Source: Mycolicibacterium chubuense NBB4
GTDB taxonomy: Bacteria; Actinomycetota; Actinomycetes; Mycobacteriales; Mycobacteriaceae
Assembly: GCF_000266905.1 (NCBI RefSeq)
Contig: NC_018027.1
Span: 3,782,001 to 3,846,000, forward strand
Direction of reading: 5' to 3'
DNA: 64,000 nucleotides
In this document: positions 1 to 64,000 of the stretch, in pieces
Layout of the letters: every line of letters begins with the position of its first letter
Position numbering within the stretch: position 1 is the first letter of the stretch
Notes under the pieces: model-generated
The model's database searches: none
Seen by the model: only the letters and a program-made list of their open reading frames with translations
What the model was told of the DNA's origin: nothing
Program-made: the position numbers and the translations under genes

Positions 1-186
1 CCGGATGCCGGCAATGCGCACGGTGTCCCCGGACTTCAACCGGGAGGCATCCTTGAACACCGCCGAATACTGGTTGCTCGCACCGGTTCTGGCGTCGGAG
101 AAGACCAGGAACAGGAACGCCGTGAGCACCACCATGACGATCCCGAAGATCGAGAACTTGATGAGCGTACCGGTCGATCGCGTCAT
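1..186 (-). CDS. mceB: MceB-like MCE family protein, 5' part only
   Basis: Only the first 62 codons are inside the window; the gene continues past base 1. The visible protein starts MTRSTGTLIKF, has a hydrophobic membrane anchor at about residues 9-30, and then begins the MCE (mammalian cell entry) domain. MCE proteins form the periplasmic part of ABC-type lipid importers. The ATG overlaps the mceA stop by 4 bp (ATGA), as expected for translationally coupled mce genes. The position after yrbEA-yrbEB-mceA fixes it as the second mce gene of the operon. Which numbered mce operon this is cannot be told from the window. Confidence 0.85.
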   Translation of the reverse strand, partial: MTRSTGTLIKFSIFGIVMVVLTAFLFLVFSDARTGASNQYSAVFKDASRLKSGDTVRIAGIR

Positions 187-1379
187 CCCGGCATTCCGAT
201 CTGTGCGGTGTTGCGCGGCGGCCCGTCGAGCGGTCCGAACAGCCAGTTCTTGAGCCCTTCGGAATTGAGCAGGATCCCCGAGTTCCCGTACTGGGCGGGA
301 TTGGAGCCGACATCGCCGACGATCAGCGGCGGCACGAACTCGGCGGGCTGCACCGGCAGGCCGAGCTCCTTGCAGTAGTCCTTGCCGCCACTCTTGGCCG
401 CCACCTTCGGCAGGTCTCTGGGATAGCGGTACCGCTCAACGCCCAGCGTCAGGCCGGCGGAGACGATGATGCCCGAGTACTGCGGCGGCGACTTCGCGAA
501 GGGGATCAGACCGCCGATACCGCACCACAGCGACTTCCGATACTCGTTCAGCAGACTCGTGGTCGGCACGAGCAGGTGCAGAACATCCGTCAGGCCCTGC
601 CGGTTCGTCCCGACCACGTCGTTGCCGACGTCGGCCAGACCGATTGCACTGACCAGGAACTGGTCCAGGTTCTGCTGTTCATCGACGATGGAGTTGCTCA
701 GCCGCGACGTGTTGTCGAACGTCTGCAGCAGGTCGGGAGCGGCATCGCCGTACGCGTTGAGAGTGGGCACGGCCGCTTCGATGTCATGCGCCAGATTGGG
801 CAGGCTGGGTTCCAGCTTGGCCAGCAGCGCGTTGAAGTCGGTCGCCGTCTTGCCGATCTTCTCCCCGCGGCCGTTGAACGCCTGGGCGATGGCGCCCAGC
901 GTCTCGTTGAGCTTGGCCGGGTCCACCTTGTCCAGCACGTTGGTGAGCTGCTGGAAGACGGTGTTGATCTCGACGGTGACGTGGTCGCCCCGCAGCACCT
1001 GGCCGCTGCGCAGTGCTTCACCGCTGGGGTGCGGCGGCGGCTCGAGCTGGACGAATTTGGCCCCGAACACCGTGGAGGACGCGATGTCGACTTTGACGTT
1101 GGACGGGATCAGGTGCATCTGCGAGGGATCCATGTCCAACTTCAAGGCGGCGGTTCCGTCGGGCTGGTAGTCGATCGACTTCACCGTGCCGACCTGGACG
1201 CCGCGCATCTTCACCTTGGCCTGCGGATTCATCACCAGCCCGGCGCGATCGGAGATCACGGTGACGGGAACGGTCTTGGTGAACTTGCCGCTGAACAGAC
1301 CGATCGCCACCGCCACGATGACCACCAGCGTGACGATCAGCCCCAGGCCGGCGAGCGGCCGGGCGTAGCTCTTGCTCAA
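183..1379 (-). CDS. mceA: MceA-like MCE family lipid-import protein
   Basis: This 398-residue protein has one N-terminal membrane segment (about residues 9-30) followed by an MCE domain (about 37-115, starting TVPVTVISDRAGLVM). A longer helical and C-terminal region follows. Family members anchor in the inner membrane and assemble into a lipid-conducting tube with the YrbE permeases. The gene lies 10 bp downstream of yrbEB and overlaps mceB by 4 bp. Placement behind lipid-catabolic genes suggests uptake of the same hydrophobic substrate (inference). Length and layout are normal for MceA, and nothing is broken. Confidence 0.92.
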   Translation of the reverse strand: MSKSYARPLAGLGLIVTLVVIVAVAIGLFSGKFTKTVPVTVISDRAGLVMNPQAKVKMRGVQVGTVKSIDYQPDGTAALKLDMDPSQMHLIPSNVKVDIASSTVFGAKFVQLEPPPHPSGEALRSGQVLRGDHVTVEINTVFQQLTNVLDKVDPAKLNETLGAIAQAFNGRGEKIGKTATDFNALLAKLEPSLPNLAHDIEAAVPTLNAYGDAAPDLLQTFDNTSRLSNSIVDEQQNLDQFLVSAIGLADVGNDVVGTNRQGLTDVLHLLVPTTSLLNEYRKSLWCGIGGLIPFAKSPPQYSGIIVSAGLTLGVERYRYPRDLPKVAAKSGGKDYCKELGLPVQPAEFVPPLIVGDVGSNPAQYGNSGILLNSEGLKNWLFGPLDGPPRNTAQIGMPG

Positions 1380-1389
1380 CTCGCCTCCC

Positions 1390-2247
1390 CTAGCCCGACA
1401 GGTTGAAGTTGCCGTTGGAGCCGTACACCGACAGCGAGACCAGAAGCGTCACAGTGACGACCACGATCAGCGAGGTGCGCACGGCATTGCCCACGGCCAC
1501 CCCGACACCGGACGGTCCGCCGGAGGCGAAATAGCCGAAGTACGTGTGCACCAGCAGAATCGCCAGCGCCATGAGGATCGCCTGCAGGAACGACCACAGC
1601 AGGTCGATGGGGTTGAGGAACGTGTCGAAGTAGTGGCTGTACAGACCGCTGGACTGGCCGAGCAGGAACACCGTGGTGAACTGCGATGCCACGAACGACA
1701 GGATCACCGCGATCGCGTACAGCGGCGTGACCGCCACCATGCCCGCAGCGATCCTCGTCGAGACCAGGTACTCGACCGGCGGGATGCCCATCGACTCCAG
1801 TGCGTCGATCTCCTCGTTGATCCGCATCGCGCCCAGCTGCGCCGTGACCCCCGCCCCGAAGGTCGCCGCCAGCCCGATCCCGGCGACCACCGGTGCGGCG
1901 ATGCGCACGTTGATGAACGCCGACAGAAAGCCGGTGAGTGCTTCGATTCCGATATTGCCCAGCGACGAATAGCCCTGGATGGCCAGCACGCCGCCGGTGG
2001 CCAGAGTGAGGAACCCGACGATCACCACAGTGCCGCCGATCATCGCCAGCGTGCCCGCGCCCATCGAGATCTCGGCGATCAACCGGATGAGCTCCTTGCG
2101 GAAATGCACGGTGGCGTGCGGCACACCTTTGAGAGCGCGGCCGTAGAACAACATGTGGTCGCCGATACCCGCCAACCAGGCCACCGGCCGGCCCGCGTTT
2201 CTGGTCAGTCGCGGAAACCGCGCCCGCACAACTGCTGAGGTACCCAT
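1390..2247 (-). CDS. yrbEB: YrbEB, MlaE-type permease of the mce transporter
   Basis: This 285-residue integral membrane protein belongs to the MlaE/YrbE permease family, with about five or six hydrophobic segments. It carries the conserved cytoplasmic loop EEIDALESMGI at residues 145-155, the family hallmark that contacts the ATPase. It pairs with the preceding yrbEA to form the transmembrane part of an Mce lipid importer. An MceG-type ATPase is not in the window and is normally encoded elsewhere in mycobacteria. The gene lies 19 bp after yrbEA and 10 bp before mceA. Confidence 0.93.
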   Translation of the reverse strand: MGTSAVVRARFPRLTRNAGRPVAWLAGIGDHMLFYGRALKGVPHATVHFRKELIRLIAEISMGAGTLAMIGGTVVIVGFLTLATGGVLAIQGYSSLGNIGIEALTGFLSAFINVRIAAPVVAGIGLAATFGAGVTAQLGAMRINEEIDALESMGIPPVEYLVSTRIAAGMVAVTPLYAIAVILSFVASQFTTVFLLGQSSGLYSHYFDTFLNPIDLLWSFLQAILMALAILLVHTYFGYFASGGPSGVGVAVGNAVRTSLIVVVTVTLLVSLSVYGSNGNFNLSG

Positions 2248-2266
2248 GGTCAGATCCCTGCCGCGC

Positions 2267-3076
2267 TCATCGTGTCGTCATCCGGATCCCGATGGCCGTC
2301 ACCACCACGTTGATGACGAACAGCGCCATGAAGGCGTACACGACCGTCTCGTTGACCGCGTTACCGACGGCTTTGGCGCCGCCGCCGCTGATGGTCAGTC
2401 CGCGGTAGCACGCCACCAGACCGGCGATCAGGCCGAACAACGCCGCCTTGACACACGAGATGATCACCTCGGGCACATGGGTGAGCAGCGTGATGCCGGC
2501 GGCGAACGCACCGGGGTTCACGTCCTGGACGAACACCGAGAACACGTAACCGCCGACGATGCCGATGATGACCACCAAGCTGTTGAGCAGCAACGCCACC
2601 AGGCCTGACGCCAGCATCCGCGGGGTGACCAGACGCTGCACCGGGTTGATGCCGAGCACCTCCATCGCATCGATCTCTTCGCGGATCGTGCGCGAGCCCA
2701 GATCGGCGCACATCGCCGTGGCGCCGGCGCCGGCCACGATCAGCACGGTGACCAGGGGACCCAACTGCGTGACCGCGCCGAATGCCGCACCGGCACCGGA
2801 CAAGTCGGCGGCGCCCAACTCGCGCAGCAGGATGTTGAGGATGAAGGACACCAGCGTCGTGAAGGGGATGGCGACCAGAAGCGTCGGGGCCATCGACACC
2901 CTTGCCACGAACCACGATTGCTCCAGGAACTCCCGCCACTGGAAGGGCCGACGGAACACGAAGCGCACCGCATCCAGGGCCATCGCGAAGAACCCGCCGA
3001 CTGCCTGCATCGCACCCGACACACCGTTCGGGAGCGAGATTCCCGTCGACCAGCGCTCCGGTCCTTTAGTCGCCAT
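2267..3076 (-). CDS. yrbEA: YrbEA, MlaE-type permease of the mce transporter
   Basis: The protein has 269 residues and multiple membrane segments, with the signature loop EEIDAMEVLGI at 133-143. It is the first permease subunit of the mce cassette. Its ATG lies inside the last 11 bp of the upstream thiolase gene, so import and catabolic genes are translated as one coupled operon. That tie links the transporter to the CoA-ester chemistry encoded just upstream. Related permeases of the Mla/Mce class move phospholipids or sterols. The substrate here is not determined. Confidence 0.93.
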   Translation of the reverse strand: MATKGPERWSTGISLPNGVSGAMQAVGGFFAMALDAVRFVFRRPFQWREFLEQSWFVARVSMAPTLLVAIPFTTLVSFILNILLRELGAADLSGAGAAFGAVTQLGPLVTVLIVAGAGATAMCADLGSRTIREEIDAMEVLGINPVQRLVTPRMLASGLVALLLNSLVVIIGIVGGYVFSVFVQDVNPGAFAAGITLLTHVPEVIISCVKAALFGLIAGLVACYRGLTISGGGAKAVGNAVNETVVYAFMALFVINVVVTAIGIRMTTR

Positions 3077-4235
3077 GAGCTTCGGGTCCTTCCAGAATCG
3101 TCACCGCAGCGACCGCGGTGGGCCCGCCGATGTTGTGCGCCAGTCCGACCCGCGCTCCGTCGACCTGATTGACGGCCTCGCCCCGCAACTGCCCGAACAG
3201 CTCGACGCACTGTGCCACGCCGGTGGCACCCGGCGGATGACCTTTGGCTTTCAGGCCTCCGCTCGGATTGACCGGCAGAGATCCTCCGACCGTAGTCACC
3301 TCGGTCTCGAGAAGTTTGTAACCCCCGAATCTTTCAGCGAACCCCAAGTCTTCGTAGCTCATCAGCTCGATCCCGGTGAGGAAGTCGTGCACCTCGGCCA
3401 CGTCGACGTCTCTGGGCGTCATGCCCGCCATCGCGAACGCCTGTTTGGCGGCCCGCGTGGTGGCCGGGAAGGTGGTCATGTCCGGCTTGTGCTGATGCAT
3501 CACCGAATCCAGTCCCAGACCGACTCCCCTGACCCACACCGGTTCGTCGGTGAAGCGATCGACGACGTCCTCCGCGGCGATGACAAGCGCTGCGGCACCG
3601 TCACTCTGCGGCGCGCAGTCGTACAACCGGAACGGCGTCACGACCGTGGGTGCGTTCAGTGCCTGCTCCATCGTGATCTCGAAGCGCAGCCGCGCTTTGG
3701 GGTTGTTCAGTCCGTGGCGGTGGTTCTTGACGGCCACCATGGCTAAGTGTTCTTCAGTTGCCGGAGATTCGTGGAGATATCGACGAACATGTAAGGCGAA
3801 TCCGGCGGGTGCCACCAGGCCCAGGGGATAGTCCCAGGCCATGTCCCTCGCCATGGCCTCCCATTCCCACAACATGTCGGCCGACGTAGTGTCGCGGAGC
3901 TTGTCGGCCCCCATCACCAGCGCGACGTCGAACGCACCCGAGGCAACCCCGAACAGCGCGTTGCGCAGCGCGTCATGGCCCGTGCCACAGGAGTTCTCGA
4001 CCCGGCTGACCGGCAGGTCGGGCAGTCCCAGCGTGTCGGCGAGGATGCCCGAGGGGAATCCGTCCGCGGTGCCCATCGCGCCGAACCACGCGGCCTGCAG
4101 ATCGGTCTTGGCGAGACCCTTGTCGACGGTGCGCGCGCACTCCGCATACGCCATGGGGAGCAAGTCCTTGATGCCGAGCGCGAAGTGCTCAGCGAACGGC
4201 GTCATCCCGGCGCCGACGATCGCGACCTGCCTCAT
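3066..4235 (-). CDS. Thiolase-fold lipid-transfer protein (Ltp/SCP2-type thiolase)
   Basis: This 389-residue thiolase-superfamily protein probably acts in thiolytic or aldolytic cleavage of a CoA ester. The nucleophile motif ENSCGTG has Cys83, an HDF motif with His283 follows, and GHPPGATG lies at 332-339. These match the Ltp/SCP2 thiolase subfamily, and its catalytic Cys is present. The ATG at 4235 has GAGGG 7-8 bp upstream; an in-frame upstream extension to 4295 would overlap the preceding gene and is not favoured. The OB-fold protein upstream is its likely partner, because Ltp enzymes commonly work with a DUF35 protein encoded alongside. Confidence 0.85.
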   Translation of the reverse strand: MRQVAIVGAGMTPFAEHFALGIKDLLPMAYAECARTVDKGLAKTDLQAAWFGAMGTADGFPSGILADTLGLPDLPVSRVENSCGTGHDALRNALFGVASGAFDVALVMGADKLRDTTSADMLWEWEAMARDMAWDYPLGLVAPAGFALHVRRYLHESPATEEHLAMVAVKNHRHGLNNPKARLRFEITMEQALNAPTVVTPFRLYDCAPQSDGAAALVIAAEDVVDRFTDEPVWVRGVGLGLDSVMHQHKPDMTTFPATTRAAKQAFAMAGMTPRDVDVAEVHDFLTGIELMSYEDLGFAERFGGYKLLETEVTTVGGSLPVNPSGGLKAKGHPPGATGVAQCVELFGQLRGEAVNQVDGARVGLAHNIGGPTAVAAVTILEGPEAHGD

Positions 4236-4245
4236 GCCCCGGCCC

Positions 4246-5439
4246 TCATGCCGCGCCCCGGGACCGAGAGCCTGACGGCTCCGGTTCGAACGCATAGCCG
4301 TAGTCGGGCACTCCGGAGCGCACGGCCACCCGGCGCAGGGCCAGCCGCCCGCGATCGCCGATGTCGACGGTGCCCGGCGCCGCTCCGGTGACCTTCACCA
4401 GCGCCCGCACGTCGACACCGTCGAGTTCGACGATGACCAACGAGTACGGCGTCCGCAGGCCCGGCACCGGGATGTGCACGGTGGTCTCGGTGTACACCCT
4501 TCCCGTGCGCGGCAGCGGGACGAGCTCGTAATCGGTGGCCAGGGCTCCGTCGTCCCCCACCCGGTAGCGGGGTGGGAAATCCAGGTCGCCGGAATCGCCG
4601 AACCGCCCGGCTTCCCACCGGACTTTCGCCTCGAACGCCCGCTCGTAGGCGGCGAGCGAGATCGGGATGTCGGCGTCGGACGCGGACCTTCCGTCCGGCA
4701 GCGGATGCGGGGCCGGCTCCCGGCGGTGGATCCGGGCGGTTCCCCCGCTGACCGTGATCCCCGACAGGATCGCCTGCTCGACGGCCACCAGCGGCCCCTC
4801 CACGGCTCGCTCGGCGAGGCCGGCGAGAGCGAAGAGGCTCGAGCTCGCACCCGAGGTCGGCAACACCGGCGGATCACCGAGGCACAGATCGGCCGCCCGC
4901 TCATGATCGACACCGGCGACCGCCACCGGGGTGTCCAGCCACGCCGCGGCCAGCGAGGCGATCAGGCCGCGCTCGTGCAGCAGCCGCGGGTCGCCGTAGT
5001 CGTGGACGTCTCCGATCGCGTCGCGGGTGCGCACCGGCAGGCTGCGCGCGACCCGGGCCGCGGTGCGGACCCGCAGGCCCTGCTCGCCGGTGACGATGGC
5101 GGCAGCGCCGGCGCGGTCCAGATCGGCACCGATGATCAGCGTGCGCGGGCGCGCCGAGCTGACCGCATCGACCGTCGCGGGAGCCCCGCCCAGTCGCTCG
5201 TCGACCTCGAGTTCCGGGTCCAGGCCGAGGCCCGCCAGCAGGACGGCGGCATTGCTGCTCTCCACCAGCGGCAGATCGCGACTGACGAGCACCACCCGTT
5301 CGACCGCACCGCCCGCCGTCAGTGCCGCGCGGCCGGCCTCGACGGCCATCGTGACGGCGTCCTCGTCGTCGCCGGCCACCCGGTGCAGGGGGGAACCCCA
5401 GCACGGCAGGTAGGTGCCGACGGACACGACGTAGGGCAT
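4246..5439 (-). CDS. Degenerate HMG-CoA-synthase-like domain fused to an OB-fold (DUF35-like) domain
   Basis: The 397-residue protein has two parts. Residues 1 to about 260 resemble the thiolase fold of HMG-CoA synthase/KAS III. Residues of about 270-390 resemble the OB-fold DUF35 domain, with PPRY followed by beta-rich sequence. At the usual nucleophile position the sequence reads EVDERLGGAPAT, so Leu83 stands where Cys is expected. The C-terminal part also lacks the CxxC pairs of the DUF35 zinc ribbon. It is therefore probably a non-catalytic or scaffold partner for the Ltp thiolase encoded 10 bp downstream (inference). Similar two-domain proteins occur in actinobacterial lipid-catabolic operons. 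Confidence 0.65.
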   Translation of the reverse strand: MPYVVSVGTYLPCWGSPLHRVAGDDEDAVTMAVEAGRAALTAGGAVERVVLVSRDLPLVESSNAAVLLAGLGLDPELEVDERLGGAPATVDAVSSARPRTLIIGADLDRAGAAAIVTGEQGLRVRTAARVARSLPVRTRDAIGDVHDYGDPRLLHERGLIASLAAAWLDTPVAVAGVDHERAADLCLGDPPVLPTSGASSSLFALAGLAERAVEGPLVAVEQAILSGITVSGGTARIHRREPAPHPLPDGRSASDADIPISLAAYERAFEAKVRWEAGRFGDSGDLDFPPRYRVGDDGALATDYELVPLPRTGRVYTETTVHIPVPGLRTPYSLVIVELDGVDVRALVKVTGAAPGTVDIGDRGRLALRRVAVRSGVPDYGYAFEPEPSGSRSRGAA

Positions 5440-5472
5440 TCGATCTCTCCAGCAGTGGGTGGCGGACGGCGG

Positions 5473-6681
5473 TCAGGTGACGGCGCCGGCCGTTTTCAGC
5501 TCGATGATGCGGTCCCAATCCAGACCGAGTTCGGCGAGTATGTCGTCGGTCTGCTCGGCGAATCCCGGGGCGGGCCCCGAGGTGGGAGCGGCGACGTCGA
5601 ACTGCACGGGGTTGGCGACCAGCTCGAGTTCGCCTGCCCGGACCAGGTATTCGTTCGCGCGGACCTGCGCGTCCTCGGCGGCCTGCAGCGTGTCCTGCAC
5701 CGGCGCCCACGGTCCCGCCAGCGTCGCGAACCGCTCGCTCCACTCGACGAGCGTGCGCTTGGCCATCGCCTCCGACAGCAGCTCGACTCCCGCCGCGGTG
5801 TTCTCTGCGATCGCCTCGGCGCTGGAGAAGCGCGGATCGTCGGCGAGCTCGTCGAGTTCCATGTGTCGGCACACGTCGGCCCAGAACTTGGTGGGCTGCA
5901 TCATCACGAACGAGATGTAGCGGTCGTCGGCCGTGGCGTAGAGCCCGACCAGCGGATTGATCGGCGAACCGTGGACACCGGGCGGGAACGCCTCCATGCG
6001 CTGGCCGAGGTGCTTGGTCAGCGCGACGGTGTGACCCATCGACCACAGGCCGCTGCCGAGCAGCGACACGTCGACGATCGACGGCTCGCCGGTGCGCTCG
6101 CGCTTGAGCAGCGCGGCGGCGATGCCGCCCGCGAGGTTGGTGCCGGAGATGGTGTCGCCGTAGGCCGGCCCGGGCGGACCGACCATGCCCGGTGTACCCG
6201 GCGGGGTGATGGTGGCGGCCGTACCCGCGCGGCACCAGAAGGCGGTCATGTCGTAGCCGCCCTTGACCGACTCCGTGCCCCGCGGTCCGAGCGCGCTGCC
6301 GCGGGCGTAGACGATCTTCGGGTTGACGGCGCGGATGTCGTCGACGTCGATGCCGAACTTCTGCCGGTGTCCGGGCAGGAAGCTGGTGAGGAACACATCG
6401 GAGCGGCGGGCGAGTTCGAGCAGCACCTCCCGGCCCTCGGGCACCGACATGTCGAGCCCGATGCTGCGCTTGAGGCGATTGGCGTGCTCGATGTTCGGGT
6501 TCGGGTCGCCCTCCACCCGCAGCAGCCCGGTCTGGCGCAGGCCGCGCTGCGGGTCGCCGGTGACGGCGTGTTCGACCTTGACGACGTCGGCGCCCCACTC
6601 GGCGAGCACCGCTCCGGCCGACGGGACGAACCCGTACATCGCGACCTCGAGAACGCGGATTCCCTGCAACGGCTTGGTCAT
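5473..6681 (-). CDS. CaiB/BaiF (class III) CoA transferase
   Basis: This 402-residue protein has the class III CoA-transferase fold. The start LQGIRVLEVAMYGFVPSAG is typical of the family, and GGYDMTAF places the expected catalytic Asp at about residue 144. Family members move CoA between carboxylic acids through an aspartyl-CoA intermediate. This allows activation of an acid without ATP. It lies between the ALDH, which would make an acid, and the Ltp/OB-fold genes, which would act on CoA esters. That order fits a pathway of aldehyde oxidation, CoA transfer and chain cleavage. The actual CoA donor and acceptor are unknown. Confidence 0.88.
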   Translation of the reverse strand: MTKPLQGIRVLEVAMYGFVPSAGAVLAEWGADVVKVEHAVTGDPQRGLRQTGLLRVEGDPNPNIEHANRLKRSIGLDMSVPEGREVLLELARRSDVFLTSFLPGHRQKFGIDVDDIRAVNPKIVYARGSALGPRGTESVKGGYDMTAFWCRAGTAATITPPGTPGMVGPPGPAYGDTISGTNLAGGIAAALLKRERTGEPSIVDVSLLGSGLWSMGHTVALTKHLGQRMEAFPPGVHGSPINPLVGLYATADDRYISFVMMQPTKFWADVCRHMELDELADDPRFSSAEAIAENTAAGVELLSEAMAKRTLVEWSERFATLAGPWAPVQDTLQAAEDAQVRANEYLVRAGELELVANPVQFDVAAPTSGPAPGFAEQTDDILAELGLDWDRIIELKTAGAVT

Positions 6682-6683
6682 CG

Positions 6684-8195
6684 TCAGCTCACCGCCTCGG
6701 GCACGACCACCGCGAAGGTCTTGGACTCCAGGAACTCCTCGAGTCCCGCCGTGCCCATCTCGCGGCCGATGCCCGACTGTTTGTAGCCGCCGAACGGACT
6801 GTCGGGGCTGAAATAGTTGCCGCCGTTGATCGAGAACGTTCCGGTCCGGATGCGGCGCGCCACGGCAAGCGCCCGGTCCTGGCTGCCGAACACAGCACCG
6901 GACAGTCCGTAGATCGAGTTGTTCGCGATGCGCACCGCGTCGTCGTCGTCGCTGTAGGCGATCACGGTCAGCACCGGCCCGAAGACCTCCTCCTGAGCGA
7001 TCTCGCTGTCGGGGTCGACGTCGGCGAGCAGCGTCGGGGTGTAGAAGAAGCCGGGGTCGACCTTCTCCCCTCCGGTCACCAGCGTGGCCCCGGCCTCGAC
7101 GGCCCGCTTGACCATGCCGTCGACCTTGTCGCGCTGCTTCTCACTGATGAGCGGGCCCATGTAAACGGAGGGGTCCACTGGATTTCCCAGGCGCACGTGC
7201 CCGAAGTTGCTCTTGATCAACTCGACGATCTCGTCCTTGTTCTTCTCGGGCACGAGCAGACGCGAGGTCAGCGCGCAGCCCTGCCCGGCGTGGGTGACCA
7301 TGCTGAACGCCGAGAACAGGGCGGCGGTACCGAAATCGGCGTCGTCGAGAACGATCGCGGCCGACTTGCCGCCGAGTTCGAGGAACACCTTCTTCAGCGT
7401 CTCGCTGGCCGCCGCCATGATCGCGCGCCCCGTCGGTGTGGAGCCGGTGAAGGTGACCATGTCGACGTCCGGGCTCTTGGTCAGCGCCACACCGACCGCG
7501 GGGTCGGCTCCCGAGAGCACGTTGACCACGCCGGCCGGGATGTCGGTGTGCTCGGCGATCAGCTCGCCGAGCGCCAGCGTGATCAGGGGTGTGTCGGGTG
7601 CGGACTTGAGCACCACCGTGCACCCGGCAGCCAGCGCGGGCGCCAGCTTGGCCAGGGCCAGCTGATTCGGGTAGTTGTACGCGATGATCGCCGCGACGAC
7701 ACCTGCGGCTTCCTTCTCCACCCACCGGTGGTGCTGCATACCGCGGCTTTCGATGTTGCCGAGGTCCTCGGTCATCGGATAGGTCTCCAGCAGATCGGCG
7801 TAGTACCGCACGATCTCGATCGGCTGATCGAGCTGCGCGCCCTGGCACAACGCCTCGGTGGCACCGACCTCGGCGATGGTGAGCGCCGCCAGGTCGTCGC
7901 GGTGCTCGACGAGCGCGGTGTGCAGCTGCCGGAGACACCGCACCCGCAGGGCGACGTCGGTCGACCAGTCTGTCGTGTCGAACGCCCGGCGCGCCGCGGC
8001 GACGGCCGCCTCGGCGTCGCTGACGTCGGCGTCGGGTGCGTACCCGAGCACCTCACCGGTCGCGGGATTCGACGACGGAAACGTCCGTGCGGTCTCGAGC
8101 AGTTGCCCGTCGATGAGGAGCCGGCGTTCGACGTGCCTCGCTTCCCCGTTCGCGCTCCCGCGGCCACTCGAGATCGTGGCGGTTTCCTGCATCAT
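6684..8195 (-). CDS. NAD(P)-dependent aldehyde dehydrogenase
   Basis: The protein has 503 residues and is a full-length ALDH. The general base Glu273 lies in LELGG, the catalytic Cys307 in HAGQGCALTSR, and the nucleotide-binding GSTPTG at 251-256. It probably oxidises an aldehyde produced after P450 or alcohol-dehydrogenase steps. Two consecutive ATGs (8195, 8192) sit directly after GAGGAGG, which is closer than usual, so the exact start may be slightly downstream. It is the first gene of the leftward operon leading into mce. A second, distinct ALDH occurs at 42284-43729. Confidence 0.93.
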   Translation of the reverse strand: MMQETATISSGRGSANGEARHVERRLLIDGQLLETARTFPSSNPATGEVLGYAPDADVSDAEAAVAAARRAFDTTDWSTDVALRVRCLRQLHTALVEHRDDLAALTIAEVGATEALCQGAQLDQPIEIVRYYADLLETYPMTEDLGNIESRGMQHHRWVEKEAAGVVAAIIAYNYPNQLALAKLAPALAAGCTVVLKSAPDTPLITLALGELIAEHTDIPAGVVNVLSGADPAVGVALTKSPDVDMVTFTGSTPTGRAIMAAASETLKKVFLELGGKSAAIVLDDADFGTAALFSAFSMVTHAGQGCALTSRLLVPEKNKDEIVELIKSNFGHVRLGNPVDPSVYMGPLISEKQRDKVDGMVKRAVEAGATLVTGGEKVDPGFFYTPTLLADVDPDSEIAQEEVFGPVLTVIAYSDDDDAVRIANNSIYGLSGAVFGSQDRALAVARRIRTGTFSINGGNYFSPDSPFGGYKQSGIGREMGTAGLEEFLESKTFAVVVPEAVS

Positions 8196-8463
8196 CCTCC
8201 TCGGGAGAGCTGCACTTCACAGCGCTGATATGGGCCTATGTGATGGAAACTGCATTCTCATCTGCCGCGAATCATACATTCGTGTGATGAGAACTCAAGG
8301 AATTGCGGAGAACCGCGGCTGCCTGCGGAAAACGGTGCGACAATCGATCGCCGGACGTCTCACCAGTGCGAACAGACCCCCCGCGTTGTCTTGCGATGCA
8401 GAGCAGTGCGAGAGTACGGTTCTCATATTCGGAAGGACGATTCTTGATGGGTGAGGGCTGCGC
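8196..8463. promoter_or_regulatory. Divergent promoter region between the ALDH-mce operon and the SDR-P450 operon
   Basis: This 268-bp gap has no convincing gene and is richer in AT than its surroundings. It holds an imperfect palindrome at 8245-8259 (GGAAAC-TGC-ATTCTC), a perfect 5-bp inverted repeat CGAAT-CATAC-ATTCG at 8268-8282, a wider pair TTCTCATC/GATGAGAA (8255-8262 and 8286-8293), and a palindrome at 8410-8424. These look like stacked operator sites controlling both operons. Confidence 0.6.
8410..8424. promoter_or_regulatory. Palindromic operator GAGAGT-ACG-GTTCTC
   Basis: The 15-bp site matches the motif GAGAAY-N3-RTTCTC with one mismatch in the left arm. It lies 39 bp upstream of the GTG start of the first SDR gene and just before an AT-rich CATATTC that may be the -10 element. 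The same motif recurs at 18807-18821, 18932-18946 and 34306-34320. The binding protein is not known. Confidence 0.55.
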
Positions 8464-9165
8464 GTGAAGAACGCCGTTGTGACCGGGGGCGGTTCGGGTA
8501 TCGGTGCCGCGATTGCGGAGCGCTTGAGGGCGGACGGCCTGAGCGTGGCCACGATCGATCTGAACCCCGGTGAGGAGAAGTTCTCCTATACCGCCGACGT
8601 CACCGATCGCGCCGCGGTCGACGCGGCGCTCGACGAGATCCGCGCCGAGTTGGGCCCGGTGACGGTGCTCGTCAACGCGGCCGGTCTGGACCGGTTCAAG
8701 CGGTTCACGGACCTGACGTTCGAGGACTGGCAGAAGGTCATCGACGTCAACCTCAACGGGACCTTCCACTGCATCCAGGCGGTGCTCCCCGACATGATCG
8801 AGGCCGGCTGGGGCCGGATCGTGAACATCTCCTCGTCGAGCACCCATTCGGGCCAGCCGTTCATGGCGCCGTACGTGGCGGCCAAGTCGGCGGTGAACGG
8901 GTTGACCAAATCACTGGCACTGGAATACGGGCCCAACGGGATCACGGTCAACGCAGTGCCGCCCGGGTTCATCGACACCCCCATGCTGCGCAAGGCCGAG
9001 CAGCGCGGTTTCCTCGGGGACACGCAGAAGCAGATCGAGGCGACGCCGGTGCGGCGCATGGGACGACCCGAGGACATCGCGGCCGCGGTCGCGTTCTTCG
9101 CCTCGGAGGAGGCCGGCTACATCACCGGGCAGATCCTCGGCGTCAACGGCGGCCGCAACACCTAG
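8464..9165 (+). CDS. Short-chain dehydrogenase/reductase (FabG-like)
   Basis: The 233-residue classical SDR has the Rossmann motif TGGGSGIG at 7-14, NAAG at about 71-74, and catalytic Ser124, Tyr137 and Lys141. It should interconvert an alcohol or 3-hydroxyacyl group and a ketone with NAD(P). The start is GTG at 8464 with GAGGG about 7 bp upstream. It opens a rightward operon (SDR, mycofactocin-type SDR, ferredoxin, P450). It is clearly paralogous to the SDR at 36907-37680, with shared stretches such as GTFHC and GWGRIV and the same C-terminal GVNGG. Confidence 0.9.
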   Translation: MKNAVVTGGGSGIGAAIAERLRADGLSVATIDLNPGEEKFSYTADVTDRAAVDAALDEIRAELGPVTVLVNAAGLDRFKRFTDLTFEDWQKVIDVNLNGTFHCIQAVLPDMIEAGWGRIVNISSSSTHSGQPFMAPYVAAKSAVNGLTKSLALEYGPNGITVNAVPPGFIDTPMLRKAEQRGFLGDTQKQIEATPVRRMGRPEDIAAAVAFFASEEAGYITGQILGVNGGRNT

Positions 9166-9214
9166 AGACCCGTCGGGCAAGCACCCACAAGGCACTTCGA
9201 AAGGACATCAGCTC

Positions 9215-10075
9215 ATGGGACGCGTTCAAGGCAAGGTCGCCTTCATCACCGGCGCCGCGCGCGGACAGGGCCGCAGCCACGCCGTCCGGCTCGCCGAGGA
9301 GGGCGCGGACATCATCGCCGTCGACCTGTGCGAGAACGTCGACACCATCGGATATCCGATGGCGACTCCCGAAGATCTCGACGAGACGGCGGCGTTCGTG
9401 GAGAAGACTGGCCAGCGCATCTACACCGCCAAGGCCGACGTCAGGGACGCGTCCCAGCTGAAGAAGGCGCTCGAGGACGGCATCGCCGCGCTGGGCGGGG
9501 TGGACATCGTCGTCGCGCAGGCCGGTATCGCGGGCATGAAGGGCAACCCGCCGCTGCAGGCCTGGACCGACGTGATCAACACCAACCTGATCGGCACGAT
9601 CAACGCCATCCAGGTGTCCCTGCCGCACCTCAGAGAAGGCGCGGCGATCGTCGCCACCGGGTCCACGGCCGCGCTCATGGACGCGCACAACAAGCCGAAC
9701 CCGGGCGGGGACCCGGGCGGCATGGCGTACATGACGTCGAAACGACTTCTCTCCCAGTACGTCCACGACCTCGCCACCGAGCTGGCGGTGCGCGGTATCC
9801 GGGCCAACGTCGTGCATCCGACCAACTGCAACACCGACATGCTCCAGAGCCCGCCGATGTACAAGTCGTTCCGCCCGGATCTGGAGAACCCCACCCGCGC
9901 GGATGCCGAGCCGGTCTTCGGCGTTCAGCAGGCCATGAAGGTCAACTTCATCGAGCCCGAGGACATCAGCAACGCGATCCTGTGGCTGGTGTCCGACGAG
10001 GCGCGCTATGTGACCGGCATGCAGCTGCGGGTCGACGCGGGCGGCTACCTGAAGTGGTACGACTACCACATCTGA
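9215..10075 (+). CDS. Mycofactocin-coupled SDR oxidoreductase
   Basis: The 286-residue SDR starts GKVAFITGAARGQGRSHA and carries an extra segment at about 38-67 (CENVDTIGYPMATPEDLDE) between the second strand and helix. This insertion marks the mycofactocin-associated SDR subfamily, which holds a non-exchangeable NAD and passes electrons to mycofactocin. The catalytic Ser150 region and YMTSK (Tyr172, Lys176) are intact. It likely oxidises an alcohol made by the P450 encoded downstream (inference). An AAGGACAT ribosome-binding stretch precedes the ATG. Confidence 0.88.
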   Translation: MGRVQGKVAFITGAARGQGRSHAVRLAEEGADIIAVDLCENVDTIGYPMATPEDLDETAAFVEKTGQRIYTAKADVRDASQLKKALEDGIAALGGVDIVVAQAGIAGMKGNPPLQAWTDVINTNLIGTINAIQVSLPHLREGAAIVATGSTAALMDAHNKPNPGGDPGGMAYMTSKRLLSQYVHDLATELAVRGIRANVVHPTNCNTDMLQSPPMYKSFRPDLENPTRADAEPVFGVQQAMKVNFIEPEDISNAILWLVSDEARYVTGMQLRVDAGGYLKWYDYHI

Positions 10076-10108
10076 GACTGTCAGGGAATTCTCCAGAAAG
10101 GAACGGGC

Positions 10109-10303
10109 GTGAAGGTTTTCGTTGATTCGAGTCGGTGCCAGGGACACACGCTGTGCTCGATGATCGCGCCGGATTCCTTCGAGCTCAGCGATATCGACGG
10201 AACCTCCTCGCCGGTCAACGAGGTGGTTCCGCCCGATCAGGAGGCGGCAGTCCGGGAGGCTGCGCAGTCCTGCCCCGAACAGGCCATCTCCATCGAAGAG
10301 TGA
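10109..10303 (+). CDS. Small P450-type ferredoxin, single [3Fe-4S] type
   Basis: The 64-residue acidic protein has the layout C-x2-x-x2-C...CP. Cys10, Cys16 and Cys55 are present, and His13 occupies the variable position where a fourth Cys would sit in a [4Fe-4S] protein. Such mycobacterial ferredoxins deliver electrons to P450s. The start is GTG with AAAGGAA upstream. The P450 gene begins 40 bp downstream, so this is its probable redox partner. Confidence 0.9.
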   Translation: MKVFVDSSRCQGHTLCSMIAPDSFELSDIDGTSSPVNEVVPPDQEAAVREAAQSCPEQAISIEE

Positions 10304-10343
10304 GTCTTCGACGGAACACCGATAGCGCAGGGAGACAGAAGCT

Positions 10344-11720
10344 TTGAGTGTCGACGACGTCGTGGACGGCACCGCCGACGACAGCCGTAAACAGCACACG
10401 TACTACTTCGACAGGCACACACCGGAATACCGGCTGCAGTTCGAGAAGATCACCGAGGAGATGCACTCCAAGTGCCCGGTGGCGTGGTCGGAGACCTACA
10501 ACGGCCACTGGGTCGCCGCGGGCAGCAAGCAGGTGTTCGAGCTGGCCCGCTGCCCCGCGGTCTCCAATCACCATGACATCTCGGGAGAGACGCCTTATCA
10601 AGGCATCACGATCCCGAAGGCGAGCCGCGCGACTGTCGTCCGCGGTGGCATCCTGGAGATGGACGAGCCCGAGCACAGCGCTTACCGCGGGGCCTTGAAT
10701 CCCTACCTGTCACCGGCGGCGATCAAGCGCTGGGAGCCGTTCATCGACGAGATCACCCGCGCGGCGCTCGACGAGCACATCGAGTCGGGACGTATCGACT
10801 TCGTCGATCACCTGGCCAATGTCGTGCCTGCGGTGTTCACGCTGGCGATGATGGGCATCGAGCTGAAGAAGTGGAACGTCTACAGCGAGCCGACCCACGC
10901 GTCGGTCTACACCCCCGAACACGCTCCCGAGCGCGAGAAGATCAACGAACAGCACCGCGAGATGGGCGTCGATCTCATCAACAACATGATGGAGATCCGG
11001 CAGAATCCGCGGCCCGGACTGGTCAACGCGTTGCTTCAGTTGCGGATCGACGGGGAGCCCGCGCCGGACATCGAGATCCTCGGCAACCTCGGGCTGATCA
11101 TCGGCGGCGGGTTCGACACCACCACCGCACTCACCGCGCACGCGCTGGAGTGGCTCGGTGAGCATCCCGAGGAGCGCACGCGACTCAGCCGTGAGCGCGC
11201 GACGCTTCTGCATCCGGCGACCGAGGAATTCCTGCGGTTCTTCACCCCCGCACCCGGTGACGGCCGCACGTTCTCCGAGGACGTCGAGGTCGAAGGCCAG
11301 CAATTCAAGAAGTACGAGCGGCTGTGGCTGTCCTGGGCGATGGCCAACCGCGACGCCTCGGTGTTCGAGCACCCGAACGACGTGGTGCTGGACCGGAAGG
11401 GCAACCGGCATTTCAGCTTCGGGATCGGTGTGCACCGCTGCGTGGGGTCCAACGTGGCCCGCACGGTGTTCAAGTCCATGCTCACCGCGGTGCTGGACCG
11501 GATGCCCGATTATGTCTGCGATCCCGAGGGGACCGTGCACTACGACACCATCGGGGTCATCCAAGGCATGCGCCATCTGCCCGCGACCTTCACTCCGGGC
11601 ACGAAGCTCGGTCCCGGCCTCGATGAGACCCTGGACACGTTGCAGCGCATCTGCAACGAGCAGGAGCTCGCTCGGCCGATCACGGAGCGCAAGGAAGCCG
11701 CTGTCATCGACCTTGCCTGA
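10344..11720 (+). CDS. Cytochrome P450
   Basis: The 458-residue P450 has an I-helix motif GGGFDTT at 254-260, an ExxR pair at Glu295/Arg298 and the heme loop FGIGVHRCVGSN with Cys366. It should hydroxylate a hydrophobic substrate using electrons from the ferredoxin encoded just upstream. The start appears to be TTG at 10344 with GGGAG about 9 bp upstream. The glycine-rich I-helix replaces the common AGxxT with GGGFDTT, a variation seen in some actinobacterial P450s. The family number cannot be assigned by eye. Confidence 0.92.
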   Translation: MSVDDVVDGTADDSRKQHTYYFDRHTPEYRLQFEKITEEMHSKCPVAWSETYNGHWVAAGSKQVFELARCPAVSNHHDISGETPYQGITIPKASRATVVRGGILEMDEPEHSAYRGALNPYLSPAAIKRWEPFIDEITRAALDEHIESGRIDFVDHLANVVPAVFTLAMMGIELKKWNVYSEPTHASVYTPEHAPEREKINEQHREMGVDLINNMMEIRQNPRPGLVNALLQLRIDGEPAPDIEILGNLGLIIGGGFDTTTALTAHALEWLGEHPEERTRLSRERATLLHPATEEFLRFFTPAPGDGRTFSEDVEVEGQQFKKYERLWLSWAMANRDASVFEHPNDVVLDRKGNRHFSFGIGVHRCVGSNVARTVFKSMLTAVLDRMPDYVCDPEGTVHYDTIGVIQGMRHLPATFTPGTKLGPGLDETLDTLQRICNEQELARPITERKEAAVIDLA

Positions 11721-11783
11721 TGAGCCTCGTATTTCGCGGTGAAGTGGTTCTATGAGTGGGGCGAGGGAACGGGAGGACCGGCG

Positions 11784-12221
11784 ATGAAGCTCGGCAGGAT
11801 CGCGACCGCGATCATCACGCTCGCGGCGACCGCGACGGTGCTGGCGCCGCCGTCGCAGGCGGCCATGCAGCTGGGCAACTACGACCTGCTCACCAACCGG
11901 TACGACCGGGCGTCGTGGGTGTGGTTCGCCGCGGCCTGCATCCCCGAGAAGTTTCCGGACTGCGTGCACATCGGCGCCCGGCCCCGGCTCAAGTACTACG
12001 CCTACTACGAGGGCAAGGCCGTTCTGGCCGACGGCCGCTACACGCTCAACGTCGAGGTTCCGGACGGGCTGCGCTGCCCCGGATACAACATGCCGACGCA
12101 CGAGACCTACTCGTGGGACGCGGTCACGCTGGTCGGCACCATCGACTCGAGGTTCGACGTGGGATGCTTCAACGGCCCGCCGGGGACCCAGTTCTGGACT
12201 TTCGCGCTGCAGCGCCTCTGA
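11784..12221 (+). CDS. Small secreted protein of unknown function
   Basis: The predicted protein has 145 residues and starts MKLGRIATAIITLAATATVLA, a typical Sec signal peptide with likely cleavage after about residue 26 (SQA-AM). The mature part has four cysteines and many aromatic residues (KYYAYYEG, ETYSWD), consistent with a small disulfide-stabilised exported domain. The ATG at 11784 has GGGAGG 8 bp upstream, which beats an in-frame upstream start at 11739 that would bury the signal peptide. Similar secreted proteins are common in mycobacteria, but no function is known to me. Confidence 0.7.
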   Translation: MKLGRIATAIITLAATATVLAPPSQAAMQLGNYDLLTNRYDRASWVWFAAACIPEKFPDCVHIGARPRLKYYAYYEGKAVLADGRYTLNVEVPDGLRCPGYNMPTHETYSWDAVTLVGTIDSRFDVGCFNGPPGTQFWTFALQRL

Positions 12222-12234
12222 CCCACCCCTCTTT

Positions 12235-12268
12235 CCCGCGAGTGTTGGGGGTACCGCCCGCTCGCGGG
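12235..12268. terminator. Hairpin between convergent genes
   Basis: CCCGCGAG (12235-12242) pairs perfectly with CTCGCGGG (12261-12268) around an 18-base loop. It lies between the 3' ends of two convergent genes, so it may end transcription from either side. No T-run follows, so this is a tentative call. The rest of the 100-bp gap shows nothing else. Confidence 0.4.
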
Positions 12269-12323
12269 GGAGTGTCCGCGGCCGCCACGCCGCGAAAATT
12301 CGGGAGTTCCCGCACGCTCACCC

Positions 12324-13535
12324 TCACAGCAGCGCGTACCGCTGCCGAATCGCGTTGAATCTCAACCACATCTGCGCCGTCCGCTCCTCGGCGGTGACGG
12401 TCGCGGTGTCGGCGGGCAGCACCGACGACAGTTCTGAGTGCCGGACGAGCGTCGTGCTCAGCACCGCGGGCCGGCCGTCGAGCATGTGCCGGTACGTCAC
12501 GTTGCCGCGCTCGAATCCCTGGGTGTCCAGCCAGTTGTGGTAGCCGGGGTCGTGGTGAGCGAGCAGCAGCCGGACCTTTCCATCGCCGTCCACCGCCGTC
12601 CGGCTCGGGGTGTAACTCACGGGGCGGTACAGGAAGTCCATGCTGTTGAAGAACACCCCCATGTTCGTCAACATCCACAGGCCGGCATGCGCATCGAACT
12701 CGATGACCAGCGCCTCGTCGGCGGCCAGACTCCAGTGCATGTTGACCGCAGCACGGCCGCGCCTGACATCGCCGTCGGCGGATGCGACGGCCGGAAAACG
12801 GTTGGGCCGGTCGGCGTCGACTCCGCCGTAGGTGAACGGGAACTCCGGCCAGTCGCCCATCACACCGGTGAGGAAGTCGCCCGCCCACTCGATCGCGTCG
12901 ATCATCTGCCCGGCCGTCGGCAGCGGCTTCGGGGCGGTCATGTCCACGCGTTCGATGCGCAGCCGGGCCGGTCGCTCCTCCCAGGAGTCGAAGCCCTGCC
13001 GGATGAACAGCTTGCGCGAACCTGCCGTGGTCGGCAGCCAATTGGCCGCGCGGGGAGGTCCGCCGATGTGGATCTCGAACGTGCCGTCGGGCGCGACATC
13101 GAGCTGCTCACCGGAGAGGTTGGCCTCCGGCACGTCGCCGAACGGCTCGTGCAGTACGCCCGGCCCCTCCGGGCGAGGACCCTGCACGGTGACGTTGAGA
13201 AACCGTGCGGTGCCGCGCTCCCCGACGATGCGGTAGGTCGATTCCCCGTCGATCCATGCCTGCTGATACGTGAAGTCCGCACAGTCGCCGCCGAGCTTGC
13301 GGGTCGGGCCGCAGAACGCGTGCAGACTCGGATACCGGGTGTTCCTGGTCTCCAGCGCCAAGTCGAAGGCCTGCCCGAGATTCTGGGTGAGGAAGCGCAG
13401 CGCGTCGACCCGCTGCGCCCCGGCCGTCGGGTTGTGGTCCTTGAACGCCTGCTCCCCCGCCGCCCTGAGCCGGTCGCAGAACGTGTTCCACGCGGCGTTC
13501 AACGCTGCATCGTCGGGACCGTCACCGAACGCCAT
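12324..13535 (-). CDS. DUF1214-like uncharacterised protein
   Basis: The 403-residue soluble protein has no signal peptide. Its composition and pattern (WLPTTAGSRKLFIRQGFDSWEE in the middle, then beta-rich sequence with RVDM) resemble the DUF1214 group of actinobacterial proteins. The match was made by eye. It is the last gene of the leftward operon that begins with two acyl-CoA dehydrogenase genes at 18776. It lies 6 bp after a TIM-barrel protein and close to a sulfotransferase. No catalytic residues can be named. Confidence 0.55.
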   Translation of the reverse strand: MAFGDGPDDAALNAAWNTFCDRLRAAGEQAFKDHNPTAGAQRVDALRFLTQNLGQAFDLALETRNTRYPSLHAFCGPTRKLGGDCADFTYQQAWIDGESTYRIVGERGTARFLNVTVQGPRPEGPGVLHEPFGDVPEANLSGEQLDVAPDGTFEIHIGGPPRAANWLPTTAGSRKLFIRQGFDSWEERPARLRIERVDMTAPKPLPTAGQMIDAIEWAGDFLTGVMGDWPEFPFTYGGVDADRPNRFPAVASADGDVRRGRAAVNMHWSLAADEALVIEFDAHAGLWMLTNMGVFFNSMDFLYRPVSYTPSRTAVDGDGKVRLLLAHHDPGYHNWLDTQGFERGNVTYRHMLDGRPAVLSTTLVRHSELSSVLPADTATVTAEERTAQMWLRFNAIRQRYALL

Positions 13536-13541
13536 CGCGGG

Positions 13542-14312
13542 TCACCCGGCCCGCTCGAGCATGGCCGACACCGTCTCACACGCCCGGCGCGCGGCCTGCA
13601 GCCGGCCTTCCCGCTCGATCCTCGGGCCGATCAGCTCGAGATCGAAGCCGTGGGGATATCCCCCCGCGAGCACCTGGGCCACAACCTGTTCCACCGGGAT
13701 CGCTCCGTCACCGGGGACCGCCCGCCCGGGCAGGGCGCGGTCGCCGAGGACGTAATCACTGAGCTGGATCATCGCGGTCCGCGGGAGGGCGCGCTCGATC
13801 AGCACGGGCAGGTGCGCCTCGGTCCAGCAGTGAAACAGATCGACGCAGACGCCGATGTCGGCCATCTCGGCCAGCTCGATGGTGTCTCTGAGGGTGTGGG
13901 CGATATGGATGTCGGCGTAGAGAGGTGAGGCGTTCTCGATCGCGAGGGTCACGCCGGCCCCGCGCGCGTCGGTCCGGCACGGCTGCACGGCCGTGCAGAA
14001 CGCGTCGGCGGCCTCCTCCCACGCCGCCCCTCCCCTGCCCCCGGTCAGCATGTAGACCGCCCGGGCACCGATCGCCGCAGCGGCGTCGATCACCCGGCGG
14101 AGACCGTCCGTCGACGAGAAGAGGTGGTACACGGTCTCCACGGTGAAGCCGTGCGCATCGATCACATCGGCCAGCCGGAGCTCCTGCAACTGCGTGTCGA
14201 TCACGCTCAGCCGGGTCACGCCGAGCGCCTCCCAGTAGGTGCACAGTTCGTCGAGCGTCGCCCCGAGGAACGTGACGTTGTGCACCGACAGCCGCGCGTC
14301 GATTGCGCTCAC
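13542..14312 (-). CDS. Xylose-isomerase-like TIM-barrel protein
   Basis: The 256-residue protein fits the AP-endonuclease-2/sugar-phosphate-isomerase fold. Conserved segments include TLAIENASPLYADIHIAHT and GVCVDLFHCW, where Glu, Asp and His would bind a divalent metal, and a C-terminal GFDLELIGPRI. Family members act as isomerases, epimerases or dehydratases. It overlaps the sulfotransferase upstream by 4 bp (ATGA), so the two are co-translated. The substrate is unknown. Confidence 0.7.
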   Translation of the reverse strand: MSAIDARLSVHNVTFLGATLDELCTYWEALGVTRLSVIDTQLQELRLADVIDAHGFTVETVYHLFSSTDGLRRVIDAAAAIGARAVYMLTGGRGGAAWEEAADAFCTAVQPCRTDARGAGVTLAIENASPLYADIHIAHTLRDTIELAEMADIGVCVDLFHCWTEAHLPVLIERALPRTAMIQLSDYVLGDRALPGRAVPGDGAIPVEQVVAQVLAGGYPHGFDLELIGPRIEREGRLQAARRACETVSAMLERAG

Positions 14313-15475
14313 TGACCGCGTCTTTCGATCTCGACACCGAAACGCTCACGGAACGGCCGGAACTCGTCGTGCAGCGCCTCGATGTCCTCGCCGATGTCGG
14401 TGAGCAGCGCGGTCGAGTAGGTGAACTTGCCGTGCCGATCGCCCCTGTTGTTCGCGAGGTAGCGACGCATCGCGGTGTCGGCGGCGTCGGTCAGCGCGCG
14501 CCGGCCGAAGGCGTGATACGCCCGGACCGTGCCGACCGGATCGGCGAGGAAGTCGGCATAGCGCACATGCATGATGCGGTCATCGTCGACGAGCGGATTC
14601 GTCATGGTGTTGGCGATGCTCGCCCGCGTCAGCTCTAGGTGCATTTTCGCCGCCGCCTGCAGATCGACCGGGCCGACGATGCCTTCGCCAATGTCGGCCA
14701 TCATCATCGTGCGCGAGGCCGCCACCTGCACGGGGTCGCGGTGCAGCCACATCAGCGTGGCGTCCGGGTACGCGGCGAAGAGCTCCGCCAGCCGGAAGCC
14801 GTGAAAACCTTTCAGCACCCAGCGTTTCACCGCGCGGCGGTACTGGAACTGCTGCAACATCGCCTTGTGGATGCGGTACTGCGCGGCGGCATCGGTCGGC
14901 AGTCCGCCGACGACGGTCGGCATCGGCACCCGCCACCACGCCGTCGGCGTCATGACCCGGAAGTCGAACGCCCAAGTCCGCTCGTCTTCGGGCAGGCCGT
15001 CGCCGAGCATGTCGTTGTAGGGATGACTGTGCAGCCATTTCGGCATCTGGGCGTTGATCTCACGCCAGTCGGCGTCGGCGCGCGCACGGCGCGTCTCGAC
15101 CGACGCGGCGGCGCCTGGAGGCGGAGACGGGTACATCACCTCCCAGAACCGCAGCGCGCGAGCGCCGGGGTCGACGGACATCAGCGCATGCGCCAGCGTC
15201 GTGCCCGACCGCGGCTCGCCGGTGACGAACATCGGCCGGTCGATCACCTCCTGGTCGACCGGATAACGGTTGCGGTCGGAGAAGAACTCCAGCCGGGTGG
15301 TCAGCAATCCGTGACAGACTTCCTCGGCGCGACGGCAGCCGTCCGCGTCCATCCCGAGTGCGTTGAGCTGTGTCACCGCGACGGCGAAGCGCGCGGGGAG
15401 CGTGGCGTCACCGTAGTCGCGCAGACCGGTCGCGGACTCGGCGCGCTCCAGTATCGCCGCGGCGTCGAGGGTCAT
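14309..15475 (-). CDS. Sulfotransferase family protein
   Basis: The 388-residue protein carries the 5'-phosphosulfate loop TGEPRSGTT near residue 85, followed by a long helical domain and the 3'-phosphate segment LMWLHRDPVQVAASR. This matches the bacterial PAPS-dependent sulfotransferase group that is expanded in mycobacteria. It would transfer sulfate to a hydroxyl of a lipid or sterol-like acceptor. Its place in an operon with acyl-CoA dehydrogenases and an LLM oxidoreductase is notable. It overlaps its neighbours by 4 bp on both sides. Confidence 0.82.
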   Translation of the reverse strand: MTLDAAAILERAESATGLRDYGDATLPARFAVAVTQLNALGMDADGCRRAEEVCHGLLTTRLEFFSDRNRYPVDQEVIDRPMFVTGEPRSGTTLAHALMSVDPGARALRFWEVMYPSPPPGAAASVETRRARADADWREINAQMPKWLHSHPYNDMLGDGLPEDERTWAFDFRVMTPTAWWRVPMPTVVGGLPTDAAAQYRIHKAMLQQFQYRRAVKRWVLKGFHGFRLAELFAAYPDATLMWLHRDPVQVAASRTMMMADIGEGIVGPVDLQAAAKMHLELTRASIANTMTNPLVDDDRIMHVRYADFLADPVGTVRAYHAFGRRALTDAADTAMRRYLANNRGDRHGKFTYSTALLTDIGEDIEALHDEFRPFRERFGVEIERRGQ

Positions 15476-16599
15476 CGCACGCCTTCACAGAGTCGCATGA
15501 GCTCATCCTCTGCGGCGCGGACGTTGTCGGCCGAAGCCGCGGTGTACGCGAGACCGGCCATCGCGCCGTAATCGAGGATCTTCGGAACGCGCAGCCCTGC
15601 GTCGACATAGTCGGCGATGATGCGCGCGACCTGCTTGGGTGTTCCGTGCGGGACCACCGCCAACAGCATCTCCGGTTGCACCCGATCGAGGAACTCGGCG
15701 ATGCGCTCTCGCGTGAGCGACGCCGGGTCGATGTCGTGGAAGCCCGCCCAGTCGTCACCCATCGGGTGCTCGAATCCCAGTCCGCTCAGCAGCGGGGCGG
15801 GCACCTGGAGCAGGAAGGACTTCACCAGCGGAGCCTCCAGAATCTCGGCGAGCGCGGCGTCGTCGCGCCCCATCAGGCACACCTGGATGAAGCACGGCGT
15901 GATCGCCTGCGGATCCCGCCCCGCACGGTCGGCGGACGTCCGCACGACGGAGAGCTTCTCGGCGTAGTCCTCCGGAGTCCACGCGCCCGCGGGCCACCAT
16001 CCGTCGGCGTAACGTCCCGCGATGTCCAGCGATCGGGGCCCGCTCGCGCCGACCCAGATCCGCGGGTAGGAGCCGCCAAACGGTTCGGTGTCCAGACGGG
16101 CATGGCGCAGCCGGAAGAACCGGCCGTCGAAGTCGACGGGTCCTTCGCTCTCCCAAAGCAATCGGATGACCTGTAGGGCTTCTTCGAACCGGCTGACGGG
16201 CCTGCTGAAGTCGAAGCCGTAGGGCGTGATGTTCTCGCTCTCGCCGCTGCCCAGCCCCAGGATGAAGCGCCCCTCGGCGAGGTGGTCGAGGGTCAGCGCG
16301 CTCTGCGCCAGCGACGAGGGATGCCGGCGCACCGTGTCCACCACGCTCGTCACCAGCGGCACGTTCGTCGTCAGCACGGCGGCCGCCGCGGCCACCGCCA
16401 TCCCGTCGAGGTGGCGGTGGGGTGATGGCGATACCGTTGCCAGGTCGGTGAATTCGGGAGTCCAGATCGAATCGGGCCAGAAGCTGACCATGTGGTCGGG
16501 CAGCCAGATCGAGTGGTAGCGGCCGCTGTCGAGCTGGTCGAGATGACTCAGGTCCAGCGGCAGCGTGGTCCGCAGGAACGCCGCCGGCTGGACTCTCAT
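15472..16599 (-). CDS. LLM-class F420-dependent oxidoreductase
   Basis: The 375-residue luciferase-like protein shows the usual pattern: SIWLPDHMV near the N-terminus, TSVVDTVRRHPSSLAQSALTLDHL, then FILGLGSGESENI and WVGASGPRSLDIAGRYADGWW. In mycobacteria these enzymes normally use coenzyme F420 (some use FMN). They reduce or oxidise diverse substrates. The gene overlaps the sulfotransferase by 4 bp and lies 5 bp after the acyl-CoA dehydrogenase large subunit, so it is part of the same operon. Confidence 0.87.
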   Translation of the reverse strand: MRVQPAAFLRTTLPLDLSHLDQLDSGRYHSIWLPDHMVSFWPDSIWTPEFTDLATVSPSPHRHLDGMAVAAAAAVLTTNVPLVTSVVDTVRRHPSSLAQSALTLDHLAEGRFILGLGSGESENITPYGFDFSRPVSRFEEALQVIRLLWESEGPVDFDGRFFRLRHARLDTEPFGGSYPRIWVGASGPRSLDIAGRYADGWWPAGAWTPEDYAEKLSVVRTSADRAGRDPQAITPCFIQVCLMGRDDAALAEILEAPLVKSFLLQVPAPLLSGLGFEHPMGDDWAGFHDIDPASLTRERIAEFLDRVQPEMLLAVVPHGTPKQVARIIADYVDAGLRVPKILDYGAMAGLAYTAASADNVRAAEDELMRLCEGVR

Positions 16600-16604
16600 G
16601 CTCT

Positions 16605-17780
16605 CTAACGCCTGGGCAGGCCGAGCACCTGCTGGGCGATGATGTTGCGCTGGATCTCCGACGTCCCGCCGGCGATCGTGCCGCCGAAGCTGCGGGCGTA
16701 CCGCTCGAACCAGCTCGCGAAGTAGTGGTCGAGGTTCATGTGGGCGTAGGGGCCCGATGTCGCGGGGTGGATCAGCCCGTCGGGCCCGGCGGCTTCCAGT
16801 GCGAGCACCTCCACGCGCTGCTCGGCCTCCGCGCCGAGGAGTTTGGGGATGGAGACGGACGCCACGTCGACCTCGCCGCGCGCGGCCTTCGCGATGCCCA
16901 CCGACCCGAGGAGACGCAGCGCCTCGTAGTCCATGATGCTGGTCGCCAGCGCGTCACGCTCCGGGGCCGTGTTGGGCCGGAAGTCGGCGATGCAGTTGGC
17001 GATTCGGTCGGCGAAGCCGAGCCACATCATGGTCCGCTCGTGGCCCAACGAGCCGTTGGCCACCCCCCACCCGCCGTTGAGCGGGCCGACGAGGTTCTCG
17101 GCGGGCACCCGGGCGTCGGTGAAGAACACCTCGTTGAAGTCGAGGTTCTCGATACCGCACATGTCGGCGAACGGCCGGCACACCACGCCTTCGAGGTCGG
17201 TGGGGATCAACAGCACGCTGATCCCCTTGTGCTTGGGGGCGTCGGGGTCCGTGCGCACGAACGTCAGCAGGAAGTCGGCGTCGTGAGCCCCGGACGTCCA
17301 CACCTTCTGACCGTTGACCACGAAATGCTCGCCGTCGCGAACGGCTTTGGTACGCAACGATGCCAGGTCCGAGCCCGCACTCGGCTCGCTCATGCCCAGC
17401 GACGCGGTGCGCTCCCCGCGCAGCACCGGGACCGCCCACTTGTGCTTCTGTTCGTCGGTGCCGAACGTCAGCAACGACGCCGCGATGATGTTGACGCCCT
17501 GCGGGTTGAAGCTGTGATAGATCCGGCGCCGGCAGAGTTCCTCGGCGTGCACGAAGGTCTGCAACACGGTCGCGTTGCGGCCGCCGAACTCGGGCGGTTG
17601 GGCGGGCAGCAGCCAGCCGTTGTCGAACAGCAGCCGCTGCCAGTCCCTGGCCCACTGCGGCATGTGCGACACCGACCGCGGGCGCTCCAGCGTCTCGGCG
17701 GCCGACGGTGTGTGCTCGTCGAGGAACGCGGAGAACTCGGCGCGGAATTCCTCGACGTCGGAGTCGAAAGCCAGTTGCAT
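16605..17780 (-). CDS. Acyl-CoA dehydrogenase, alpha-type subunit
   Basis: The 391-residue FadE-type protein has MSEPSAGSDLA, VNGQKVWTSGAHDAD and a C-terminal TIAGGTSEIQRNIIAQ, all typical of FAD-binding acyl-CoA dehydrogenases. It abuts the 331-residue FadE-like gene upstream with no gap. This pattern is known for mycobacterial alpha2-beta2 heteromeric enzymes that act on steroid-CoA or branched side chains. It should introduce a double bond next to the CoA thioester. A close full-length paralogue lies at 47512-48690. Confidence 0.9.
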   Translation of the reverse strand: MQLAFDSDVEEFRAEFSAFLDEHTPSAAETLERPRSVSHMPQWARDWQRLLFDNGWLLPAQPPEFGGRNATVLQTFVHAEELCRRRIYHSFNPQGVNIIAASLLTFGTDEQKHKWAVPVLRGERTASLGMSEPSAGSDLASLRTKAVRDGEHFVVNGQKVWTSGAHDADFLLTFVRTDPDAPKHKGISVLLIPTDLEGVVCRPFADMCGIENLDFNEVFFTDARVPAENLVGPLNGGWGVANGSLGHERTMMWLGFADRIANCIADFRPNTAPERDALATSIMDYEALRLLGSVGIAKAARGEVDVASVSIPKLLGAEAEQRVEVLALEAAGPDGLIHPATSGPYAHMNLDHYFASWFERYARSFGGTIAGGTSEIQRNIIAQQVLGLPRR

Positions 17781-18776
17781 CTACAGATCCCTCCCGTACT
17801 CCGCCGCGATCAGAGCTCGGTGCTCGGCTGCTCCGCCCAGCATCAGTTCGCCCGCCTTGGCCCGCTTGAGCGCGAACTGCAGGTCGTTCTCCCAGGTGAA
17901 CCCCATGGCGCCGAATGTCTGCAGGCCGTGGCGGAAGACCAGTGCCTGGCACTCCCCCGCCGACGCTTTGGCCATGGCCGCGGCGAGCCGCCGGCGCGGG
18001 TCGTCGGCAGCGATGGTCAACGCGGAGAAGTACGACAGCGCCCGGGCCCGCTCGATCGCCACGTGCATGTCGGCGGCCTTGTGCTGGATGGCCTGGAACG
18101 TGCCGATCGCCACGCCGAACTGCTGGCGGCTCTTGGCGTGCTCGAGGGCCAGATCGAGGATGCGCTGACAGGCGCCGACCATGGTGATCGCCATTCCCAT
18201 CAGCGCGAGGTGCCGGGCGCGCTCGACGTCGACGGGTAGGCGCTCGGACTCGGCGACGCGCACGCCGGCGAACGAGACCTCGGCCACGTGGAGCACCGGA
18301 TCGAACACGTCGACGCGGCGGGTGGTCAGCTGGTTCCCGCCGATCAGGAAAACGCCGCCGGGTGTCACCACCGCGACGCGTTCGGCACGATCCCCGTCGA
18401 GCACGAACCGGTCGGTGCCGTTGAGCACCCACCCCTGGGCATCGCGGACCGCGGTGACCCCGGTGTACACCGCCGCACCCGAGCTCTGCGGGTCGAAGCG
18501 CTCACCCACCAACGGGGCGAACTGCGTGACGGTGGCCAGAAACGGTGTGGGATCGGTGGCGCGCCCGAGCTCCTCGAGGACGATCGCGAGCTCGACGGCG
18601 TTGTCCGGATCGGTGAGCTCGGTCCAGCCGGCGTCCAGGTAACCGGTCCACAAGGGCGCCGGATCGACGCCGTTCTCGGCGATGTCACGGATCAGCGAGG
18701 GCGGGCACTGCTTGGACACCGCGTCCCGCACGGTTTCCTGCCACAGCCGCTGATCGGCATCGAATTCCAACAGCAT
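17781..18776 (-). CDS. Acyl-CoA dehydrogenase, beta-type subunit
   Basis: The 331-residue protein is shorter than a canonical FadE (about 380-400). It retains GACQRILDLALEHAKSRQQFG, the FAD-contacting helix, and a C-terminal GAMGFTWENDLQFALKRA. The short length and lack of a clear substrate-binding middle are typical of the partner subunit in heteromeric mycobacterial acyl-CoA dehydrogenases. It is the first gene of the 18776-12324 operon, with CGGAGG upstream of the ATG and a palindromic operator about 30 bp before the start. Confidence 0.88.
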   Translation of the reverse strand: MLLEFDADQRLWQETVRDAVSKQCPPSLIRDIAENGVDPAPLWTGYLDAGWTELTDPDNAVELAIVLEELGRATDPTPFLATVTQFAPLVGERFDPQSSGAAVYTGVTAVRDAQGWVLNGTDRFVLDGDRAERVAVVTPGGVFLIGGNQLTTRRVDVFDPVLHVAEVSFAGVRVAESERLPVDVERARHLALMGMAITMVGACQRILDLALEHAKSRQQFGVAIGTFQAIQHKAADMHVAIERARALSYFSALTIAADDPRRRLAAAMAKASAGECQALVFRHGLQTFGAMGFTWENDLQFALKRAKAGELMLGGAAEHRALIAAEYGRDL

Positions 18777-18805
18777 TCAGCGCCTCCGGGCTCGTCACGT
18801 CGGTT

Positions 18806-18822
18806 GGAGAATAACATTCTCC
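18806..18822. promoter_or_regulatory. Perfect palindromic operator GGAGAAT-AAC-ATTCTCC
   Basis: Two 7-bp arms match exactly around AAC. The site lies 29 bp upstream of the leftward acyl-CoA dehydrogenase operon, and on that strand it contains TGTTAT, a possible -10 element. It is the best copy of the motif GAGAAY-N3-RTTCTC. An extra half site, GTTCTCC, lies at 18838-18844. Confidence 0.7.
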
Positions 18823-18931
18823 TTAGACGTTGTAACCGTTCTCCTCTGCCGACGAGCACGTTTCGCCAGGGTGCGGGGTGCACACTCACCCACGCCCGCC
18901 GTGACCTGCGCAGAAGTAAGCACTGCGATTG

Positions 18932-18972
18932 GAGAACTCAATTCTTGCCAATGAAGAACTAGGATCTACACT
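18932..18972 (+). promoter_or_regulatory. Promoter of the amidohydrolase operon with overlapping operator
   Basis: TTGCCA (18945-18950) and TACACT (18967-18972) are separated by 16 bp and read as -35 and -10 elements. The palindrome copy GAGAAC-TCA-ATTCTT (18932-18946) overlaps the -35 box, so a bound protein would block the polymerase. The gene start at 19052 is about 75 bp downstream of the predicted transcription start. Confidence 0.55.
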
Positions 18973-19051
18973 GGCTCCATGGCCGGTGCCGACACCTGCT
19001 GCGCTGCACTGGCGTCGGCCGGCCCCCGGGCAGTCCTGGAAGGGTTCTTCA

Positions 19052-20152
19052 GTGATCGAGATCAGCCACGGCGCGCAGACGCTGTCCGTGCCCGTCATAG
19101 ATGCCAGCGTGCACATCTTCTTCGGCTCCAACAAGGACTTGCGCCGGAACTTCCTGCGCGAACCGTTCAGCAGCCGCGGGTTCCCCGACTACGAGATGGA
19201 CTGGTACGGCGCGCCCGGCGGTGAGTACGCCGCCGGCACCACCGGACCGGACCGCGAGTACCCCGGCTCGGATGTCGGCATCGTCGCCGAGCACCTTTTC
19301 GCCGACCGCGGCGTCGACGTTGCAGTGCTGCACCCGATGACCCGCGGGATCATGCCCGACCGGCACCTGGGCACGGCGATCGCGTCGGCGCACAACGAGA
19401 TGATGGTGTCGCGCTGGCTGGACGACGAGCGCTACGGGGAGAGATTCCGCGGCACTCTCCGTGTCAATCCCGATGACATCGCCGGCGCTCTGCGCGAGAT
19501 CGCCAAGTACAAGGACCATCCCCGCGTCGTGCAGATCGGCATCCCGCTGCAGTCCCGGGAGCTGTACGGCAAGCCGCAGTACTGGCCGCTGTGGGAGGCC
19601 GCCGCCGAGGCGAATCTGCCTGTCGCGGTGCACATCGAGACCGGTGAGGGCATCGCGTCTCCGCCCACCCCGAACGGGCACACGCTGACCTACGAGCACT
19701 TCCTGTCGTTCATGTCGCTGAACTACGTCTACCACCTGATGAACATGATCGCCGAGGGCGTGTTCGAGCGGTTCGACACCCTGAGGTTCGTCTGGGCCGA
19801 CGGAGCGGCCGACCTGTTGACGCCGTTCATCTGGCGGATGGACTGCTTCGGCCGCCCCCATCTGGAGCAGACGCCCTGGGCGCCGAAGATCCCCAGCGAC
19901 TATCTGCCGGGCCACGTGTACTTCGTACAGGGCGGCCTCGACGGACCCGGTGACGCCGAATTCGCCGGAGAGTGGTTCGGCTTCACCGGGAAAGACCGCA
20001 TGGTGATGTTCGGCTCCAGCTATCCGCACTGGCACATGAACGAACTGACGGTGCCCGCGACGTTCACCGACGAGCAGCGCGACAGGCTGTGCTGGCGCAA
20101 CGCCGCCGAGCTCTACGGCATAGACATTCCGGTCGGTTCGGTCGCACAGTAG
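19052..20152 (+). CDS. Amidohydrolase-family protein (amidohydrolase 2 type)
   Basis: The 366-residue TIM-barrel protein starts VIEISHGAQTL and has VIDASVHIFFGS, the region of the first metal ligands, then HPMTRGIM, VAVHIETGEG and MFGSSYPHWHMNE near the C-terminus. These resemble decarboxylases and hydrolases of the amidohydrolase 2 group. The GTG at 19052 with GGAAGG 9 bp upstream is chosen. An open frame back to 18929 would run through the operator and promoter. It is followed 22 bp downstream by a second member of the family. Confidence 0.8.
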   Translation: MIEISHGAQTLSVPVIDASVHIFFGSNKDLRRNFLREPFSSRGFPDYEMDWYGAPGGEYAAGTTGPDREYPGSDVGIVAEHLFADRGVDVAVLHPMTRGIMPDRHLGTAIASAHNEMMVSRWLDDERYGERFRGTLRVNPDDIAGALREIAKYKDHPRVVQIGIPLQSRELYGKPQYWPLWEAAAEANLPVAVHIETGEGIASPPTPNGHTLTYEHFLSFMSLNYVYHLMNMIAEGVFERFDTLRFVWADGAADLLTPFIWRMDCFGRPHLEQTPWAPKIPSDYLPGHVYFVQGGLDGPGDAEFAGEWFGFTGKDRMVMFGSSYPHWHMNELTVPATFTDEQRDRLCWRNAAELYGIDIPVGSVAQ

Positions 20153-20174
20153 AAGTCAAGGACAGGAGGCCAAC

Positions 20175-21320
20175 ATGACGGTCACAGAGACTCGCGAACG
20201 GGTACCTGCAGCCGAGCGCATCGCCATCCGGTGTGTCGACTCCGACGTGCATCCGATGCCCCGCCGCGGCGAGCTGCTGGAGTACATCCCGGAACCGTGG
20301 CGCACCAAGTACTTCACCAATCACAAGGTCGGCGAGCTGATCTACTACGACGCGCCCGACTACGCCCACGCCTACGCGATGCGCGTCGACACCTTCCCCA
20401 AGGACGGCGAATTCGCCGGCAGCGACCCCGACCTGATGCTCAAGCAGCTGGTCATGGAGGCCGGTGCCGACGTCGTCATCCTCGAACCCACCGATCGCAT
20501 CGCACGGTTGCCCGAGGCGACCGCGGCGATGTCGTCGGCGGTGAACAGCTGGCTGGCCAACCACTGGCTCGACAGCCACAACAACTGGCATCAGCGCTGG
20601 CGCGGATCGATCTGTGCGGCGATCGAAGAGCCCGAGCTCGCCGCCCGCGAGATCGAGAAGTGGGCCGGGCACCCGTACATGGCGCAGATCCTGATCAAGG
20701 CCGAGCCGCGCCCGTCGTGGGGTCATCCGCGCTACGACCCGATCTGGGCGGCGGCGACCAAGCACGACATCACGGTGAGCTGCCACCTGTCCCGCGGCAC
20801 CTACGAGACGCTGCCGATGCCGCCGGTGGGGTTGCCGAGCTACAACCACGACTTCATGGTCAGCTACTCGCTGACCGCGGCCAACCAGGTGATGAGCCTG
20901 ATCTTCGACGGGGTCTTCGACCGCTTCCCGACCCTGCGCATCGTGTTCGTCGAGCACGCCTTCACCTGGATCCTGCCGCTGATGTGGCGGATGGACGCCA
21001 TCTACGACAAGCGCAGGCAGTGGCTCGACATCAAGCGCAAACCCAGCGACTACGTCAAAGACCACATCAAGTTCACCACCCAGCCGCTGGACTACCCCGA
21101 GGACAAGACCGAACTGTCCCGGGCGTTCGAGTGGATGGAGTGCGAGAAGATCCTGCTGTACTCCAGCGACTACCCGCACTGGACCTTCGACGACCCGCGC
21201 TGGCTGGTCAAACACCTGCCCGAACACGCCCGCGAAGCGGTCATGTTCAAAAACGGCATCCAGACCTACAAACTGCCGGAGACCGTCCCGGCCCTCGAGG
21301 GCCAGGTTCGGGTCTTCTAG
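20175..21320 (+). CDS. Amidohydrolase-family protein (amidohydrolase 2 type)
   Basis: The 381-residue protein starts with CVDSDVHPMPRRGELLEY, where DxH supplies metal ligands, and has VSCHLSRG, FVEHAFTWILPLMWRMD and LLYSSDYPHWTFDDP. These are hallmark segments of amidohydrolase 2 proteins of actinobacteria. The ATG follows a strong AGGAGG. It is a homologue of the preceding gene, and the two may be subunits or act in successive steps. The next gene, a Rieske protein, starts on the base after its stop codon. The reaction is not known; decarboxylation or hydrolysis of a ring-cleavage product is possible. Confidence 0.82.
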   Translation: MTVTETRERVPAAERIAIRCVDSDVHPMPRRGELLEYIPEPWRTKYFTNHKVGELIYYDAPDYAHAYAMRVDTFPKDGEFAGSDPDLMLKQLVMEAGADVVILEPTDRIARLPEATAAMSSAVNSWLANHWLDSHNNWHQRWRGSICAAIEEPELAAREIEKWAGHPYMAQILIKAEPRPSWGHPRYDPIWAAATKHDITVSCHLSRGTYETLPMPPVGLPSYNHDFMVSYSLTAANQVMSLIFDGVFDRFPTLRIVFVEHAFTWILPLMWRMDAIYDKRRQWLDIKRKPSDYVKDHIKFTTQPLDYPEDKTELSRAFEWMECEKILLYSSDYPHWTFDDPRWLVKHLPEHAREAVMFKNGIQTYKLPETVPALEGQVRVF

Positions 21321-21713
21321 GTGAACGACGCACAGAAGACGCCCCGGCTGGCCCAGGGGCGCGAACACGTCGTCGCCACCGTCGACGAAATCCCGCCCGG
21401 CACACACAAACTGGTACCGATCGGCCGCCACGGGGTCGGGGTGTACAACGTCAACGGCACCTTCTACGCGATCGCCAACTACTGCCCGCACGAAGGCGGT
21501 CCGCTGTGTTCGGGCCGTGCCCGGGGCCGCAACATCGTCGACGAGAACGTGCCCGGCGATGCCGTGATGGTGCGCGACATGGAGTTCATCTACTGCCCCT
21601 GGCACCAGTGGGGATTCGAACTCGCCACCGGGACCACTGCGGTCAAACCCGAGTGGAGCATCCGGACCTATCCCGTTCGCGTGGTGGGCGACGACGTGTT
21701 GGTGCAGGCATGA
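21321..21713 (+). CDS. Rieske [2Fe-2S] ferredoxin-like protein
   Basis: This 130-residue protein is a single Rieske domain. CPH (Cys55, His57) and CPWH (Cys92, His95) supply the cluster ligands, with a 37-residue gap that is longer than in simple Rieske ferredoxins because of the insert GRARGRNIVDENVPGDA. It could carry electrons to an oxygenase or be a subunit associated with the adjacent amidohydrolases. It starts with GTG immediately after the upstream stop and overlaps the next gene by 4 bp (ATGA). Confidence 0.85.
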   Translation: MNDAQKTPRLAQGREHVVATVDEIPPGTHKLVPIGRHGVGVYNVNGTFYAIANYCPHEGGPLCSGRARGRNIVDENVPGDAVMVRDMEFIYCPWHQWGFELATGTTAVKPEWSIRTYPVRVVGDDVLVQA

Positions 21714-22618
21714 CGGCCATGGCCACCGCCGGCCCGAAACTGCGGCGCGGCGAGAAGATCTTCGAGGTCAACGGCGGCAACGTCGTCTACGAGATCCTGG
21801 GCAGAGAAGGCGAATTCATTGCGCTCACGCCGGGCGGCCGGTTCAGCAAGGACATCGACGGCCTCCGGCCGCTGGCGCAGGCTCTGGTCAAGGGCGGCTA
21901 TCGCGTGCTGCTGTGGGACAGGCCGAACTGCGGCAAGTCCGATGTGCAGTTCTACGGGCAGAGCGAATCGCACATGCGCGCCGAGACACTGCACGCTCTG
22001 ATCACGGGGCTCGGCATCGGGCCGTGCATCCTCGCCGGCGGCTCCGGGGGCGCCCGCGATTCGATGCTCACCACGATGCTCTACCCGGAGATCGTCCGGA
22101 AACTGGTGGTGTGGAACATCGTCGGCGGGATCTACGGGACGTTCGTGCTCGGCTCCTATTACATCGTTCCGAGCATCCTGGCGGTACGCGGAACCGGAAT
22201 GCCGGGTGTCGCCGGGATCGGCGAGTGGAGGGAACGCATCGCCGAGAACCCCGCGAACGAGGAGCGGATCCTGTCCTTCGACCGCGACGAGTTCCTCAAG
22301 GTCATGCTGCGGTGGCTCAACGCCTTCGTCTCCAAGCCCGGCCAGACCATTCCGGGTGTGGACGACGAGATGTTCGACAACATCACGGTGCCCACACTGA
22401 TCATCCGCGGCGGCGAGAACGACATGGACCACCCGAAGCGCACGTCGCTGGAGGTGAGTTGCCTGATCAAGGGCTCGACACTGATCGACCCGCCGTGGCC
22501 GGAAGACGCCTGGGAGCGCGCCAGCGAACAGCGCGCCGCTGGAAAGGTCAAGCGCTTCAACATGTTCGACACCTGGGTGCAGGCGGCGCCGGCGATCCTG
22601 GAGTTCCTGGGGCGCTGA
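21710..22618 (+). CDS. Alpha/beta hydrolase
   Basis: The 302-residue protein has the fold elements ALTPGGRFS (oxyanion region), LLWDRPNCGKSD and the nucleophile elbow LAGGSGGARDS with Ser112. The late HPKRTS and DPPW segments may hold the acid and His parts of the triad, though the final His is not obvious by eye. It is translationally coupled to the Rieske gene. The product is probably a C-C or ester hydrolase in the same pathway (inference). A neighbouring gene converges on it 17 bp downstream. Confidence 0.78.
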   Translation: MTAMATAGPKLRRGEKIFEVNGGNVVYEILGREGEFIALTPGGRFSKDIDGLRPLAQALVKGGYRVLLWDRPNCGKSDVQFYGQSESHMRAETLHALITGLGIGPCILAGGSGGARDSMLTTMLYPEIVRKLVVWNIVGGIYGTFVLGSYYIVPSILAVRGTGMPGVAGIGEWRERIAENPANEERILSFDRDEFLKVMLRWLNAFVSKPGQTIPGVDDEMFDNITVPTLIIRGGENDMDHPKRTSLEVSCLIKGSTLIDPPWPEDAWERASEQRAAGKVKRFNMFDTWVQAAPAILEFLGR

Positions 22619-22635
22619 TGAGCGATCTCGTCGGA

Positions 22636-23112
22636 TCAGTCTGTCAGGACGATGCGGACCTCGCAGTTGGTCGAGGCCTCCAGCGCGGTGTGGATGCGGC
22701 TCTCCGGAATGCGTTCCAGGTCGGCCCTGCGCAGCGTCACGGTGATGATGTCCCAGCCGTCGCCGCCCGGCCTCCGGTCGATCACCCCGGTCAGTCCGAA
22801 TCCCGCCAGCACGCCGCGCGCGTCGTCATCGGTGCCGTGGCTGATGAACGTGAGCACGCCGATCACCGGTTGGGTGGGAAACGCCCTGCGGCACAACTCG
22901 ACCGCGGCGTTCTGCAACGCCGACGGCTCGGTGCCCGTCATCAGGATCTCGACCTCGCGGCGTTTCGGCGGCAACCCGGCCAGATCGTTCGCGATGACCC
23001 GGGCGCCCGCCTCGGCGGCCAGCGTCGCCAACTCGGTCATCCCGGTCGTCAACTCCGCGCCGGTCAGCTCGCCGGCAGGATCCACCCCGATGCGCACCAC
23101 CGCCGTTCGCAT
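22636..23112 (-). CDS. Hypothetical protein
   Basis: The predicted protein has 158 residues, starts MRTAVVRIGVDPAG and is soluble. It has alternating strands and helices and no motif I can name. The start at 23112 is preferred over an upstream in-frame start because the longer form would cross the divergent gene's leader. It lies on the opposite strand between an alpha/beta hydrolase and the NuoF-like gene, sharing a 35-bp divergent gap with the latter. Confidence 0.5.
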   Translation of the reverse strand: MRTAVVRIGVDPAGELTGAELTTGMTELATLAAEAGARVIANDLAGLPPKRREVEILMTGTEPSALQNAAVELCRRAFPTQPVIGVLTFISHGTDDDARGVLAGFGLTGVIDRRPGGDGWDIITVTLRRADLERIPESRIHTALEASTNCEVRIVLTD

Positions 23113-23147
23113 GCAGGGAAGGTTAGCCCGACGTGCAGGAGGATTCG

Positions 23148-24440
23148 ATGAGCACGGCGATGAACGCGGGACCCACCGTCGCAACGTGGCCCGGTCTGGC
23201 TCCACGGCTGTTGCGCACCGAAGCCGGGGTCGAGACACTCGCCGAGTATCGCGGTGCCGGCGGGTACACCGCGCTGTCCGACCCGCAGGAACTGCTCGAC
23301 GAGATCGGCCGGGCGGGCGTGCTCGGCCGCGGTGGTGCCGCGTTCCCGACGGCCGTCAAACTGGCGACGGTGCGCCGCGCCGCACTGCGGGGGGTCGACA
23401 CGGTGCTGGTGGCCAATGGCGAGGAGGGGGAACCCGCTTCGGTCAAGGACCGCTGGCTGCTGCGACACCGGCCGCACCTCGTGCTCGACGGACTGCGCCT
23501 GGCCGCGCAGATCATCGGCGCCCGCCACGCGCACGTCTATGTGTCGGATTCCCTTGCCGCCCAGACAATCCGGTCAGCTCTCGATGACGCGACCACCGAT
23601 GCGCTCGACGGCATCACCGTCGGGGTGCGCACGGTGGAAGCCGGATACGTCGCCGGCGAGGAGACCGCCGCCGTTCGGGCCATCAACGGCGGACCGGCGA
23701 AACCCACGGACAAACCTCCTCGCCCGTTCGAGGAAGGCGTGGGCGGACTCCCGACGATCGTCAGTAATGTCGAGACGCTGGCCAACCTGCCGTTCGTGCA
23801 CCGCTACGGCGCCCTTTCCTACCGGCAGGCGGGCACCGACGGCTCGCCGGGCACCTTCCTGGCCACGCTGACGGGCGGCGGGCGTGGCGCGGGCCTCTAC
23901 GAGGTGCCGTTCGGTACGCCGGCCGCCGAACTGTTCGAATTGCACGGGGTCCCCGCACAGCAGATACGCGGCGCGCTGATGGGCGGCTACTTCGCCGGAA
24001 TGCTCGACCGGCGGATCCTCGACGGCACGCTCGATCACGCGGCCCTGCGCGAACTCGGGAGCGGCCTGGGCTGCGGCGCGGTCTCGGTCCTCACCGAGGA
24101 GTGCCCGGTGGCCGTCGGCGCCGCGGTCCTGGACTACTACAGCAGAGAGAACGCTGCGCAGTGCGGATCCTGCTTCAACGGCACGGCCGCGATGGCCGCG
24201 GCAGCCGCCGCCCTGCGTGACGGCGTCGCCGACGCCGACGATCTGGCTCGTCTGCGGCGCTGGTCGGTGGTGTTGAGGGGCCGCGGAGCGTGCGCCACGC
24301 TCGACGCCGCCACCAACATCGCGGCCAGCCTGCTCGCCATGTTCCCCGACGACGTCGCGCGGCACCTGGACGGACGGTGCCCCGACTGCGCAGAGGCGCC
24401 GTTCACCGCGCAGCGGCCCTTCGAGGTGGAGTCACTGTGA
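23148..24440 (+). CDS. NuoF-like NADH-binding flavo-iron-sulfur protein
   Basis: The 430-residue protein resembles the NADH/FMN subunit NuoF. GRGGAAFPTAVK is the FMN-binding loop, NGEEGEPASVKDR the nucleotide segment, and YVAGEETAA and SNVETLANLP follow in order. The NuoF [4Fe-4S] motif CxxCxxC reads AAQCGSC here, so Ala336 replaces the first Cys. Cys339, Cys342 and Cys382 remain, so the cluster may be [3Fe-4S] or absent. No other complex I subunits are nearby. It overlaps a ferredoxin gene by 4 bp, so it may be an NADH:ferredoxin reductase for the P450s (inference). The ATG has AGGAGG 5 bp upstream. Confidence 0.8.
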   Translation: MSTAMNAGPTVATWPGLAPRLLRTEAGVETLAEYRGAGGYTALSDPQELLDEIGRAGVLGRGGAAFPTAVKLATVRRAALRGVDTVLVANGEEGEPASVKDRWLLRHRPHLVLDGLRLAAQIIGARHAHVYVSDSLAAQTIRSALDDATTDALDGITVGVRTVEAGYVAGEETAAVRAINGGPAKPTDKPPRPFEEGVGGLPTIVSNVETLANLPFVHRYGALSYRQAGTDGSPGTFLATLTGGGRGAGLYEVPFGTPAAELFELHGVPAQQIRGALMGGYFAGMLDRRILDGTLDHAALRELGSGLGCGAVSVLTEECPVAVGAAVLDYYSRENAAQCGSCFNGTAAMAAAAAALRDGVADADDLARLRRWSVVLRGRGACATLDAATNIAASLLAMFPDDVARHLDGRCPDCAEAPFTAQRPFEVESL

Positions 24441-24742
24441 CCGACAGACTGCGGATCAAGCTCGATCGGACGCTCTGCGACGGCTTCGGCATCTGCGCCA
24501 AGCACGCGCCGGAGTACTTCTCGCTCGACGACTGGGGATACGCGGTCCTCGTCGGCGACGGGGACATCCCCGAACGCGATCACGACGCCGTACAGCGCGC
24601 GCTGATGGACTGCCCTGTGCACGCGATCATGGAGCTGACCGAACGACGCCCCGACGACGCTCCGATCCCCGAGGTGAACGAACCCGACCTGGATCAGCTG
24701 AAAACCGAAGACAACGAGGCGGAGTGGGGATTTTCGCGATGA
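24437..24742 (+). CDS. Ferredoxin, single-cluster type, with C-terminal extension
   Basis: The 101-residue protein has the pattern C-x2-F-x2-C...CP (Cys14, Phe17, Cys20, Cys59), the P450-type ferredoxin layout with Phe at the variable ligand position. A 35-residue acidic tail rich in Asp, Glu and Pro follows, unlike the other ferredoxins here. The GTG start overlaps the NuoF-like stop (GTGA), so the two are co-translated and probably form an electron-transfer pair. The stop codon sits in a short sequence that recurs at 28119. Confidence 0.85.
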   Translation: MTDRLRIKLDRTLCDGFGICAKHAPEYFSLDDWGYAVLVGDGDIPERDHDAVQRALMDCPVHAIMELTERRPDDAPIPEVNEPDLDQLKTEDNEAEWGFSR

Positions 24743-24788
24743 GCGCTTGCGCGAAGAGCCGAGCACCCCGATGAGCGGAGAGACTCGC

Positions 24789-26426
24789 ATGCCGCTTCCC
24801 CAGCTGACCTTCGACACCGAGTTCTTCTGGACGTCCGGCGCGGACGGGACGCTGCGCATCCAGGAGTGCCAGGGCTGCTCGGCGCTGATCCACCCGCCCC
24901 AGCCGGTGTGTCGTTACTGCCGCGGCGCCGACATGGGTGTGCGGGCCGTGTCGGGTAAGGCGGTGTTGTCGGCGTTCACCGTCAACCACCGATTCAGCAT
25001 TCCCGGACTGCCCGCGCCGTACGTGGTGGCCCAGGTCGCGCTGGTCGACGATCCCCGGGTCCGGTTGACCACGAACATCGTCGACGCCGACCCCGACGAT
25101 CTAGAGATCGGTCAGCTGGTCGAGGTCACCTTCGAGCAGAACGACGACGTCTACCTGCCGCTGTTCCGGCCCGTGTCGCCCAAGCAGTTCGGTGATGAGC
25201 CTGCCGACGAGATCGCGCCGGAGGACTTCGGCAAGCATGTGCGGCCGATGCTGACCACGGAGAAGTTCGAGGAGAAGTCGGCGATCACCGGCATCGGCGC
25301 GTCCCGGCTGGGCCGCCGTCTGATGGTGTCTCCGCTGTCGCTGACGATCGAGGCGTGCCAGGCGGCCGTCGCCGATGCGGGGCTGACCTTCGACGACATC
25401 GACGGACTGTCGACCTACCCGGGGCTCGACGTCGCGGGGATGGGCGAGGGTGGCGTCACCAAACTCGAAGGCCCGCTGGGGATCCGCCCGACGTGGATCA
25501 ACGGCGGCATGGACACGTTCGGCCCCGGCGGCTCGGTCATCGCGGCGATGACGGCGATCGCGACCGGGATGGCCCGCCATGTGCTGTGCTTCCGCACGCT
25601 GTGGGAGGCGACGTTCCAGCAACTGATGAAGGAAGGCAAGGCCTCGCCGCCCGGCGGCGCCCGCACCGACAGCTTCCAGATGCCGTTCGGTGCTCTGTCG
25701 GCGGCGCACACGCTGGCGCTGAACGCCCAGCGCCACTTCCACCGCTACGGCACCACCCGCGAGACGCTCGGCTGGATCGCATTGAACCAGCGGGCCAACG
25801 CCGCCCTGAACCCGACCGCGATCTACCGCGACCCGATGACGATGGACGACTACCTGGGCGCACGGATGATCACGACGCCGTTCGGGCTCTACGACTGCGA
25901 CGTGCCCTGCGACGGCGCCGTCGCGGTGGTCGTCTCCGCTGTCGAGACGGCCGCCGACCGGCCGAAGCCACCGGTGATGATCGAGGCGGTCGGCACTCAG
26001 ATCATCGAACGCACCGACTGGGACCAGACCACACTGACGCACGAACCGCAGGTGCTCGGCCAGGCCGCCCACCTGTGGACGCGAACCTCGTTGCGGCCGA
26101 ACGACGTCGACGTCGCCGAACTCTATGACGGCTTCACGTTCAACTGTCTGTCATGGCTCGAAGCGCTGGGTTTCTGCGGCATCGGTGAGGCCAAGGACTT
26201 CCTCGACGGGGGCGGTGCCATCGCCCGCGACGGCGTCATACCGCTCAACACCCACGGCGGTCAGCTTTCCCACGGCCGCACGCACGGCATGGGTCTGGTG
26301 CACGAGGCCGTCACGCAGTTGCGCGGCGACGCCGGGCAACGGCAGGTCGACGGCGCCCGGGTCGCGGTCGTCAGTAGCGGTGGATTGACGCCGAGCGGTG
26401 TCCTGCTGTTGCGGGCAGGCACGTGA
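24789..26426 (+). CDS. Fused DUF35 (zinc ribbon/OB-fold) and Ltp-type thiolase-fold protein
   Basis: This 545-residue protein joins two parts. An N-terminal DUF35 domain (about 1-140) has an intact zinc ribbon, Cys27, Cys30, Cys41 and Cys44. A C-terminal thiolase-fold domain (about 160-545) lacks the nucleophilic Cys region but has ELYDGFT (Tyr446) and HGGQLSHGRTHGMG (His489). These are features of Ltp2-type retro-aldolases, which in steroid side-chain degradation work as a complex with a separate DUF35 protein. Here both are one chain. The ATG at 24789 has GGAGAG upstream; an alternative ATG is at 24771. It probably cleaves a 3-hydroxyacyl-CoA by retro-aldol reaction. Confidence 0.82.
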   Translation: MPLPQLTFDTEFFWTSGADGTLRIQECQGCSALIHPPQPVCRYCRGADMGVRAVSGKAVLSAFTVNHRFSIPGLPAPYVVAQVALVDDPRVRLTTNIVDADPDDLEIGQLVEVTFEQNDDVYLPLFRPVSPKQFGDEPADEIAPEDFGKHVRPMLTTEKFEEKSAITGIGASRLGRRLMVSPLSLTIEACQAAVADAGLTFDDIDGLSTYPGLDVAGMGEGGVTKLEGPLGIRPTWINGGMDTFGPGGSVIAAMTAIATGMARHVLCFRTLWEATFQQLMKEGKASPPGGARTDSFQMPFGALSAAHTLALNAQRHFHRYGTTRETLGWIALNQRANAALNPTAIYRDPMTMDDYLGARMITTPFGLYDCDVPCDGAVAVVVSAVETAADRPKPPVMIEAVGTQIIERTDWDQTTLTHEPQVLGQAAHLWTRTSLRPNDVDVAELYDGFTFNCLSWLEALGFCGIGEAKDFLDGGGAIARDGVIPLNTHGGQLSHGRTHGMGLVHEAVTQLRGDAGQRQVDGARVAVVSSGGLTPSGVLLLRAGT

Positions 26427-27301
26427 GCTCCTCGACGCCACGCCCCCGCGTCGTCGTCGTCGACGGCGTGCCGATGTCGGCGCTCGTCTCGCAGGCGGCC
26501 GATCCCCGCGCGGTGATCGTCGCCGTGCACGGCGGTGCGACGTCGTCGGCATACTTCGACTGTCCGGGTCACCCGGACTTGTCTCTGCTGCGCTCGGCGG
26601 CCGCCCGCGGGTACACCACGATCGCACTCGACCGGCCGGGCTACGGCATGTCGGCGGTCTATGCGAACGAGTTCGCCGACGCCGCCCGGCGGGTGCAGTT
26701 CGCGTTCGGTGCCGTGGATCAGATCCTCGCCGACAGCAGCAGGGGCGCAGGGTTTTTCCTTCTCGGCCACTCGGCGGGCTGCGAGCTCGCCCTGCGAATG
26801 GCCACGTCGCGGGACGACGTGATCGGCGTCGAGCTGGCGGGCACGGGTATCCGCTACAGCGCCCCGGCGAAGGAGGTGATCAGCCAGGCGACGCTGACCT
26901 CACGGCCGGCCGGGCTGCGCGACCTGCTGTGGCAGCCGACAGACCTCTATCCGGCCGAGGTGCTCACCGGTGGTCTGTCGTCCCCGGGTGCGGCCTACGA
27001 AGCTGAGGTCACCGCCAACTGGGCGCGCCGTGACTTCCCGGCGATCGCCGCGCGCGTCACCGTGCCGGTCCAGTACAGCGTCGCCGAGCACGAAAAGGTC
27101 TGGGAGTCCACGCCCGGAGCCCTCGACGCGGTCGCGGCGCTGTTCACGGCGTCGCCGCGCGTTGCGGTGAACGCGATGCCGCGCAGCGGACACAACCTCA
27201 GCGTCGGCCTGTCGGCCGGTGAGTACCACCGCAGGGTGATCTCGTTCGTCGAAGAATGCATCGCGGGCGATCGCGAGCCAACGGAAGTGGAGGCGGGATG
27301 A
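26423..27301 (+). CDS. Alpha/beta hydrolase
   Basis: The 292-residue protein shows VAVHGG (oxyanion hole), LDRPGYGMS and the nucleophile elbow GHSAG with Ser117. SGHNLS near residue 258 offers the catalytic His. It starts with GTG overlapping the aldolase stop and its own stop overlaps the next gene (ATGA), so it is part of the same translational chain. It is an esterase-like or thioesterase-like enzyme; the substrate is unknown. Confidence 0.8.
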   Translation: MSSSTPRPRVVVVDGVPMSALVSQAADPRAVIVAVHGGATSSAYFDCPGHPDLSLLRSAAARGYTTIALDRPGYGMSAVYANEFADAARRVQFAFGAVDQILADSSRGAGFFLLGHSAGCELALRMATSRDDVIGVELAGTGIRYSAPAKEVISQATLTSRPAGLRDLLWQPTDLYPAEVLTGGLSSPGAAYEAEVTANWARRDFPAIAARVTVPVQYSVAEHEKVWESTPGALDAVAALFTASPRVAVNAMPRSGHNLSVGLSAGEYHRRVISFVEECIAGDREPTEVEAG

Positions 27302-28122
27302 TGCGTGTCGGATTCATCGGACTGGGCAGCCAGGGCGGCCCGATGGCGCGGCGAATCGCCGAAGGCGGTTTCGAGACCACGCTGTGGGCCCGCCGCCAGG
27401 CGAGTCTGGACCCGTTCGCCGACACCCCTGCCAAGACGGCGGCCACGCCCTCGGAGCTGGCGGCCGCCAGCGACCTGGTGTGCCTGTGCGTGGTGGGCGA
27501 CGACGACGTCCGCGAGGTCCTCGAGGGCAAGACCGGGGTGCTGGCCGGCCTCGCCGAGGGCGGGATCGTCGCGATCCACAGCACGGTGCACCCCGACACC
27601 TGCCGCGAGATCGCCCGAAAGGCCGCCGCACAGGGGGTTTCGGTGCTCGATGCACCGGTCAGCGGCGGTGGGCCGGCGGTCGAGCAGGGCACTCTGCTGG
27701 TCATGGTCGGTGGCGACGAGGACGTCCTCGATCGTTGCCGGCCGGTGTTCGAGACCTACGCCGACCCGATCGTGCATCTCGGGCCGCTCGGCGCCGGCCA
27801 GAACACCAAGATCCTCAACAACCTGCTGTTCAGCGCGAATCTCGGCAGCGCCGTGTCCACCCTGGAGTTGGGCGAGGCACTCGGGGTCGCGCGGGACAAA
27901 CTGGTCGAGGTGCTGAACCGCGGCTCGGCCACCAGCAAGGCGGTGGGCAGCATCTCGATGTTCGGCGGCACCCTCGACGGGCTGGCCCCGATCGCCGGTG
28001 CTCTGCTGCAGAAGGACGTACGGCATGCGGCCAGCCTGGCCGCCGCCGCGAAGGCGCCGGAGGGAGCGGTGTTCACCGCTGCCGATGCGGCGCTGGAGGC
28101 GATGGGCCACAGGCGGCGATGA
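27298..28122 (+). CDS. HIBADH-like NAD(P)-dependent dehydrogenase
   Basis: The 274-residue protein has the nucleotide-binding GFIGLGSQGGPMARRI, then VLDAPVSGGGPAVEQGTL, the substrate-binding region of beta-hydroxyacid dehydrogenases. GQNTKILNN holds the catalytic Lys. Family members oxidise 3-hydroxy acids such as 3-hydroxyisobutyrate. GGAGG precedes two adjacent ATGs (27298, 27301); the first overlaps the upstream stop. The next gene is a paralogue, so a duplication probably gave two enzymes with related substrates. Confidence 0.85.
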   Translation: MMRVGFIGLGSQGGPMARRIAEGGFETTLWARRQASLDPFADTPAKTAATPSELAAASDLVCLCVVGDDDVREVLEGKTGVLAGLAEGGIVAIHSTVHPDTCREIARKAAAQGVSVLDAPVSGGGPAVEQGTLLVMVGGDEDVLDRCRPVFETYADPIVHLGPLGAGQNTKILNNLLFSANLGSAVSTLELGEALGVARDKLVEVLNRGSATSKAVGSISMFGGTLDGLAPIAGALLQKDVRHAASLAAAAKAPEGAVFTAADAALEAMGHRRR

Positions 28123-28158
28123 ACGCTTGCGTCGCGACGAGCCCTCGGGCGAGGAGCC

Positions 28159-28998
28159 ATGGATGAAGAGCAGAAGACCATGAGCACGGTGGGCTTCGTG
28201 GGCGCCGGGCGCATGGGTGCGCCCATGGTCCGCCGCCTCGCCGAGGCCGGCCACGACGTGCGAGCGCTCGGCCGCACCAGCGAGAAGCGAAGAGCGGTGC
28301 AGGAACTCGGTGCACACGCGGTGAGCGAGCCAGGCGAGGTCGCCGACGGCGCAGACGTGGTCGTCGTATGCGTGTTCACCGACGACCAGGTCCGTGAAGT
28401 CTGTCTCGACGGCGGCTTACTCGACGCGATGCCTACCGGCTCCGTGCTGGTCGTCCACACCACGGGAAGTCCTCGCACGGTCGAGGAGCTCGCCGCCCGC
28501 CGGCCTGAAGTCGCGGTGCTCGACGCCCCGGTCAGCGGCGGACCGCACGACATCGCCGCCGGGCACATCACGCTGTTCGTGGGCGGCGACGATGCTGCCG
28601 TCGAGCGCGCCCGACCGGTTCTGGCCGCTTACGGCGAACCGATCGTGCACGTCGGCCGGCCGGGCGCCGGGCAGTGGGTGAAACTCATCAACAACACGCT
28701 CTTCGGGGCGCAACTCGGCATGCTGCGCGAAGCGGTGTCCTTCGGCGGCCGGGTCGGCGTCGACGAGACCGGCCTGCTCTCGGCGATCGGACACGGCAGT
28801 GCCGCGAGCCGGGTGATCGGCCTGGTCGAGGCCAGGGGCTCGGTGCAGTCGTTCATCGACTCCGTCGGGGAGTTCATCGGCAAAGACATCGCCGTGGTGC
28901 GCGGGATCGCCGCAGAGACCGGCAACAGCCTCGGCGCCCTCGAAGGCCTGCTGGACACCGTGGTGGGTGAAGACGCACTGTCCGAGTCGAACCGATGA
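28159..28998 (+). CDS. HIBADH-like NAD(P)-dependent dehydrogenase
   Basis: The 279-residue paralogue of the preceding gene has GFVGAGRMGAPMVRRL, LDAPVSGGPHDIAAG and GQWVKLINN with the catalytic Lys. It should oxidise a 3-hydroxy acid or reduce the matching semialdehyde. The start at 28159 has GAGGAG just 2 bp upstream, which is tight; an ATG at 28180 is an alternative that would still keep the Rossmann motif. The 36-bp gap before it holds a short sequence repeated from 24739. Confidence 0.83.
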   Translation: MDEEQKTMSTVGFVGAGRMGAPMVRRLAEAGHDVRALGRTSEKRRAVQELGAHAVSEPGEVADGADVVVVCVFTDDQVREVCLDGGLLDAMPTGSVLVVHTTGSPRTVEELAARRPEVAVLDAPVSGGPHDIAAGHITLFVGGDDAAVERARPVLAAYGEPIVHVGRPGAGQWVKLINNTLFGAQLGMLREAVSFGGRVGVDETGLLSAIGHGSAASRVIGLVEARGSVQSFIDSVGEFIGKDIAVVRGIAAETGNSLGALEGLLDTVVGEDALSESNR

Positions 28999-29045
28999 CA
29001 GGAGGCGAAACGCTCGACCCAAAGCGACAGTGCTGGATCGCAGCA

Positions 29046-29062
29046 ACTGTTAGCGTTACAGT
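29046..29062. promoter_or_regulatory. Palindrome ACTGTTA-GCG-TTACAGT upstream of the P450 pair
   Basis: Arms of 7 bp match at 6 positions around a 3-bp centre. The site sits in the 118-bp gap before the tandem P450 operon, 54 bp from the start codon. It differs from the other operator motifs in the window. A TetR-type repressor would be a plausible ligand. Confidence 0.45.
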
Positions 29063-29116
29063 CGATTCGCCTCTCGTAAAGCTTCCGGCCTCCAGCCCGC
29101 CGTGAAGGAGGAACCC

Positions 29117-30319
29117 ATGGCCGCGCCCGAACTCCGCTTCGATCCTGTCGCTCAGGACTACTTCGACAATCCGTACGAGATCTACCGACGGATGCGCGAC
29201 GAAGCTCCCATCTACTACGACGCAGAGCAAGACTTCTACGCGCTGACCCGGCACGCCGATGTGGCAGCGGCGTTCAAGGATTACGAGTCGTTCTCCTCGG
29301 CCCGCGGATGCGACCTCGGGATGGTGCGCTCCGGTGAGGTGCCGCAGAAGTCGATCATCTTCATGGACCCGCCGGATCACCGCCACATGCGGAGCCTGCT
29401 CAACAAAGCGTTCACGCCGCGGGCCATTCAGTCGCAGCGCGACACCGTCACAGAACTGGTCGAGCACTACCTCGCGAAGGCGGACCCGAACAATTTCGAC
29501 GTCGTGCAGGACTTCTCCGGGCCGTTCCCCGTCGAGGTGATCACCCGGATGGCGGGGGTGCCGGAGGACTTCCGCCAGCAGGTCCGCCACTGGATCGACA
29601 CGAGCCTGCAGCGCGAGCCCGGGCAGATCTCGTGGAGTGAAGAGAACATGAAGGCCAACATCGACTCCGGTGTCTACTACTACGGCCTGGTCCTGGAACG
29701 TCGCGAGAACCCGCAGGACGACATGATCAGCCGGCTGATCGCGGCCGAGATCCCCTGCGAGAACGGCGAGATGCGCAAACTCGACGACGTCGAGATCGCC
29801 GGCTTCGCGACTCTGCTCGGCGGCGCCGGAGCGGAGACGGTGACCAAGTTGGTGGGCAGCGCGGTGGTCGTGTTCGCCGAACACCCCGATCAATGGCAGA
29901 TGCTGCTCGACGACCGCAGCAAGATCCCCGATGCCGTCGAGGAACTGTTGCGGTATGTCGGCCCGGTCCAGTACAACGTGCGCTACAGCCTCAGAGACGT
30001 GGAGTTGCCCAGCGGCACCGTGCCCGCCAACAAGCCGGTGTTCCTGATGGGCGCCTCCGCCAACCGGGATCCGCGCGCGTTCGACGATGCCGAGACGTTC
30101 GACATCACCCGCGACCGGTCGCAGGCCCAGAACCTCGGGCTCGGTTACGGCATCCACAGCTGCCTCGGCGCAGCGTTGGCCCGCATGGAAAGCGCTATCG
30201 CGCTGGATCACCTGCTCGACTTCATGCCGCGTTTCGAGGTGGACTTCGACGGTCTGGAGCGCGTGCACATGCAGAATGTCGCAGGTTTCCACCACGTCCC
30301 CGTGAAGGTGTTGCGATGA
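29117..30319 (+). CDS. Cytochrome P450
   Basis: The 400-residue P450 has GAGAET at 236-241 in the I-helix, the ExxR pair Glu276/Arg279 and the heme loop LGYGIHSCLGAALAR with Cys349. The ATG at 29117 follows AAGGAGG; an upstream GTG at 29102 lies before this ribosome site and is not chosen. A ferredoxin gene overlaps its stop, and a second similar P450 follows. The three form a compact cassette P450-ferredoxin-P450 in which one ferredoxin could feed both enzymes. Confidence 0.93.
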   Translation: MAAPELRFDPVAQDYFDNPYEIYRRMRDEAPIYYDAEQDFYALTRHADVAAAFKDYESFSSARGCDLGMVRSGEVPQKSIIFMDPPDHRHMRSLLNKAFTPRAIQSQRDTVTELVEHYLAKADPNNFDVVQDFSGPFPVEVITRMAGVPEDFRQQVRHWIDTSLQREPGQISWSEENMKANIDSGVYYYGLVLERRENPQDDMISRLIAAEIPCENGEMRKLDDVEIAGFATLLGGAGAETVTKLVGSAVVVFAEHPDQWQMLLDDRSKIPDAVEELLRYVGPVQYNVRYSLRDVELPSGTVPANKPVFLMGASANRDPRAFDDAETFDITRDRSQAQNLGLGYGIHSCLGAALARMESAIALDHLLDFMPRFEVDFDGLERVHMQNVAGFHHVPVKVLR

Positions 30320-30516
30320 CCCGGAAGGTCGAAGTCGATTTCGGGCTCTGCGAGAGCAACGGGGTGTGCATGGGCATCATCCCGGAGGTGTTCGAGCTCG
30401 ACGAAAACGATTACCTGCATGTGTTGTCCGACGAGGTGACCCCCGAGAACGAGCAGCAGATCAGGGAAGCCGTCCGTCAGTGCCCGCGCCAAGCGATCTC
30501 GATCCGCGACGAATGA
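30316..30516 (+). CDS. Small P450-type ferredoxin, single [3Fe-4S] type
   Basis: The 66-residue protein has the pattern C-x2-N-x2-C...CP (Cys12, Asn15, Cys18, Cys56). Asn sits at the variable position. It overlaps the P450 genes on both sides by 4 bp (ATGA twice), so the three are made in fixed proportion. It is the probable electron donor of the tandem P450s. Confidence 0.9.
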   Translation: MTRKVEVDFGLCESNGVCMGIIPEVFELDENDYLHVLSDEVTPENEQQIREAVRQCPRQAISIRDE

Positions 30517-31721
30517 CGACATCGGCAGAGCTCGTCTTCGATCCGTTCTCCGAGGAGTTCTTCAACGGCCCGTGGGAGATCTACCGGCGCATGCGGGAGG
30601 AGGCGCCGGTCTACTACAACGCGGACTACGACTTCTATGCGTTGTCCCGGCACGAGGACGTCGCCGCGGCCTTCAAGGATTTCCAGACATACTCTTCGGC
30701 ATACGGTCTCGATCTCGCGACGGTGAAGGCGGACGAACCTCTCCCCGTGAAGATGATCATCATCATGGATCCCCCCGAACACCGGCAGATGCGCAGCCTC
30801 GTCAACAAGGTCTTCACCCCCCGCGCGATCGGCAATCTCAAGCCCATGGTCGCAGCGACGATCGATCGCTACATCTCCCGGGTCGACCCCGAACGCTTCG
30901 ACGTGGTTGGCGACTTCTCCGCCCTGTTCCCCGTGGAAGTGATCACCGAGATGCTCGGTGTCCCGCAGGACGACCGGCAGAAGGTCCGGCAGTGGGTGGA
31001 CACGTCGCTGCACCGCGAGCCCGGCCAGATCGAGATGTCCGACGAGGGCATGCAGGCCGTCGCCGAACTGATGGGGCTGTACTACAACATCATTCAAGAA
31101 CGTCGAGCCGAACCCAGCGACGACATGTTCAGCCGGTTGATCGCCGCCGAGGTGGAGCGGGAAGACGGTGAGAAGGAATCGCTGGATGACTTCGAGATCG
31201 CCGGATTCGCAACGCTTCTGGGCGGTGCCGGCGCCGAGACGGTGACGAAGCTGGTCGGCAACGCAGCGGTGACGTTCGCGCGGTTCCCCGACCAGTGGCA
31301 GAAGCTGCTCGAGGACCGCAGCAAGATCCCGGCCGCAGTCGAGGAACTGCTGCGTTACGAGGCGCCGAACCAGTACAACGTGCGCAGGTCGATGAGAGAG
31401 GTCCGGCTGCACGGTGTCACGATCCCGGCGGGCAAACCCGTGTTCCTGCTCGGCGGCTCGGCGAACCGAGACCCCGAGGCGTTCACCGACGCCGACGTGT
31501 TCGACATCGACCGGGACCGGACCGAGGCGCAGAACCTAGGCTTCGGCTACGGCGTGCACAGTTGTCTGGGTGCCGCGCTGGCCCGCATGGAAAGCGCGAT
31601 CGCGCTCGAGCGCCTCCTGGACTTCATGCCGCGCTACGAGGTGTTGTGGGATCGATGCGAGCGGGTGGCAGCGCAGAACGTCGCCGGCTGGTCCAGCGTC
31701 CCCGTCCACGTCACCCGGTAG
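30513..31721 (+). CDS. Cytochrome P450, paralogue of the preceding one
   Basis: The 402-residue P450 is closely similar to the one at 29117-30319 over its whole length, including EEFFNGPWEIYRRMREEAPVYYN at the start, LLGGAGAETVTK in the I-helix and FGYGVHSCLGAALARMES with Cys351. The pair clearly arose by duplication. It likely acts on the same or a successive intermediate. It is followed 4 bp later by an alpha/beta hydrolase gene. Confidence 0.93.
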   Translation: MTTSAELVFDPFSEEFFNGPWEIYRRMREEAPVYYNADYDFYALSRHEDVAAAFKDFQTYSSAYGLDLATVKADEPLPVKMIIIMDPPEHRQMRSLVNKVFTPRAIGNLKPMVAATIDRYISRVDPERFDVVGDFSALFPVEVITEMLGVPQDDRQKVRQWVDTSLHREPGQIEMSDEGMQAVAELMGLYYNIIQERRAEPSDDMFSRLIAAEVEREDGEKESLDDFEIAGFATLLGGAGAETVTKLVGNAAVTFARFPDQWQKLLEDRSKIPAAVEELLRYEAPNQYNVRRSMREVRLHGVTIPAGKPVFLLGGSANRDPEAFTDADVFDIDRDRTEAQNLGFGYGVHSCLGAALARMESAIALERLLDFMPRYEVLWDRCERVAAQNVAGWSSVPVHVTR

Positions 31722-31725
31722 GACG

Positions 31726-32505
31726 ATGCGTTTCGTGTTCGTCCACGGCGGCTTCCACGCCGCCTGGTGCTGGGAGCGCACGATCACCGCACTCGAAGCG
31801 CTCGGCCACGACGCCGTCGCCGTCGACCTGCCCGGCCACGGCACCCGCGTGCACGAGGAGTCCACACTGGCCAACCGGTGCGAGGCGATCGTGTCGGCGC
31901 TCGAGGCCGGCGGCGCGGGACACAGTGTGCTGGTGGGACATTCGGGCGGCGGTTTCGACGCCACACTCGCCGCCGACGCCAGGCCGGATCTCGTGGGACA
32001 CATCGTGTATCTCGCCGCCGCCCTGCCCCGGGAGGGGCGCACCTATCCCGAGGCGATGGCCATGCGCGATGAAGACGACGAGCTGGGCGAGCAGTTCGAC
32101 GGGGATGTCGGGGCGATGTTGAGCTATCTCCATTTCGACGAGGACGGCGCGATGACGTTCGCCGACTTCGACGGCGCGTGGAGGTACTTCTATCACGACT
32201 GCGACGAGGCGACCGCGCGCTGGGCGTTCGAGCGGCTGGGGCCCGAGCGGTTCGGCGACACCACCGTCACCCCTGTCTCGGTGCCGCGGTTCTGGGAGGC
32301 CGACCTGCCGCGCAGTTTCATTGTCTGCGAACAGGATCGATCGATGCCGCGCTGGCTGGCCGACACCGTCGCGCGCCGGCTCGGCGTCACGCAGCTGTCG
32401 ATCGATGCGTCACACTCGCCGTTCCTGTCGCGCCCACGCGAGCTCGCGGAGCTGCTCGTGCACGCCACCGCCACCGAGGCGGTCGGCCCGCTGGTCCCGC
32501 ACTAG
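31726..32505 (+). CDS. Alpha/beta hydrolase (EstC/hydroxynitrile-lyase-like)
   Basis: The 259-residue protein starts MRFVFVHGGFHAAWCWERTI, typical of the small esterase branch that includes plant-type methyl esterases and hydroxynitrile lyases. The nucleophile elbow is GHSGGG with Ser73, and the late SHSPFLSRP offers the catalytic His. It is the last gene of the rightward operon. Its 3' end overlaps the convergent DUF1330 gene by 4 bp. Confidence 0.82.
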   Translation: MRFVFVHGGFHAAWCWERTITALEALGHDAVAVDLPGHGTRVHEESTLANRCEAIVSALEAGGAGHSVLVGHSGGGFDATLAADARPDLVGHIVYLAAALPREGRTYPEAMAMRDEDDELGEQFDGDVGAMLSYLHFDEDGAMTFADFDGAWRYFYHDCDEATARWAFERLGPERFGDTTVTPVSVPRFWEADLPRSFIVCEQDRSMPRWLADTVARRLGVTQLSIDASHSPFLSRPRELAELLVHATATEAVGPLVPH

Positions 32506-32786
32506 AAGCCCGAGATGATCACACCGTTGCAGTCGGCGGCGGCCTGCCGCAGCTTGACGGCTTCCTGGTAGGCGTCGGAGTAGTACCACTCCTTGGCTGC
32601 GTCGACGGATTCGAACTCCAGCACCACAGTCTGGGTGGCCGGCCACTCCCCCTCGAGCACCTCCGGGTTGTGGCCGATCGACAGCAGCGTCGCACCCGCC
32701 ATGGTCTTGCTGGCGAGCTTGCCGTACTCGGCCATGCCCGCCGGGTCCTTGACCTCCTCGGTGATGATCACATAACCCTTGGCCAC
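32502..32786 (-). CDS. DUF1330 family protein
   Basis: The 94-residue protein starts MAKGYVIITEEVKDPAGM and shows the ferredoxin-like fold of the DUF1330 family, with VVLEFESVDAAKEWYYSDAYQEAVKLR in the middle. The family has no firm biochemical role. The GTG at 32786 is preceded by AAGGAG, which decides the start. It lies 17 bp downstream of a ferredoxin in the P450 operon that starts at 34275. Confidence 0.8.
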   Translation of the reverse strand: MAKGYVIITEEVKDPAGMAEYGKLASKTMAGATLLSIGHNPEVLEGEWPATQTVVLEFESVDAAKEWYYSDAYQEAVKLRQAAADCNGVIISGF

Positions 32787-32803
32787 TCGAATGTCTCCTT
32801 CTC

Positions 32804-32995
32804 TCAGTCGATTTCGCTGATCGCCCGCTCGGGGCAGTTGTCGATCGCCTCGCGGGTCGCGGCTTCGAGCGAGGCCGGGATCTCCCCCGGATCCGCGACC
32901 GCCCACCCGTCGTCGGTCATCTCGAAGACTTCAGGACACAGCGTCAGGCACATGCCGTGCCCGGCGCAGCGGTCCTCGTCGACTCTGACCCTCAT
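32804..32995 (-). CDS. Small P450-type ferredoxin, single [3Fe-4S] type
   Basis: The 63-residue protein has C-x2-H-x2-C...CP with Cys10, His13, Cys16 and Cys54. An extra Cys20 follows. It overlaps the upstream P450 by 4 bp (ATGA) and is the obvious redox partner of that enzyme. His at the variable position matches the ferredoxin at 10109, not the two between them. Confidence 0.9.
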   Translation of the reverse strand: MRVRVDEDRCAGHGMCLTLCPEVFEMTDDGWAVADPGEIPASLEAATREAIDNCPERAISEID

Positions 32996-34275
32996 ATGAC
33001 GTCGAACTCGAGGTGCAGTTCGGTGAGCCCCCGCAGGATGTAGGTCGGGATGTACTTGTACCGCCGGGCGCCGGCGGGACCGTGCTCGCTCTCGGAGATC
33101 CGGATGTCGGAGGTGCGGTCGAGCAGTCGTTCGAGCCCCACCCGGGTCTCGGCACGGGCCAGCGGCGCTCCCGGGCAGCTGTGGATTCCGCGGCCGAAGG
33201 CCAGGTGCTGACGCGCGTTCTTGCGCTCCGGATCGAAGGCGTCCGGGTCTTCGAACCGGCGCGGATCCCGGTTGGCGGCACCATTGATCACCATCACGGT
33301 GGTGCCGGCACCGACGTGCTGATCCCCCACCGTGGTCGGCACCCGCGACAGCCGGAAGTCCCCCTTGACGGGACTCTCGATGCGCAGGCACTCCTCGATG
33401 AAGTTCGGTAGCAGACTACGGTCGCCGCGCAGCTTCGCCTGGATGTCGGGGCGGTCACCCAGCACCTTGAGCGCGGTGCTGAGCAGCCGGACGGTGGTCT
33501 CCTGCCCCGCCGAGAAGACGTTCGTGGCCACGCGCACCACATCGCCGACGTCGGGCATCGTGCCGTCGGGGAACGTCGCGGTCGCCAGCCCGGTCAACAC
33601 GTCGTCGCGCGGCTGCGCCCGGCGATCCTCGACGTAGGTGGCGAACACCTCGTAGAGGTACTCCAGCGGCGTCTTGGCCAGCGTTTTCTCGGCGTTGCCC
33701 AGGCCGCTGCCGTGCGTGCCCCGGGCCAGCCGGTCGATCAGTTCCGCGCGATCTTCGTCGGGCACACCGAGCAGGTCGGCGATCACGCGCAACGTGAACG
33801 GCCCGGCGAAGCCCTTGATGAACTCGCCGCGGCCCGGCGCGAGGAAGTCGTCGAGGATGTCGTCGGCGAGCTGCCACATCGCGTCCTCGTTCTCCTTGAG
33901 GCGCTTGGGGGTGATCAACCGCATGAGCAGCGCACGGTGATTGGTGTGCGTCGGCGGGTCCAGCGTGGGCAACTGGTCACTGAACGGGATCTCGTCGCGG
34001 TGCTGCTTGATCAGCTCGGTGAGATCCTCGTCCTGCCGTCCCTCCAGCGGGACCGGGAAACCGGGGAACGGACCCGTGACCGAGATGCACGACGAGAAGG
34101 ACTCGGCGTCGTTGTAGACGTCGACGGCCTCCTGCCAGCCCGTCACCATGGTGACGCCGTAGTGGTCCTCCCGGCTCACCGGGCACTTGTTGCGCAGCGC
34201 CTCGTAAAAGGTGTACGGGTCGTCGGTCAGGCGACCGTCCCGGAAGAAGTCGACCGTGGTTAGGTCCTCAGTCAT
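32992..34275 (-). CDS. Cytochrome P450
   Basis: The 427-residue P450 has SAGQETT (255-261) in the I-helix, the ExxR pair Glu295/Arg298 and the heme loop FGRGIHSCPGAPLAR with Cys367. It is not a close relative of the tandem pair upstream. It opens a three-gene leftward operon with a ferredoxin and a DUF1330 protein. GGAG lies upstream of the ATG, and a near-perfect palindromic operator lies 31 bp before the start. Confidence 0.93.
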   Translation of the reverse strand: MTEDLTTVDFFRDGRLTDDPYTFYEALRNKCPVSREDHYGVTMVTGWQEAVDVYNDAESFSSCISVTGPFPGFPVPLEGRQDEDLTELIKQHRDEIPFSDQLPTLDPPTHTNHRALLMRLITPKRLKENEDAMWQLADDILDDFLAPGRGEFIKGFAGPFTLRVIADLLGVPDEDRAELIDRLARGTHGSGLGNAEKTLAKTPLEYLYEVFATYVEDRRAQPRDDVLTGLATATFPDGTMPDVGDVVRVATNVFSAGQETTVRLLSTALKVLGDRPDIQAKLRGDRSLLPNFIEECLRIESPVKGDFRLSRVPTTVGDQHVGAGTTVMVINGAANRDPRRFEDPDAFDPERKNARQHLAFGRGIHSCPGAPLARAETRVGLERLLDRTSDIRISESEHGPAGARRYKYIPTYILRGLTELHLEFDVI

Positions 34276-34305
34276 GCGCGCTCCGTTTCACCGATCTCGT
34301 CCTAC

Positions 34306-34320
34306 GAGAACGTGATTCTC
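34306..34320. promoter_or_regulatory. Palindromic operator GAGAAC-GTG-ATTCTC
   Basis: This 15-bp copy of GAGAAY-N3-RTTCTC has near-perfect arms and lies 30 bp upstream of the leftward P450 gene. The sequence on the P450 strand just after it, GTAGGAC, could contain the -10 element. The 113-bp gap also separates this operon from the TfdA-type gene, whose 3' end is at 34389. Confidence 0.65.
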
Positions 34321-34388
34321 ATCTTTGCGTATCAGGTTTTCATACCGGCCGCACCGCGTCAATCGAGGGGGCCGGAGCCGGTGGACGC

Positions 34389-35234
34389 CTACTGGATCGG
34401 CTCGTCGCCGAGCACGGTGGTCCGCAGCATCTCTCGCGGCGAGTCCGGGTCGTACGGGGCGGCGCGGTGCAGCACACCGTTGTTGTCCCAGATCACCGTG
34501 TCGCCCACCGACCATCGGTGGCTGTAGACGAGGTGAGGTGCCGTGGCGCGGGCGAGGAGCCCGGCCAGCAGCGCCTCACCCTCGTCGCGGTCCATCCCGA
34601 CGACGTAGTGCGCCGAGGCGCCCAGCACCAGCGACTTGCGACCGCTCCGGTGCGTCCACACCAACGGATGCTCGTGGGTGGGCCGGGCCCGCCAGCGCGC
34701 CAGGTCCTCGGCCGAGGGATCCGGATTGATGCGGCTCTGCGACGCTTCGAGCGAGTGCACCACTCGCAACCCCGAGAACCGGTCCTTCTCCTCGTCGCTG
34801 AACGCCTCGTAGGCGGCGTAGGAGTTGGCGAACTCGGTCTCCCCGCCGCGGTCGGCGACCTGCACCGCCGACAGCACCGTCGCCTTCTGCGGGCATTCGT
34901 CGCCGACGGGCGTGCACCCGTCGATGTGCCAGTCGAACGTCGCGCGCAGGTAGGCCGCCGACGAGTTCTTCGACTTGTCGAGCGTGATCGGGTAGATGCC
35001 GGGGGTCGGGTGGTGCCCGTCGGAGGAATGGTCGACTTCGCCGAGGTGGCGACAGAACGCAACCTGCGCGTCCGGACCGAGGCGCAGACCCGGAAACACC
35101 AGCACACCATTGTCTTCGAGGGCGTCGAGCACCGCCGCGCCCAGCGTCGGGTCGGAAGCGAGCCGCTCGGAATCCACGCCGAGGACTTCGGCGCCGACCG
35201 AATCGGTGAGTTTGTTGATCGTCAGAACGGTCAT
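34389..35234 (-). CDS. TauD/TfdA-family 2-oxoglutarate Fe(II) dioxygenase
   Basis: The 281-residue protein has the HxD iron motif (His103, Asp105 in WHIDG). The distal His is about residue 256 in GVLHRAAPYDP, and a downstream Arg in PREMLRTT would bind 2-oxoglutarate. It should hydroxylate a substrate with O2 and 2-oxoglutarate. It is the last gene of the long leftward operon with two Rieske oxygenases. It starts 10 bp after the small protein at 35245. Confidence 0.88.
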   Translation of the reverse strand: MTVLTINKLTDSVGAEVLGVDSERLASDPTLGAAVLDALEDNGVLVFPGLRLGPDAQVAFCRHLGEVDHSSDGHHPTPGIYPITLDKSKNSSAAYLRATFDWHIDGCTPVGDECPQKATVLSAVQVADRGGETEFANSYAAYEAFSDEEKDRFSGLRVVHSLEASQSRINPDPSAEDLARWRARPTHEHPLVWTHRSGRKSLVLGASAHYVVGMDRDEGEALLAGLLARATAPHLVYSHRWSVGDTVIWDNNGVLHRAAPYDPDSPREMLRTTVLGDEPIQ

Positions 35235-35244
35235 GACCGGCTCC

Positions 35245-35580
35245 TCACGGCACGGGCGCGCTGACGCGGTCGATGACGGCGTCGGCGGAGTCCGCGGGCT
35301 TCTGGGTGCCGAAGACCTCGACGGCCATCGACACCATGATCATCGAGTAGACGAGGTGCAGCAGGTTCAACGCATCGTCGGGCACGTCGTCGATCGGGAA
35401 CTTGTCGCAGTAGTCGATGGCCTCCTCGAACCGGGGCGAGAACGCGTCGTAGAAGGCGTGGATCTCCTGCATCGGAGTGTTCAGCCGCGTCTCCCACCGT
35501 TGCGGTTCCGTTGCCAGGCACCATTTCTCCGCGAACGGCTCGAGCTCGGCGAACGCGCCGGGCAGTCTCGTCTCAGCCAT
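35245..35580 (-). CDS. Small uncharacterised protein linked to a Rieske oxygenase
   Basis: The 111-residue, mostly helical, acidic protein has no recognised domain. It is clearly homologous to the protein at 40544-40885. Shared segments are FYDA (43-46), EEAIDYCDKF (52-61) and PDDALNLLHLVYSMI (67-81). Each copy lies directly downstream of a Rieske oxygenase alpha subunit, 3 bp apart here. It does not resemble the usual beta subunit (about 160-180 residues, NTF2 fold). It may be an accessory subunit or stabiliser of the oxygenase (inference). Confidence 0.7.
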   Translation of the reverse strand: MAETRLPGAFAELEPFAEKWCLATEPQRWETRLNTPMQEIHAFYDAFSPRFEEAIDYCDKFPIDDVPDDALNLLHLVYSMIMVSMAVEVFGTQKPADSADAVIDRVSAPVP

Positions 35581-35583
35581 GTC

Positions 35584-36867
35584 TCACACCCCCACCGCAG
35601 ATCGCTCGGCCTCATCTTCCCCGACGTAGGCCTCGACCCAGTCGACCGCGACCTTGTGCAGGTGGCGTACCAGGATCTCCTGGTCGTTGAGCGGGAAGTC
35701 GTCGACTATCGGCTCACCCAGGCCGTACTCGAGTGCTGCCTGCGTACCGCCGAGCATGCCGGCGTCCTGGAGCGCGAACTCCTTGAGCACCACCGACGCC
35801 ACCTCGTGTTCGATGCGCTCTCGCACGGTGCGTGCCGGGTGGAAAGCGTTGTACGCCTCGAACTTATGGGTGTTGTGCGAGGTCGGCCAGTACCGGTACA
35901 GCAGGTACCACCCGTGATAGATCAAGATCTCGAGGTTGGGGAAGATCTGGAAGTTGGTGATCCCCCACGGTTCGATGCCACCGGGATTCAAGCCCGCGGA
36001 GAAGTGCGTCTCCGGGGTCCGCCACGGGCCGACGAGCCCGCTGCGCGTGGCCCGTTCGACCGGATACATGTATTCGGGCGCCAGCAGCCAGCGCCTGGTG
36101 CCCGCCGTGGAGACCAACCGGTGCGGGCCGTCGATCTGGAAGTGCCCGCACTCGAATGCCGCATTGGGCTGGCGGACTTCGCTGGGCACCTGCTGGCTGT
36201 GCAGCGACGGTACGTGGTAGTACTCCTGGAACGCGTCGGCGAAGATCTTCCAGTTGCTGTTGTTGTGCGCGACGAAGTCGTAACGCTCGGTCATCATCTC
36301 GAAGGGGTAGTCATCGAGGGCGGTGATCATCGGCCCGAGGAATTCGCGCAGCGTCTGGCGCGGCTCGCGGTCGAGATTGACGAAGACGAAGCCGTTCCAC
36401 ACGTCGCAGTGCACCGGGGCCAGTCCGTAGCGCTTCTCGTCGAGGTCGAAGAATTCCCCCGGCTGCTGGACGAATGTCAGCTCGCCGTCGAGGCCGTAGC
36501 GCCAGCCGTGGTACTTGCAGGTGAACTGGCGACAGGTGCCTTTGACCTCCTCGTTCGGAAAGTCGTTCCACACCAGCTTGTTTCCGCGATGCCGGCAGAC
36601 GTTGTAGAAGGCGCGGATCTGCTGGTCGCGGCCCCTGACCACGATCACCGAGGTGTTCGCGGCGTGGATCTCCTTGGTGAGGTAGCTACCGACCCGCGGG
36701 AGTTCCTCGACGCGGGCCACGTTGAGCCACGCCCGTTTGAAGATCGCCTCGCGCTCGAGTTCGTAGAACTCCGGCGAGGTGGAGTCCCGGAACGACACCG
36801 GTCCGGTGCCGAGCTCCGGATAGTGTTCGGTCCAGCTTCCCTCCGGCGGCTTGGGCCATCTAGCCAT
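35584..36867 (-). CDS. Rieske non-heme iron oxygenase, alpha subunit
   Basis: The 427-residue protein has the Rieske ligands CRHR (Cys91, His93) and CKYH (Cys117, His120). The mononuclear iron site is in DAFQEYYHVPSLH (Asp211, His218, His223). It should hydroxylate or dihydroxylate a ring or polycyclic substrate. A paralogue lies at 40888-42153, also followed by a small partner gene. A plausible electron donor is the KshB-like reductase encoded two genes upstream at 37673-38707. No beta subunit is present. Confidence 0.93.
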   Translation of the reverse strand: MARWPKPPEGSWTEHYPELGTGPVSFRDSTSPEFYELEREAIFKRAWLNVARVEELPRVGSYLTKEIHAANTSVIVVRGRDQQIRAFYNVCRHRGNKLVWNDFPNEEVKGTCRQFTCKYHGWRYGLDGELTFVQQPGEFFDLDEKRYGLAPVHCDVWNGFVFVNLDREPRQTLREFLGPMITALDDYPFEMMTERYDFVAHNNSNWKIFADAFQEYYHVPSLHSQQVPSEVRQPNAAFECGHFQIDGPHRLVSTAGTRRWLLAPEYMYPVERATRSGLVGPWRTPETHFSAGLNPGGIEPWGITNFQIFPNLEILIYHGWYLLYRYWPTSHNTHKFEAYNAFHPARTVRERIEHEVASVVLKEFALQDAGMLGGTQAALEYGLGEPIVDDFPLNDQEILVRHLHKVAVDWVEAYVGEDEAERSAVGV

Positions 36868-36906
36868 GCGAACCTCCCTGTGCTGCAGCCTGACTGGACG
36901 AAGTCA

Positions 36907-37680
36907 TCACATCACCGCGCCGCCGTTGACACCCAGGGTCTGGCCGGTGATGAAGCCGGCCTGCTCCGAGCACAGGAATCCGACCGCGGCGGCGATGTCG
37001 TCACCCGTGCCCAGGTGGCCGACCGGGATGCTGGCGGCCATCTGGTCGTTCGGCGGAAGGAGGCCGGCGGCCTGCGACTGGTGCTGCATGGGCGTCTCGA
37101 TGCCGGAGGGCGGGATGTTGTTCACGGTGATGCCGACGGGGCCGTACTCCCGCGCAAGCGACCGCGTGAGCGAGATCAGCGCCCCCTTGGACGCCGCGTA
37201 GTGCGCCATCCCGGGCGAGCCGCGCTGCGCGCTAGACGAGGAGATCATCACGATGCGGCCCCAGCCGGCGTCCAGCATGTCGGGCACCGCCACCTGGGCA
37301 CAGTGGAAGGTGCCGTTGAGGTTCACGTCGATGAGGCGCTCCCAGGCCTGCGGGGAGATCTCCACGAATGGTGCGAAATCGACGAGGCCGGCACTCGTGA
37401 CGAGGATGTGCACCGGTCCGAGTTCGGTGCGCACCTTGGCGAACGCCTCCTCCACGGCCTGCCGGTCGGTGACGTCGGCGGCGACGCCGAGTGCGGTGAC
37501 GCCGTCGGCCCGCAGTTCCTCGGCGACCCGTTGCGCCGCTTCGCCGTTGAGATCGAGCACGGCGACCCTGTGTCCCCGTCGGCCGAGCTCGTGGCACGTC
37601 GCCTCGCCCATCCCGGACGCGCCTCCGGTCACCACTGCTACTCGGGCTACTCGTGTCACGTGTTCGGCCTCGCTACTCAT
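36907..37680 (-). CDS. Short-chain dehydrogenase/reductase
   Basis: The 257-residue SDR has TGGASGMG at 18-25, catalytic Ser near 148, Tyr161 and Lys165, and a C-terminal GQTLGVNGGAVM. It overlaps the reductase gene upstream by 8 bp. Likely roles are oxidation of a diol or alcohol made by the oxygenases, or a beta-oxidation step. It is a paralogue of the SDR at 8464-9165, which belongs to the other regulon. Confidence 0.9.
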   Translation of the reverse strand: MSSEAEHVTRVARVAVVTGGASGMGEATCHELGRRGHRVAVLDLNGEAAQRVAEELRADGVTALGVAADVTDRQAVEEAFAKVRTELGPVHILVTSAGLVDFAPFVEISPQAWERLIDVNLNGTFHCAQVAVPDMLDAGWGRIVMISSSSAQRGSPGMAHYAASKGALISLTRSLAREYGPVGITVNNIPPSGIETPMQHQSQAAGLLPPNDQMAASIPVGHLGTGDDIAAAVGFLCSEQAGFITGQTLGVNGGAVM

Positions 37681-38707
37681 AGACGACGTGGACTCTGCGG
37701 CTCGTGGGCAACGACTGGCAGGTCAGCACCCAGCCCTCTTCGACCTCGTCGTCGTCGAGCGCATCGTTGTTCAGCATCCGCGCGCTTCCGTCGACGATCC
37801 TGGCCATACACGTTCCGCACGAGCCTGTTTCGCAGGAATACGGCGCCTTCAGCCCCGCCAGGCGCGCGGTTTGCAGCAAGGTGTTCCCGGCGCGGTACGC
37901 GGCGGTGACGCGGCTGCCATCGAGGTCGATGACCACTTCTTCGGTCGCCTCACCGCAGTCGTCGGTGACGCCGGGCGGCACCTGCGCAACGGTGAACCGC
38001 TCGAGGTGCAGGCGAGCCCTCGGAAGGCCCGACGACACGAGTGCGTTCTCGACGGTCTCCATGAACGGGGCCGGCCCGCAGACGTAGCAGTCGGCAGTCC
38101 CCGTCCCGGCGACGAACGACGCGACGGCGGACGCGGTGACCACACCGGAGTCCGAGTCGTAGTGGTGCTGCAGGACGAGCCGGTCGTCGTACCGCTCGGC
38201 CAGTCGTGCCAGTGCGTCGGAGAAGATCACCGAGTCGGGACCGCGGTTGGCGTAGAACAGCCTGACGCTGCGCGCCGATTCGGCGAGCGCAGTCCGCACC
38301 AGCGACATGATGGGCGTGATGCCGCTGCCGCCGGCGAAGGCGACCAACGCGTCGGAGTCCGCGGTGGCTTCCGGCAACACGAACCGGCCCTCGGGCGGCG
38401 CGACGTGGAGTTCGCCCCCCTCGGCGGCGGTGTCGTTGAGCCAGTTCGAGACGATCCCGCCGCGGTCGCGCTTGACGGTGATCCGCAGCTCGTCGTCGAG
38501 CGGTGCCGACGACATCGAGTAGCAGCGCCGAAGCTCCCGACCCTCGACGTGCACCCGCACGGTCAGGAATTGCCCGGCCCGGTAGCGGTACCGGTGCGAG
38601 CAGTGCTCGGGCACATCGAGGACCAGCGAGACAGCGTCCGAGGTTTCCTGGACGACGCGTTTGATGCGCAGTGGCGCGAACCCCTCAGCGCTGATCACAT
38701 CGGACAT
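37673..38707 (-). CDS. Oxygenase reductase with FAD/NAD domain and C-terminal plant-type [2Fe-2S] (KshB-like)
   Basis: The 344-residue protein has an FAD-binding beta barrel with RRCYSMSSAP near residue 60. A NAD-binding part follows with GGSGITPIMS and YVCGPAPFMETVE. A C-terminal [2Fe-2S] domain has Cys292, Cys297, Cys300 and Cys330. This order matches KshB/HmpX-type reductases that feed Rieske oxygenases. It is the only such reductase here and may serve both Rieske enzymes. The ATG lies 7 bp after TATAGT, which suggests a leaderless transcript. Confidence 0.92.
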   Translation of the reverse strand: MSDVISAEGFAPLRIKRVVQETSDAVSLVLDVPEHCSHRYRYRAGQFLTVRVHVEGRELRRCYSMSSAPLDDELRITVKRDRGGIVSNWLNDTAAEGGELHVAPPEGRFVLPEATADSDALVAFAGGSGITPIMSLVRTALAESARSVRLFYANRGPDSVIFSDALARLAERYDDRLVLQHHYDSDSGVVTASAVASFVAGTGTADCYVCGPAPFMETVENALVSSGLPRARLHLERFTVAQVPPGVTDDCGEATEEVVIDLDGSRVTAAYRAGNTLLQTARLAGLKAPYSCETGSCGTCMARIVDGSARMLNNDALDDDEVEEGWVLTCQSLPTSRRVHVVYE

Positions 38708-38714
38708 CCCGGCA

Positions 38715-38735
38715 ACTATATCAAGTACTTGTCAT
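38715..38735 (-). promoter_or_regulatory. Reductase promoter with MarR-type box
   Basis: On the minus strand the box ATGACAAGTACTTGATAT (38735-38718) runs into TATAGT (38720-38715), a good -10 element. The start codon follows after 7 bases, so the transcript is probably leaderless. The box is pseudopalindromic around CAAGTACTTG. Copies with the same layout lie at 42238 and 48701. Confidence 0.7.
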
Positions 38736-38773
38736 TAGCCTCAAGGGCCGGCGCCAGGCTGGGGCGACGACGA

Positions 38774-39250
38774 TCAGTTGTCGACGTGATCCGTGTAGAG
38801 CTTGTGCCCGGTGCCCTGCTCGACCACGCGGCCGAGAAGTTCCTTCAGCGTCTCCTGCTCCGCACTGCTGAGGACGCCGAATACCTTGTCGTGGGCGGCG
38901 ATTGCGTCGTTCACCACGGCCGCGGCGACCTTGCGCCCTTTGACGGTAAGGAAGGCCTGCAGGATGCGGCCGTGCTGCGGGTCTTGTTTGCGCTGCACCA
39001 GTCCCCGCTTCTCCAGCGCGGTCAGGGCGAGTTGGACACCCTGCGGACTGATGAGCAGCCGGCGCGCGAGCTCGGCGCCCGACAGTCCCGGTTCGCCTGC
39101 GAGCTGACGGAGCACGCCGATCTGCGCGGTGCTCACCCCGTGCTCGCTGACCGCATCGTTGACGGTCGTGAGCGAGAAGTAGAACGCCTGCTTGAGCAGC
39201 CACAGGATGTTGTCGGTCAGCTCGATGTCCGCCACGTCACGCGCCTTCAT
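38774..39250 (-). CDS. MarR-family transcriptional regulator
   Basis: The 158-residue protein has a winged-helix core with GLSGAELARRLLISPQGVQLALTALEKRGLVQR and the wing segment KQDPQHGRILQAFLTVKGRK, the standard MarR pattern. It is the last gene of the leftward operon that starts with the Rieske oxygenase at 42153. The box repeated at three promoters in this region (38718, 42238, 48701) is the best candidate for its operator (inference). The ATG at 39250 is chosen; a GTG at 39274 would overlap the amidohydrolase. Confidence 0.88.
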   Translation of the reverse strand: MKARDVADIELTDNILWLLKQAFYFSLTTVNDAVSEHGVSTAQIGVLRQLAGEPGLSGAELARRLLISPQGVQLALTALEKRGLVQRKQDPQHGRILQAFLTVKGRKVAAAVVNDAIAAHDKVFGVLSSAEQETLKELLGRVVEQGTGHKLYTDHVDN

Positions 39251-39260
39251 GTCCGAAACG

Positions 39261-40547
39261 TTAGCGGTGCGCACGCGAGGCGGAGGACAGGTCTTTGTGG
39301 ACCACGCCGTCCTTCATCACGAACCGCACATCGAGCGTCGTCTCAATGTGCTGCGACGGGTCGCCGGCCACGGCGATGATGTCGGCGAGGTACCCGGGCG
39401 CCAGCCGCCCGAGTTCGTCGTCGGCCTCGATCAGTTCGGCGCTGGTGATCGTCGCCGCCCGCAGCGCCTGCATCGGGGTCATACCTCGCGCGACGAGCGC
39501 GCACAGTTCCTTGGCGTTCTGGCCGTGGGGAATCGCCGGGGCGTCGGTGCCGCAGGCGATCCGCACACCCGCGGCGATCGCCTTGGGCAACATCGCCTGC
39601 GCCTGCGGAAACACCACCTCGGCCTTCTTGCGCAGTTCGGGCGCGATGCGGTCGATGGCCATCGCCTCGGTGAGGTAGGTCGTCGAGACCAGGAACGTGC
39701 CGGTGTCGGCCATCATCTGGATCGTGTCGTCGGTGGCGAGGAAGCCGTGTTCGATGCAATCGATGCCGGCGCGGATGCACGCGCGGACGGCGCTGTCCCC
39801 CACCGCGTGCGCGGCCACCCGCACGCCGGCCCGGTGCGCCTCGTCGGCGATGGCCGCGAACTCCTCGTCCGAATACTGTTGCGCCCCGGGAGCGGTGCTG
39901 TGGGACATCACGCCGCCGGACGCCGAGACCTTGATCAGCTTGGCCCCGTGCCGGATCTGGTACCGCACGCAGGCCCGGACGTCGTCGACGCCGTTGGCGA
40001 TACCCTCGGCCACCGACAGCGGCATGATCCCGGGCGCCAGCCGCTGGAACACCGTGGGGTCGAGATGCCCGCCGTACGGCGTCACCGCGTGACCGGCCGG
40101 ATAGATGCGCGGGCCGGCATGCCAGCCCTGCTCGATCGCCCGCTGCAGCGCCACGTCGAGCAGATAGCCGCCCGTCTTGACCATCAGCCCCAGGTTGCGG
40201 ACCGTGGTGAACCCCGCGTCGAGCGTGGTCCGCGCGTTGACCGCCCCGCGCAACGTCCGGTACGCCGGGTCGTCCTGCACTCCGTGCATCGGGCTCGGCA
40301 GCCCCTCGGGACCGCCTGGACCGCCGATGAGCAGGTTGAGTTCCATGTCCATCAACCCGGGCAACAGCGTGACGTCGCCCAGGTCGATGACCTCGGCCGA
40401 ATCATCGTTCAGCTCAACGGAATCGACGGTCCGGATCCGGTTGCCCTCGATGACGACGACGGCCGGCGAGCGAACCTCCCCGGCTTCGACGTCGGCCCAG
40501 CGCGCGGCGCGCAGCACGGTCACCGCGCCGCCCGACGGTCCGGTCAC
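39261..40547 (-). CDS. Amidohydrolase-family protein with an altered metal motif
   Basis: The 428-residue protein resembles the imidazolonepropionase/prolidase group. VTLLPGLMDMELNLLIGG is the first-strand region, AHAVGDSAVRA and CIEHGFLATDD hold middle His residues, and ACGTDAPAIPHGQ holds the Asp. In classic members the first strand carries HxH after PGLID. Here Glu69 and Asn71 stand in its place. The metal site is therefore unusual, and activity may differ. The GTG start overlaps the upstream stop (GTGA). Confidence 0.82.
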   Translation of the reverse strand: MTGPSGGAVTVLRAARWADVEAGEVRSPAVVVIEGNRIRTVDSVELNDDSAEVIDLGDVTLLPGLMDMELNLLIGGPGGPEGLPSPMHGVQDDPAYRTLRGAVNARTTLDAGFTTVRNLGLMVKTGGYLLDVALQRAIEQGWHAGPRIYPAGHAVTPYGGHLDPTVFQRLAPGIMPLSVAEGIANGVDDVRACVRYQIRHGAKLIKVSASGGVMSHSTAPGAQQYSDEEFAAIADEAHRAGVRVAAHAVGDSAVRACIRAGIDCIEHGFLATDDTIQMMADTGTFLVSTTYLTEAMAIDRIAPELRKKAEVVFPQAQAMLPKAIAAGVRIACGTDAPAIPHGQNAKELCALVARGMTPMQALRAATITSAELIEADDELGRLAPGYLADIIAVAGDPSQHIETTLDVRFVMKDGVVHKDLSSASRAHR

Positions 40548-40885
40548 GGGCGGGGCTCGGCGTCGCAGTCCAGGCTGGTCGCACCTGAGTCGGGCACCTT
40601 CGGCTGCTTCCAGCACTCGACGGGGAAGGACACCTGGATCATCGAGTAGAGCAGGTGCATCAGGTTCAGCACGTCGTCGGGCAGGTCGTCGAGGGAGAAC
40701 TTGTCGCAGTAGGAGATCGCCTCCTCGGCCCGCGCCGTGACGGCGTCGTAGAACGCCTGCATCTCGGTCATGGAGGAGGCGAGCCGCTTGGCGTAGCGCT
40801 CGGCTTCGGAGCCCAGGCACCAGTCGGAGTACTGCTCGAGGTCGGCGAACTCCGGCGGCAGTTTGGCTTGCGTGGTTGCCGCCAT
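40544..40885 (-). CDS. Small uncharacterised protein linked to a Rieske oxygenase
   Basis: The 113-residue protein is a paralogue of the one at 35245-35580. Shared parts are FYDAVTARAEEAISYCDKF (45-63), LDDLPDD (65-71) and LNLMHLLYSMIQVSFPVE (73-90). It lies 2 bp after the Rieske oxygenase stop and overlaps the amidohydrolase start by 4 bp. Conservation of a gene order in which each Rieske alpha gene has its own copy argues for a direct role in oxygenase assembly or electron flow. No known domain was recognised. Confidence 0.7.
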   Translation of the reverse strand: MAATTQAKLPPEFADLEQYSDWCLGSEAERYAKRLASSMTEMQAFYDAVTARAEEAISYCDKFSLDDLPDDVLNLMHLLYSMIQVSFPVECWKQPKVPDSGATSLDCDAEPRP

Positions 40886-40887
40886 CG

Positions 40888-42153
40888 TCAGACTCCCGCC
40901 GTCTTGCGCTGGTAGTCCTCGACCCACGCGGCCGTCTCCTTGTGCAAATGGCGGATGAGCACCTCCTGGTCGCAGAGCAGGAAGTCGTCGAGCACCCTGG
41001 ACTCGATCATCGACTGGGTGGCTTCCAGCGTATTGGCGTCCTGCAAGCCGTACTCCTTGAACGACACCGCGGCCAACTCCTGGGCGATCCGCTCCCGAGG
41101 CGTGCGCGGCTGCGGGAAGTACACCGTGCCCTCGAAGATGTGCGTGTTGAACGATGTGGGCCAGTAGTGGTAGGTCAGGTACCAACCCTGCCCCCAGAAC
41201 AGGACGACGAAGTTCGGGAACAACTGGAACGAATCCAGCCCCCAGGGGTCACATTTCGCCGGGTTGAGGCCCGGGGGCATCTGGCCCAGATCCGGTTTGT
41301 CCCAGGGGCCGAACAATCCGCTCTGGCAGATGTCCTCGATCGGCTTGCGCATCTCCGCGGCCATCTCCCATGCGCGTACCCCCGAGGTGCTGACCAGCCG
41401 GTGCGGACCCTCGATCCGGTAGTGGGGCGCCTCGAATCCCGCCTCCGCGGCGGCCTTCGAGTACGCCGTCGGCGACTGATTCGCATGCAGTACCGGTGCA
41501 TGGTAGAACTCCTGGAAGGCGTCCATGTAGAGCTTCCAGTTCGCCTTGACCTCCGAGCGGTAGTGGAACCGCGATGTCATCGAGTCGAACGGATAACCTT
41601 CCAGATCGGTGATCATCGGGCCGAGGAAGTCACGCAGCGTCTGCTCGGGCTCCGGCGCGAAGTTGACGAAGATGAAGCCTTCCCACACGTCGCAGTGCAC
41701 GGGCACCAGGCCGTACCGACTCTTGTCGAGGTCGAAGAACTCGCCCTCCTGCTGGACGAACGTCAGGTTGCCGTCCAGGTCGTAGCGCCAGGCGTGGTAC
41801 TTGCAGGTGAACTGCCGGCACACTCCGCTGGTCTCCTCGAGCGGCATGTCGTTCCACACCAGCTTGTTGCCGCGGTGGCGGCAGATGTTGTGATAGGCCT
41901 TCACGTCCCCCGACGTCGTCCGGACCACGATGATCGAGGTGTTGACGACCTTGAGCTCTTTGGTGAAATAGCTGCCCTTGCGCGGGAGTTGTTCGACGCG
42001 GCCGACGTTGAGCCATGCCCGACGGAACACCGCCTTGCGTTCGACCTCGTAGAACTGTGGATCGATCGAATCCTCGTAGGAGACCGGCCCCGTTCCCAGT
42101 TCCGGATAGTGCTGCGTCCAACTGCCTTCTGCCGGTTTGGGGAATCGGGCCAT
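40888..42153 (-). CDS. Rieske non-heme iron oxygenase, alpha subunit
   Basis: The 421-residue protein is a paralogue of the one at 35584-36867. Cys91, His93, Cys117 and His120 bind the Rieske cluster, and DAFQEFYHAPVLH (Asp211, His218, His223) the iron. It heads the leftward operon Rieske, small partner, amidohydrolase, MarR. The leader has AGGAG. A MarR-type box lies about 85 bp upstream in the divergent gap shared with the ALDH gene. The substrate is unknown; similar enzymes hydroxylate steroids or aromatics. Confidence 0.93.
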   Translation of the reverse strand: MARFPKPAEGSWTQHYPELGTGPVSYEDSIDPQFYEVERKAVFRRAWLNVGRVEQLPRKGSYFTKELKVVNTSIIVVRTTSGDVKAYHNICRHRGNKLVWNDMPLEETSGVCRQFTCKYHAWRYDLDGNLTFVQQEGEFFDLDKSRYGLVPVHCDVWEGFIFVNFAPEPEQTLRDFLGPMITDLEGYPFDSMTSRFHYRSEVKANWKLYMDAFQEFYHAPVLHANQSPTAYSKAAAEAGFEAPHYRIEGPHRLVSTSGVRAWEMAAEMRKPIEDICQSGLFGPWDKPDLGQMPPGLNPAKCDPWGLDSFQLFPNFVVLFWGQGWYLTYHYWPTSFNTHIFEGTVYFPQPRTPRERIAQELAAVSFKEYGLQDANTLEATQSMIESRVLDDFLLCDQEVLIRHLHKETAAWVEDYQRKTAGV

Positions 42154-42237
42154 CGTCGTCTCCTGTTGCTGCGGTCGGCATTTCGCTCTGTGTCGCCCTC
42201 GAGTCGCCAGTGCCGACGGTATACGCTGGCACCTGCA

Positions 42238-42255
42238 ATGACAAGTAGTTGATAC
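42238..42255. promoter_or_regulatory. MarR-type box in the Rieske/ALDH divergent promoter
   Basis: ATGACAAGTAGTTGATAC (plus strand) matches the boxes at 38718 and 48701. It is oriented toward the ALDH gene, whose -10 would be GATACT just after the core. On the other strand GTATACC about 17 bp away may be the -10 of the Rieske gene. One bound protein could therefore control both directions. Confidence 0.65.
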
Positions 42256-42283
42256 TCATGGCCGCGAACAAGGATGGAGTCCC

Positions 42284-43729
42284 GTGCCCTACGACAAGCT
42301 GTTCATCGGTGGTGTCTGGCGGGCACCGAGCACCGGCAATCGAATCGAGGTGGTCTCTCCACACTCCGAGGCGCCGGTCGCCCGGGTGGCCGCGGCCGGC
42401 CCCGCCGACGTGACGGCGGCCGTCGAGGCGGCGCGAACGGCGTTCGACTCCGGACCGTGGCCGCGGACGGATCCCGCCGATCGCGTCGAGGCTCTGCGCC
42501 GGCTCGCCGCTCTCTACGGTGAGCGGCGCGCCGACATGGCCGAGCTCATCACCGCGGAGATCGGCGCGCCGATCAGCTTCGCTCATCGGGCCCAGGTGGC
42601 GCTGCCGTGGATGGTGATGAAGGCCTTCTGCGACCTCGCGGAGACCTACCCGTGGCGCGAGGCGAGGCCGGGCCTGTACGGCTCGGACATTCACATCCGC
42701 CGCGAGCCGGTGGGAGTGGTGACCGCCATCGTGCCGTGGAACATGCCGCAATTCCTCATCGTCACCAAGTTGATCCCGGCGCTGCTCGCCGGGTGCACCG
42801 TCGTCCTCAAACCCGCACCGGAAGCACCGCTCGACGCGCTGCTGCTCGCCGAACTGATCGACGAGGCCGGGCTACCGCCGGGCGTCGTCAACATCCTGCC
42901 CGGCGATGGTGCGGCCGGGCAGGCACTGGTCAGCCATCCCGGCGTGGACAAGGTCTCGTTCACCGGGTCGACGGCCGCCGGCAAGGCCGTCGCCGCAGCG
43001 TGCGCCGGCGACCTCCGCAAGGTGAGCCTGGAACTCGGCGGCAAGTCGGCCGCGATCGTGCTCGACGACGCCGACGCGGCGTCCGTCGCCGCGGGAGTGC
43101 GGTCGGCCAGCCTGTCCAACAGCGGCCAGATCTGCAATGCCTTGACGCGCATCCTGGTGCCCGAATCGCGCGCATCGGAGTTCACGCAGGCACTGGCCGC
43201 GGAGATGGATTCGCTCGTCGTCGGGAATCCGGCCGACACCGCGACCCAGGTCGGACCCCTTGTCGCGCAACGACAGCAGAAGCGCGTCCTGGACTACATC
43301 GAACGCGGAGTGGCCGACGGCGCGCGCATCGTGACGGGCGGCACCGGGATGCCGGCGGGGCTGGACCGCGGCTGGTACGTCAAGCCGACGCTGTTCGACA
43401 ACGCAGACAATGCCATGGCGATCGCCCGTGAGGAGATCTTCGGCCCGGTCCTCACGGTCATCTCCTACTCCGACACCGCCGATGCGATCCGCATCGCCAA
43501 CGACTCCGACTACGGTCTGGCCGGCTCGGTGTGGACTGCCGACGACGAGCGCGGCCTGGCCGTGGCAGGCGAGATCCGCACCGGCACGTTCGGCGTCAAC
43601 CAGGGCTACACCATGGATCCGTTCGCGCCGTTCGGTGGCGTCAAAGCCAGCGGCTACGGACGCGAGCTGGGCCGGGAAGGCCTCGACGGCTACATCGAGA
43701 CCAAATCCATTGCAGTGGCGGCGCGCTAG
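42284..43729 (+). CDS. NAD(P)-dependent aldehyde dehydrogenase
   Basis: The 481-residue ALDH has Glu250 in LELGG, Cys284 in NSGQICNALTR and the GSTAAG segment near 228. It starts with GTG at 42284 after AGGATGGAG. It is a paralogue of the ALDH at 6684-8195, but not a recent copy. It lies in the region controlled by the MarR-type box and probably oxidises an aldehyde from the same pathway as the Rieske enzymes. The 3' end overlaps the convergent carboxymuconolactone-type gene by 4 bp. Confidence 0.93.
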   Translation: MPYDKLFIGGVWRAPSTGNRIEVVSPHSEAPVARVAAAGPADVTAAVEAARTAFDSGPWPRTDPADRVEALRRLAALYGERRADMAELITAEIGAPISFAHRAQVALPWMVMKAFCDLAETYPWREARPGLYGSDIHIRREPVGVVTAIVPWNMPQFLIVTKLIPALLAGCTVVLKPAPEAPLDALLLAELIDEAGLPPGVVNILPGDGAAGQALVSHPGVDKVSFTGSTAAGKAVAAACAGDLRKVSLELGGKSAAIVLDDADAASVAAGVRSASLSNSGQICNALTRILVPESRASEFTQALAAEMDSLVVGNPADTATQVGPLVAQRQQKRVLDYIERGVADGARIVTGGTGMPAGLDRGWYVKPTLFDNADNAMAIAREEIFGPVLTVISYSDTADAIRIANDSDYGLAGSVWTADDERGLAVAGEIRTGTFGVNQGYTMDPFAPFGGVKASGYGRELGREGLDGYIETKSIAVAAR

Positions 43730-44262
43730 CCGTCGCCGCCCTCGTCCTCGATGCCGAACGATTCGATGGCCATGGCCAGCAGGCTGTAGCAGCCGGCGGT
43801 GAACACCAGATCCATCAGCTGCTGATCGTTCAGGCGAGCCGCGAGCTCACCCCACGTGGCGTCGGTGATCGCGGTCCGATCGTGGAGTTCGTCGACCGCT
43901 GCCACGACCGACGCCTCGAGCGGGTCAGCGATGCCGCTGCCGACCCTGACGGCCTCGAGTTCGTTGTCGGTGAGCCCGGCGCGCTTGCCCAACGGGACAT
44001 GGTGCTCCCACAGATACCGCGAGCCTCGGCGTACTGCGGTACGCAACACGATCGTCTCCGTGATGCGTTGCGACAGAGTCGAATTCATCAAAAGATGCAC
44101 ATTGAAGGTGAGATAGGCCTTCGTCAGCCGGGGATGGCGGGCGAACGTACCAAGCATGTTGCCGGCCCTGTCGGGCTGAGCGCGCTCCGGCGGCATCAGC
44201 ACCGACAGCGCGCGAACGACGTCGTCGTTCCACTCTTCGGCAGGAAGCGGCGTCAACCTCAT
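43726..44262 (-). CDS. Carboxymuconolactone decarboxylase family protein
   Basis: The 178-residue protein matches the CMD/AhpD-like fold. Helices run through LLMNSTLSQRITETIVLRTAVRRGSRYLWEHHV, where Glu and His of WEHH correspond to conserved family positions. The CxxC pair of AhpD is absent, so it is not a peroxidase. Members act as decarboxylases or have unknown roles. It lies 14 bp after an NTF2-like gene in the same direction. Confidence 0.8.
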   Translation of the reverse strand: MRLTPLPAEEWNDDVVRALSVLMPPERAQPDRAGNMLGTFARHPRLTKAYLTFNVHLLMNSTLSQRITETIVLRTAVRRGSRYLWEHHVPLGKRAGLTDNELEAVRVGSGIADPLEASVVAAVDELHDRTAITDATWGELAARLNDQQLMDLVFTAGCYSLLAMAIESFGIEDEGGDG

Positions 44263-44276
44263 CGATGTACCCCGGC

Positions 44277-44801
44277 CTACAGCGTGATGCCGTGCTTTTC
44301 GAAATGCCGCGCCAGGGCCTGCATGTACTCGTCACCGTGGAACGGTCCCCGCGCGCCGATGGCAGCCTCGAGGAACGGTCCGTATTCGTCGTCGTTGACG
44401 TACGTCGACCAGTGCACGATCCGGCAGTCGTCGTCGGTGTCGACGAAGCTGATGGAGTAGAAGCCCATCGTCTTTCCGGTGTTGACGTTCGTCCCCTCCC
44501 AGCGGTAGCGCTGGACGAATCCGTTCTCGGCCGGCCACACTTTGAAGTCGACGGGCTTCCAGTCCGGGAACACCACTCCGTAGGCCTTGGCCTCGATCGT
44601 GGCGGCGGTGTCCCAGTGTGTGGCCACGTCTTTGAGCACCAACTCCTGGTCGGCGACGAAGTAGGGCGAGGTGTACACGGCGTCGTCGGCGAATTCCCAC
44701 TCGTCGTAGCTCTCGCCCTCCTGCACCTTCTGCAGAACGTATTTGTCGCGGTAGCTCTCGGCCATCCGGCGGTGCTTGGCGATTCGCTCGACCAGATCCA
44801 T
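44277..44801 (-). CDS. NTF2/SnoaL-like protein
   Basis: The 174-residue protein has the cone-shaped NTF2-like pattern: an N-terminal helix, then EFADDAVYTSPYF, then beta strands RYRWEGTNVNTGKTMGFYSISFVDTDDDCRIVHW. Family members are small isomerases, dehydratases, cyclases or oxygenase beta subunits. The ATG at 44801 has AAAGGAA upstream. It faces the TetR gene at 44962 across a 160-bp gap and may be under its control (inference). Confidence 0.7.
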   Translation of the reverse strand: MDLVERIAKHRRMAESYRDKYVLQKVQEGESYDEWEFADDAVYTSPYFVADQELVLKDVATHWDTAATIEAKAYGVVFPDWKPVDFKVWPAENGFVQRYRWEGTNVNTGKTMGFYSISFVDTDDDCRIVHWSTYVNDDEYGPFLEAAIGARGPFHGDEYMQALARHFEKHGITL

Positions 44802-44961
44802 TGTCGCTGAATTCCTTTCGCGTCGAACGCAGGAAGTGACGGCTGCCCGGTGCGCTCGCGGCGGTGCGGCCTGCCGGACCGAATATATACAGATCTGCAT
44901 CCGAGATACAAGAACGAATCCCGGGTCGACCGGCGCGCACCGCTGCTGCGAGAATGGCCAG
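44802..44961. promoter_or_regulatory. Divergent gap between NTF2-like and TetR genes
   Basis: This gap holds an AT-rich patch, ATATATAC, followed by the 8-bp palindrome CAGATCTG at 44890-44897, in otherwise GC-rich DNA. It is a likely promoter and operator zone for both genes. AGATAC nearby (44904-44909) resembles half of the operator at 46213. Confidence 0.4.
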
Positions 44962-45579
44962 GTGGCGGAGCGGTGGACGAGGCAGCGGCGGATGGAGCAC
45001 ACCCGCGCCCTGCTGCTCGACGCCGCCGAAGAGGTGGTGGCGCGGCAGGGTTTCGGTGCTGCCGCGCTGGAGGTCATCGCCGATGCCGCGGGTTACACCC
45101 GCGGCGCGATCTACTCACACTTCGGCACGAAGGAGGAGCTGTTCCTTGCCGTGATGGAACGCCAGTTGCAGCGCTTCCTCGACGGCTTCGCCGACGTCGT
45201 CGACTCGTTCCGGTCTCTCGACGAGTTGGATGTCGACAAGCTGGCCCAACGCTGGCGCGACCTGACGATCGGCAACCCGGACCGGGCCGCACTGGGCTAT
45301 GAATTCACCCTGTTCCTGGTGCGCAACCCCGAGGCGCGGGCCCGGGTGGCCGCGCAGCGACGCCAGACCGCGGACTCACTGGCCGAGTACATTTCCAGTC
45401 ACATCGACGCGATCGGCGGCCGGATGCGCATTCCCGCCGCGACCCTGGCCCGGACCCTCATCGCCACCAACGAGGGCGTCACCCTGGGTAGTCACGTCGA
45501 CTCCGACGACCTGTACCGGCCGTTCCTCGAGATGATCCTCGCGAACGTCGAGCCGTCCGACGTCAGTCGGGGAACTTGA
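44962..45579 (+). CDS. TetR-family transcriptional regulator
   Basis: The 205-residue protein starts MAERWTRQRRMEHTRALLLDAAEEV and has the helix-turn-helix VIADAAGYTRGAIYSHFGTKEELFLAV at about 39-65. The GTG at 44962 is chosen because its N-terminus matches that of the convergent TetR neighbour, MAERWTRERRLEHTRS. The two are paralogues sharing most of the DNA-binding domain, and their 3' ends overlap by 17 bp. The ligand-binding domain is likely tuned to a lipid CoA ester or steroid-like compound (inference). Confidence 0.88.
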   Translation: MAERWTRQRRMEHTRALLLDAAEEVVARQGFGAAALEVIADAAGYTRGAIYSHFGTKEELFLAVMERQLQRFLDGFADVVDSFRSLDELDVDKLAQRWRDLTIGNPDRAALGYEFTLFLVRNPEARARVAAQRRQTADSLAEYISSHIDAIGGRMRIPAATLARTLIATNEGVTLGSHVDSDDLYRPFLEMILANVEPSDVSRGT

Positions 45580-46168
45580 TCGCCGAGACATACATCTCGA
45601 CGATCGGCCGGTAGAGATCGACGTCGTCGAGCTGACTGCCGAGAACCACCGAGTCGCTGGTGGCCACCAGGGTCTGGGCGAAGGTCAGGGGTGAAATCAA
45701 CAATGTCGCTCCCATTCGGCCGACGCCGTCGACGATGAACGCGGCCAGCGCATCGACGACCTCCGACCTCTTGGCCGCGACCCGGTCCCGCGCGTCGGGA
45801 TTGCGCAGCAGGTACAAGCTGAACTCCAAGCCGAGCGCGGCGTGCTCAGCGCCGCGGTCCAGGCTGAGCTGCCGCCACCGCGCGGCGATCTCGTCGAGTT
45901 CCCGGGCTCCGACCCGCCGAGCGGACGACATCACCTCAGAGAAATTTTCGAAGTAGCGCCGCCAGTAGCGGTCACTCACCGCGAGGAAGAGTTCTTCCTT
46001 CGTCGCGAAGTGTTTGTAAATGGCACCTTTGGTGTAGCCGGCCGCACGGGCGATGTCGTCGAGAGTCGCTGAGGTGAAGCCTTTTTCAGCGAACACCTCC
46101 TCCGCGGCATCGAGCAGGACCGACCGCGTGTGCTCGAGCCGCCGTTCGCGCGTCCATCGCTCCGCCAT
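45563..46168 (-). CDS. TetR-family transcriptional regulator
   Basis: The 201-residue paralogue of the upstream TetR has the helix-turn-helix DIARAAGYTKGAIYKHFATKEELFLAV. It faces the AveC-like gene across a 104-bp gap that holds clear operator-like repeats, so it probably represses itself and that gene. The convergent 17-bp overlap with the other TetR gene means each transcript runs antisense into the 3' end of the other. Confidence 0.88.
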   Translation of the reverse strand: MAERWTRERRLEHTRSVLLDAAEEVFAEKGFTSATLDDIARAAGYTKGAIYKHFATKEELFLAVSDRYWRRYFENFSEVMSSARRVGARELDEIAARWRQLSLDRGAEHAALGLEFSLYLLRNPDARDRVAAKRSEVVDALAAFIVDGVGRMGATLLISPLTFAQTLVATSDSVVLGSQLDDVDLYRPIVEMYVSAIKFPD

Positions 46169-46186
46169 GGCAGAAGTCTAGGCTCA

Positions 46187-46230
46187 GAATCCAAGATTCC
46201 TATTGGCATCCCAGATACCCATTGGTATCT
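46187..46230. promoter_or_regulatory. TetR/AveC-like divergent operator
   Basis: AGATACC-CATT-GGTATCT (46213-46230) is a perfect 7-bp inverted repeat. A direct repeat, CCTATTGGCATC (46199-46210) and CCCATTGGTATC (46218-46229), spaced 19 bp apart, overlaps it, and GAATC-CAA-GATTC lies at 46187-46199. The cluster of repeats suggests a TetR-family operator, perhaps bound by two dimers. Confidence 0.65.
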
Positions 46231-46272
46231 TGACGGCGGTGCGCGTGGCCGCATCGATGCCGAGGAGGGGTC

Positions 46273-47445
46273 GTGAGCGATCTGACGAACAAGAAGCCGG
46301 TGCTCGAATCGCCGAGTGCACGAGACCAACCGGGCGTCCAGGCCGCGGCCCGGAGTAATCGGGTCACGATCTGGGCTACTGCCGGGGGCGCTCTGCTCGC
46401 CCTGCAGATCTACGTCTGGGTTCGGTGGGTCACGGGCCCCTACTTCCAGCGCGTGCCGGGCGGTCCGATGGAGCCGCCGATGTACATGAAAGCCTTCCTC
46501 ACCTTCGATGCCATCCTGGTGTGCGTCGGCTTGCCGGTCGCGGTCTGGTGGTTCCTCGTCAGACCCTGGCGCCGCGAACGCAGAATCACGCTCGACGGCA
46601 TGCTCCTGGTGTCGATGGGCCTGATGTTCTTCCAGGACCCACTGCTCAACTACTTCAACACGTGGTGCACCTACAACACCTGGCTGTGGAACCGGGGGTC
46701 GTGGTCGTCGAACATCCCCGGGTGGGTGTCGCCCGAGGAACCGGGCCGTCAAGTCGCCGAACCGCTGTTGATCAACGCTCCGGGATACGCGGCGGGCGTT
46801 CTGATGATCACGATCTTCTGCTGCTGGGTCATGCGAAAGATCAAGGGGCGCTGGCCCACCATCAGCAACCTACGGCTGATCCTCGTCACGTACGCGTTCA
46901 CCATCGTGCTCGACTTCGTCATGGAAGCCGGGTTCATGCTGCCCTTCGGGCTCTACACCTATCCCGGGGCGATTCGCTCGGTGTCCCTCTTCGCCGGGAC
47001 GTACCACCAGTGGCCCGTCTACGAAGGGCTGATGTGGGGAGCGGTCCAGGCCGGGCTGTGCTGTCTGCGGTTCTTCACCGACGACCGCGGCCGCACCGTG
47101 GTCGAACGCGGCCTCGACCATGTCCGCGGAGGGTTCGCACGCCAGCAGACCGTGCGCTTTCTCGCCATCTTCGCCGCGGTCAGCGCCTGCTTCTTCTTTT
47201 TCTACAACGTTCCCGCGCAATGGATCGCCATGCACGCCGACCCGTGGCCGGCGGACCACATGCAGCGGTCGTATTTCACCGGGGGTATCTGCGGAGACGG
47301 CACCGACGTGCCCTGTCCCGACCCAAGCCTGCCGATACCCACCAAGCGGTCCGGCTTCATCGACGTCCGCGGACAGCTCGTGCTGCCGGACGGCGCGCAG
47401 CTGCCCGAGGTCGTGCCGTTCGAACGCGGAGGTGCCGGCCGCTAG
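46273..47445 (+). CDS. AveC-like spirocyclase family membrane protein
   Basis: The 390-residue integral membrane protein has about seven hydrophobic segments, roughly at 31-50, 72-92, 164-184, 193-215, 235-255 and 287-308, with another near 110. Between the membrane parts lie LLNYFNTWCTYNTWLWNRG and PAQWIAMHADPWP. This resembles the AveC family, whose Streptomyces member forms the spiroketal of avermectin; mycobacterial homologues are of unknown role. The GTG start follows GAGGAGGGG. It is isolated from other biosynthetic genes and next to a TetR gene. Confidence 0.7.
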   Translation: MSDLTNKKPVLESPSARDQPGVQAAARSNRVTIWATAGGALLALQIYVWVRWVTGPYFQRVPGGPMEPPMYMKAFLTFDAILVCVGLPVAVWWFLVRPWRRERRITLDGMLLVSMGLMFFQDPLLNYFNTWCTYNTWLWNRGSWSSNIPGWVSPEEPGRQVAEPLLINAPGYAAGVLMITIFCCWVMRKIKGRWPTISNLRLILVTYAFTIVLDFVMEAGFMLPFGLYTYPGAIRSVSLFAGTYHQWPVYEGLMWGAVQAGLCCLRFFTDDRGRTVVERGLDHVRGGFARQQTVRFLAIFAAVSACFFFFYNVPAQWIAMHADPWPADHMQRSYFTGGICGDGTDVPCPDPSLPIPTKRSGFIDVRGQLVLPDGAQLPEVVPFERGGAGR

Positions 47446-47501
47446 CCGGCCTCGTTCGCCGGAACCGATTCGGCCGCAATGCATCCGCTGAGTTCGGGGC
47501 G

Positions 47502-47518
47502 ACGCTGAGGCTCAGCGT
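47502..47518. terminator. Hairpin at the end of convergent genes
   Basis: ACGCTGAG-G-CTCAGCGT forms a perfect 8-bp inverted repeat in the short gap between the AveC-like gene and the acyl-CoA dehydrogenase gene. It includes the stop codon of the latter. It has no T-run, so it may be a weak or bidirectional terminator. Confidence 0.35.
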
Positions 47519-48690
47519 GCAGGCAACCGCAGCACCCGCTGCGCAATGATGTTGCGCTGAACCTCCGAGGTGCCGCCGGCGATGGTCCCGGCATAGGTGC
47601 TGACGTAGCGCGCGAACCAGCTGCCGGTGAACAATTCGGGACTGTAGGGGTTGTACAGCGCGGTCAGCGCAGGGTCGATCAGTCCGTCGGCGCCGGACGC
47701 CGCGAGCGCGTACCCGGCGGCGTTCTGCTCGGCCTCCGACCCGAGCACCTTGAGCACCGACACGGCGGGGACGTCACGGTGGCCGCGGGCGGCCTGACCC
47801 AGTGCCGCAGAGCCGAGCAGCCGCAGCGCGTGATGGTCCATGACCATCGTCGCGTAGCGGTCGCGCTCCAGTTCGTCGGTCGGCCGGAAATCCTCGAGCA
47901 GTTGCTCCAGCCGATTGGCGAAGGCCATCCACATCATCGTGCGCTCGTGGCCCAGCGACCCGTTGGCCACGTGCCAACCGCCGTGCAACGGGCCCACCAG
48001 GTTGTGCGCGGGCACGCGCACATCGGTGAAGAACACCTCGTTGAAGTCGAGGTTGGTGCGATCGTGCACCGACGCGAAGGGTCTGCGCTCGACACCGGGC
48101 GCATCGCCCGGAATGAGGAGCGCACTGATGCCCTTGTGCTTCGGCGCGTTCGGATCCGTGCGGACGAAGGCGAGCAGCACATCGGCGTCGTGAGCGCCCG
48201 ACGTCCACACCTTCTGCCCGTCGACGACGAAGTGGTCGCCGTCTCGCGTTGCGCGCGTCCGTAACCCGGCCAGGTCGGATCCCGCACCCGGCTCGCTCAT
48301 CGCCAGCGAAGCCGTGACCTCGCCTCGCAGGATCGGCACGGCCCACCGCCGCTTCTGCTCGTCGGTGCCGAAGGACAGCAGGGACGCGGCGATGATCCCC
48401 ACGCCCTGAGGATTGAAGGAGTGGTAGACCCGGCGTCGCGACAGCTCCTCACGGTGGACGAACTGCTGCAGGACACTGGCGTTGCGGCCGCCGTGTTCCG
48501 GCGGGTTCCCGGGCAGCAGCCAGCCGTGGTCGAACTGCAGCCGTTGCCAACGGCGCGCCCACTCCGGGACATGAGACGACGACCGGGACCGCTCCACTAC
48601 GGCTTCGGCCTCGCCGGGCAGATGGGCGTCGAGGAAGGCGATGAACTGCGCACGGAATTCTTCGACGTCATCGTCGAATGTCAAGCGCAC
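47512..48690 (-). CDS. Acyl-CoA dehydrogenase, alpha-type, without a nearby partner
   Basis: The 392-residue protein is a full-length paralogue of the one at 16605-17780; shared parts include HSFNPQG, DEQK, GQKVWTSGAHDAD and TIAGGTSE. That relative belongs to a two-subunit enzyme, yet no short FadE-like partner gene lies here. It may be a homomer or borrow a distant subunit. The GTG start lies 7 bases after TATCCT, consistent with a leaderless transcript under the MarR-type box at 48701. Confidence 0.9.
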   Translation of the reverse strand: MRLTFDDDVEEFRAQFIAFLDAHLPGEAEAVVERSRSSSHVPEWARRWQRLQFDHGWLLPGNPPEHGGRNASVLQQFVHREELSRRRVYHSFNPQGVGIIAASLLSFGTDEQKRRWAVPILRGEVTASLAMSEPGAGSDLAGLRTRATRDGDHFVVDGQKVWTSGAHDADVLLAFVRTDPNAPKHKGISALLIPGDAPGVERRPFASVHDRTNLDFNEVFFTDVRVPAHNLVGPLHGGWHVANGSLGHERTMMWMAFANRLEQLLEDFRPTDELERDRYATMVMDHHALRLLGSAALGQAARGHRDVPAVSVLKVLGSEAEQNAAGYALAASGADGLIDPALTALYNPYSPELFTGSWFARYVSTYAGTIAGGTSEVQRNIIAQRVLRLPAR

Positions 48691-48700
48691 GAGCCCGAGG

Positions 48701-48718
48701 ATATCAAGTACTTAACAT
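48701..48718. promoter_or_regulatory. MarR-type box between acyl-CoA dehydrogenase and epimerase genes
   Basis: ATATCAAGTACTTAACAT (plus strand) matches the boxes at 38718 and 42238. The minus-strand spacing to the FadE start is the same as at the reductase gene: 11 bp from box to start codon. TAACAT within the box could serve as -10 for the epimerase-like gene on the plus strand, so it may control both. Confidence 0.65.
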
Positions 48719-48728
48719 CTCGGCGGCG

Positions 48729-49691
48729 ATGCGCTATGACTTATGGGAGGGACCGACGAACGAAGGGGCGGCGTTGCTCGACGGCGAGAAGATCCTGATC
48801 ACCGGCGCTACGGGCAAGATCGCCTTTCCCATCGCACGGGCGCTCGCCGCGCGTAACGACGTGTGGGGTGCGGCGCGGCTGCGGGATCCCGCTGACCGCG
48901 AGCGGCTCGCGGCGGCGGGGGTCACGCCGGTGCCCTTCGATCTCAGCGACGGCCGGTTCGGCTCACTGCCAGACGATTTCACCTACGTGTTCCATGCCGC
49001 CGTCGACCCGGGGCAGGACGACTGGGCCCGCTGCGTCGAAACGAACGCCCACAATTCCGGCGAACTGCTCTACCGTTGCCGCTCCGCCAAGGGGTTCGTG
49101 CTGTGCTCGACCGGTTCGATCTACGGATACCGGGGTCAGCGTCCACTCACCGAGTCCGATCCGCCGGGCGTCCCGCTACGCGCGAACTACAGTTTCTCCA
49201 AGGTCGCCGCCGAAGCCGTATGCGGCTGGGTCGCCCGCCACTTCGAGATACCCCTGACGATAATCCGCATCTGTTCTACTTATGGCCCGGAGGGCGGGGC
49301 ACCCGCCGATCGACTCGAGTCGATCCTGGCGCGCAGGCCCATCCGGCTGCATCCCGATCGGCCGAACAACTACAACCCGATCTACGAGGACGACTACGTC
49401 GAATTGGGCATCCGGGCCATGGAGGTCGCGACGAACCCACCGCAGGTGGTGAACTGGGCCGGCAGCGAGACCGTCAGCGTCGAGGAGTACTGCCGATACC
49501 TCGGCGAACTGGTCGGCATCGAACCGGTCTTCGAGTACACCCCGGATGCGCACACGCCGCTGTGGCCCGACGTGACCCATATGCACGACGTGCTCGGTAG
49601 GACGAGAGTCGGCTGGCGCGAGGGCTTTCGGCGCATGGTGGCCGCCCGCCACCCCGAACTCACGCTCGCCGACGAGCGCGCAACGACCTGA
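48729..49691 (+). CDS. NAD-dependent epimerase/dehydratase-like protein
   Basis: The 320-residue extended SDR has the nucleotide motif GATGKIA at 26-32 and the catalytic pair Tyr154/Lys158 in YSFSK. Such proteins act as epimerases, dehydratases or 3-beta-hydroxysteroid-type dehydrogenases. The start is uncertain: ATG at 48729 would give a near-leaderless transcript 3 bases after the predicted start site, and TTG at 48774 with GAAGGGG is the alternative. It is followed 8 bp later by a gene of unknown function. Confidence 0.78.
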   Translation: MRYDLWEGPTNEGAALLDGEKILITGATGKIAFPIARALAARNDVWGAARLRDPADRERLAAAGVTPVPFDLSDGRFGSLPDDFTYVFHAAVDPGQDDWARCVETNAHNSGELLYRCRSAKGFVLCSTGSIYGYRGQRPLTESDPPGVPLRANYSFSKVAAEAVCGWVARHFEIPLTIIRICSTYGPEGGAPADRLESILARRPIRLHPDRPNNYNPIYEDDYVELGIRAMEVATNPPQVVNWAGSETVSVEEYCRYLGELVGIEPVFEYTPDAHTPLWPDVTHMHDVLGRTRVGWREGFRRMVAARHPELTLADERATT

Positions 49692-49699
49692 GGAGGACA

Positions 49700-50443
49700 G
49701 TGCAACTTCCCGGAACCCCGTCCGACGCGGTCGACGGCGTGCTGGCCGCCGGACGCGGCGACATCTCGACGTTGTTCGTGTCGATGGCCACCCGGCATCC
49801 CGACGGCCTGGACGCTGACTACCTTCGGTGGCACACCCTGGACCATCGGCCCGAGCAGCACCGGTTGTCCGCGCTCCGCGCGTCGCTGCGGCTGGTGTCC
49901 ACACCCGCATGCCGTGCCGCGCGCCTTCCGGGTGACGAACGGCTCGACCCCGTCGACCACGTGATGACGTACTTCTTCTTCGACGCCGGCGGCCTGACTC
50001 CGTTCAACGAGCTCTCGGTCGCGCTCGGCGACGCGGGACGCAAACTCGCCTTGCTGCCGCCCGTCGAGCGCGGCGCCTACGGGGTGGTCACCAAGGCGGC
50101 CGCGCCGAGAGTGAAGTTGGGCGCCGACGTGCTGCCGTGGTGGCCGGTGCGCGGGGTGTTCCTCCTTCTCGAGCGCGAACCAAGCTCAACGACAACGCTA
50201 TTGGACGTCAGCGGGGTGATCGGAGTCTGGTCGACCTCGACGCTCAGCGTGGACGCGAGGATGGCCAGCGCCCGACTCGGCCAGCATCTCACCTACTGCT
50301 TCCTCGACGACGACCCGGTCGAGACCGCCGAGCGACTGGCGCCCGTGCTGTCGCGGCACCAGGAGGACACCGGCTCGGCGCCTCTGCTCGCCGCCCCCTT
50401 TTACCCGGTGGTGCCTCACGAGTGGGACCGCTATGTGCCCTGA
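49700..50443 (+). CDS. Hypothetical protein, possibly EthD-like
   Basis: The 247-residue protein starts with GTG after GAGGA. It has a stretch YLRWHTLDHRPEQHRLSALRAS that resembles the conserved part of EthD-type dimeric alpha/beta-barrel proteins, and a second similar half later. The match is weak. It is part of the rightward epimerase-LLM operon, so a role in the same pathway is likely. No catalytic residues can be named. Confidence 0.5.
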   Translation: MQLPGTPSDAVDGVLAAGRGDISTLFVSMATRHPDGLDADYLRWHTLDHRPEQHRLSALRASLRLVSTPACRAARLPGDERLDPVDHVMTYFFFDAGGLTPFNELSVALGDAGRKLALLPPVERGAYGVVTKAAAPRVKLGADVLPWWPVRGVFLLLEREPSSTTTLLDVSGVIGVWSTSTLSVDARMASARLGQHLTYCFLDDDPVETAERLAPVLSRHQEDTGSAPLLAAPFYPVVPHEWDRYVP

Positions 50444-50455
50444 CCGAGGAGCGGC

Positions 50456-51412
50456 ATGCGCATCGGTGTGATGGTCGGCTCCGACAGGGACCGCGCGCGC
50501 AGTGACCGGCTGAGCGGCCTTCTCACCGACGGCGTCGCGGCAGAAGCCGCCGGATTCACGTCGTTCTGGTTTCCGCAGGTGCCCGGCTACCTCGACGCGA
50601 TGACGGCGGTAGCGCTAATCGGACAGGCGACCACGACGATCGAACTCGGCACAGCTGTGGTGCCGATCCAGACCCGCCACCCGATGATCCTCGCGCAGCA
50701 GGCTCTGACTACGCAGGCGGCATGCGGAGGCCGGTTCGCGCTCGGGATCGGGGCGTCCCACGATTGGATCATCAACGGGCAGTTGGGCCTTTCCTACGAT
50801 CGGCCCGTCGGTGAGGTCCGCGACAATCTCGACGTGCTGTCGGCGGCCTTCGCGGGCCCCGGCACGGTCGACGTCGAGAACCGCACCTTCTGCGTGCACA
50901 GTCCGGTCGACGTGACCGACATCCGGCCGCCCGCAGTCCTACTCGCCGCCCTCGGTCCCACCATGCTCCGCATCGCGGGCGAGACCGCCGACGGGACGAT
51001 CCTCTGGATGGCCGATGAGCGTGCGATCGGCGATCACGTCGTGCCGCGCATCACCAAAGCCGCCGAAGCTGCGGGACGCCCGGCACCCCGCGTGGTGGCG
51101 GGGGTACCCGTGGCGGTGTGCGCCCCGGATGAGGTGGACGCGGCACGCCGCCGAGCGAGCGAACTGCTCGGGCACGCCCATTTCTCGCCGAACTACGTGC
51201 GCCTGCTCGAGCATGGTGACGCCGACGACGTGGGCGACACGATGGCCGCCGGAGACGAGTCGACGGTGTTGGCGCGGTTGCGCCGCTACCGCGACGCCGG
51301 GGTCACTGATCTCGCCGCGAGGGTGGTTCCGTTCGGCGCCGATGACGACATCCGGCGGGCATCGGGTGACCGCACGCGTGCGTTCCTCGCGTCGATCGCG
51401 CCGGAGCTCTAG
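50456..51412 (+). CDS. LLM-class F420-dependent oxidoreductase
   Basis: The 318-residue protein starts MRIGVMVGSDRD and has AAEAAGFTSFWFPQVPG, RFALGIGASHDW and AALGPTMLRIAGETADGT, the pattern of one mycobacterial F420-dependent LLM subfamily. It would carry out an F420-linked redox step. It is the last gene of the rightward operon; a strong terminator follows within 20 bp. Another LLM gene lies at 15472-16599. Confidence 0.85.
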   Translation: MRIGVMVGSDRDRARSDRLSGLLTDGVAAEAAGFTSFWFPQVPGYLDAMTAVALIGQATTTIELGTAVVPIQTRHPMILAQQALTTQAACGGRFALGIGASHDWIINGQLGLSYDRPVGEVRDNLDVLSAAFAGPGTVDVENRTFCVHSPVDVTDIRPPAVLLAALGPTMLRIAGETADGTILWMADERAIGDHVVPRITKAAEAAGRPAPRVVAGVPVAVCAPDEVDAARRRASELLGHAHFSPNYVRLLEHGDADDVGDTMAAGDESTVLARLRRYRDAGVTDLAARVVPFGADDDIRRASGDRTRAFLASIAPEL

Positions 51413-51426
51413 TCGCTCGTGAAAGA

Positions 51427-51453
51427 CGCTGCGGGAGCAGCGATCTAGTTTTT
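51427..51453 (+). terminator. Rho-independent terminator
   Basis: CGCTGC-GGGA-GCAGCG (51427-51442) forms a tight hairpin and is followed by ATCTAGTTTTT. This is the clearest intrinsic terminator in the window and ends the rightward operon. It overlaps the stop codon of the convergent HNH gene. Confidence 0.8.
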
Positions 51454-52776
51454 GCTCGGTGGTGGTTGGGGTTGGAAGGGTTCGTACCACCACCAGTCGG
51501 CGCGTTCGCCGGTGGGGCCTTTGTAGGGTGCCGCCGCGGGTGGCGGTGTGGTCGGGGTGCGGGCCAGCGAGGCGCTGCTCAGGGCGCGGCCGGCGCCGTC
51601 GGTGACGACGAGCTGGTCGGCGGGTCCGGTGATGGTGATCAGGCCGCGGTGGTGGGCCCGGTGGTGGTAGGGGCAGACGAGGACGAGGTTGTTCAGGTCG
51701 GTGGGGCCGCCGTCTTCCCAGTGCCGGATGTGGTGGGCGTGCAGCCCGTGGGTGGCCCCGCAGCCGGGCACGGCGCAGCAGCGGTCGCGGTGTTCGAGGG
51801 CGCGGCGCAGCCGCCGGTTGACCGTTCGCGTCGTGCGGCCCGCGCCGATCGGCCGGCCGTGGCGTTCGAACCACACCTCGCAGGTGGCGTCGCAGGTCAG
51901 GTATCGGCGGTCGGCGTCGGAGAGCAGCGGACCCAGGTGTAGGGCGGCCACCGGCTTGTCGAGGTCGAGGTGCGCGACCACGGTGGTGTGCTGCCCGTGG
52001 GGGCGGCGGCTGGTTTCGGCGTCCCAGCTCGCTTCGACCAGGGCCAGGAACGCATCCGCGGTGGTGGGCATCGGCGGCCGCTGCCCCGAGCCGGGTTGGC
52101 CCGAGCCGTGCTGGCCTGAGCCGTCGGCGGCTTCGGTGTCGTGGTCGCGTTTCCAGTCGGTGATCAGCGCGTCCTGGTGGGAGGCCAGCGCGGCGTCGAA
52201 CTTGGCGGCCTCCAGTGCGGGCAGGGTGATCCGCCAGGTGGTGCTGTGCTCGTCGCTGGTCTTGCTGATCGACGGTTGCGGCGCGGGCGCAGGCTCCGGT
52301 GTGTGGTCGGGCTCCGGCTCGACCTCGGGTTCGGGCCTGGGTTCGGGTTTCGGTTTGGGGGCGAGTTTGAGGGCGAACCGCAGCTGGGTCACCGTGGCCG
52401 AGGCGGCCAACTCGGCGTAGTGCTCGTCGGAGCCGTCGGCGGCCCGCTCGGCGATGGTGCCGACTTGATCGAGGGAGAGTCGGCCCTCGCGCAAGCCTTG
52501 GTGGCACAGCGGGAACCCGTCGAGCCGGTGGGCGAGGGTGGCGATGGTCTCCGCGCGTGCCGGGGTCACCCCGGCCTTCCACGCCACCAGCGACGCCACC
52601 GACCGTGCTCCCGCGGCCGCCCACAGCCGGTCGCGGTCGACTTCGGCGACGATCTCGACGATGCGGCCGTCGATCGCGTTGCGCTGGCCGGTCAGCTCGG
52701 CCAACTCCTCGAACAACACCGCCAACCGCTCATCGGCACGCCGCGAAGCGGCCAAAGACGGTGCAGGCGAGGACAT
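51445..52776 (-). CDS. 13E12-repeat/DUF222 family HNH endonuclease-like protein
   Basis: The 443-residue protein has an N-terminal DUF222 region (residues 10 to about 140). A low-complexity Glu-Pro-rich linker of about 45 residues follows, then a C-terminal HNH nuclease motif with CCAVPGC, LHAHHIRHWEDGGPTDLNNL and CPYHHRAHH. The family is present in many copies per mycobacterial genome (REP13E12 in M. tuberculosis), where copies recombine and can hold inserted elements. It has no link to the catabolic genes and may mark a past rearrangement point. The ATG at 52776 is chosen over an upstream in-frame start. Confidence 0.88.
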   Translation of the reverse strand: MSSPAPSLAASRRADERLAVLFEELAELTGQRNAIDGRIVEIVAEVDRDRLWAAAGARSVASLVAWKAGVTPARAETIATLAHRLDGFPLCHQGLREGRLSLDQVGTIAERAADGSDEHYAELAASATVTQLRFALKLAPKPKPEPRPEPEVEPEPDHTPEPAPAPQPSISKTSDEHSTTWRITLPALEAAKFDAALASHQDALITDWKRDHDTEAADGSGQHGSGQPGSGQRPPMPTTADAFLALVEASWDAETSRRPHGQHTTVVAHLDLDKPVAALHLGPLLSDADRRYLTCDATCEVWFERHGRPIGAGRTTRTVNRRLRRALEHRDRCCAVPGCGATHGLHAHHIRHWEDGGPTDLNNLVLVCPYHHRAHHRGLITITGPADQLVVTDGAGRALSSASLARTPTTPPPAAAPYKGPTGERADWWWYEPFQPQPPPSKN

Positions 52777-52822
52777 GACCCCATCATCGCAGCCACCACC
52801 GACAAATCTCGGATGGCGACTT

Positions 52823-52878
52823 AGTTGGACTTCGGTCAACTATTGGCCGCACCGACTTCAACTGTTATGGTGCGATCT
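52823..52878. promoter_or_regulatory. TetR promoter with AGTTG/CAACT repeats
   Basis: AGTTG and CAACT (52823-52841) form an inverted repeat, and a further TCAACT lies at about 52858-52863. TATGGT at 52866-52871 is followed by 7 bases and the GTG at 52879, so the TetR transcript is probably leaderless. The repeats are candidates for autoregulation. Confidence 0.5.
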
Positions 52879-53568
52879 GTGACGTCGACGGATGCTGCGG
52901 CGGGTGCTGACCGCGGTCAGCGTCGCGCGTCGTTTCAGCGTGCGCGGTCACACGAGACCAAGCGGATGCTGGTGCAGGCTGCGATGGCGCTGTGGCGGAC
53001 CAAGGGCTACGCCGCCACCACGGTGGCCGACATCTGTACGGCCGCAGGCGTTTCGAAAGCTCTGTTCTACTTCTACTTTCCCCGCAAAGAAGATGTGCTG
53101 TTCGAAGTCGGCGTGCTGTCGACACAGTCGGCACACCGTACGATCCACGCACTGCTCGACAAGCCGTACGACATCGAGGCCGTGATCCTGGCCGCGCTCA
53201 CCGCATTCGAGCGGTCGATGGCACGGAACCCGCGTGAGCTCATCATCGAGACGATCCTCGAGGGCTATCGGCACGAGCACCGCATCCTCGCCGCCGAGAC
53301 GCCGCCCGACGTCGACGCCGACATGTTCACCGAGTTGTTCAGCCGCGCACACGACGACAAGAAGCTGCCGCGCGGAGTGGACGTCACCCACCTCGCCTAC
53401 CTGGCGCAGACCCTGGTGAGCGAGGGCGCTCGCCACTGGGCGGCCGGCGCGTTCGGCGACCGGTCCTTCGCCGACGTGGTGACCGCCGACATCTGCACGC
53501 TCATCAACGGATACTCGACAAAACCCCGACGCAGGAGGCCACATGTGGGACTTCGAGACCGACCCTGA
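52879..53568 (+). CDS. TetR-family transcriptional regulator
   Basis: The 229-residue protein has the helix-turn-helix TTVADICTAAGVSKALFYFYFPRKEDVLFEVG after an N-terminal arm rich in Arg and Ala. The GTG at 52879 is preferred because it lies 7 bases from a good -10 element; an ATG at 52867 is the alternative. The 3' end overlaps the acyl-CoA dehydrogenase gene by 26 bp. It most likely controls the downstream dehydrogenase-kinase-oxidoreductase operon and senses an acyl-CoA-type ligand (inference). Confidence 0.87.
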   Translation: MTSTDAAAGADRGQRRASFQRARSHETKRMLVQAAMALWRTKGYAATTVADICTAAGVSKALFYFYFPRKEDVLFEVGVLSTQSAHRTIHALLDKPYDIEAVILAALTAFERSMARNPRELIIETILEGYRHEHRILAAETPPDVDADMFTELFSRAHDDKKLPRGVDVTHLAYLAQTLVSEGARHWAAGAFGDRSFADVVTADICTLINGYSTKPRRRRPHVGLRDRP

Positions 53569-54841
53569 ATACCAGCAACTCCTGGACTGGGCGGACGGCT
53601 TCGTACGGGAGGAGGTCGAACCGCTCGACCTGGTCTGGCCGCACCTGCAGTTCACTCCGCTGACCGAGACGCGCCGCAGGGTGATCGACCCACTCAAGGA
53701 GCAGGTGCGCCGAAAGGGGCTGTGGGCCACACATCTCGGTCCGGACCTCGGCGGGCAGGGCTACGGCCAGCTGAAGCTGGCGCTGCTCAACGAGGTCCTC
53801 GGCCGCTCGCAGTGGGCGCCGGTCATCTTCGGCTGCCAGGCGCCGGACACCGGGAATGCCGAGATCATCGCGCATTACGGAACTCCCGAGCAGAAGCAGC
53901 GATACCTGAAGCCGCTGCTCGACGGCGAACTGTTCTCCAGCTACTCGATGACCGAACCGCAGGGCGGAGCGGATCCCACCCAGTTCACCACTCGCGCCGT
54001 CCGCGACGGCGACGACTGGGTGATCAACGGCTGGAAGTACTTCTCCTCCAACGCGAACACCGCGTCGTTCCTGATCGTCATGGTGGTGACCAATCCCGAC
54101 GTCAGTCCCTATCAAGGCATGTCGATGTTCCTGCTGCCGACGGACACGCCCGGTGTGAACATCGTCCGCAACGTCGGCCTGCACGGCGAATCCGACGGCC
54201 ACGGCAGTCACGCGCTGATCCACTACGACAATGTGCGGGTGCCGGACTCGGCGCTGCTGGGCGGGGAGGGCCAAGCCTTCGTCATCGCCCAGACCCGGCT
54301 CGGCGGCGGCCGTATCCACCACGCGATGCGCACCATCGGGCTGTCGCGCAAGGCGCTGGACATGATGTGCGAACGTGCGCTGAGCCGCCAGACCCAGGGC
54401 AGCCGGCTGTCGGACAAGCAGTTCGTCCAGGGCTACATCGCCGATTCGTACGCCCAACTGCTGCAGTTCCGATTGATGGTGCTCTACACCGCGTGGGAGA
54501 TCGACAAGTACAACGACTACAAGAAGGTGCGCAAGGACATCGCCGCCGTCAAGGTCGTGATGCCCAGCGTGCTGCACGACATCGCCTGGCGGGCAATGCA
54601 AGTCCACGGCGCGCTCGGCGTCACCAACGAGGTGCCGTTCCTCGGGATGGTCACCGGTGCAGCGGTCATGGGTCTGGCCGACGGGCCGACCGAGGTGCAC
54701 AAGGCGACGGTGGCCAAGCAGGTGCTGCGCGACTACACCGCCAGCGAGGACGTGTGGCCCTCGGAATGGCTGCCGCGCAAGCGCGATGCCGCCCGCGCCC
54801 GGTTCGCCGAATTCCTCGAGCACGAGGTCGGCAATCAGTGA
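53543..54841 (+). CDS. Acyl-CoA dehydrogenase (ACAD10/11-like)
   Basis: The 432-residue protein has MTEPQGGADPTQF, INGWKYFSSNAN, then LGGGRIHHAMRTIG and AMQVHGALGVTNEVPF near the C-terminus. It is longer than a standard FadE. A phosphotransferase gene overlaps its stop codon by 4 bp. Adjacent or fused ACAD and APH domains occur in ACAD10/11 proteins, which process 4-hydroxy acyl-CoAs through a phosphorylated intermediate. That role here is an inference from gene order. Confidence 0.88.
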   Translation: MWDFETDPEYQQLLDWADGFVREEVEPLDLVWPHLQFTPLTETRRRVIDPLKEQVRRKGLWATHLGPDLGGQGYGQLKLALLNEVLGRSQWAPVIFGCQAPDTGNAEIIAHYGTPEQKQRYLKPLLDGELFSSYSMTEPQGGADPTQFTTRAVRDGDDWVINGWKYFSSNANTASFLIVMVVTNPDVSPYQGMSMFLLPTDTPGVNIVRNVGLHGESDGHGSHALIHYDNVRVPDSALLGGEGQAFVIAQTRLGGGRIHHAMRTIGLSRKALDMMCERALSRQTQGSRLSDKQFVQGYIADSYAQLLQFRLMVLYTAWEIDKYNDYKKVRKDIAAVKVVMPSVLHDIAWRAMQVHGALGVTNEVPFLGMVTGAAVMGLADGPTEVHKATVAKQVLRDYTASEDVWPSEWLPRKRDAARARFAEFLEHEVGNQ

Positions 54842-55860
54842 GCGACATCGACACTGCGCGGCTCGCCGAGTGGATGGACGGCGCGGCATTGCCCGGTTCG
54901 GGAGAGCCGCTGAAGGCGCGCTTCCTCTCCGGCGGCACGCAGAACGTCATCTACGAGATCTGCCGCGGCGAGCACCGATGCGTGTTGCGGATGCCGCCGC
55001 CGGGCGCGCCCGCCGACCGCGACAAGGGCATCCTGCGGGAATGGCGCATCATCGAGGCGCTCGACGGATCCGACGTCCCACACACCGAGGCCGTCGGCGT
55101 CTGCTCTGATCCCGGCGTGCTCGGCCGGCCGTTCTACCTCATGGGGTTCGTCGACGGATGGTCGCCGATGGACACGCACGGGAAATGGCCCGAGCCGTTC
55201 GACAGCGACCTGTCGGCTCGCCCCGGATTGAGTTATCAACTGGCCGAGGGTATTGCGCTGCTGTCGAAAGTGGACTGGCGGGCCAGGGGTCTGCAGGATC
55301 TGGGTCGGCCCGACGGCTTCCACGAGCGCCAAGTCGACCGGTGGACCGGATTCCTGGACCGGATCAAGCGGCGCGATTTGCCCGGCCTCGAGGTCGCCAC
55401 CGATTGGCTGCGCGCACACAAGCCGCTCGACTTCGTTCCCGGCCTGATGCACGGGGACTATCAGTTCGCGAACGTCATGTATCACCACGGCGCGCCGGCC
55501 CGGCTCGCCGCCATCGTCGACTGGGAGATGGGCACCGTCGGCGACCCCAAGCTCGATCTGGCATGGATGGTGCAGTCGTGGCCGACCGGCGACGACGATG
55601 CCGCGGCCATGAGCTACGTCGACATGCGGGGGATGCCGTCGCGCGACGACGTGGTCGCCCACTACGCCGCGGTGTCGGGTCGCCAGGTCGACGACCTCGA
55701 CTACTACCTGGTGTTGGCGAAGTGGAAATTGGCCATCGTTCTCGAACAAGGTTTCCAACGCGCGGGCGATGACGAGAAGCTGCTGGCTTTCGGGCCCGTG
55801 GTCACCGGACTGATGGCCTCGGCCGCCGACCTGGCCGAGACGACGGATTACCGGGGCTGA
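54838..55860 (+). CDS. APH-family phosphotransferase
   Basis: The 340-residue aminoglycoside-phosphotransferase-fold kinase has HGDYQFAN at 205-212 (catalytic Asp207) and IVDWEMG with the metal-binding Asp228. It starts with GTG overlapping the dehydrogenase stop (GTGA). Together the two genes resemble the split form of ACAD10/11. A phosphorylated hydroxyacyl-CoA as substrate is plausible. Antibiotic phosphorylation is unlikely given the context. Confidence 0.87.
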   Translation: MSDIDTARLAEWMDGAALPGSGEPLKARFLSGGTQNVIYEICRGEHRCVLRMPPPGAPADRDKGILREWRIIEALDGSDVPHTEAVGVCSDPGVLGRPFYLMGFVDGWSPMDTHGKWPEPFDSDLSARPGLSYQLAEGIALLSKVDWRARGLQDLGRPDGFHERQVDRWTGFLDRIKRRDLPGLEVATDWLRAHKPLDFVPGLMHGDYQFANVMYHHGAPARLAAIVDWEMGTVGDPKLDLAWMVQSWPTGDDDAAAMSYVDMRGMPSRDDVVAHYAAVSGRQVDDLDYYLVLAKWKLAIVLEQGFQRAGDDEKLLAFGPVVTGLMASAADLAETTDYRG

Positions 55861-55867
55861 CACCGCC

Positions 55868-56833
55868 GTGCGTGCTGCCGTCTGTCCGCACTTCGGGCCT
55901 CCCGAGGTGGTGCGGATTCAGCAGCACCACGTCCGGAGGACACAGCGCGGCGAAGTCGGGGTACGGGTGTCGGTAGCCGCGGTGAACTTCCCCGACGTGC
56001 TGTTGATCGCGAACTCCTACCAGGTCAGCGTCCCACCGCCCTTCGTCCCGGGCAGCGAGTTCGCCGGTGTCGTCGACGAGATCGGCTCGGGTGTCGAAGG
56101 ATTCGCCGTGGGCGACCTGGTCAGCGGGACCGTGATGGTCGGCGCCTTCGCCCAACGCATCGTCGTCGACGCGGCGAGTGTCGCCCTCGTGCCCGACGGC
56201 GTCGACGCCGTCACCGCGGCGGCATCCGGCGTGGCCCATCGCACGGCTTATCACGCTCTGCGCTCCAGCGCGCGGCTGTCGCCTGGACAGGATGTCGTGG
56301 TCCTCGGCGCGGGCGGAGGAGTCGGGCTGGCCGCGGTGCAACTCGGTGTGGCACTCGGCGCCCGGGTCACCGCGGTGGCTTCTTCGGCCGAGAAGCTCGC
56401 CGTCGCAGCCCATCACGGCGCGCATCGGACGATCAATCACCGCGACGGTGAGCTTCGTGCCGCGCTGCGCGCCGCGCTTCCCGGCGGCGCCGATGCGGTG
56501 ATCGACCCGGTCGGCGGTGATCTGTCCGAACCGGCTCTGCGGTCGTTACGGCGCGGCGGGCGCTTCGTCACCGTCGGTTATGCGTCGGGAGTCATCCCGC
56601 GGATCCCGTTGAACCTCGTGTTGGTCAAGGGACTTCACGTGCTGGGCTTCCAGTTTCAGGACATCGCGGCCGACGAGTTCGCTCGCAACGAGGGCGAACT
56701 CCGCGAGATGCTCGTCGACGGGCGGATCAGGCCCCACATCGGCGCGGTCTACTCATTGGACGACACCGCCAACGCACTTCGCCACGTCGGCGAGGGCCGC
56801 GCGATCGGCAAGGTCCTGATCGACCTGAGCTGA
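55868..56833 (+). CDS. NADPH:quinone oxidoreductase-like MDR protein
   Basis: The 321-residue protein of the medium-chain dehydrogenase fold has no zinc-ligand pattern. It shows NFPDVLLIANSYQVSVPPPFVPGSEFAGVV, the nucleotide motif GAGGGVGLAAVQLG, and GKVLIDLS at the end. It belongs to the quinone-reductase/enoyl-reductase side of the MDR superfamily. It starts with GTG 8 bp after the kinase, in the same operon. It may reduce an enoyl-type double bond or a quinone. Confidence 0.85.
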   Translation: MRAAVCPHFGPPEVVRIQQHHVRRTQRGEVGVRVSVAAVNFPDVLLIANSYQVSVPPPFVPGSEFAGVVDEIGSGVEGFAVGDLVSGTVMVGAFAQRIVVDAASVALVPDGVDAVTAAASGVAHRTAYHALRSSARLSPGQDVVVLGAGGGVGLAAVQLGVALGARVTAVASSAEKLAVAAHHGAHRTINHRDGELRAALRAALPGGADAVIDPVGGDLSEPALRSLRRGGRFVTVGYASGVIPRIPLNLVLVKGLHVLGFQFQDIAADEFARNEGELREMLVDGRIRPHIGAVYSLDDTANALRHVGEGRAIGKVLIDLS

Positions 56834-56841
56834 CAACGAAG

Positions 56842-57342
56842 TCAGCTCGCGGGCACCAGATCCGCGGCGACGGAGGCCGACATGCCGCAACAGAACGTCT
56901 CTGTCGCGCCGACCGGCTCGGTCACCGCGCCGGCGGCCGCGAGCGCCTGGGCCTTGAACGCGCGGGCGGCGGCGCTGAGCCGGTGTTCCACCGAGTCGAC
57001 GCTGCTGTCCAGGTCTGACGACCGCGGCGTGCCCCACAACGTCACCTCGGTGGCACCCTGCTCGAGCGCACCGAGCACGCCCCGGCGAACGCGGTCGTCG
57101 AGGTCGAACAGATCGGCTGCCACGGCCACGGTCTGCGGGTGCGGCCGCTGCTCCCAGGACGCCAGCACCTGCTCCAGGTCTAGGGTGTCGGCACCGAGGA
57201 TCTCGAGCGGGCGAACGTCTTCGTCGCTACCGACCAGCACCGTCACGTCCCAGCCGGCCATGACGCGGTCGTACACCCAGCCGCCGGCGAAGCGCACCGC
57301 GTCGAGCACGGTCGGTGCGACGACGTCGAGCCGGTACCTCAT
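56842..57342 (-). CDS. Hypothetical protein
   Basis: The 166-residue protein starts MRYRLDVVAPTVLDAVRFAGGWVYDRVMAGW and contains Asp- and Val-rich strands and a late CCGM. No known domain was recognised. It overlaps the TetR gene by 4 bp (ATGA), so it is co-translated with it and may be a regulator-linked protein. Only 8 bp separates it from the convergent oxidoreductase gene. Confidence 0.55.
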   Translation of the reverse strand: MRYRLDVVAPTVLDAVRFAGGWVYDRVMAGWDVTVLVGSDEDVRPLEILGADTLDLEQVLASWEQRPHPQTVAVAADLFDLDDRVRRGVLGALEQGATEVTLWGTPRSSDLDSSVDSVEHRLSAAARAFKAQALAAAGAVTEPVGATETFCCGMSASVAADLVPAS

Positions 57343-57965
57343 GTCGGCTTCGACACCGGCTCGGTCTCGGCCAGGTCCCTGGCCAGGGACTCCGCGTATC
57401 CCTTGAACACCTCGGTCAGCGGGATTGAGGGATCGAGCAACCATAGGGTCTCCATTCCGTTGATGAAGGCGAGAATCTCCACAGCCTTGGTGGCCGCGTC
57501 GAAGTCCTTGCGGTACTGACCTTTCCGCTGACCGCGCTCCATGATCGAGCAGATGATGTCGCGCGCGTCGCGATAGCGCTTGTGCAGCCGGTCGTGCAGT
57601 GGGGCGTCGGGTGCGATGTTCTCGGCCAGCAGGACGGTGAACGTGCCGACGAGCTCTGGCGCGCGCTCGAAGCGCTCCGGCACCCGCGAGAGTTCGGTGA
57701 CGAGGTCGCCTGACCGGTCGGCGTGTGCGTCGTCGTCCGCGTCGCGGGCGTCGAGCACGGCGTTGAGCAACTGCTCCTTGGATTCGAAGTGGTGGAGCAA
57801 TCCGGCGGGCGTCACCCCGGCTTCCTTGGCGATCTGCGCCAGCGAGGTGTTGCGCCAGCCGTTGCGCGCGAGCAACCGCTCCGCGACGGCCAGGATCCGC
57901 TGCCTGCGGTCCTCACCCTTGGCGAGGAGCGTGGCGTAGGGCCGCTCCGACCTCACTGCGGACAC
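57339..57965 (-). CDS. TetR-family transcriptional regulator
   Basis: The 208-residue protein has the helix-turn-helix SLAQIAKEAGVTPAGLLHHFESKEQLLNAV. The GTG at 57965 with AAGGAG 4 bp upstream is chosen; an in-frame start at 57998 would place the operator inside the coding sequence. It probably controls itself and the divergent region, with the nearby operator overlapping its promoter. The partner gene 56842 is coupled to it. Confidence 0.88.
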   Translation of the reverse strand: MSAVRSERPYATLLAKGEDRRQRILAVAERLLARNGWRNTSLAQIAKEAGVTPAGLLHHFESKEQLLNAVLDARDADDDAHADRSGDLVTELSRVPERFERAPELVGTFTVLLAENIAPDAPLHDRLHKRYRDARDIICSIMERGQRKGQYRKDFDAATKAVEILAFINGMETLWLLDPSIPLTEVFKGYAESLARDLAETEPVSKPT

Positions 57966-57980
57966 TGAACTCCTTCGCTC

Positions 57981-58012
57981 AACCAACCTAGTGAACACAC
58001 AGTAGGTAGGTT
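57981..58012. promoter_or_regulatory. TetR operator with 10-bp arms
   Basis: AACCAACCTA (57981-57990) and TAGGTAGGTT (58003-58012) form an inverted repeat with 9 of 10 matches and a 12-bp centre. It lies 16-47 bp upstream of the TetR start and is a likely binding site of that protein. The rest of the gap to 58077 shows nothing more. Confidence 0.65.
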
Positions 58013-58076
58013 TGGGCCGTGTGACAAGGCTCTCAGCGAAAAAGTGTTTGGACGGCGATCACAGCCGGCGCAAGGG

Positions 58077-59225
58077 TCACAGACCGAGCGACTTGGCGAT
58101 GATCACCTTCATCACCTCGCTGGTGCCGGCGTAGATGCGGGCGACCCGGGCGTCGGTGTACAGCCGTGCGATCGGATACTCCATCATGTAGCCGTATCCG
58201 CCGAACAGCTGCAGGCAGCGGTCCACCACCCGCTGCTGCATCTCGGTGCAGAACAGTTTGACGCGCGCCGCGTCCGCGCCGGTCAGCTCACCGTCGACGT
58301 GCAGGGCGACCGCGCGGTCGAGCATCGCCTGCGCGGCCTCCACCTCCGTCGAGCACGCGGCGAGCTCGAACTTGGTGTTCTGGAACGAGGCGACCGGCGT
58401 GCCGAACGCCTTGCGGCTGCGCGTGTAGTCGATCGCCGCGGCGATGGCTGAACGCGCCTGGGCCACCGAGCCGACCGCCACCGTGAGCCGCTCCTGCGCG
58501 AGGTTGTGGCCGAGGTAGCCGAACGCCTCGTCCACCTCGCCGAGCACGTTGGCGGCGGGGACGCGAACATCCACGAACGACAGTTCGGCGGTGTCCTGCA
58601 CCTTGCAGCCCATCTTCTCCAGTTCGCGCCCGCGGGAGAAACCCTCCATGCCGTCCTCGACGACCAGCAGGGTCAGGCCTTTTCGGCGGTTGTCCGGATC
58701 CGTCGACGTGCGCGCCACGACGATCACCAGGTCGGCCTGCATGCCGCCGGTGATGAAGGTCTTCGCGCCGTTGACGACGAAGTCGTCCCCGTCGCGAACC
58801 GCCGTCGTGCGCATCCCCGCCAGGTCCGAACCGGTACCCGGCTCGGTCATCGCGATCGCGGTCAGCAGGGTGCCCGACGCCAGTCCGGGGAACCAGCGGT
58901 CACGCTGTTCGGCGTTCGCATAGTGCAGGAAGTACGGGAGGATCACCTCGAGTTGCGTGCGCACCGTCGACAGCGTGACGAGCGCACGGGCTGCCTCCTC
59001 CTGCAGCACGACGTTGTAGCGGTAGTCGGGCTGGCCGCCGCCTCCGTACTCCTCGGGGATGGCCATACCCAGAATCCCGAGGGCGCCCATCTGCTTGAAG
59101 ACGTCGCGCGGCATCCGGCCGCCCTTCTCCCACTCCGGGTAATGGGGGACGACCTCTTTGTCGACGAAGTCGCGGGCGAGTTCCCGGAACGCCTCGTGGT
59201 CCTCGGTGAACAGATCACGGCGCAC
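58077..59225 (-). CDS. Acyl-CoA dehydrogenase
   Basis: The 382-residue FadE protein has [24 protein letters not shown], the dimer helix [10 protein letters not shown] and [22 protein letters not shown] near the C-terminus. It is of normal length and starts with GTG. It is the last gene of the leftward beta-oxidation operon that runs from beyond base 64000. It should make a trans-2-enoyl-CoA for the hydratase encoded upstream. The chain-length preference cannot be read. Confidence 0.92.
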
Positions 59226-59246
59226 GTATGACTCCTGACGTCTCGA

Positions 59247-60392
59247 TTAGGCGATGAGTTCGACCAGCGTCGCGTTGGCAGTGCCCCCGCCCTCGCACAT
59301 GGTCTGCAATCCGTAGCGAATTCCGTTGTCGCGCATGTGGTTGATCATCCGGGTCATCAGCACCGTGCCGGAGCCGCCGAGCGGGTGGCCGAGCGCGATC
59401 GCACCGCCGAGCGGGTTGAGCCGGGCCTCGTCGGCACCGGTCTCGGCGAGCCATGCCAGGGGCACGGGCGCAAAGGCCTCGTTGACCTCGTAGACGCCGA
59501 CGTCCTCGATCGCCACGCCTGCTTTGTGCAGTACCTTCTCGGTGGCCGGGATCGGGCCGGTCAGCATGAGTTTCGGGTCCGCACCGGTGACCGCGCCCGC
59601 GCAGTAGCGCACCAGCGGGGTCAGGCCGAGATTGACCGCATTCTCCGCGGTCATGACGAGCAGCGCCGCAGCGCCGTCGGAGATCTGTGACGAGTTGCCG
59701 GCGTGGATCACGCCGTCGTCGGTGAACGCCGGCTTGAGTCCGGCCAGCTTCTCCACCGTCGTGCCGCGCCGGATGCCCTCGTCGTCGGTCACGACGCCGG
59801 TCTCGGTGAACACCGGCACGATCTGGTCCCTGAACGCCCCCGCGTCCTGCGCGGCGGCCGCCCGCTCGTGGGATCGCGCGGAGTACTCGTCGAGCCGGGT
59901 CCGGGAGAAGTTCCATTTCTGCGCGATCATCTCCGCGGAGATGCCCTGATTGAAGGAGAAATCGTCGTAGCGGGCGAGCACTTTCGGCCCGTACGGCATC
60001 CCCGTGGCGCGGGCGGCGCCCAGCGGCACGCGGCTCATCACCTCCACTCCCCCGGCCACCACGATGTCCTGCTGCCCGGACATCACGGCCTGCACGGCGA
60101 AGTCGAGCGCCTGCTGGCTGGATCCGCAGGCGCGGTTGACCGTGGTGCCGGGGATGTGCTCGGGCCAGCCCGCGGCCAGCACCGCGTACCGCCCGATGTT
60201 GCTCGACTGGTCACCGACCTGCGACACGCAGCCCCAGATGACGTCGTCGATGACGTCCGGGTCCACGCCGGCGCGGTCGACGAGCTCGCCCAGCACCAGC
60301 GCCGACAGGTCGGCGGCGTGCTGGCCGGACAGGCCACCGTTGCGCTTGCCCACGGGCGTGCGAACGGCTTCGACGATGACGGTTTCGCGCAT
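59247..60392 (-). CDS. Acetyl-CoA acetyltransferase (thiolase)
   Basis: The 381-residue thiolase has the nucleophile Cys89 in [10 protein letters not shown], His336 in GHPLGGSG and Cys366 in [11 protein letters not shown], the full catalytic set of a degradative thiolase. The ATG at 60392 shares one base with the hydratase stop (TAATG), so the two are translationally coupled. It would release acetyl-CoA or propionyl-CoA in the last step of beta-oxidation. Confidence 0.93.
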
Positions 60393-61204
60393 TACTTCTG
60401 CTCCGATCCGGGCGGTGCTCCACCGACCGCCCATCGACCATGAAACTCCGGCTCCCTCTTGGCGGAGAACGCGGCGTAGGCCTCCGAGGAGTCCGCGGTG
60501 GCGAAGTTACCGGGCTGGGCCCGGGATTCGTTGGCCAGCGCCTCCCGCAGCGTGGCGTTCGCACCGTCGTTGAGCAATGCCTTGCTCTGGGCCAGCGCGA
60601 ACGGCGGTCCGCTCGCCAGCCGATCGGCGAGCGCGTCGACGAAGCCGTCGATCTCGTCGCCGCCCTTGACCCACGTGACCAGACCGAGGGCGTGCGCCTC
60701 GGCGGCGTCGATCATCTCGGCGAGCAGAATAAGCCGCTTGGCCTGCTGCAGCCCGACGATCTTCGGCAACAACCACGAACCGCCGAGGTCGACCGACAAC
60801 CCGCGCTTGGAGAAGATCTGGCAGAAGCGCGATTCCGGGGTGGCCACCACCAGGTCGCAGCCCAGCGCGAGGTTCCAGCCCGCGCCGACAGCCACACCGG
60901 TGACCTTCGCGATGGTCGGTATCGCGAGCTCGTGCAACGCCAGCGCCACGTCGGTCAGGCGGTCGAGCTTGTAGCGCGGATGGATGTCCTCGCCGGTGGC
61001 GATGTCGGCGCCCGAACTGAACGCCCCTCCGGCGCCGGTGAGGATCAACGCACGCACGCCGCGGTCCCGTTTGAGGGCGCGCAGCGCGTCGGCCAGCTCC
61101 ACCCACAGCCGCGCGTCGAGGGCGTTGCGACGCTCGGGCCGGTTCAGCGTCAGCGTGCGCACCCCGCCGCGGTCCGCGGACAGCAGCACCTCGGGCTCAT
61201 CCAC
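60392..61204 (-). CDS. Enoyl-CoA hydratase/isomerase family protein
   Basis: The 270-residue crotonase-fold protein has LTGAGGAFSSGADI, the oxyanion-hole segment, and GVAVGAGWNLALGCDLVVAT with RFCQIF following. One catalytic Glu is not obvious, so it may be an isomerase or a hydratase. It starts with GTG and overlaps the CoA-transferase gene by 8 bp. In operon with thiolase and acyl-CoA dehydrogenases it fits the second step of beta-oxidation. Confidence 0.88.
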   Translation of the reverse strand: MDEPEVLLSADRGGVRTLTLNRPERRNALDARLWVELADALRALKRDRGVRALILTGAGGAFSSGADIATGEDIHPRYKLDRLTDVALALHELAIPTIAKVTGVAVGAGWNLALGCDLVVATPESRFCQIFSKRGLSVDLGGSWLLPKIVGLQQAKRLILLAEMIDAAEAHALGLVTWVKGGDEIDGFVDALADRLASGPPFALAQSKALLNDGANATLREALANESRAQPGNFATADSSEAYAAFSAKREPEFHGRWAVGGAPPGSEQK

Positions 61205-62432
61205 GATAGGCCGGCCCGATCACGCCGTCGGTGCGTAATTGCGCCAATTCGGCTGCGGTGAGGCCCAATTCGGACAACACGGCGTCGGTGTGCTGCCCGA
61301 GTCCCGGAACGGCGCCCATGGGTTGCTCGAAGTCGCCGATCACCGGGGGCGGTCGCAAGGCCCGGATGTCACCGTGGGAGGTGGCGACGGTGCGCCACCG
61401 GTCCCGCGCGGTGAGCTGGGGATGAGCCACCACCTCGCTGGGCAGGTTGTAGCGGGAATTGCCGATGCCTGCGTCGTCGGCCCGTTTCTGGATTTCGGCG
61501 AGATCGTGGCGAGCGCACCACACGCCGATGGCGTCGTCGAGGATCGCGCGGTGCGCGCATCGCCCGGGATTGGTGGCCAGCCGCGGGTCGTCGGCGAGGT
61601 CGGGGCGATCGATGATCTCCCGCGCGACCCGCTGCCATTCCCGGTCGTTGGTCGTGCCGAGCACGACCGTCTGCCCGTCGCGGGTCGGAAACGCCCCGTA
61701 GGGCGCGACCGCGGGAGACCCGACGCCGAGCGGTTCCTGGTCGATCCCGGAGTGCTGGGTGTAGGTCAGCGCGTAGCCCATCACGTCAGTCATCACGTCG
61801 AACAGGCTGAGCGCCACCGCCGGTGCAGGGCTCGCCTGCGGGTGCCGACCCCGGCCGTACAGCAGCGTCACGATGGTCATCGCTGCGTAGAGCCCCGTCG
61901 TGAAATCGGCGATCGCCGGACCGGGCTTCGCGGGCATGCCGGGATACCCGGTGACCGCACAGGAGCCCGCTTCGGCCTGGACGAGCAGGTCGTAGGCCCG
62001 CTTGTGGGAGATCGGACCCCCCGGTCCGTAGCCGTCGATCTCGACCGGGATGACGTTCGGATGGCGTTCGGCGAGGTCGGACGGCGCAATGCCGAGGCGG
62101 GACGTGGCGCCCGGGGCGAGGTTCGACACGAACGCGTCGGCGTGGTCGAGCAGGCGATGCAGCAGGTCGAGACCGGCGGCGGACTTGGTGTTCAGGGTCA
62201 CCGATTCCTTACCGCGGTTGCACCACACGAAATGCGCGGCCAACCCGCCGGGTCCGTTGACGACGTCGTCGTAGTGCCGGGCGAAGTCACCTCCGGTGGG
62301 ATTCTCGACCTTGATGATGCGTGCGCCGAAGTCGGCGAGCACGCGCGTGCACATCGGGGCGGCTACCGCCTGCTCCATCGCGACGACGGTGACGCCTGCG
62401 AGCGGAGCGGCGTTCGGTTGTGGTTCTGTCAC
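61197..62432 (-). CDS. CaiB/BaiF (class III) CoA transferase
   Basis: The 411-residue protein has LAGVTVVAMEQAVAAPMCTRVLADFGA at the start and the catalytic Asp at about 148 in RAYDLLVQAEAG, followed by GMPAKPG. It transfers CoA to a carboxylic acid and could activate the substrate of the surrounding beta-oxidation genes. It starts with GTG. It is only distantly similar to the CoA transferase at 5473-6681. Confidence 0.9.
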   Translation of the reverse strand: MTEPQPNAAPLAGVTVVAMEQAVAAPMCTRVLADFGARIIKVENPTGGDFARHYDDVVNGPGGLAAHFVWCNRGKESVTLNTKSAAGLDLLHRLLDHADAFVSNLAPGATSRLGIAPSDLAERHPNVIPVEIDGYGPGGPISHKRAYDLLVQAEAGSCAVTGYPGMPAKPGPAIADFTTGLYAAMTIVTLLYGRGRHPQASPAPAVALSLFDVMTDVMGYALTYTQHSGIDQEPLGVGSPAVAPYGAFPTRDGQTVVLGTTNDREWQRVAREIIDRPDLADDPRLATNPGRCAHRAILDDAIGVWCARHDLAEIQKRADDAGIGNSRYNLPSEVVAHPQLTARDRWRTVATSHGDIRALRPPPVIGDFEQPMGAVPGLGQHTDAVLSELGLTAAELAQLRTDGVIGPAYRG

Positions 62433-62436
62433 CTGT

Positions 62437-62460
62437 TCAGATCACCATGCCGCCGTCGAC
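62437..62460 (-). pseudogene. Possible 3' remnant of an SDR gene
   Basis: On the minus strand the short gap reads VDGGMVI followed by a stop, which is the usual C-terminal end of short-chain dehydrogenases. No upstream body of such a gene is present, since the FadE gene ends 22 bp away. It may be the scar of a deletion, but a chance match of seven residues cannot be excluded. Confidence 0.3.
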
Positions 62461-62481
62461 CGGTCAGGCCGAGGTGGCCCA

Positions 62482-63660
62482 TCAGTAACTCCGCGGCAGG
62501 CCGAGCACGTGCTCGCCGAGGAAGTTCAGGATCATCTCCTGACTGACCGGCGCGATCTTCATCAGGCGGGACTCCCGGAAGTAGCGGGAGACGTGATACT
62601 CCTCGGAGTAGCCCATGCCGCCGTGCAGTTGCAGGGCGCGGTCTGCGGCGCCGAATCCCGCGTCGGCGCAGAGGTATTTGGCGGTGTTGGCCTCGCGTCC
62701 GCACGGCTTGCCGTTGTCGTAGAGCCACGTTGCTTTGCGCAGCACGAGTTCGGCGGCGTCGAGGCGGGCCAGCGAATCGGCCAGCGGGAACTGCAGGCCC
62801 TGGTTCATGCCGATCGGGCGGTTGAACACGTGGCGCTCGTTGCCGTATTTGACCGCCTTCTCGAGTGCGACCCGCCCGATGCCGAGCGCCTCGGCGGCGA
62901 TCAGCATCCGTTCCGGGTTGAGGCCGTCGAGGATGTACTTGAAGCCCTTGCCTTCTTCGCCCACGCGGTCTTCGACGGGCACCATCAAGTCGTCGATGAA
63001 CAGTTCGTTGGAGCTGACGGCGTTGCGGCCCATCTTATTGATCGGCCGGATGTCGACGTGGTCGCGATCGAGGTCGGTGAGGAACAGCGTCATGCCGTCG
63101 GTCTTCTTCGTGACCTCGTCGTAGGGCGTCGTCCGGGTCAGCAGCAGGATCTTCTCGGACTCCAGCGCCTTCGAGATCCACACCTTGCGACCATTCACGC
63201 GGTAGTGGTCACCCTCGCGCTTGGCCGATGTGGTGATGCGCGAGGTGTCCAGTCCCGCACCGGGTTCGGTGACACCGAAGCAGACATGCAGGTCGCCGTC
63301 GACGATGCGGGGCAGCGTGCGCGCCTTGAGCTCGTCGGAGCCGTGCTTGACCACCGGCTGCATGCCGAAGATGGACAGATGGATGGCGCTCGCGCCGTTC
63401 ATCGCCGCACCGGAGCGGGACACCTCTTCGAGCAGCAGCGTCGCCTCGGTGATGCCCAGCCCGTGACCGCCGTACTCCTCCGGGATCGTCATGCCGAGCC
63501 AGCCGCCGCCGGCGATGGCGTCGTAGAACTCCCGCGGGAATTCGTGAGCCTGGTCTTTTTCCATCCAGTAGTGATCGTCGAATCGGGACGCCAGTTCCGC
63601 GACGGACTTGCGGATCAGCTCCTGGTCTTCGGTCAGCTCGAAACTCATGCCGCCCGGCAT
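62482..63660 (-). CDS. Acyl-CoA dehydrogenase
   Basis: The 392-residue FadE protein has VTEPGAGLDTS, VNGRKVWISKALES and LQLHGGMGYSEEYHVSRYFRESR. The ATG at 63660 follows AAGGAG and is chosen over an upstream in-frame ATG at 63681. It is upstream of the CaiB-type transferase in the same leftward operon and is distinct from the FadE at 58077-59225, so the pathway has at least two dehydrogenation steps. Confidence 0.92.
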   Translation of the reverse strand: MPGGMSFELTEDQELIRKSVAELASRFDDHYWMEKDQAHEFPREFYDAIAGGGWLGMTIPEEYGGHGLGITEATLLLEEVSRSGAAMNGASAIHLSIFGMQPVVKHGSDELKARTLPRIVDGDLHVCFGVTEPGAGLDTSRITTSAKREGDHYRVNGRKVWISKALESEKILLLTRTTPYDEVTKKTDGMTLFLTDLDRDHVDIRPINKMGRNAVSSNELFIDDLMVPVEDRVGEEGKGFKYILDGLNPERMLIAAEALGIGRVALEKAVKYGNERHVFNRPIGMNQGLQFPLADSLARLDAAELVLRKATWLYDNGKPCGREANTAKYLCADAGFGAADRALQLHGGMGYSEEYHVSRYFRESRLMKIAPVSQEMILNFLGEHVLGLPRSY

Positions 63661-63683
63661 AGCCTGCTCCTTGATTCTCATGG

Positions 63684-63748
63684 CCGCCGAACTTGCATTC
63701 CACGCGCGCCTCTCTCGATCTTTTACACGCGGAATGCAAGTTCGGCGG
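63684..63748. repeat. 18-bp perfect inverted repeat with 29-bp loop
   Basis: CCGCCGAACTTGCATTCC (63684-63701) pairs perfectly with 63731-63748. It sits in the 76-bp gap between the amidohydrolase 3' end and the acyl-CoA dehydrogenase start, both leftward. It would form a very stable RNA hairpin and could attenuate or process the operon transcript. No T-run follows. It may belong to a dispersed mycobacterial repeat family. Confidence 0.6.
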
Positions 63749-63757
63749 AGGTGTCGC

Positions 63758-64000
63758 TCAGTCTTTGTTGCCGGTCAATTGCTTTGCGTTGGCGGCGAAG
63801 TCGGCGAACGTCGCGCCGGTCTTCTCCTTGTGGGAGAGCGCCTGGATGGAGACGTCGTGTCCCTCGGCGGCCTTGCGCAGCGCCCCGACGGTGGCCTGCT
63901 CCTTCGAGATGTGCGCGAAGGGATCCCAGTGGTACCAGCGCATCGCGTTCTCGAAGGTCATCTTGTTGATCTCGTCGTCGGGCACGTCGTTGGCCTTGAG
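63758..64000 (-). CDS. Amidohydrolase-like protein, 3' part only
   Basis: Only about 80 C-terminal residues are inside the window; the gene starts beyond base 64000. The visible part reads DEINKMTFENAMRWYHWDPFAHISKEQATVGALRKAAEGHDVSIQ, which resembles the C-terminal end of amidohydrolase 2 family proteins (ENAMRWYHWDPF). It is the most upstream visible member of the leftward operon. The catalytic part cannot be checked here. Confidence 0.6.
   Translation of the reverse strand, partial: LKANDVPDDEINKMTFENAMRWYHWDPFAHISKEQATVGALRKAAEGHDVSIQALSHKEKTGATFADFAANAKQLTGNKD

Follow-up and report, generated by a model that had tools for sequence, protein, structure and literature searches.

Which protein reads the palindrome shared by several promoters of the 64,000-nucleotide stretch of Mycolicibacterium chubuense NBB4 analysed here (the window, positions 3,782,001 to 3,846,000 of NC_018027.1), and what does it control? 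The sites, their clustering, their conservation, their link with the candidate regulator gene g130 and their 22-bp spacing were all computed directly. The motif is real. In this genome of 6.34 Mb, all eight exact copies of GAGAAYNNNRTTCTC fall within one 133-kb stretch that includes the window (rough chance 1.4×10−11), and 37 places were found at up to one mismatch, compared to 2 with a reversed control pattern. The window itself holds two exact and two one-mismatch matches; 60 sequences simulated with an order-2 Markov model gave on average 0.000 and 0.12, respectively. At up to two mismatches the window alone gives no significance (8 matches against 4.97 expected, 8 being reached in 19 of 100 shuffles), and genome-wide and cross-genome tests were therefore used. 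Rather than occurring at random frequency in coding DNA, the 16 best matches to a weight matrix, itself made from 12 of these 16, were all centred in intergenic regions, in a segment that is about 94% coding by our own gene calls. These data support a shared operator, to which binding is predicted.

All five places listed in the original prediction were recovered, including the imperfect copy at 8245 (Table 1). Four of them had been written as copies of the consensus, which holds for 18807 and 34306, whereas 8410 and 18932 each carry one mismatch. The overlap announced between the 18932 copy and a −35 box was confirmed: it covers two bases of the only promoter match in the 401-bp region scanned. 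The copies were also found again in relatives. Where the upstream region of g059 could be located (5 relatives), the 8245 site is kept as GGAAAYTKCATTCTC (4) or GATAATTTCATTCTC (1), the 8410 site reads GAGAGTACG[GA]TTCTC in all five, and the right half of the 8431 site reads ATTCTT (by eye). An exact site stands upstream of g069 in 6 of 7 relatives, whose stretches were picked for holding a site, and in G085. Six of 7 relatives share the 18932 site with its single mismatch unchanged, a sequence similar to the 18954 site lies 22 bp away in relatives, and the 34306 site recurs at the corresponding position in the one relative examined for it, G028 (L193).

Table 1. Predicted operators, promoter match and genes; positions are those of the window unless a C3 coordinate is given.
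Feature	Position	Strand	Remarks
YrbE/Mce genes	183-3076		MlaE, Mce4_CUP1/MlaD (Pfam)
g058, aldehyde dehydrogenase	6684..8192	-	Pfam Aldedh; divergent from g059
Weak operator GGAAACTGCATTCTC	8245..8259	.	two mismatches; between g058 (-) and g059 (+)
Degenerate second operator GCGAATCATACATTC	8267..8281	.	+22 from 8245
Operator GAGAGTACGGTTCTC	8410..8424	.	one mismatch; 40 bp upstream of g059 (SDR)
Second operator GGAAGGACGATTCTT	8431..8445	.	+21 from 8410
g059 SDR, g060 mycofactocin-coupled SDR, g062 P450	8464..11720	+	putative operon
g069 + g068, two-subunit acyl-CoA dehydrogenase	16605..18776	-	
Exact operator GAGAATAACATTCTC	18807..18821	.	31 bp upstream of g069 (FadE-type subunit)
Second operator GTTGTAACCGTTCTC	18829..18843	.	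+22 from 18807; right half-site full
Operator GAGAACTCAATTCTT	18932..18946	.	one mismatch; overlaps -35 of g070 promoter match
Promoter match TTGCCA-16-TACACT, g070 run	18945..18972	+	consensus match
Second operator AAGAACTAGGATCTA	18954..18968	.	+22 from 18932; overlaps -10 start
g070 + g071, Amidohydro_2 proteins	19052..21320	+	
g087, cytochrome P450	32992..34275	-	
Exact operator GAGAACGTGATTCTC	34306..34320	.	31 bp upstream of g087 (P450)
Second operator GCGTATCAGGTTTTC	34327..34341	.	+21 from 34306
g130's own exact operator	C3:3855676-3855690		
g130, 239-aa TetR protein	C3:3855747-3856466 (window-equivalent 73747-74466)		9.7 kb beyond the window's right end

The set of controlled genes had been drawn within the window. 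A shared operator is supported, but the regulon is bigger, with 12 promoter regions across 136 kb. Judging from gene spacing, on which all operon extents are based, g058 would head a close gene run, in one operon, to the YrbE/Mce genes and past the window's left end, and g070/g071 would likewise head a run to thiolase/ChsH2-like and P450 genes. To judge from family hits, the island, of about 130 kb, would degrade both the ring and the side chain of a cyclic, lipophilic compound; put simply, it seems to break down a greasy compound. For this orphan catabolic island (P450s, Rieske and FadE enzymes, SDRs, Mce importer), the analysis offers a regulator candidate together with its operator and a list of genes.

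The regulator was expected to lie outside the window, as none of those inside had the site near its own gene. Indeed, no match of at least 13.6 bits was found directly upstream of g100, g101 or g108 (TetR by eye, in a window whose genes are partly annotated), and the best candidate, g130, lies past the right end. Its TetR_N helix-turn-helix domain scores 31.2 bits for a Pfam cut-off of 24 (E 1.8×10−7, scanned as a 217-aa form). A site upstream of the regulator's own gene is a usual TetR arrangement, and in all 80 of the named loci examined (the closest 80 of 411) g130 has an exact operator upstream; in 71 of these 80 it lies at −137 relative to the short start call. The stack of these 71 loci also has a conserved TACAAT 13 bp past the operator, and a site of at most one mismatch lies within 450 bp downstream of g130 in 65 of the 80 closest loci. 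The operator also stands upstream of g130, at 66–78% identity, in 5 of 5 genomes examined from two other genera. Three genomes (G026, G063, G089) possess g130 and lack an intact operator upstream of it. Across 15 orthologues the DNA-binding part is 86–100% identical and the remainder 55–80%; largely conserved in them, too, is a basic stretch ahead of the helix-turn-helix (residues 29–50), a possible contact between dimers. An orthologue is present in Mycolicibacterium vaccae (P0002). The best PDB match reaches 39.6 bits, and the portion outside the DNA-binding part gives no hint of the inducer. Very probably, then, the sites are operators through which g130 keeps the island operons and its own gene off, with a second dimer probably bound 22 bp away at many of them.

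Among 148 sampled genomes of the genus, g130 and exact GAGAATNNNATTCTC sites were both present in 120 and both absent in 24, with only one of the two in 2 + 2 (P 4×10−23); no g130 match was found in G044 or G070, with a single exact site apiece. Orthologues of g036 (at least 74%) were found in 117 of the 148, all of them with g130. Within the genus the island is present or absent as a whole; co-occurrence by itself therefore does not distinguish the regulator from its island, and as a proof this genus-level association is weakened. One genome, G056, has no match to g036 or g162, yet has kept g130 and its operator. In other genera, at least 6 sites were counted in 23 of 32 genomes with g130 and in none of 154 without it; the other 9 of the 32 have 1–5 sites, which is inside the range of genomes lacking g130. 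The stretches fetched from seven relatives contain 43 exact sites; for 35 of them an island homologue starts within 250 bp, and for 8 none lies nearby.

At 9 of 14 operators a good half-site, in which the better half matches at 5 or 6 of its 6 positions, lies 21–22 bp away, a count that is not independent, as it was in this genome that the spacing first came to light and the primary site 3863794 was picked as one half of a pair. For the remaining 5, the better half at this distance matches at 4 of 6 positions, and the orthologous group of the 18807 site has a half-site at 21 bp. An independent test was made on genomes of two other genera, fetched after the spacing was noticed: the 22-bp peak recurs there and was reached in 0 of 5000 shuffles, which here as for the first genome preserved base composition only (23 sites, including orthologous copies, from G166 and G191 in one genus and G290, G280 and G299 in the other). 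This spacing is a new feature, and it suggests paired TetR dimers. Alternatively, the 22-bp signal could reflect promoter elements conserved at a fixed distance rather than a second operator, since the second site at times overlaps a −10-like hexamer (TACAAT, TACATT, TACACT; by eye). However, the recurring part is a GAGAA or TTCTC half-site, left or right half, on either side, and we regard this explanation as rather unlikely.

Under the paired-dimer reading, g130 dimers would bind GAGAAYNNNRTTCTC, and at many sites a second dimer would probably sit on the weaker copy 22 bp off, on the same DNA face. The 37 bp so occupied would span the core promoter and repress the island operons and g130 itself, until g130 is released by a compound of the pathway; by analogy with KstR2, an acyl-CoA intermediate is plausible. 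Repression is likely because 12 of the 14 operators lie 17–76 bp upstream of a start codon (with the g130 start corrected). The opposite reading, that g130 activates the operons, draws on its weak matches, which include FasR (29 bits, cut-off 330), named an activator in NCBIfam; but a dimer bound at these positions, one of them over a promoter match, would block polymerase, and activation is improbable.

Still less probable is that the sites are read by another protein, whether from the island or from outside it, with g130 as just one target. The island does have further TetR-like genes (g042, g100, g101, g108, g139 and g151 by eye, g164 by Pfam), and g164 is possibly part of the g162 run, which carries an operator; but none of these TetR-like genes has a match of at least 13.6 bits directly upstream, and in other genera the operator upstream of g130 persists with g130. 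The least credible reader, the IclR protein g162 (C3:3890262-3891026), likewise has an exact site 95 bp upstream, within its divergent promoter, and an orthologue in 116 of 148 genus genomes, but it was ruled out by genomes that keep sites without it (G137 and G139, no match and 9 and 4 sites; 28 of the 32 other-genus genomes with g130, no g162-like match at E 10−40 yet 1–18 sites), while 6 genomes with a g162-like protein (44–49%) and no g130 have 0–2 sites.

In our view the odds are even that g130 governs, as master switch, a catabolic pathway so far undescribed that occurs in most of the genomes sampled from the genus and also in further genera of its family, and that it acts through a 37-bp composite operator. 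In this operator a strong and a weak palindrome, separated by two helical turns, would load two adjacent TetR dimers on the same face of the DNA across the core promoter. If g130 is a repressor, its loss in a laboratory strain should turn the pathway on, which would allow the substrate to be found. The paired operator also offers an arrangement on which DNA binding by a TetR protein can be tested.

KstR is a mycobacterial TetR repressor with a lipid and steroid catabolic regulon. Against its family model (NCBIfam NF033703), g130 scores 19.9 bits for a cut-off of 280, and it is also below the cut-off for ScbR (43.5 against 150 bits). In the available part of PMC3068626, where KstR is so named, KstR2 (Rv3557c / MSMEG_6009) is a self-regulated TetR-type protein with a palindromic motif at few promoters near its gene, mostly 22–82 bp upstream of starts, and acyl-CoA catabolic genes as targets. 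By prediction g130 works like KstR2, being also TetR-type, with a palindromic operator before its own gene, promoter-proximal sites and acyl-CoA catabolic genes, yet is not KstR2. The motif published there, AnCAAGnnCTTGnT, is 14 bp long, with three sites for 15 genes, and is not matched as a string by the shared sites GAGAAYNNNRTTCTC, which serve 12 promoter regions over 136 kb with a 22-bp partner site. Mce3R, in the accessible portion of PMC11667970, is likewise a TetR-type repressor linked to an mce operon, but it is a double TetR protein with asymmetric, non-palindromic sites, whereas g130 is a single one of 239 aa with one TetR_N match and palindromic sites. QacR and CprB place two TetR dimers cooperatively on one operator (PMC4150764, in part), to which the paired sites compare by sequence only. 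The CprB dimers lie on opposite sides of one 22-bp sequence (same source); two separate 15-bp palindromes 22 bp apart mean that g130 dimers would, unlike these, share one DNA face.

In the open-access literature no paper was found with the exact motif strings, and among the matches listed in looser searches no title or abstract concerned the GAGAAYNNNRTTCTC operator; a GAGAAT match in PMC4757040 was discarded, as the part available concerns Rv0081 sites. Table 2 of PMC4482099 gives 30 regulators by M. tuberculosis gene number, with motif logos outside the text, and may include a match to the operator. In the available part of PMC5962712, the C-19+ cluster of M. smegmatis is described as a second steroid cluster in mycobacteria, carrying kstD and kshA and lying outside the kstR regulon; it may resemble the island.

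All five operator copies of the original prediction were present in the window sequence, starting at 8245, 8410, 18807, 18932 and 34306. The consensus proposed for them, GAGAAYNNNRTTCTC, held exactly at 18807 and 34306 and only approximately elsewhere, with one mismatch at 8410 and 18932 and two at 8245. Sixty runs of an order-2 Markov model fitted to the window gave means of 0.000 exact and 0.12 one-mismatch copies, against 2 and 2 observed. Across the whole 6.34-Mb genome, in which the window occupies C3:3782001-3846000 (C3, contig NC_018027.1), the 8 exact copies all fell between C3:3767204 and 3900035, and 37 places matched with at most one mismatch, compared to 2 for a reversed control pattern. 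A weight matrix made from 12 copies was scanned over 224 kb around the window; its 16 best matches were the 12 input copies and four others, spanning 3764399-3900035. Random occurrence in coding DNA was not what we observed: all 16 were centred intergenically, in a stretch of which some 94% is called genes, the match at 3863772 overlapping the beginning of g136 by a few bases.

The window copies were also found again in relatives. An exact site corresponding to 18807 precedes g069 in 6 of 7 relatives, and also in G085; as the stretches from the 7 relatives were fetched because they bear the site, this count shows place and not rate. The copy at 18932 has its GAGAA...TTCTT form conserved in 6 of the 7 regions, where it lies 123-124 bp away from the 18807 counterpart; in the seventh, a different neighbour replaces g070. 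Its final bases run into a -35 match, TTGCCA, and this merging may be why its "imperfection" is conserved. Copy 8410 reads GAGAGTACG[GA]TTCTC in all five g059 upstream regions located, no g059 orthologue being found in the stretches fetched from a sixth genome, G085. The degenerate 8245 is still kept in the same 5 relatives, and 34306 lies at the same place in one (L193). Over 40 fetched stretches of seven relatives, a homologue of a gene of the island, the block of about 130 kb of catabolic genes carrying the operators, starts within 250 bp of 35 of 43 exact sites (8 without), these 43 being part of the sites in those genomes. An extra exact site, GAGAATGNCATTCTC, was seen in three relatives (G034, G020 and G082; stretches L170, L177 and L178), about 130-141 kb from the nearest listed island site; its neighbouring genes in L177 and L178, judged by eye, encode the alpha subunit of a 2-oxoacid:ferredoxin oxidoreductase and a PfkB-like kinase. 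In NBB4, unlike these relatives, every exact copy is within the island.

Genes behind the primary operators (operon extents deduced from gene spacing) and position of the candidate regulator
Feature	Gene content	Position (C3)	Window-equivalent
Operator before g034	Mce-associated, by eye
Operator before g036	Amidohydro_2; with FadD3-like g035
Operator before g058	Aldedh, then CoA-transferase, thiolase-like, YrbE and Mce genes
Operator before g059	SDR, then mycofactocin SDR, P450
Operator before g069/g068	FadE pair
Operator before g070	Amidohydro_2, then thiolase/ChsH2-like and P450 genes
Operator before g087	P450
Operator before g121/g122	CMD, Rieske oxygenase
Operator before g129 and g130	crotonase; TetR
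Operator before g131	P450
Operator before g136/g137
Operator before g161	HsaD-like, with FAD_binding_3 and LigB genes
Operator before g162	IclR, then KstD-like g163
Operator before g165/g166	MeaB; SDR
Operator before g171/g172	FadD; ferredoxin
g130	TetR protein	3855747-3856466	73747-74466

The regulator had been expected outside the window, and the candidate, g130, is indeed encoded past its right end. Its operator is exact (C3:3855676-3855690), with the start codon 56 bp further on. Among the closest 80 of 411 loci, those named Mycobacterium, Mycolicibacterium or Mycobacteriaceae, all 80 have an exact site upstream of g130. A stack of 71 of them reads GAGAATAcTATTCTC, 13 bp, TACAAT, GAGGGGG, then ATG, all bases of these elements but one being conserved at 90% or more. 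This ATG, 66 bp ahead of the first start call (L019:9747), gives a 239-aa protein. Public entries are mostly 217 or 239 aa (best 120 rows), many carrying the 239-aa form, which the conserved GAGGGGG and ATG would favour. In 15 orthologues, the DNA-binding part and its basic lead-in are 86-100% identical, the remainder 55-80%. Two g130 copies, 78-84% identical to the query, were seen per genome in G101, G086, G069, G130, G073, G016 and G022. Between the Rieske operon and g129/g130 lies g128 (C3:3853690-3854682, beyond the window), by eye an IS30-type transposase.

Among 148 genomes of the genus, g130 (scored at E 1e-30, absence in six genomes inferred by elimination) was found in 122 and exact GAGAATNNNATTCTC in 122, with both in 120 and neither in 24. 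Orthologues of g036 (at least 74%) occur in 117 of the 148, always together with g130, and presence alone therefore cannot separate regulator from island. The discriminating cases are G056, where g036 and the rival IclR regulator g162 have no match, yet g130 and its operator are retained, and the genomes of other genera. In the family (201 genomes), g130 occurs in 46, spread over 9 of 31 genera; median GAGAAYNNNRTTCTC sites were 9 in these 46 versus 1 in the other 155. With our own genus excluded, at least 6 sites were counted in 23 of 32 g130-positive genomes versus 0 of 154 negative ones, the other 9 having just 1-5; a g162-like match was absent from 28 of these 32. The site precedes g130 in each of 5 genomes from two other genera (picked from listed places), and, in the three where such sites were fetched, also homologues of g036, g121, g166 or g171. 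On the other side, G044 and G070 (the latter 73% complete) have one exact site each without g130. G026, G063 and G089 retain g130 with a decayed operator, or none at all, upstream, and no orthologue of g036 at 74% or above was found in these three genomes; we read this as operator decay following island loss.

Primary operators stand 17-76 bp ahead of the start codon in 12 of 14 cases, the exceptions being the operator at 18932, 106 bp from the called start of g070, and that at 3856470, 209 bp upstream of g131. These distances resemble those of the KstR2 motif, mostly 22-82 bp before its targets (PMC3068626). The simplest reading is that g130 would act by repression, with self-control; by analogy with KstR2, we would guess that the inducer is an acyl-CoA of the pathway. 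No paper with the exact motif strings was found in the open-access literature searched. TetR-controlled catabolic regulons are already known as a kind, of which this is a new one.

A 22-bp paired operator may set it apart from the known kind, if footprinting bears this out. Flanks were scanned for a half-site, GAGAAY or RTTCTC, scored as matches out of 6. In 9 orthologous promoter groups, the best distance was 22 bp (4.00/6), 21 bp coming next (3.31); the maximum over 2000 column permutations was 3.23. The 14 primary operators of this genome, which are not an independent set, gave 4.43 at 22 bp versus at most 3.29 elsewhere in 16-60 (0 of 5000 shuffles), and a later set of 23 sites, from 5 genomes in two other genera, gave 4.43 at 22 bp, with 3.61 next (0 of 5000 shuffles). 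The partner is degenerate, with a single good half, either left or right, and strong site and putative partner together span 37 bp. Since 22 bp is about two turns of DNA, a second dimer would share the same face. At the g130 promoter, by eye, the strong site occupies the expected -35 place and the partner lies over TACAAT.
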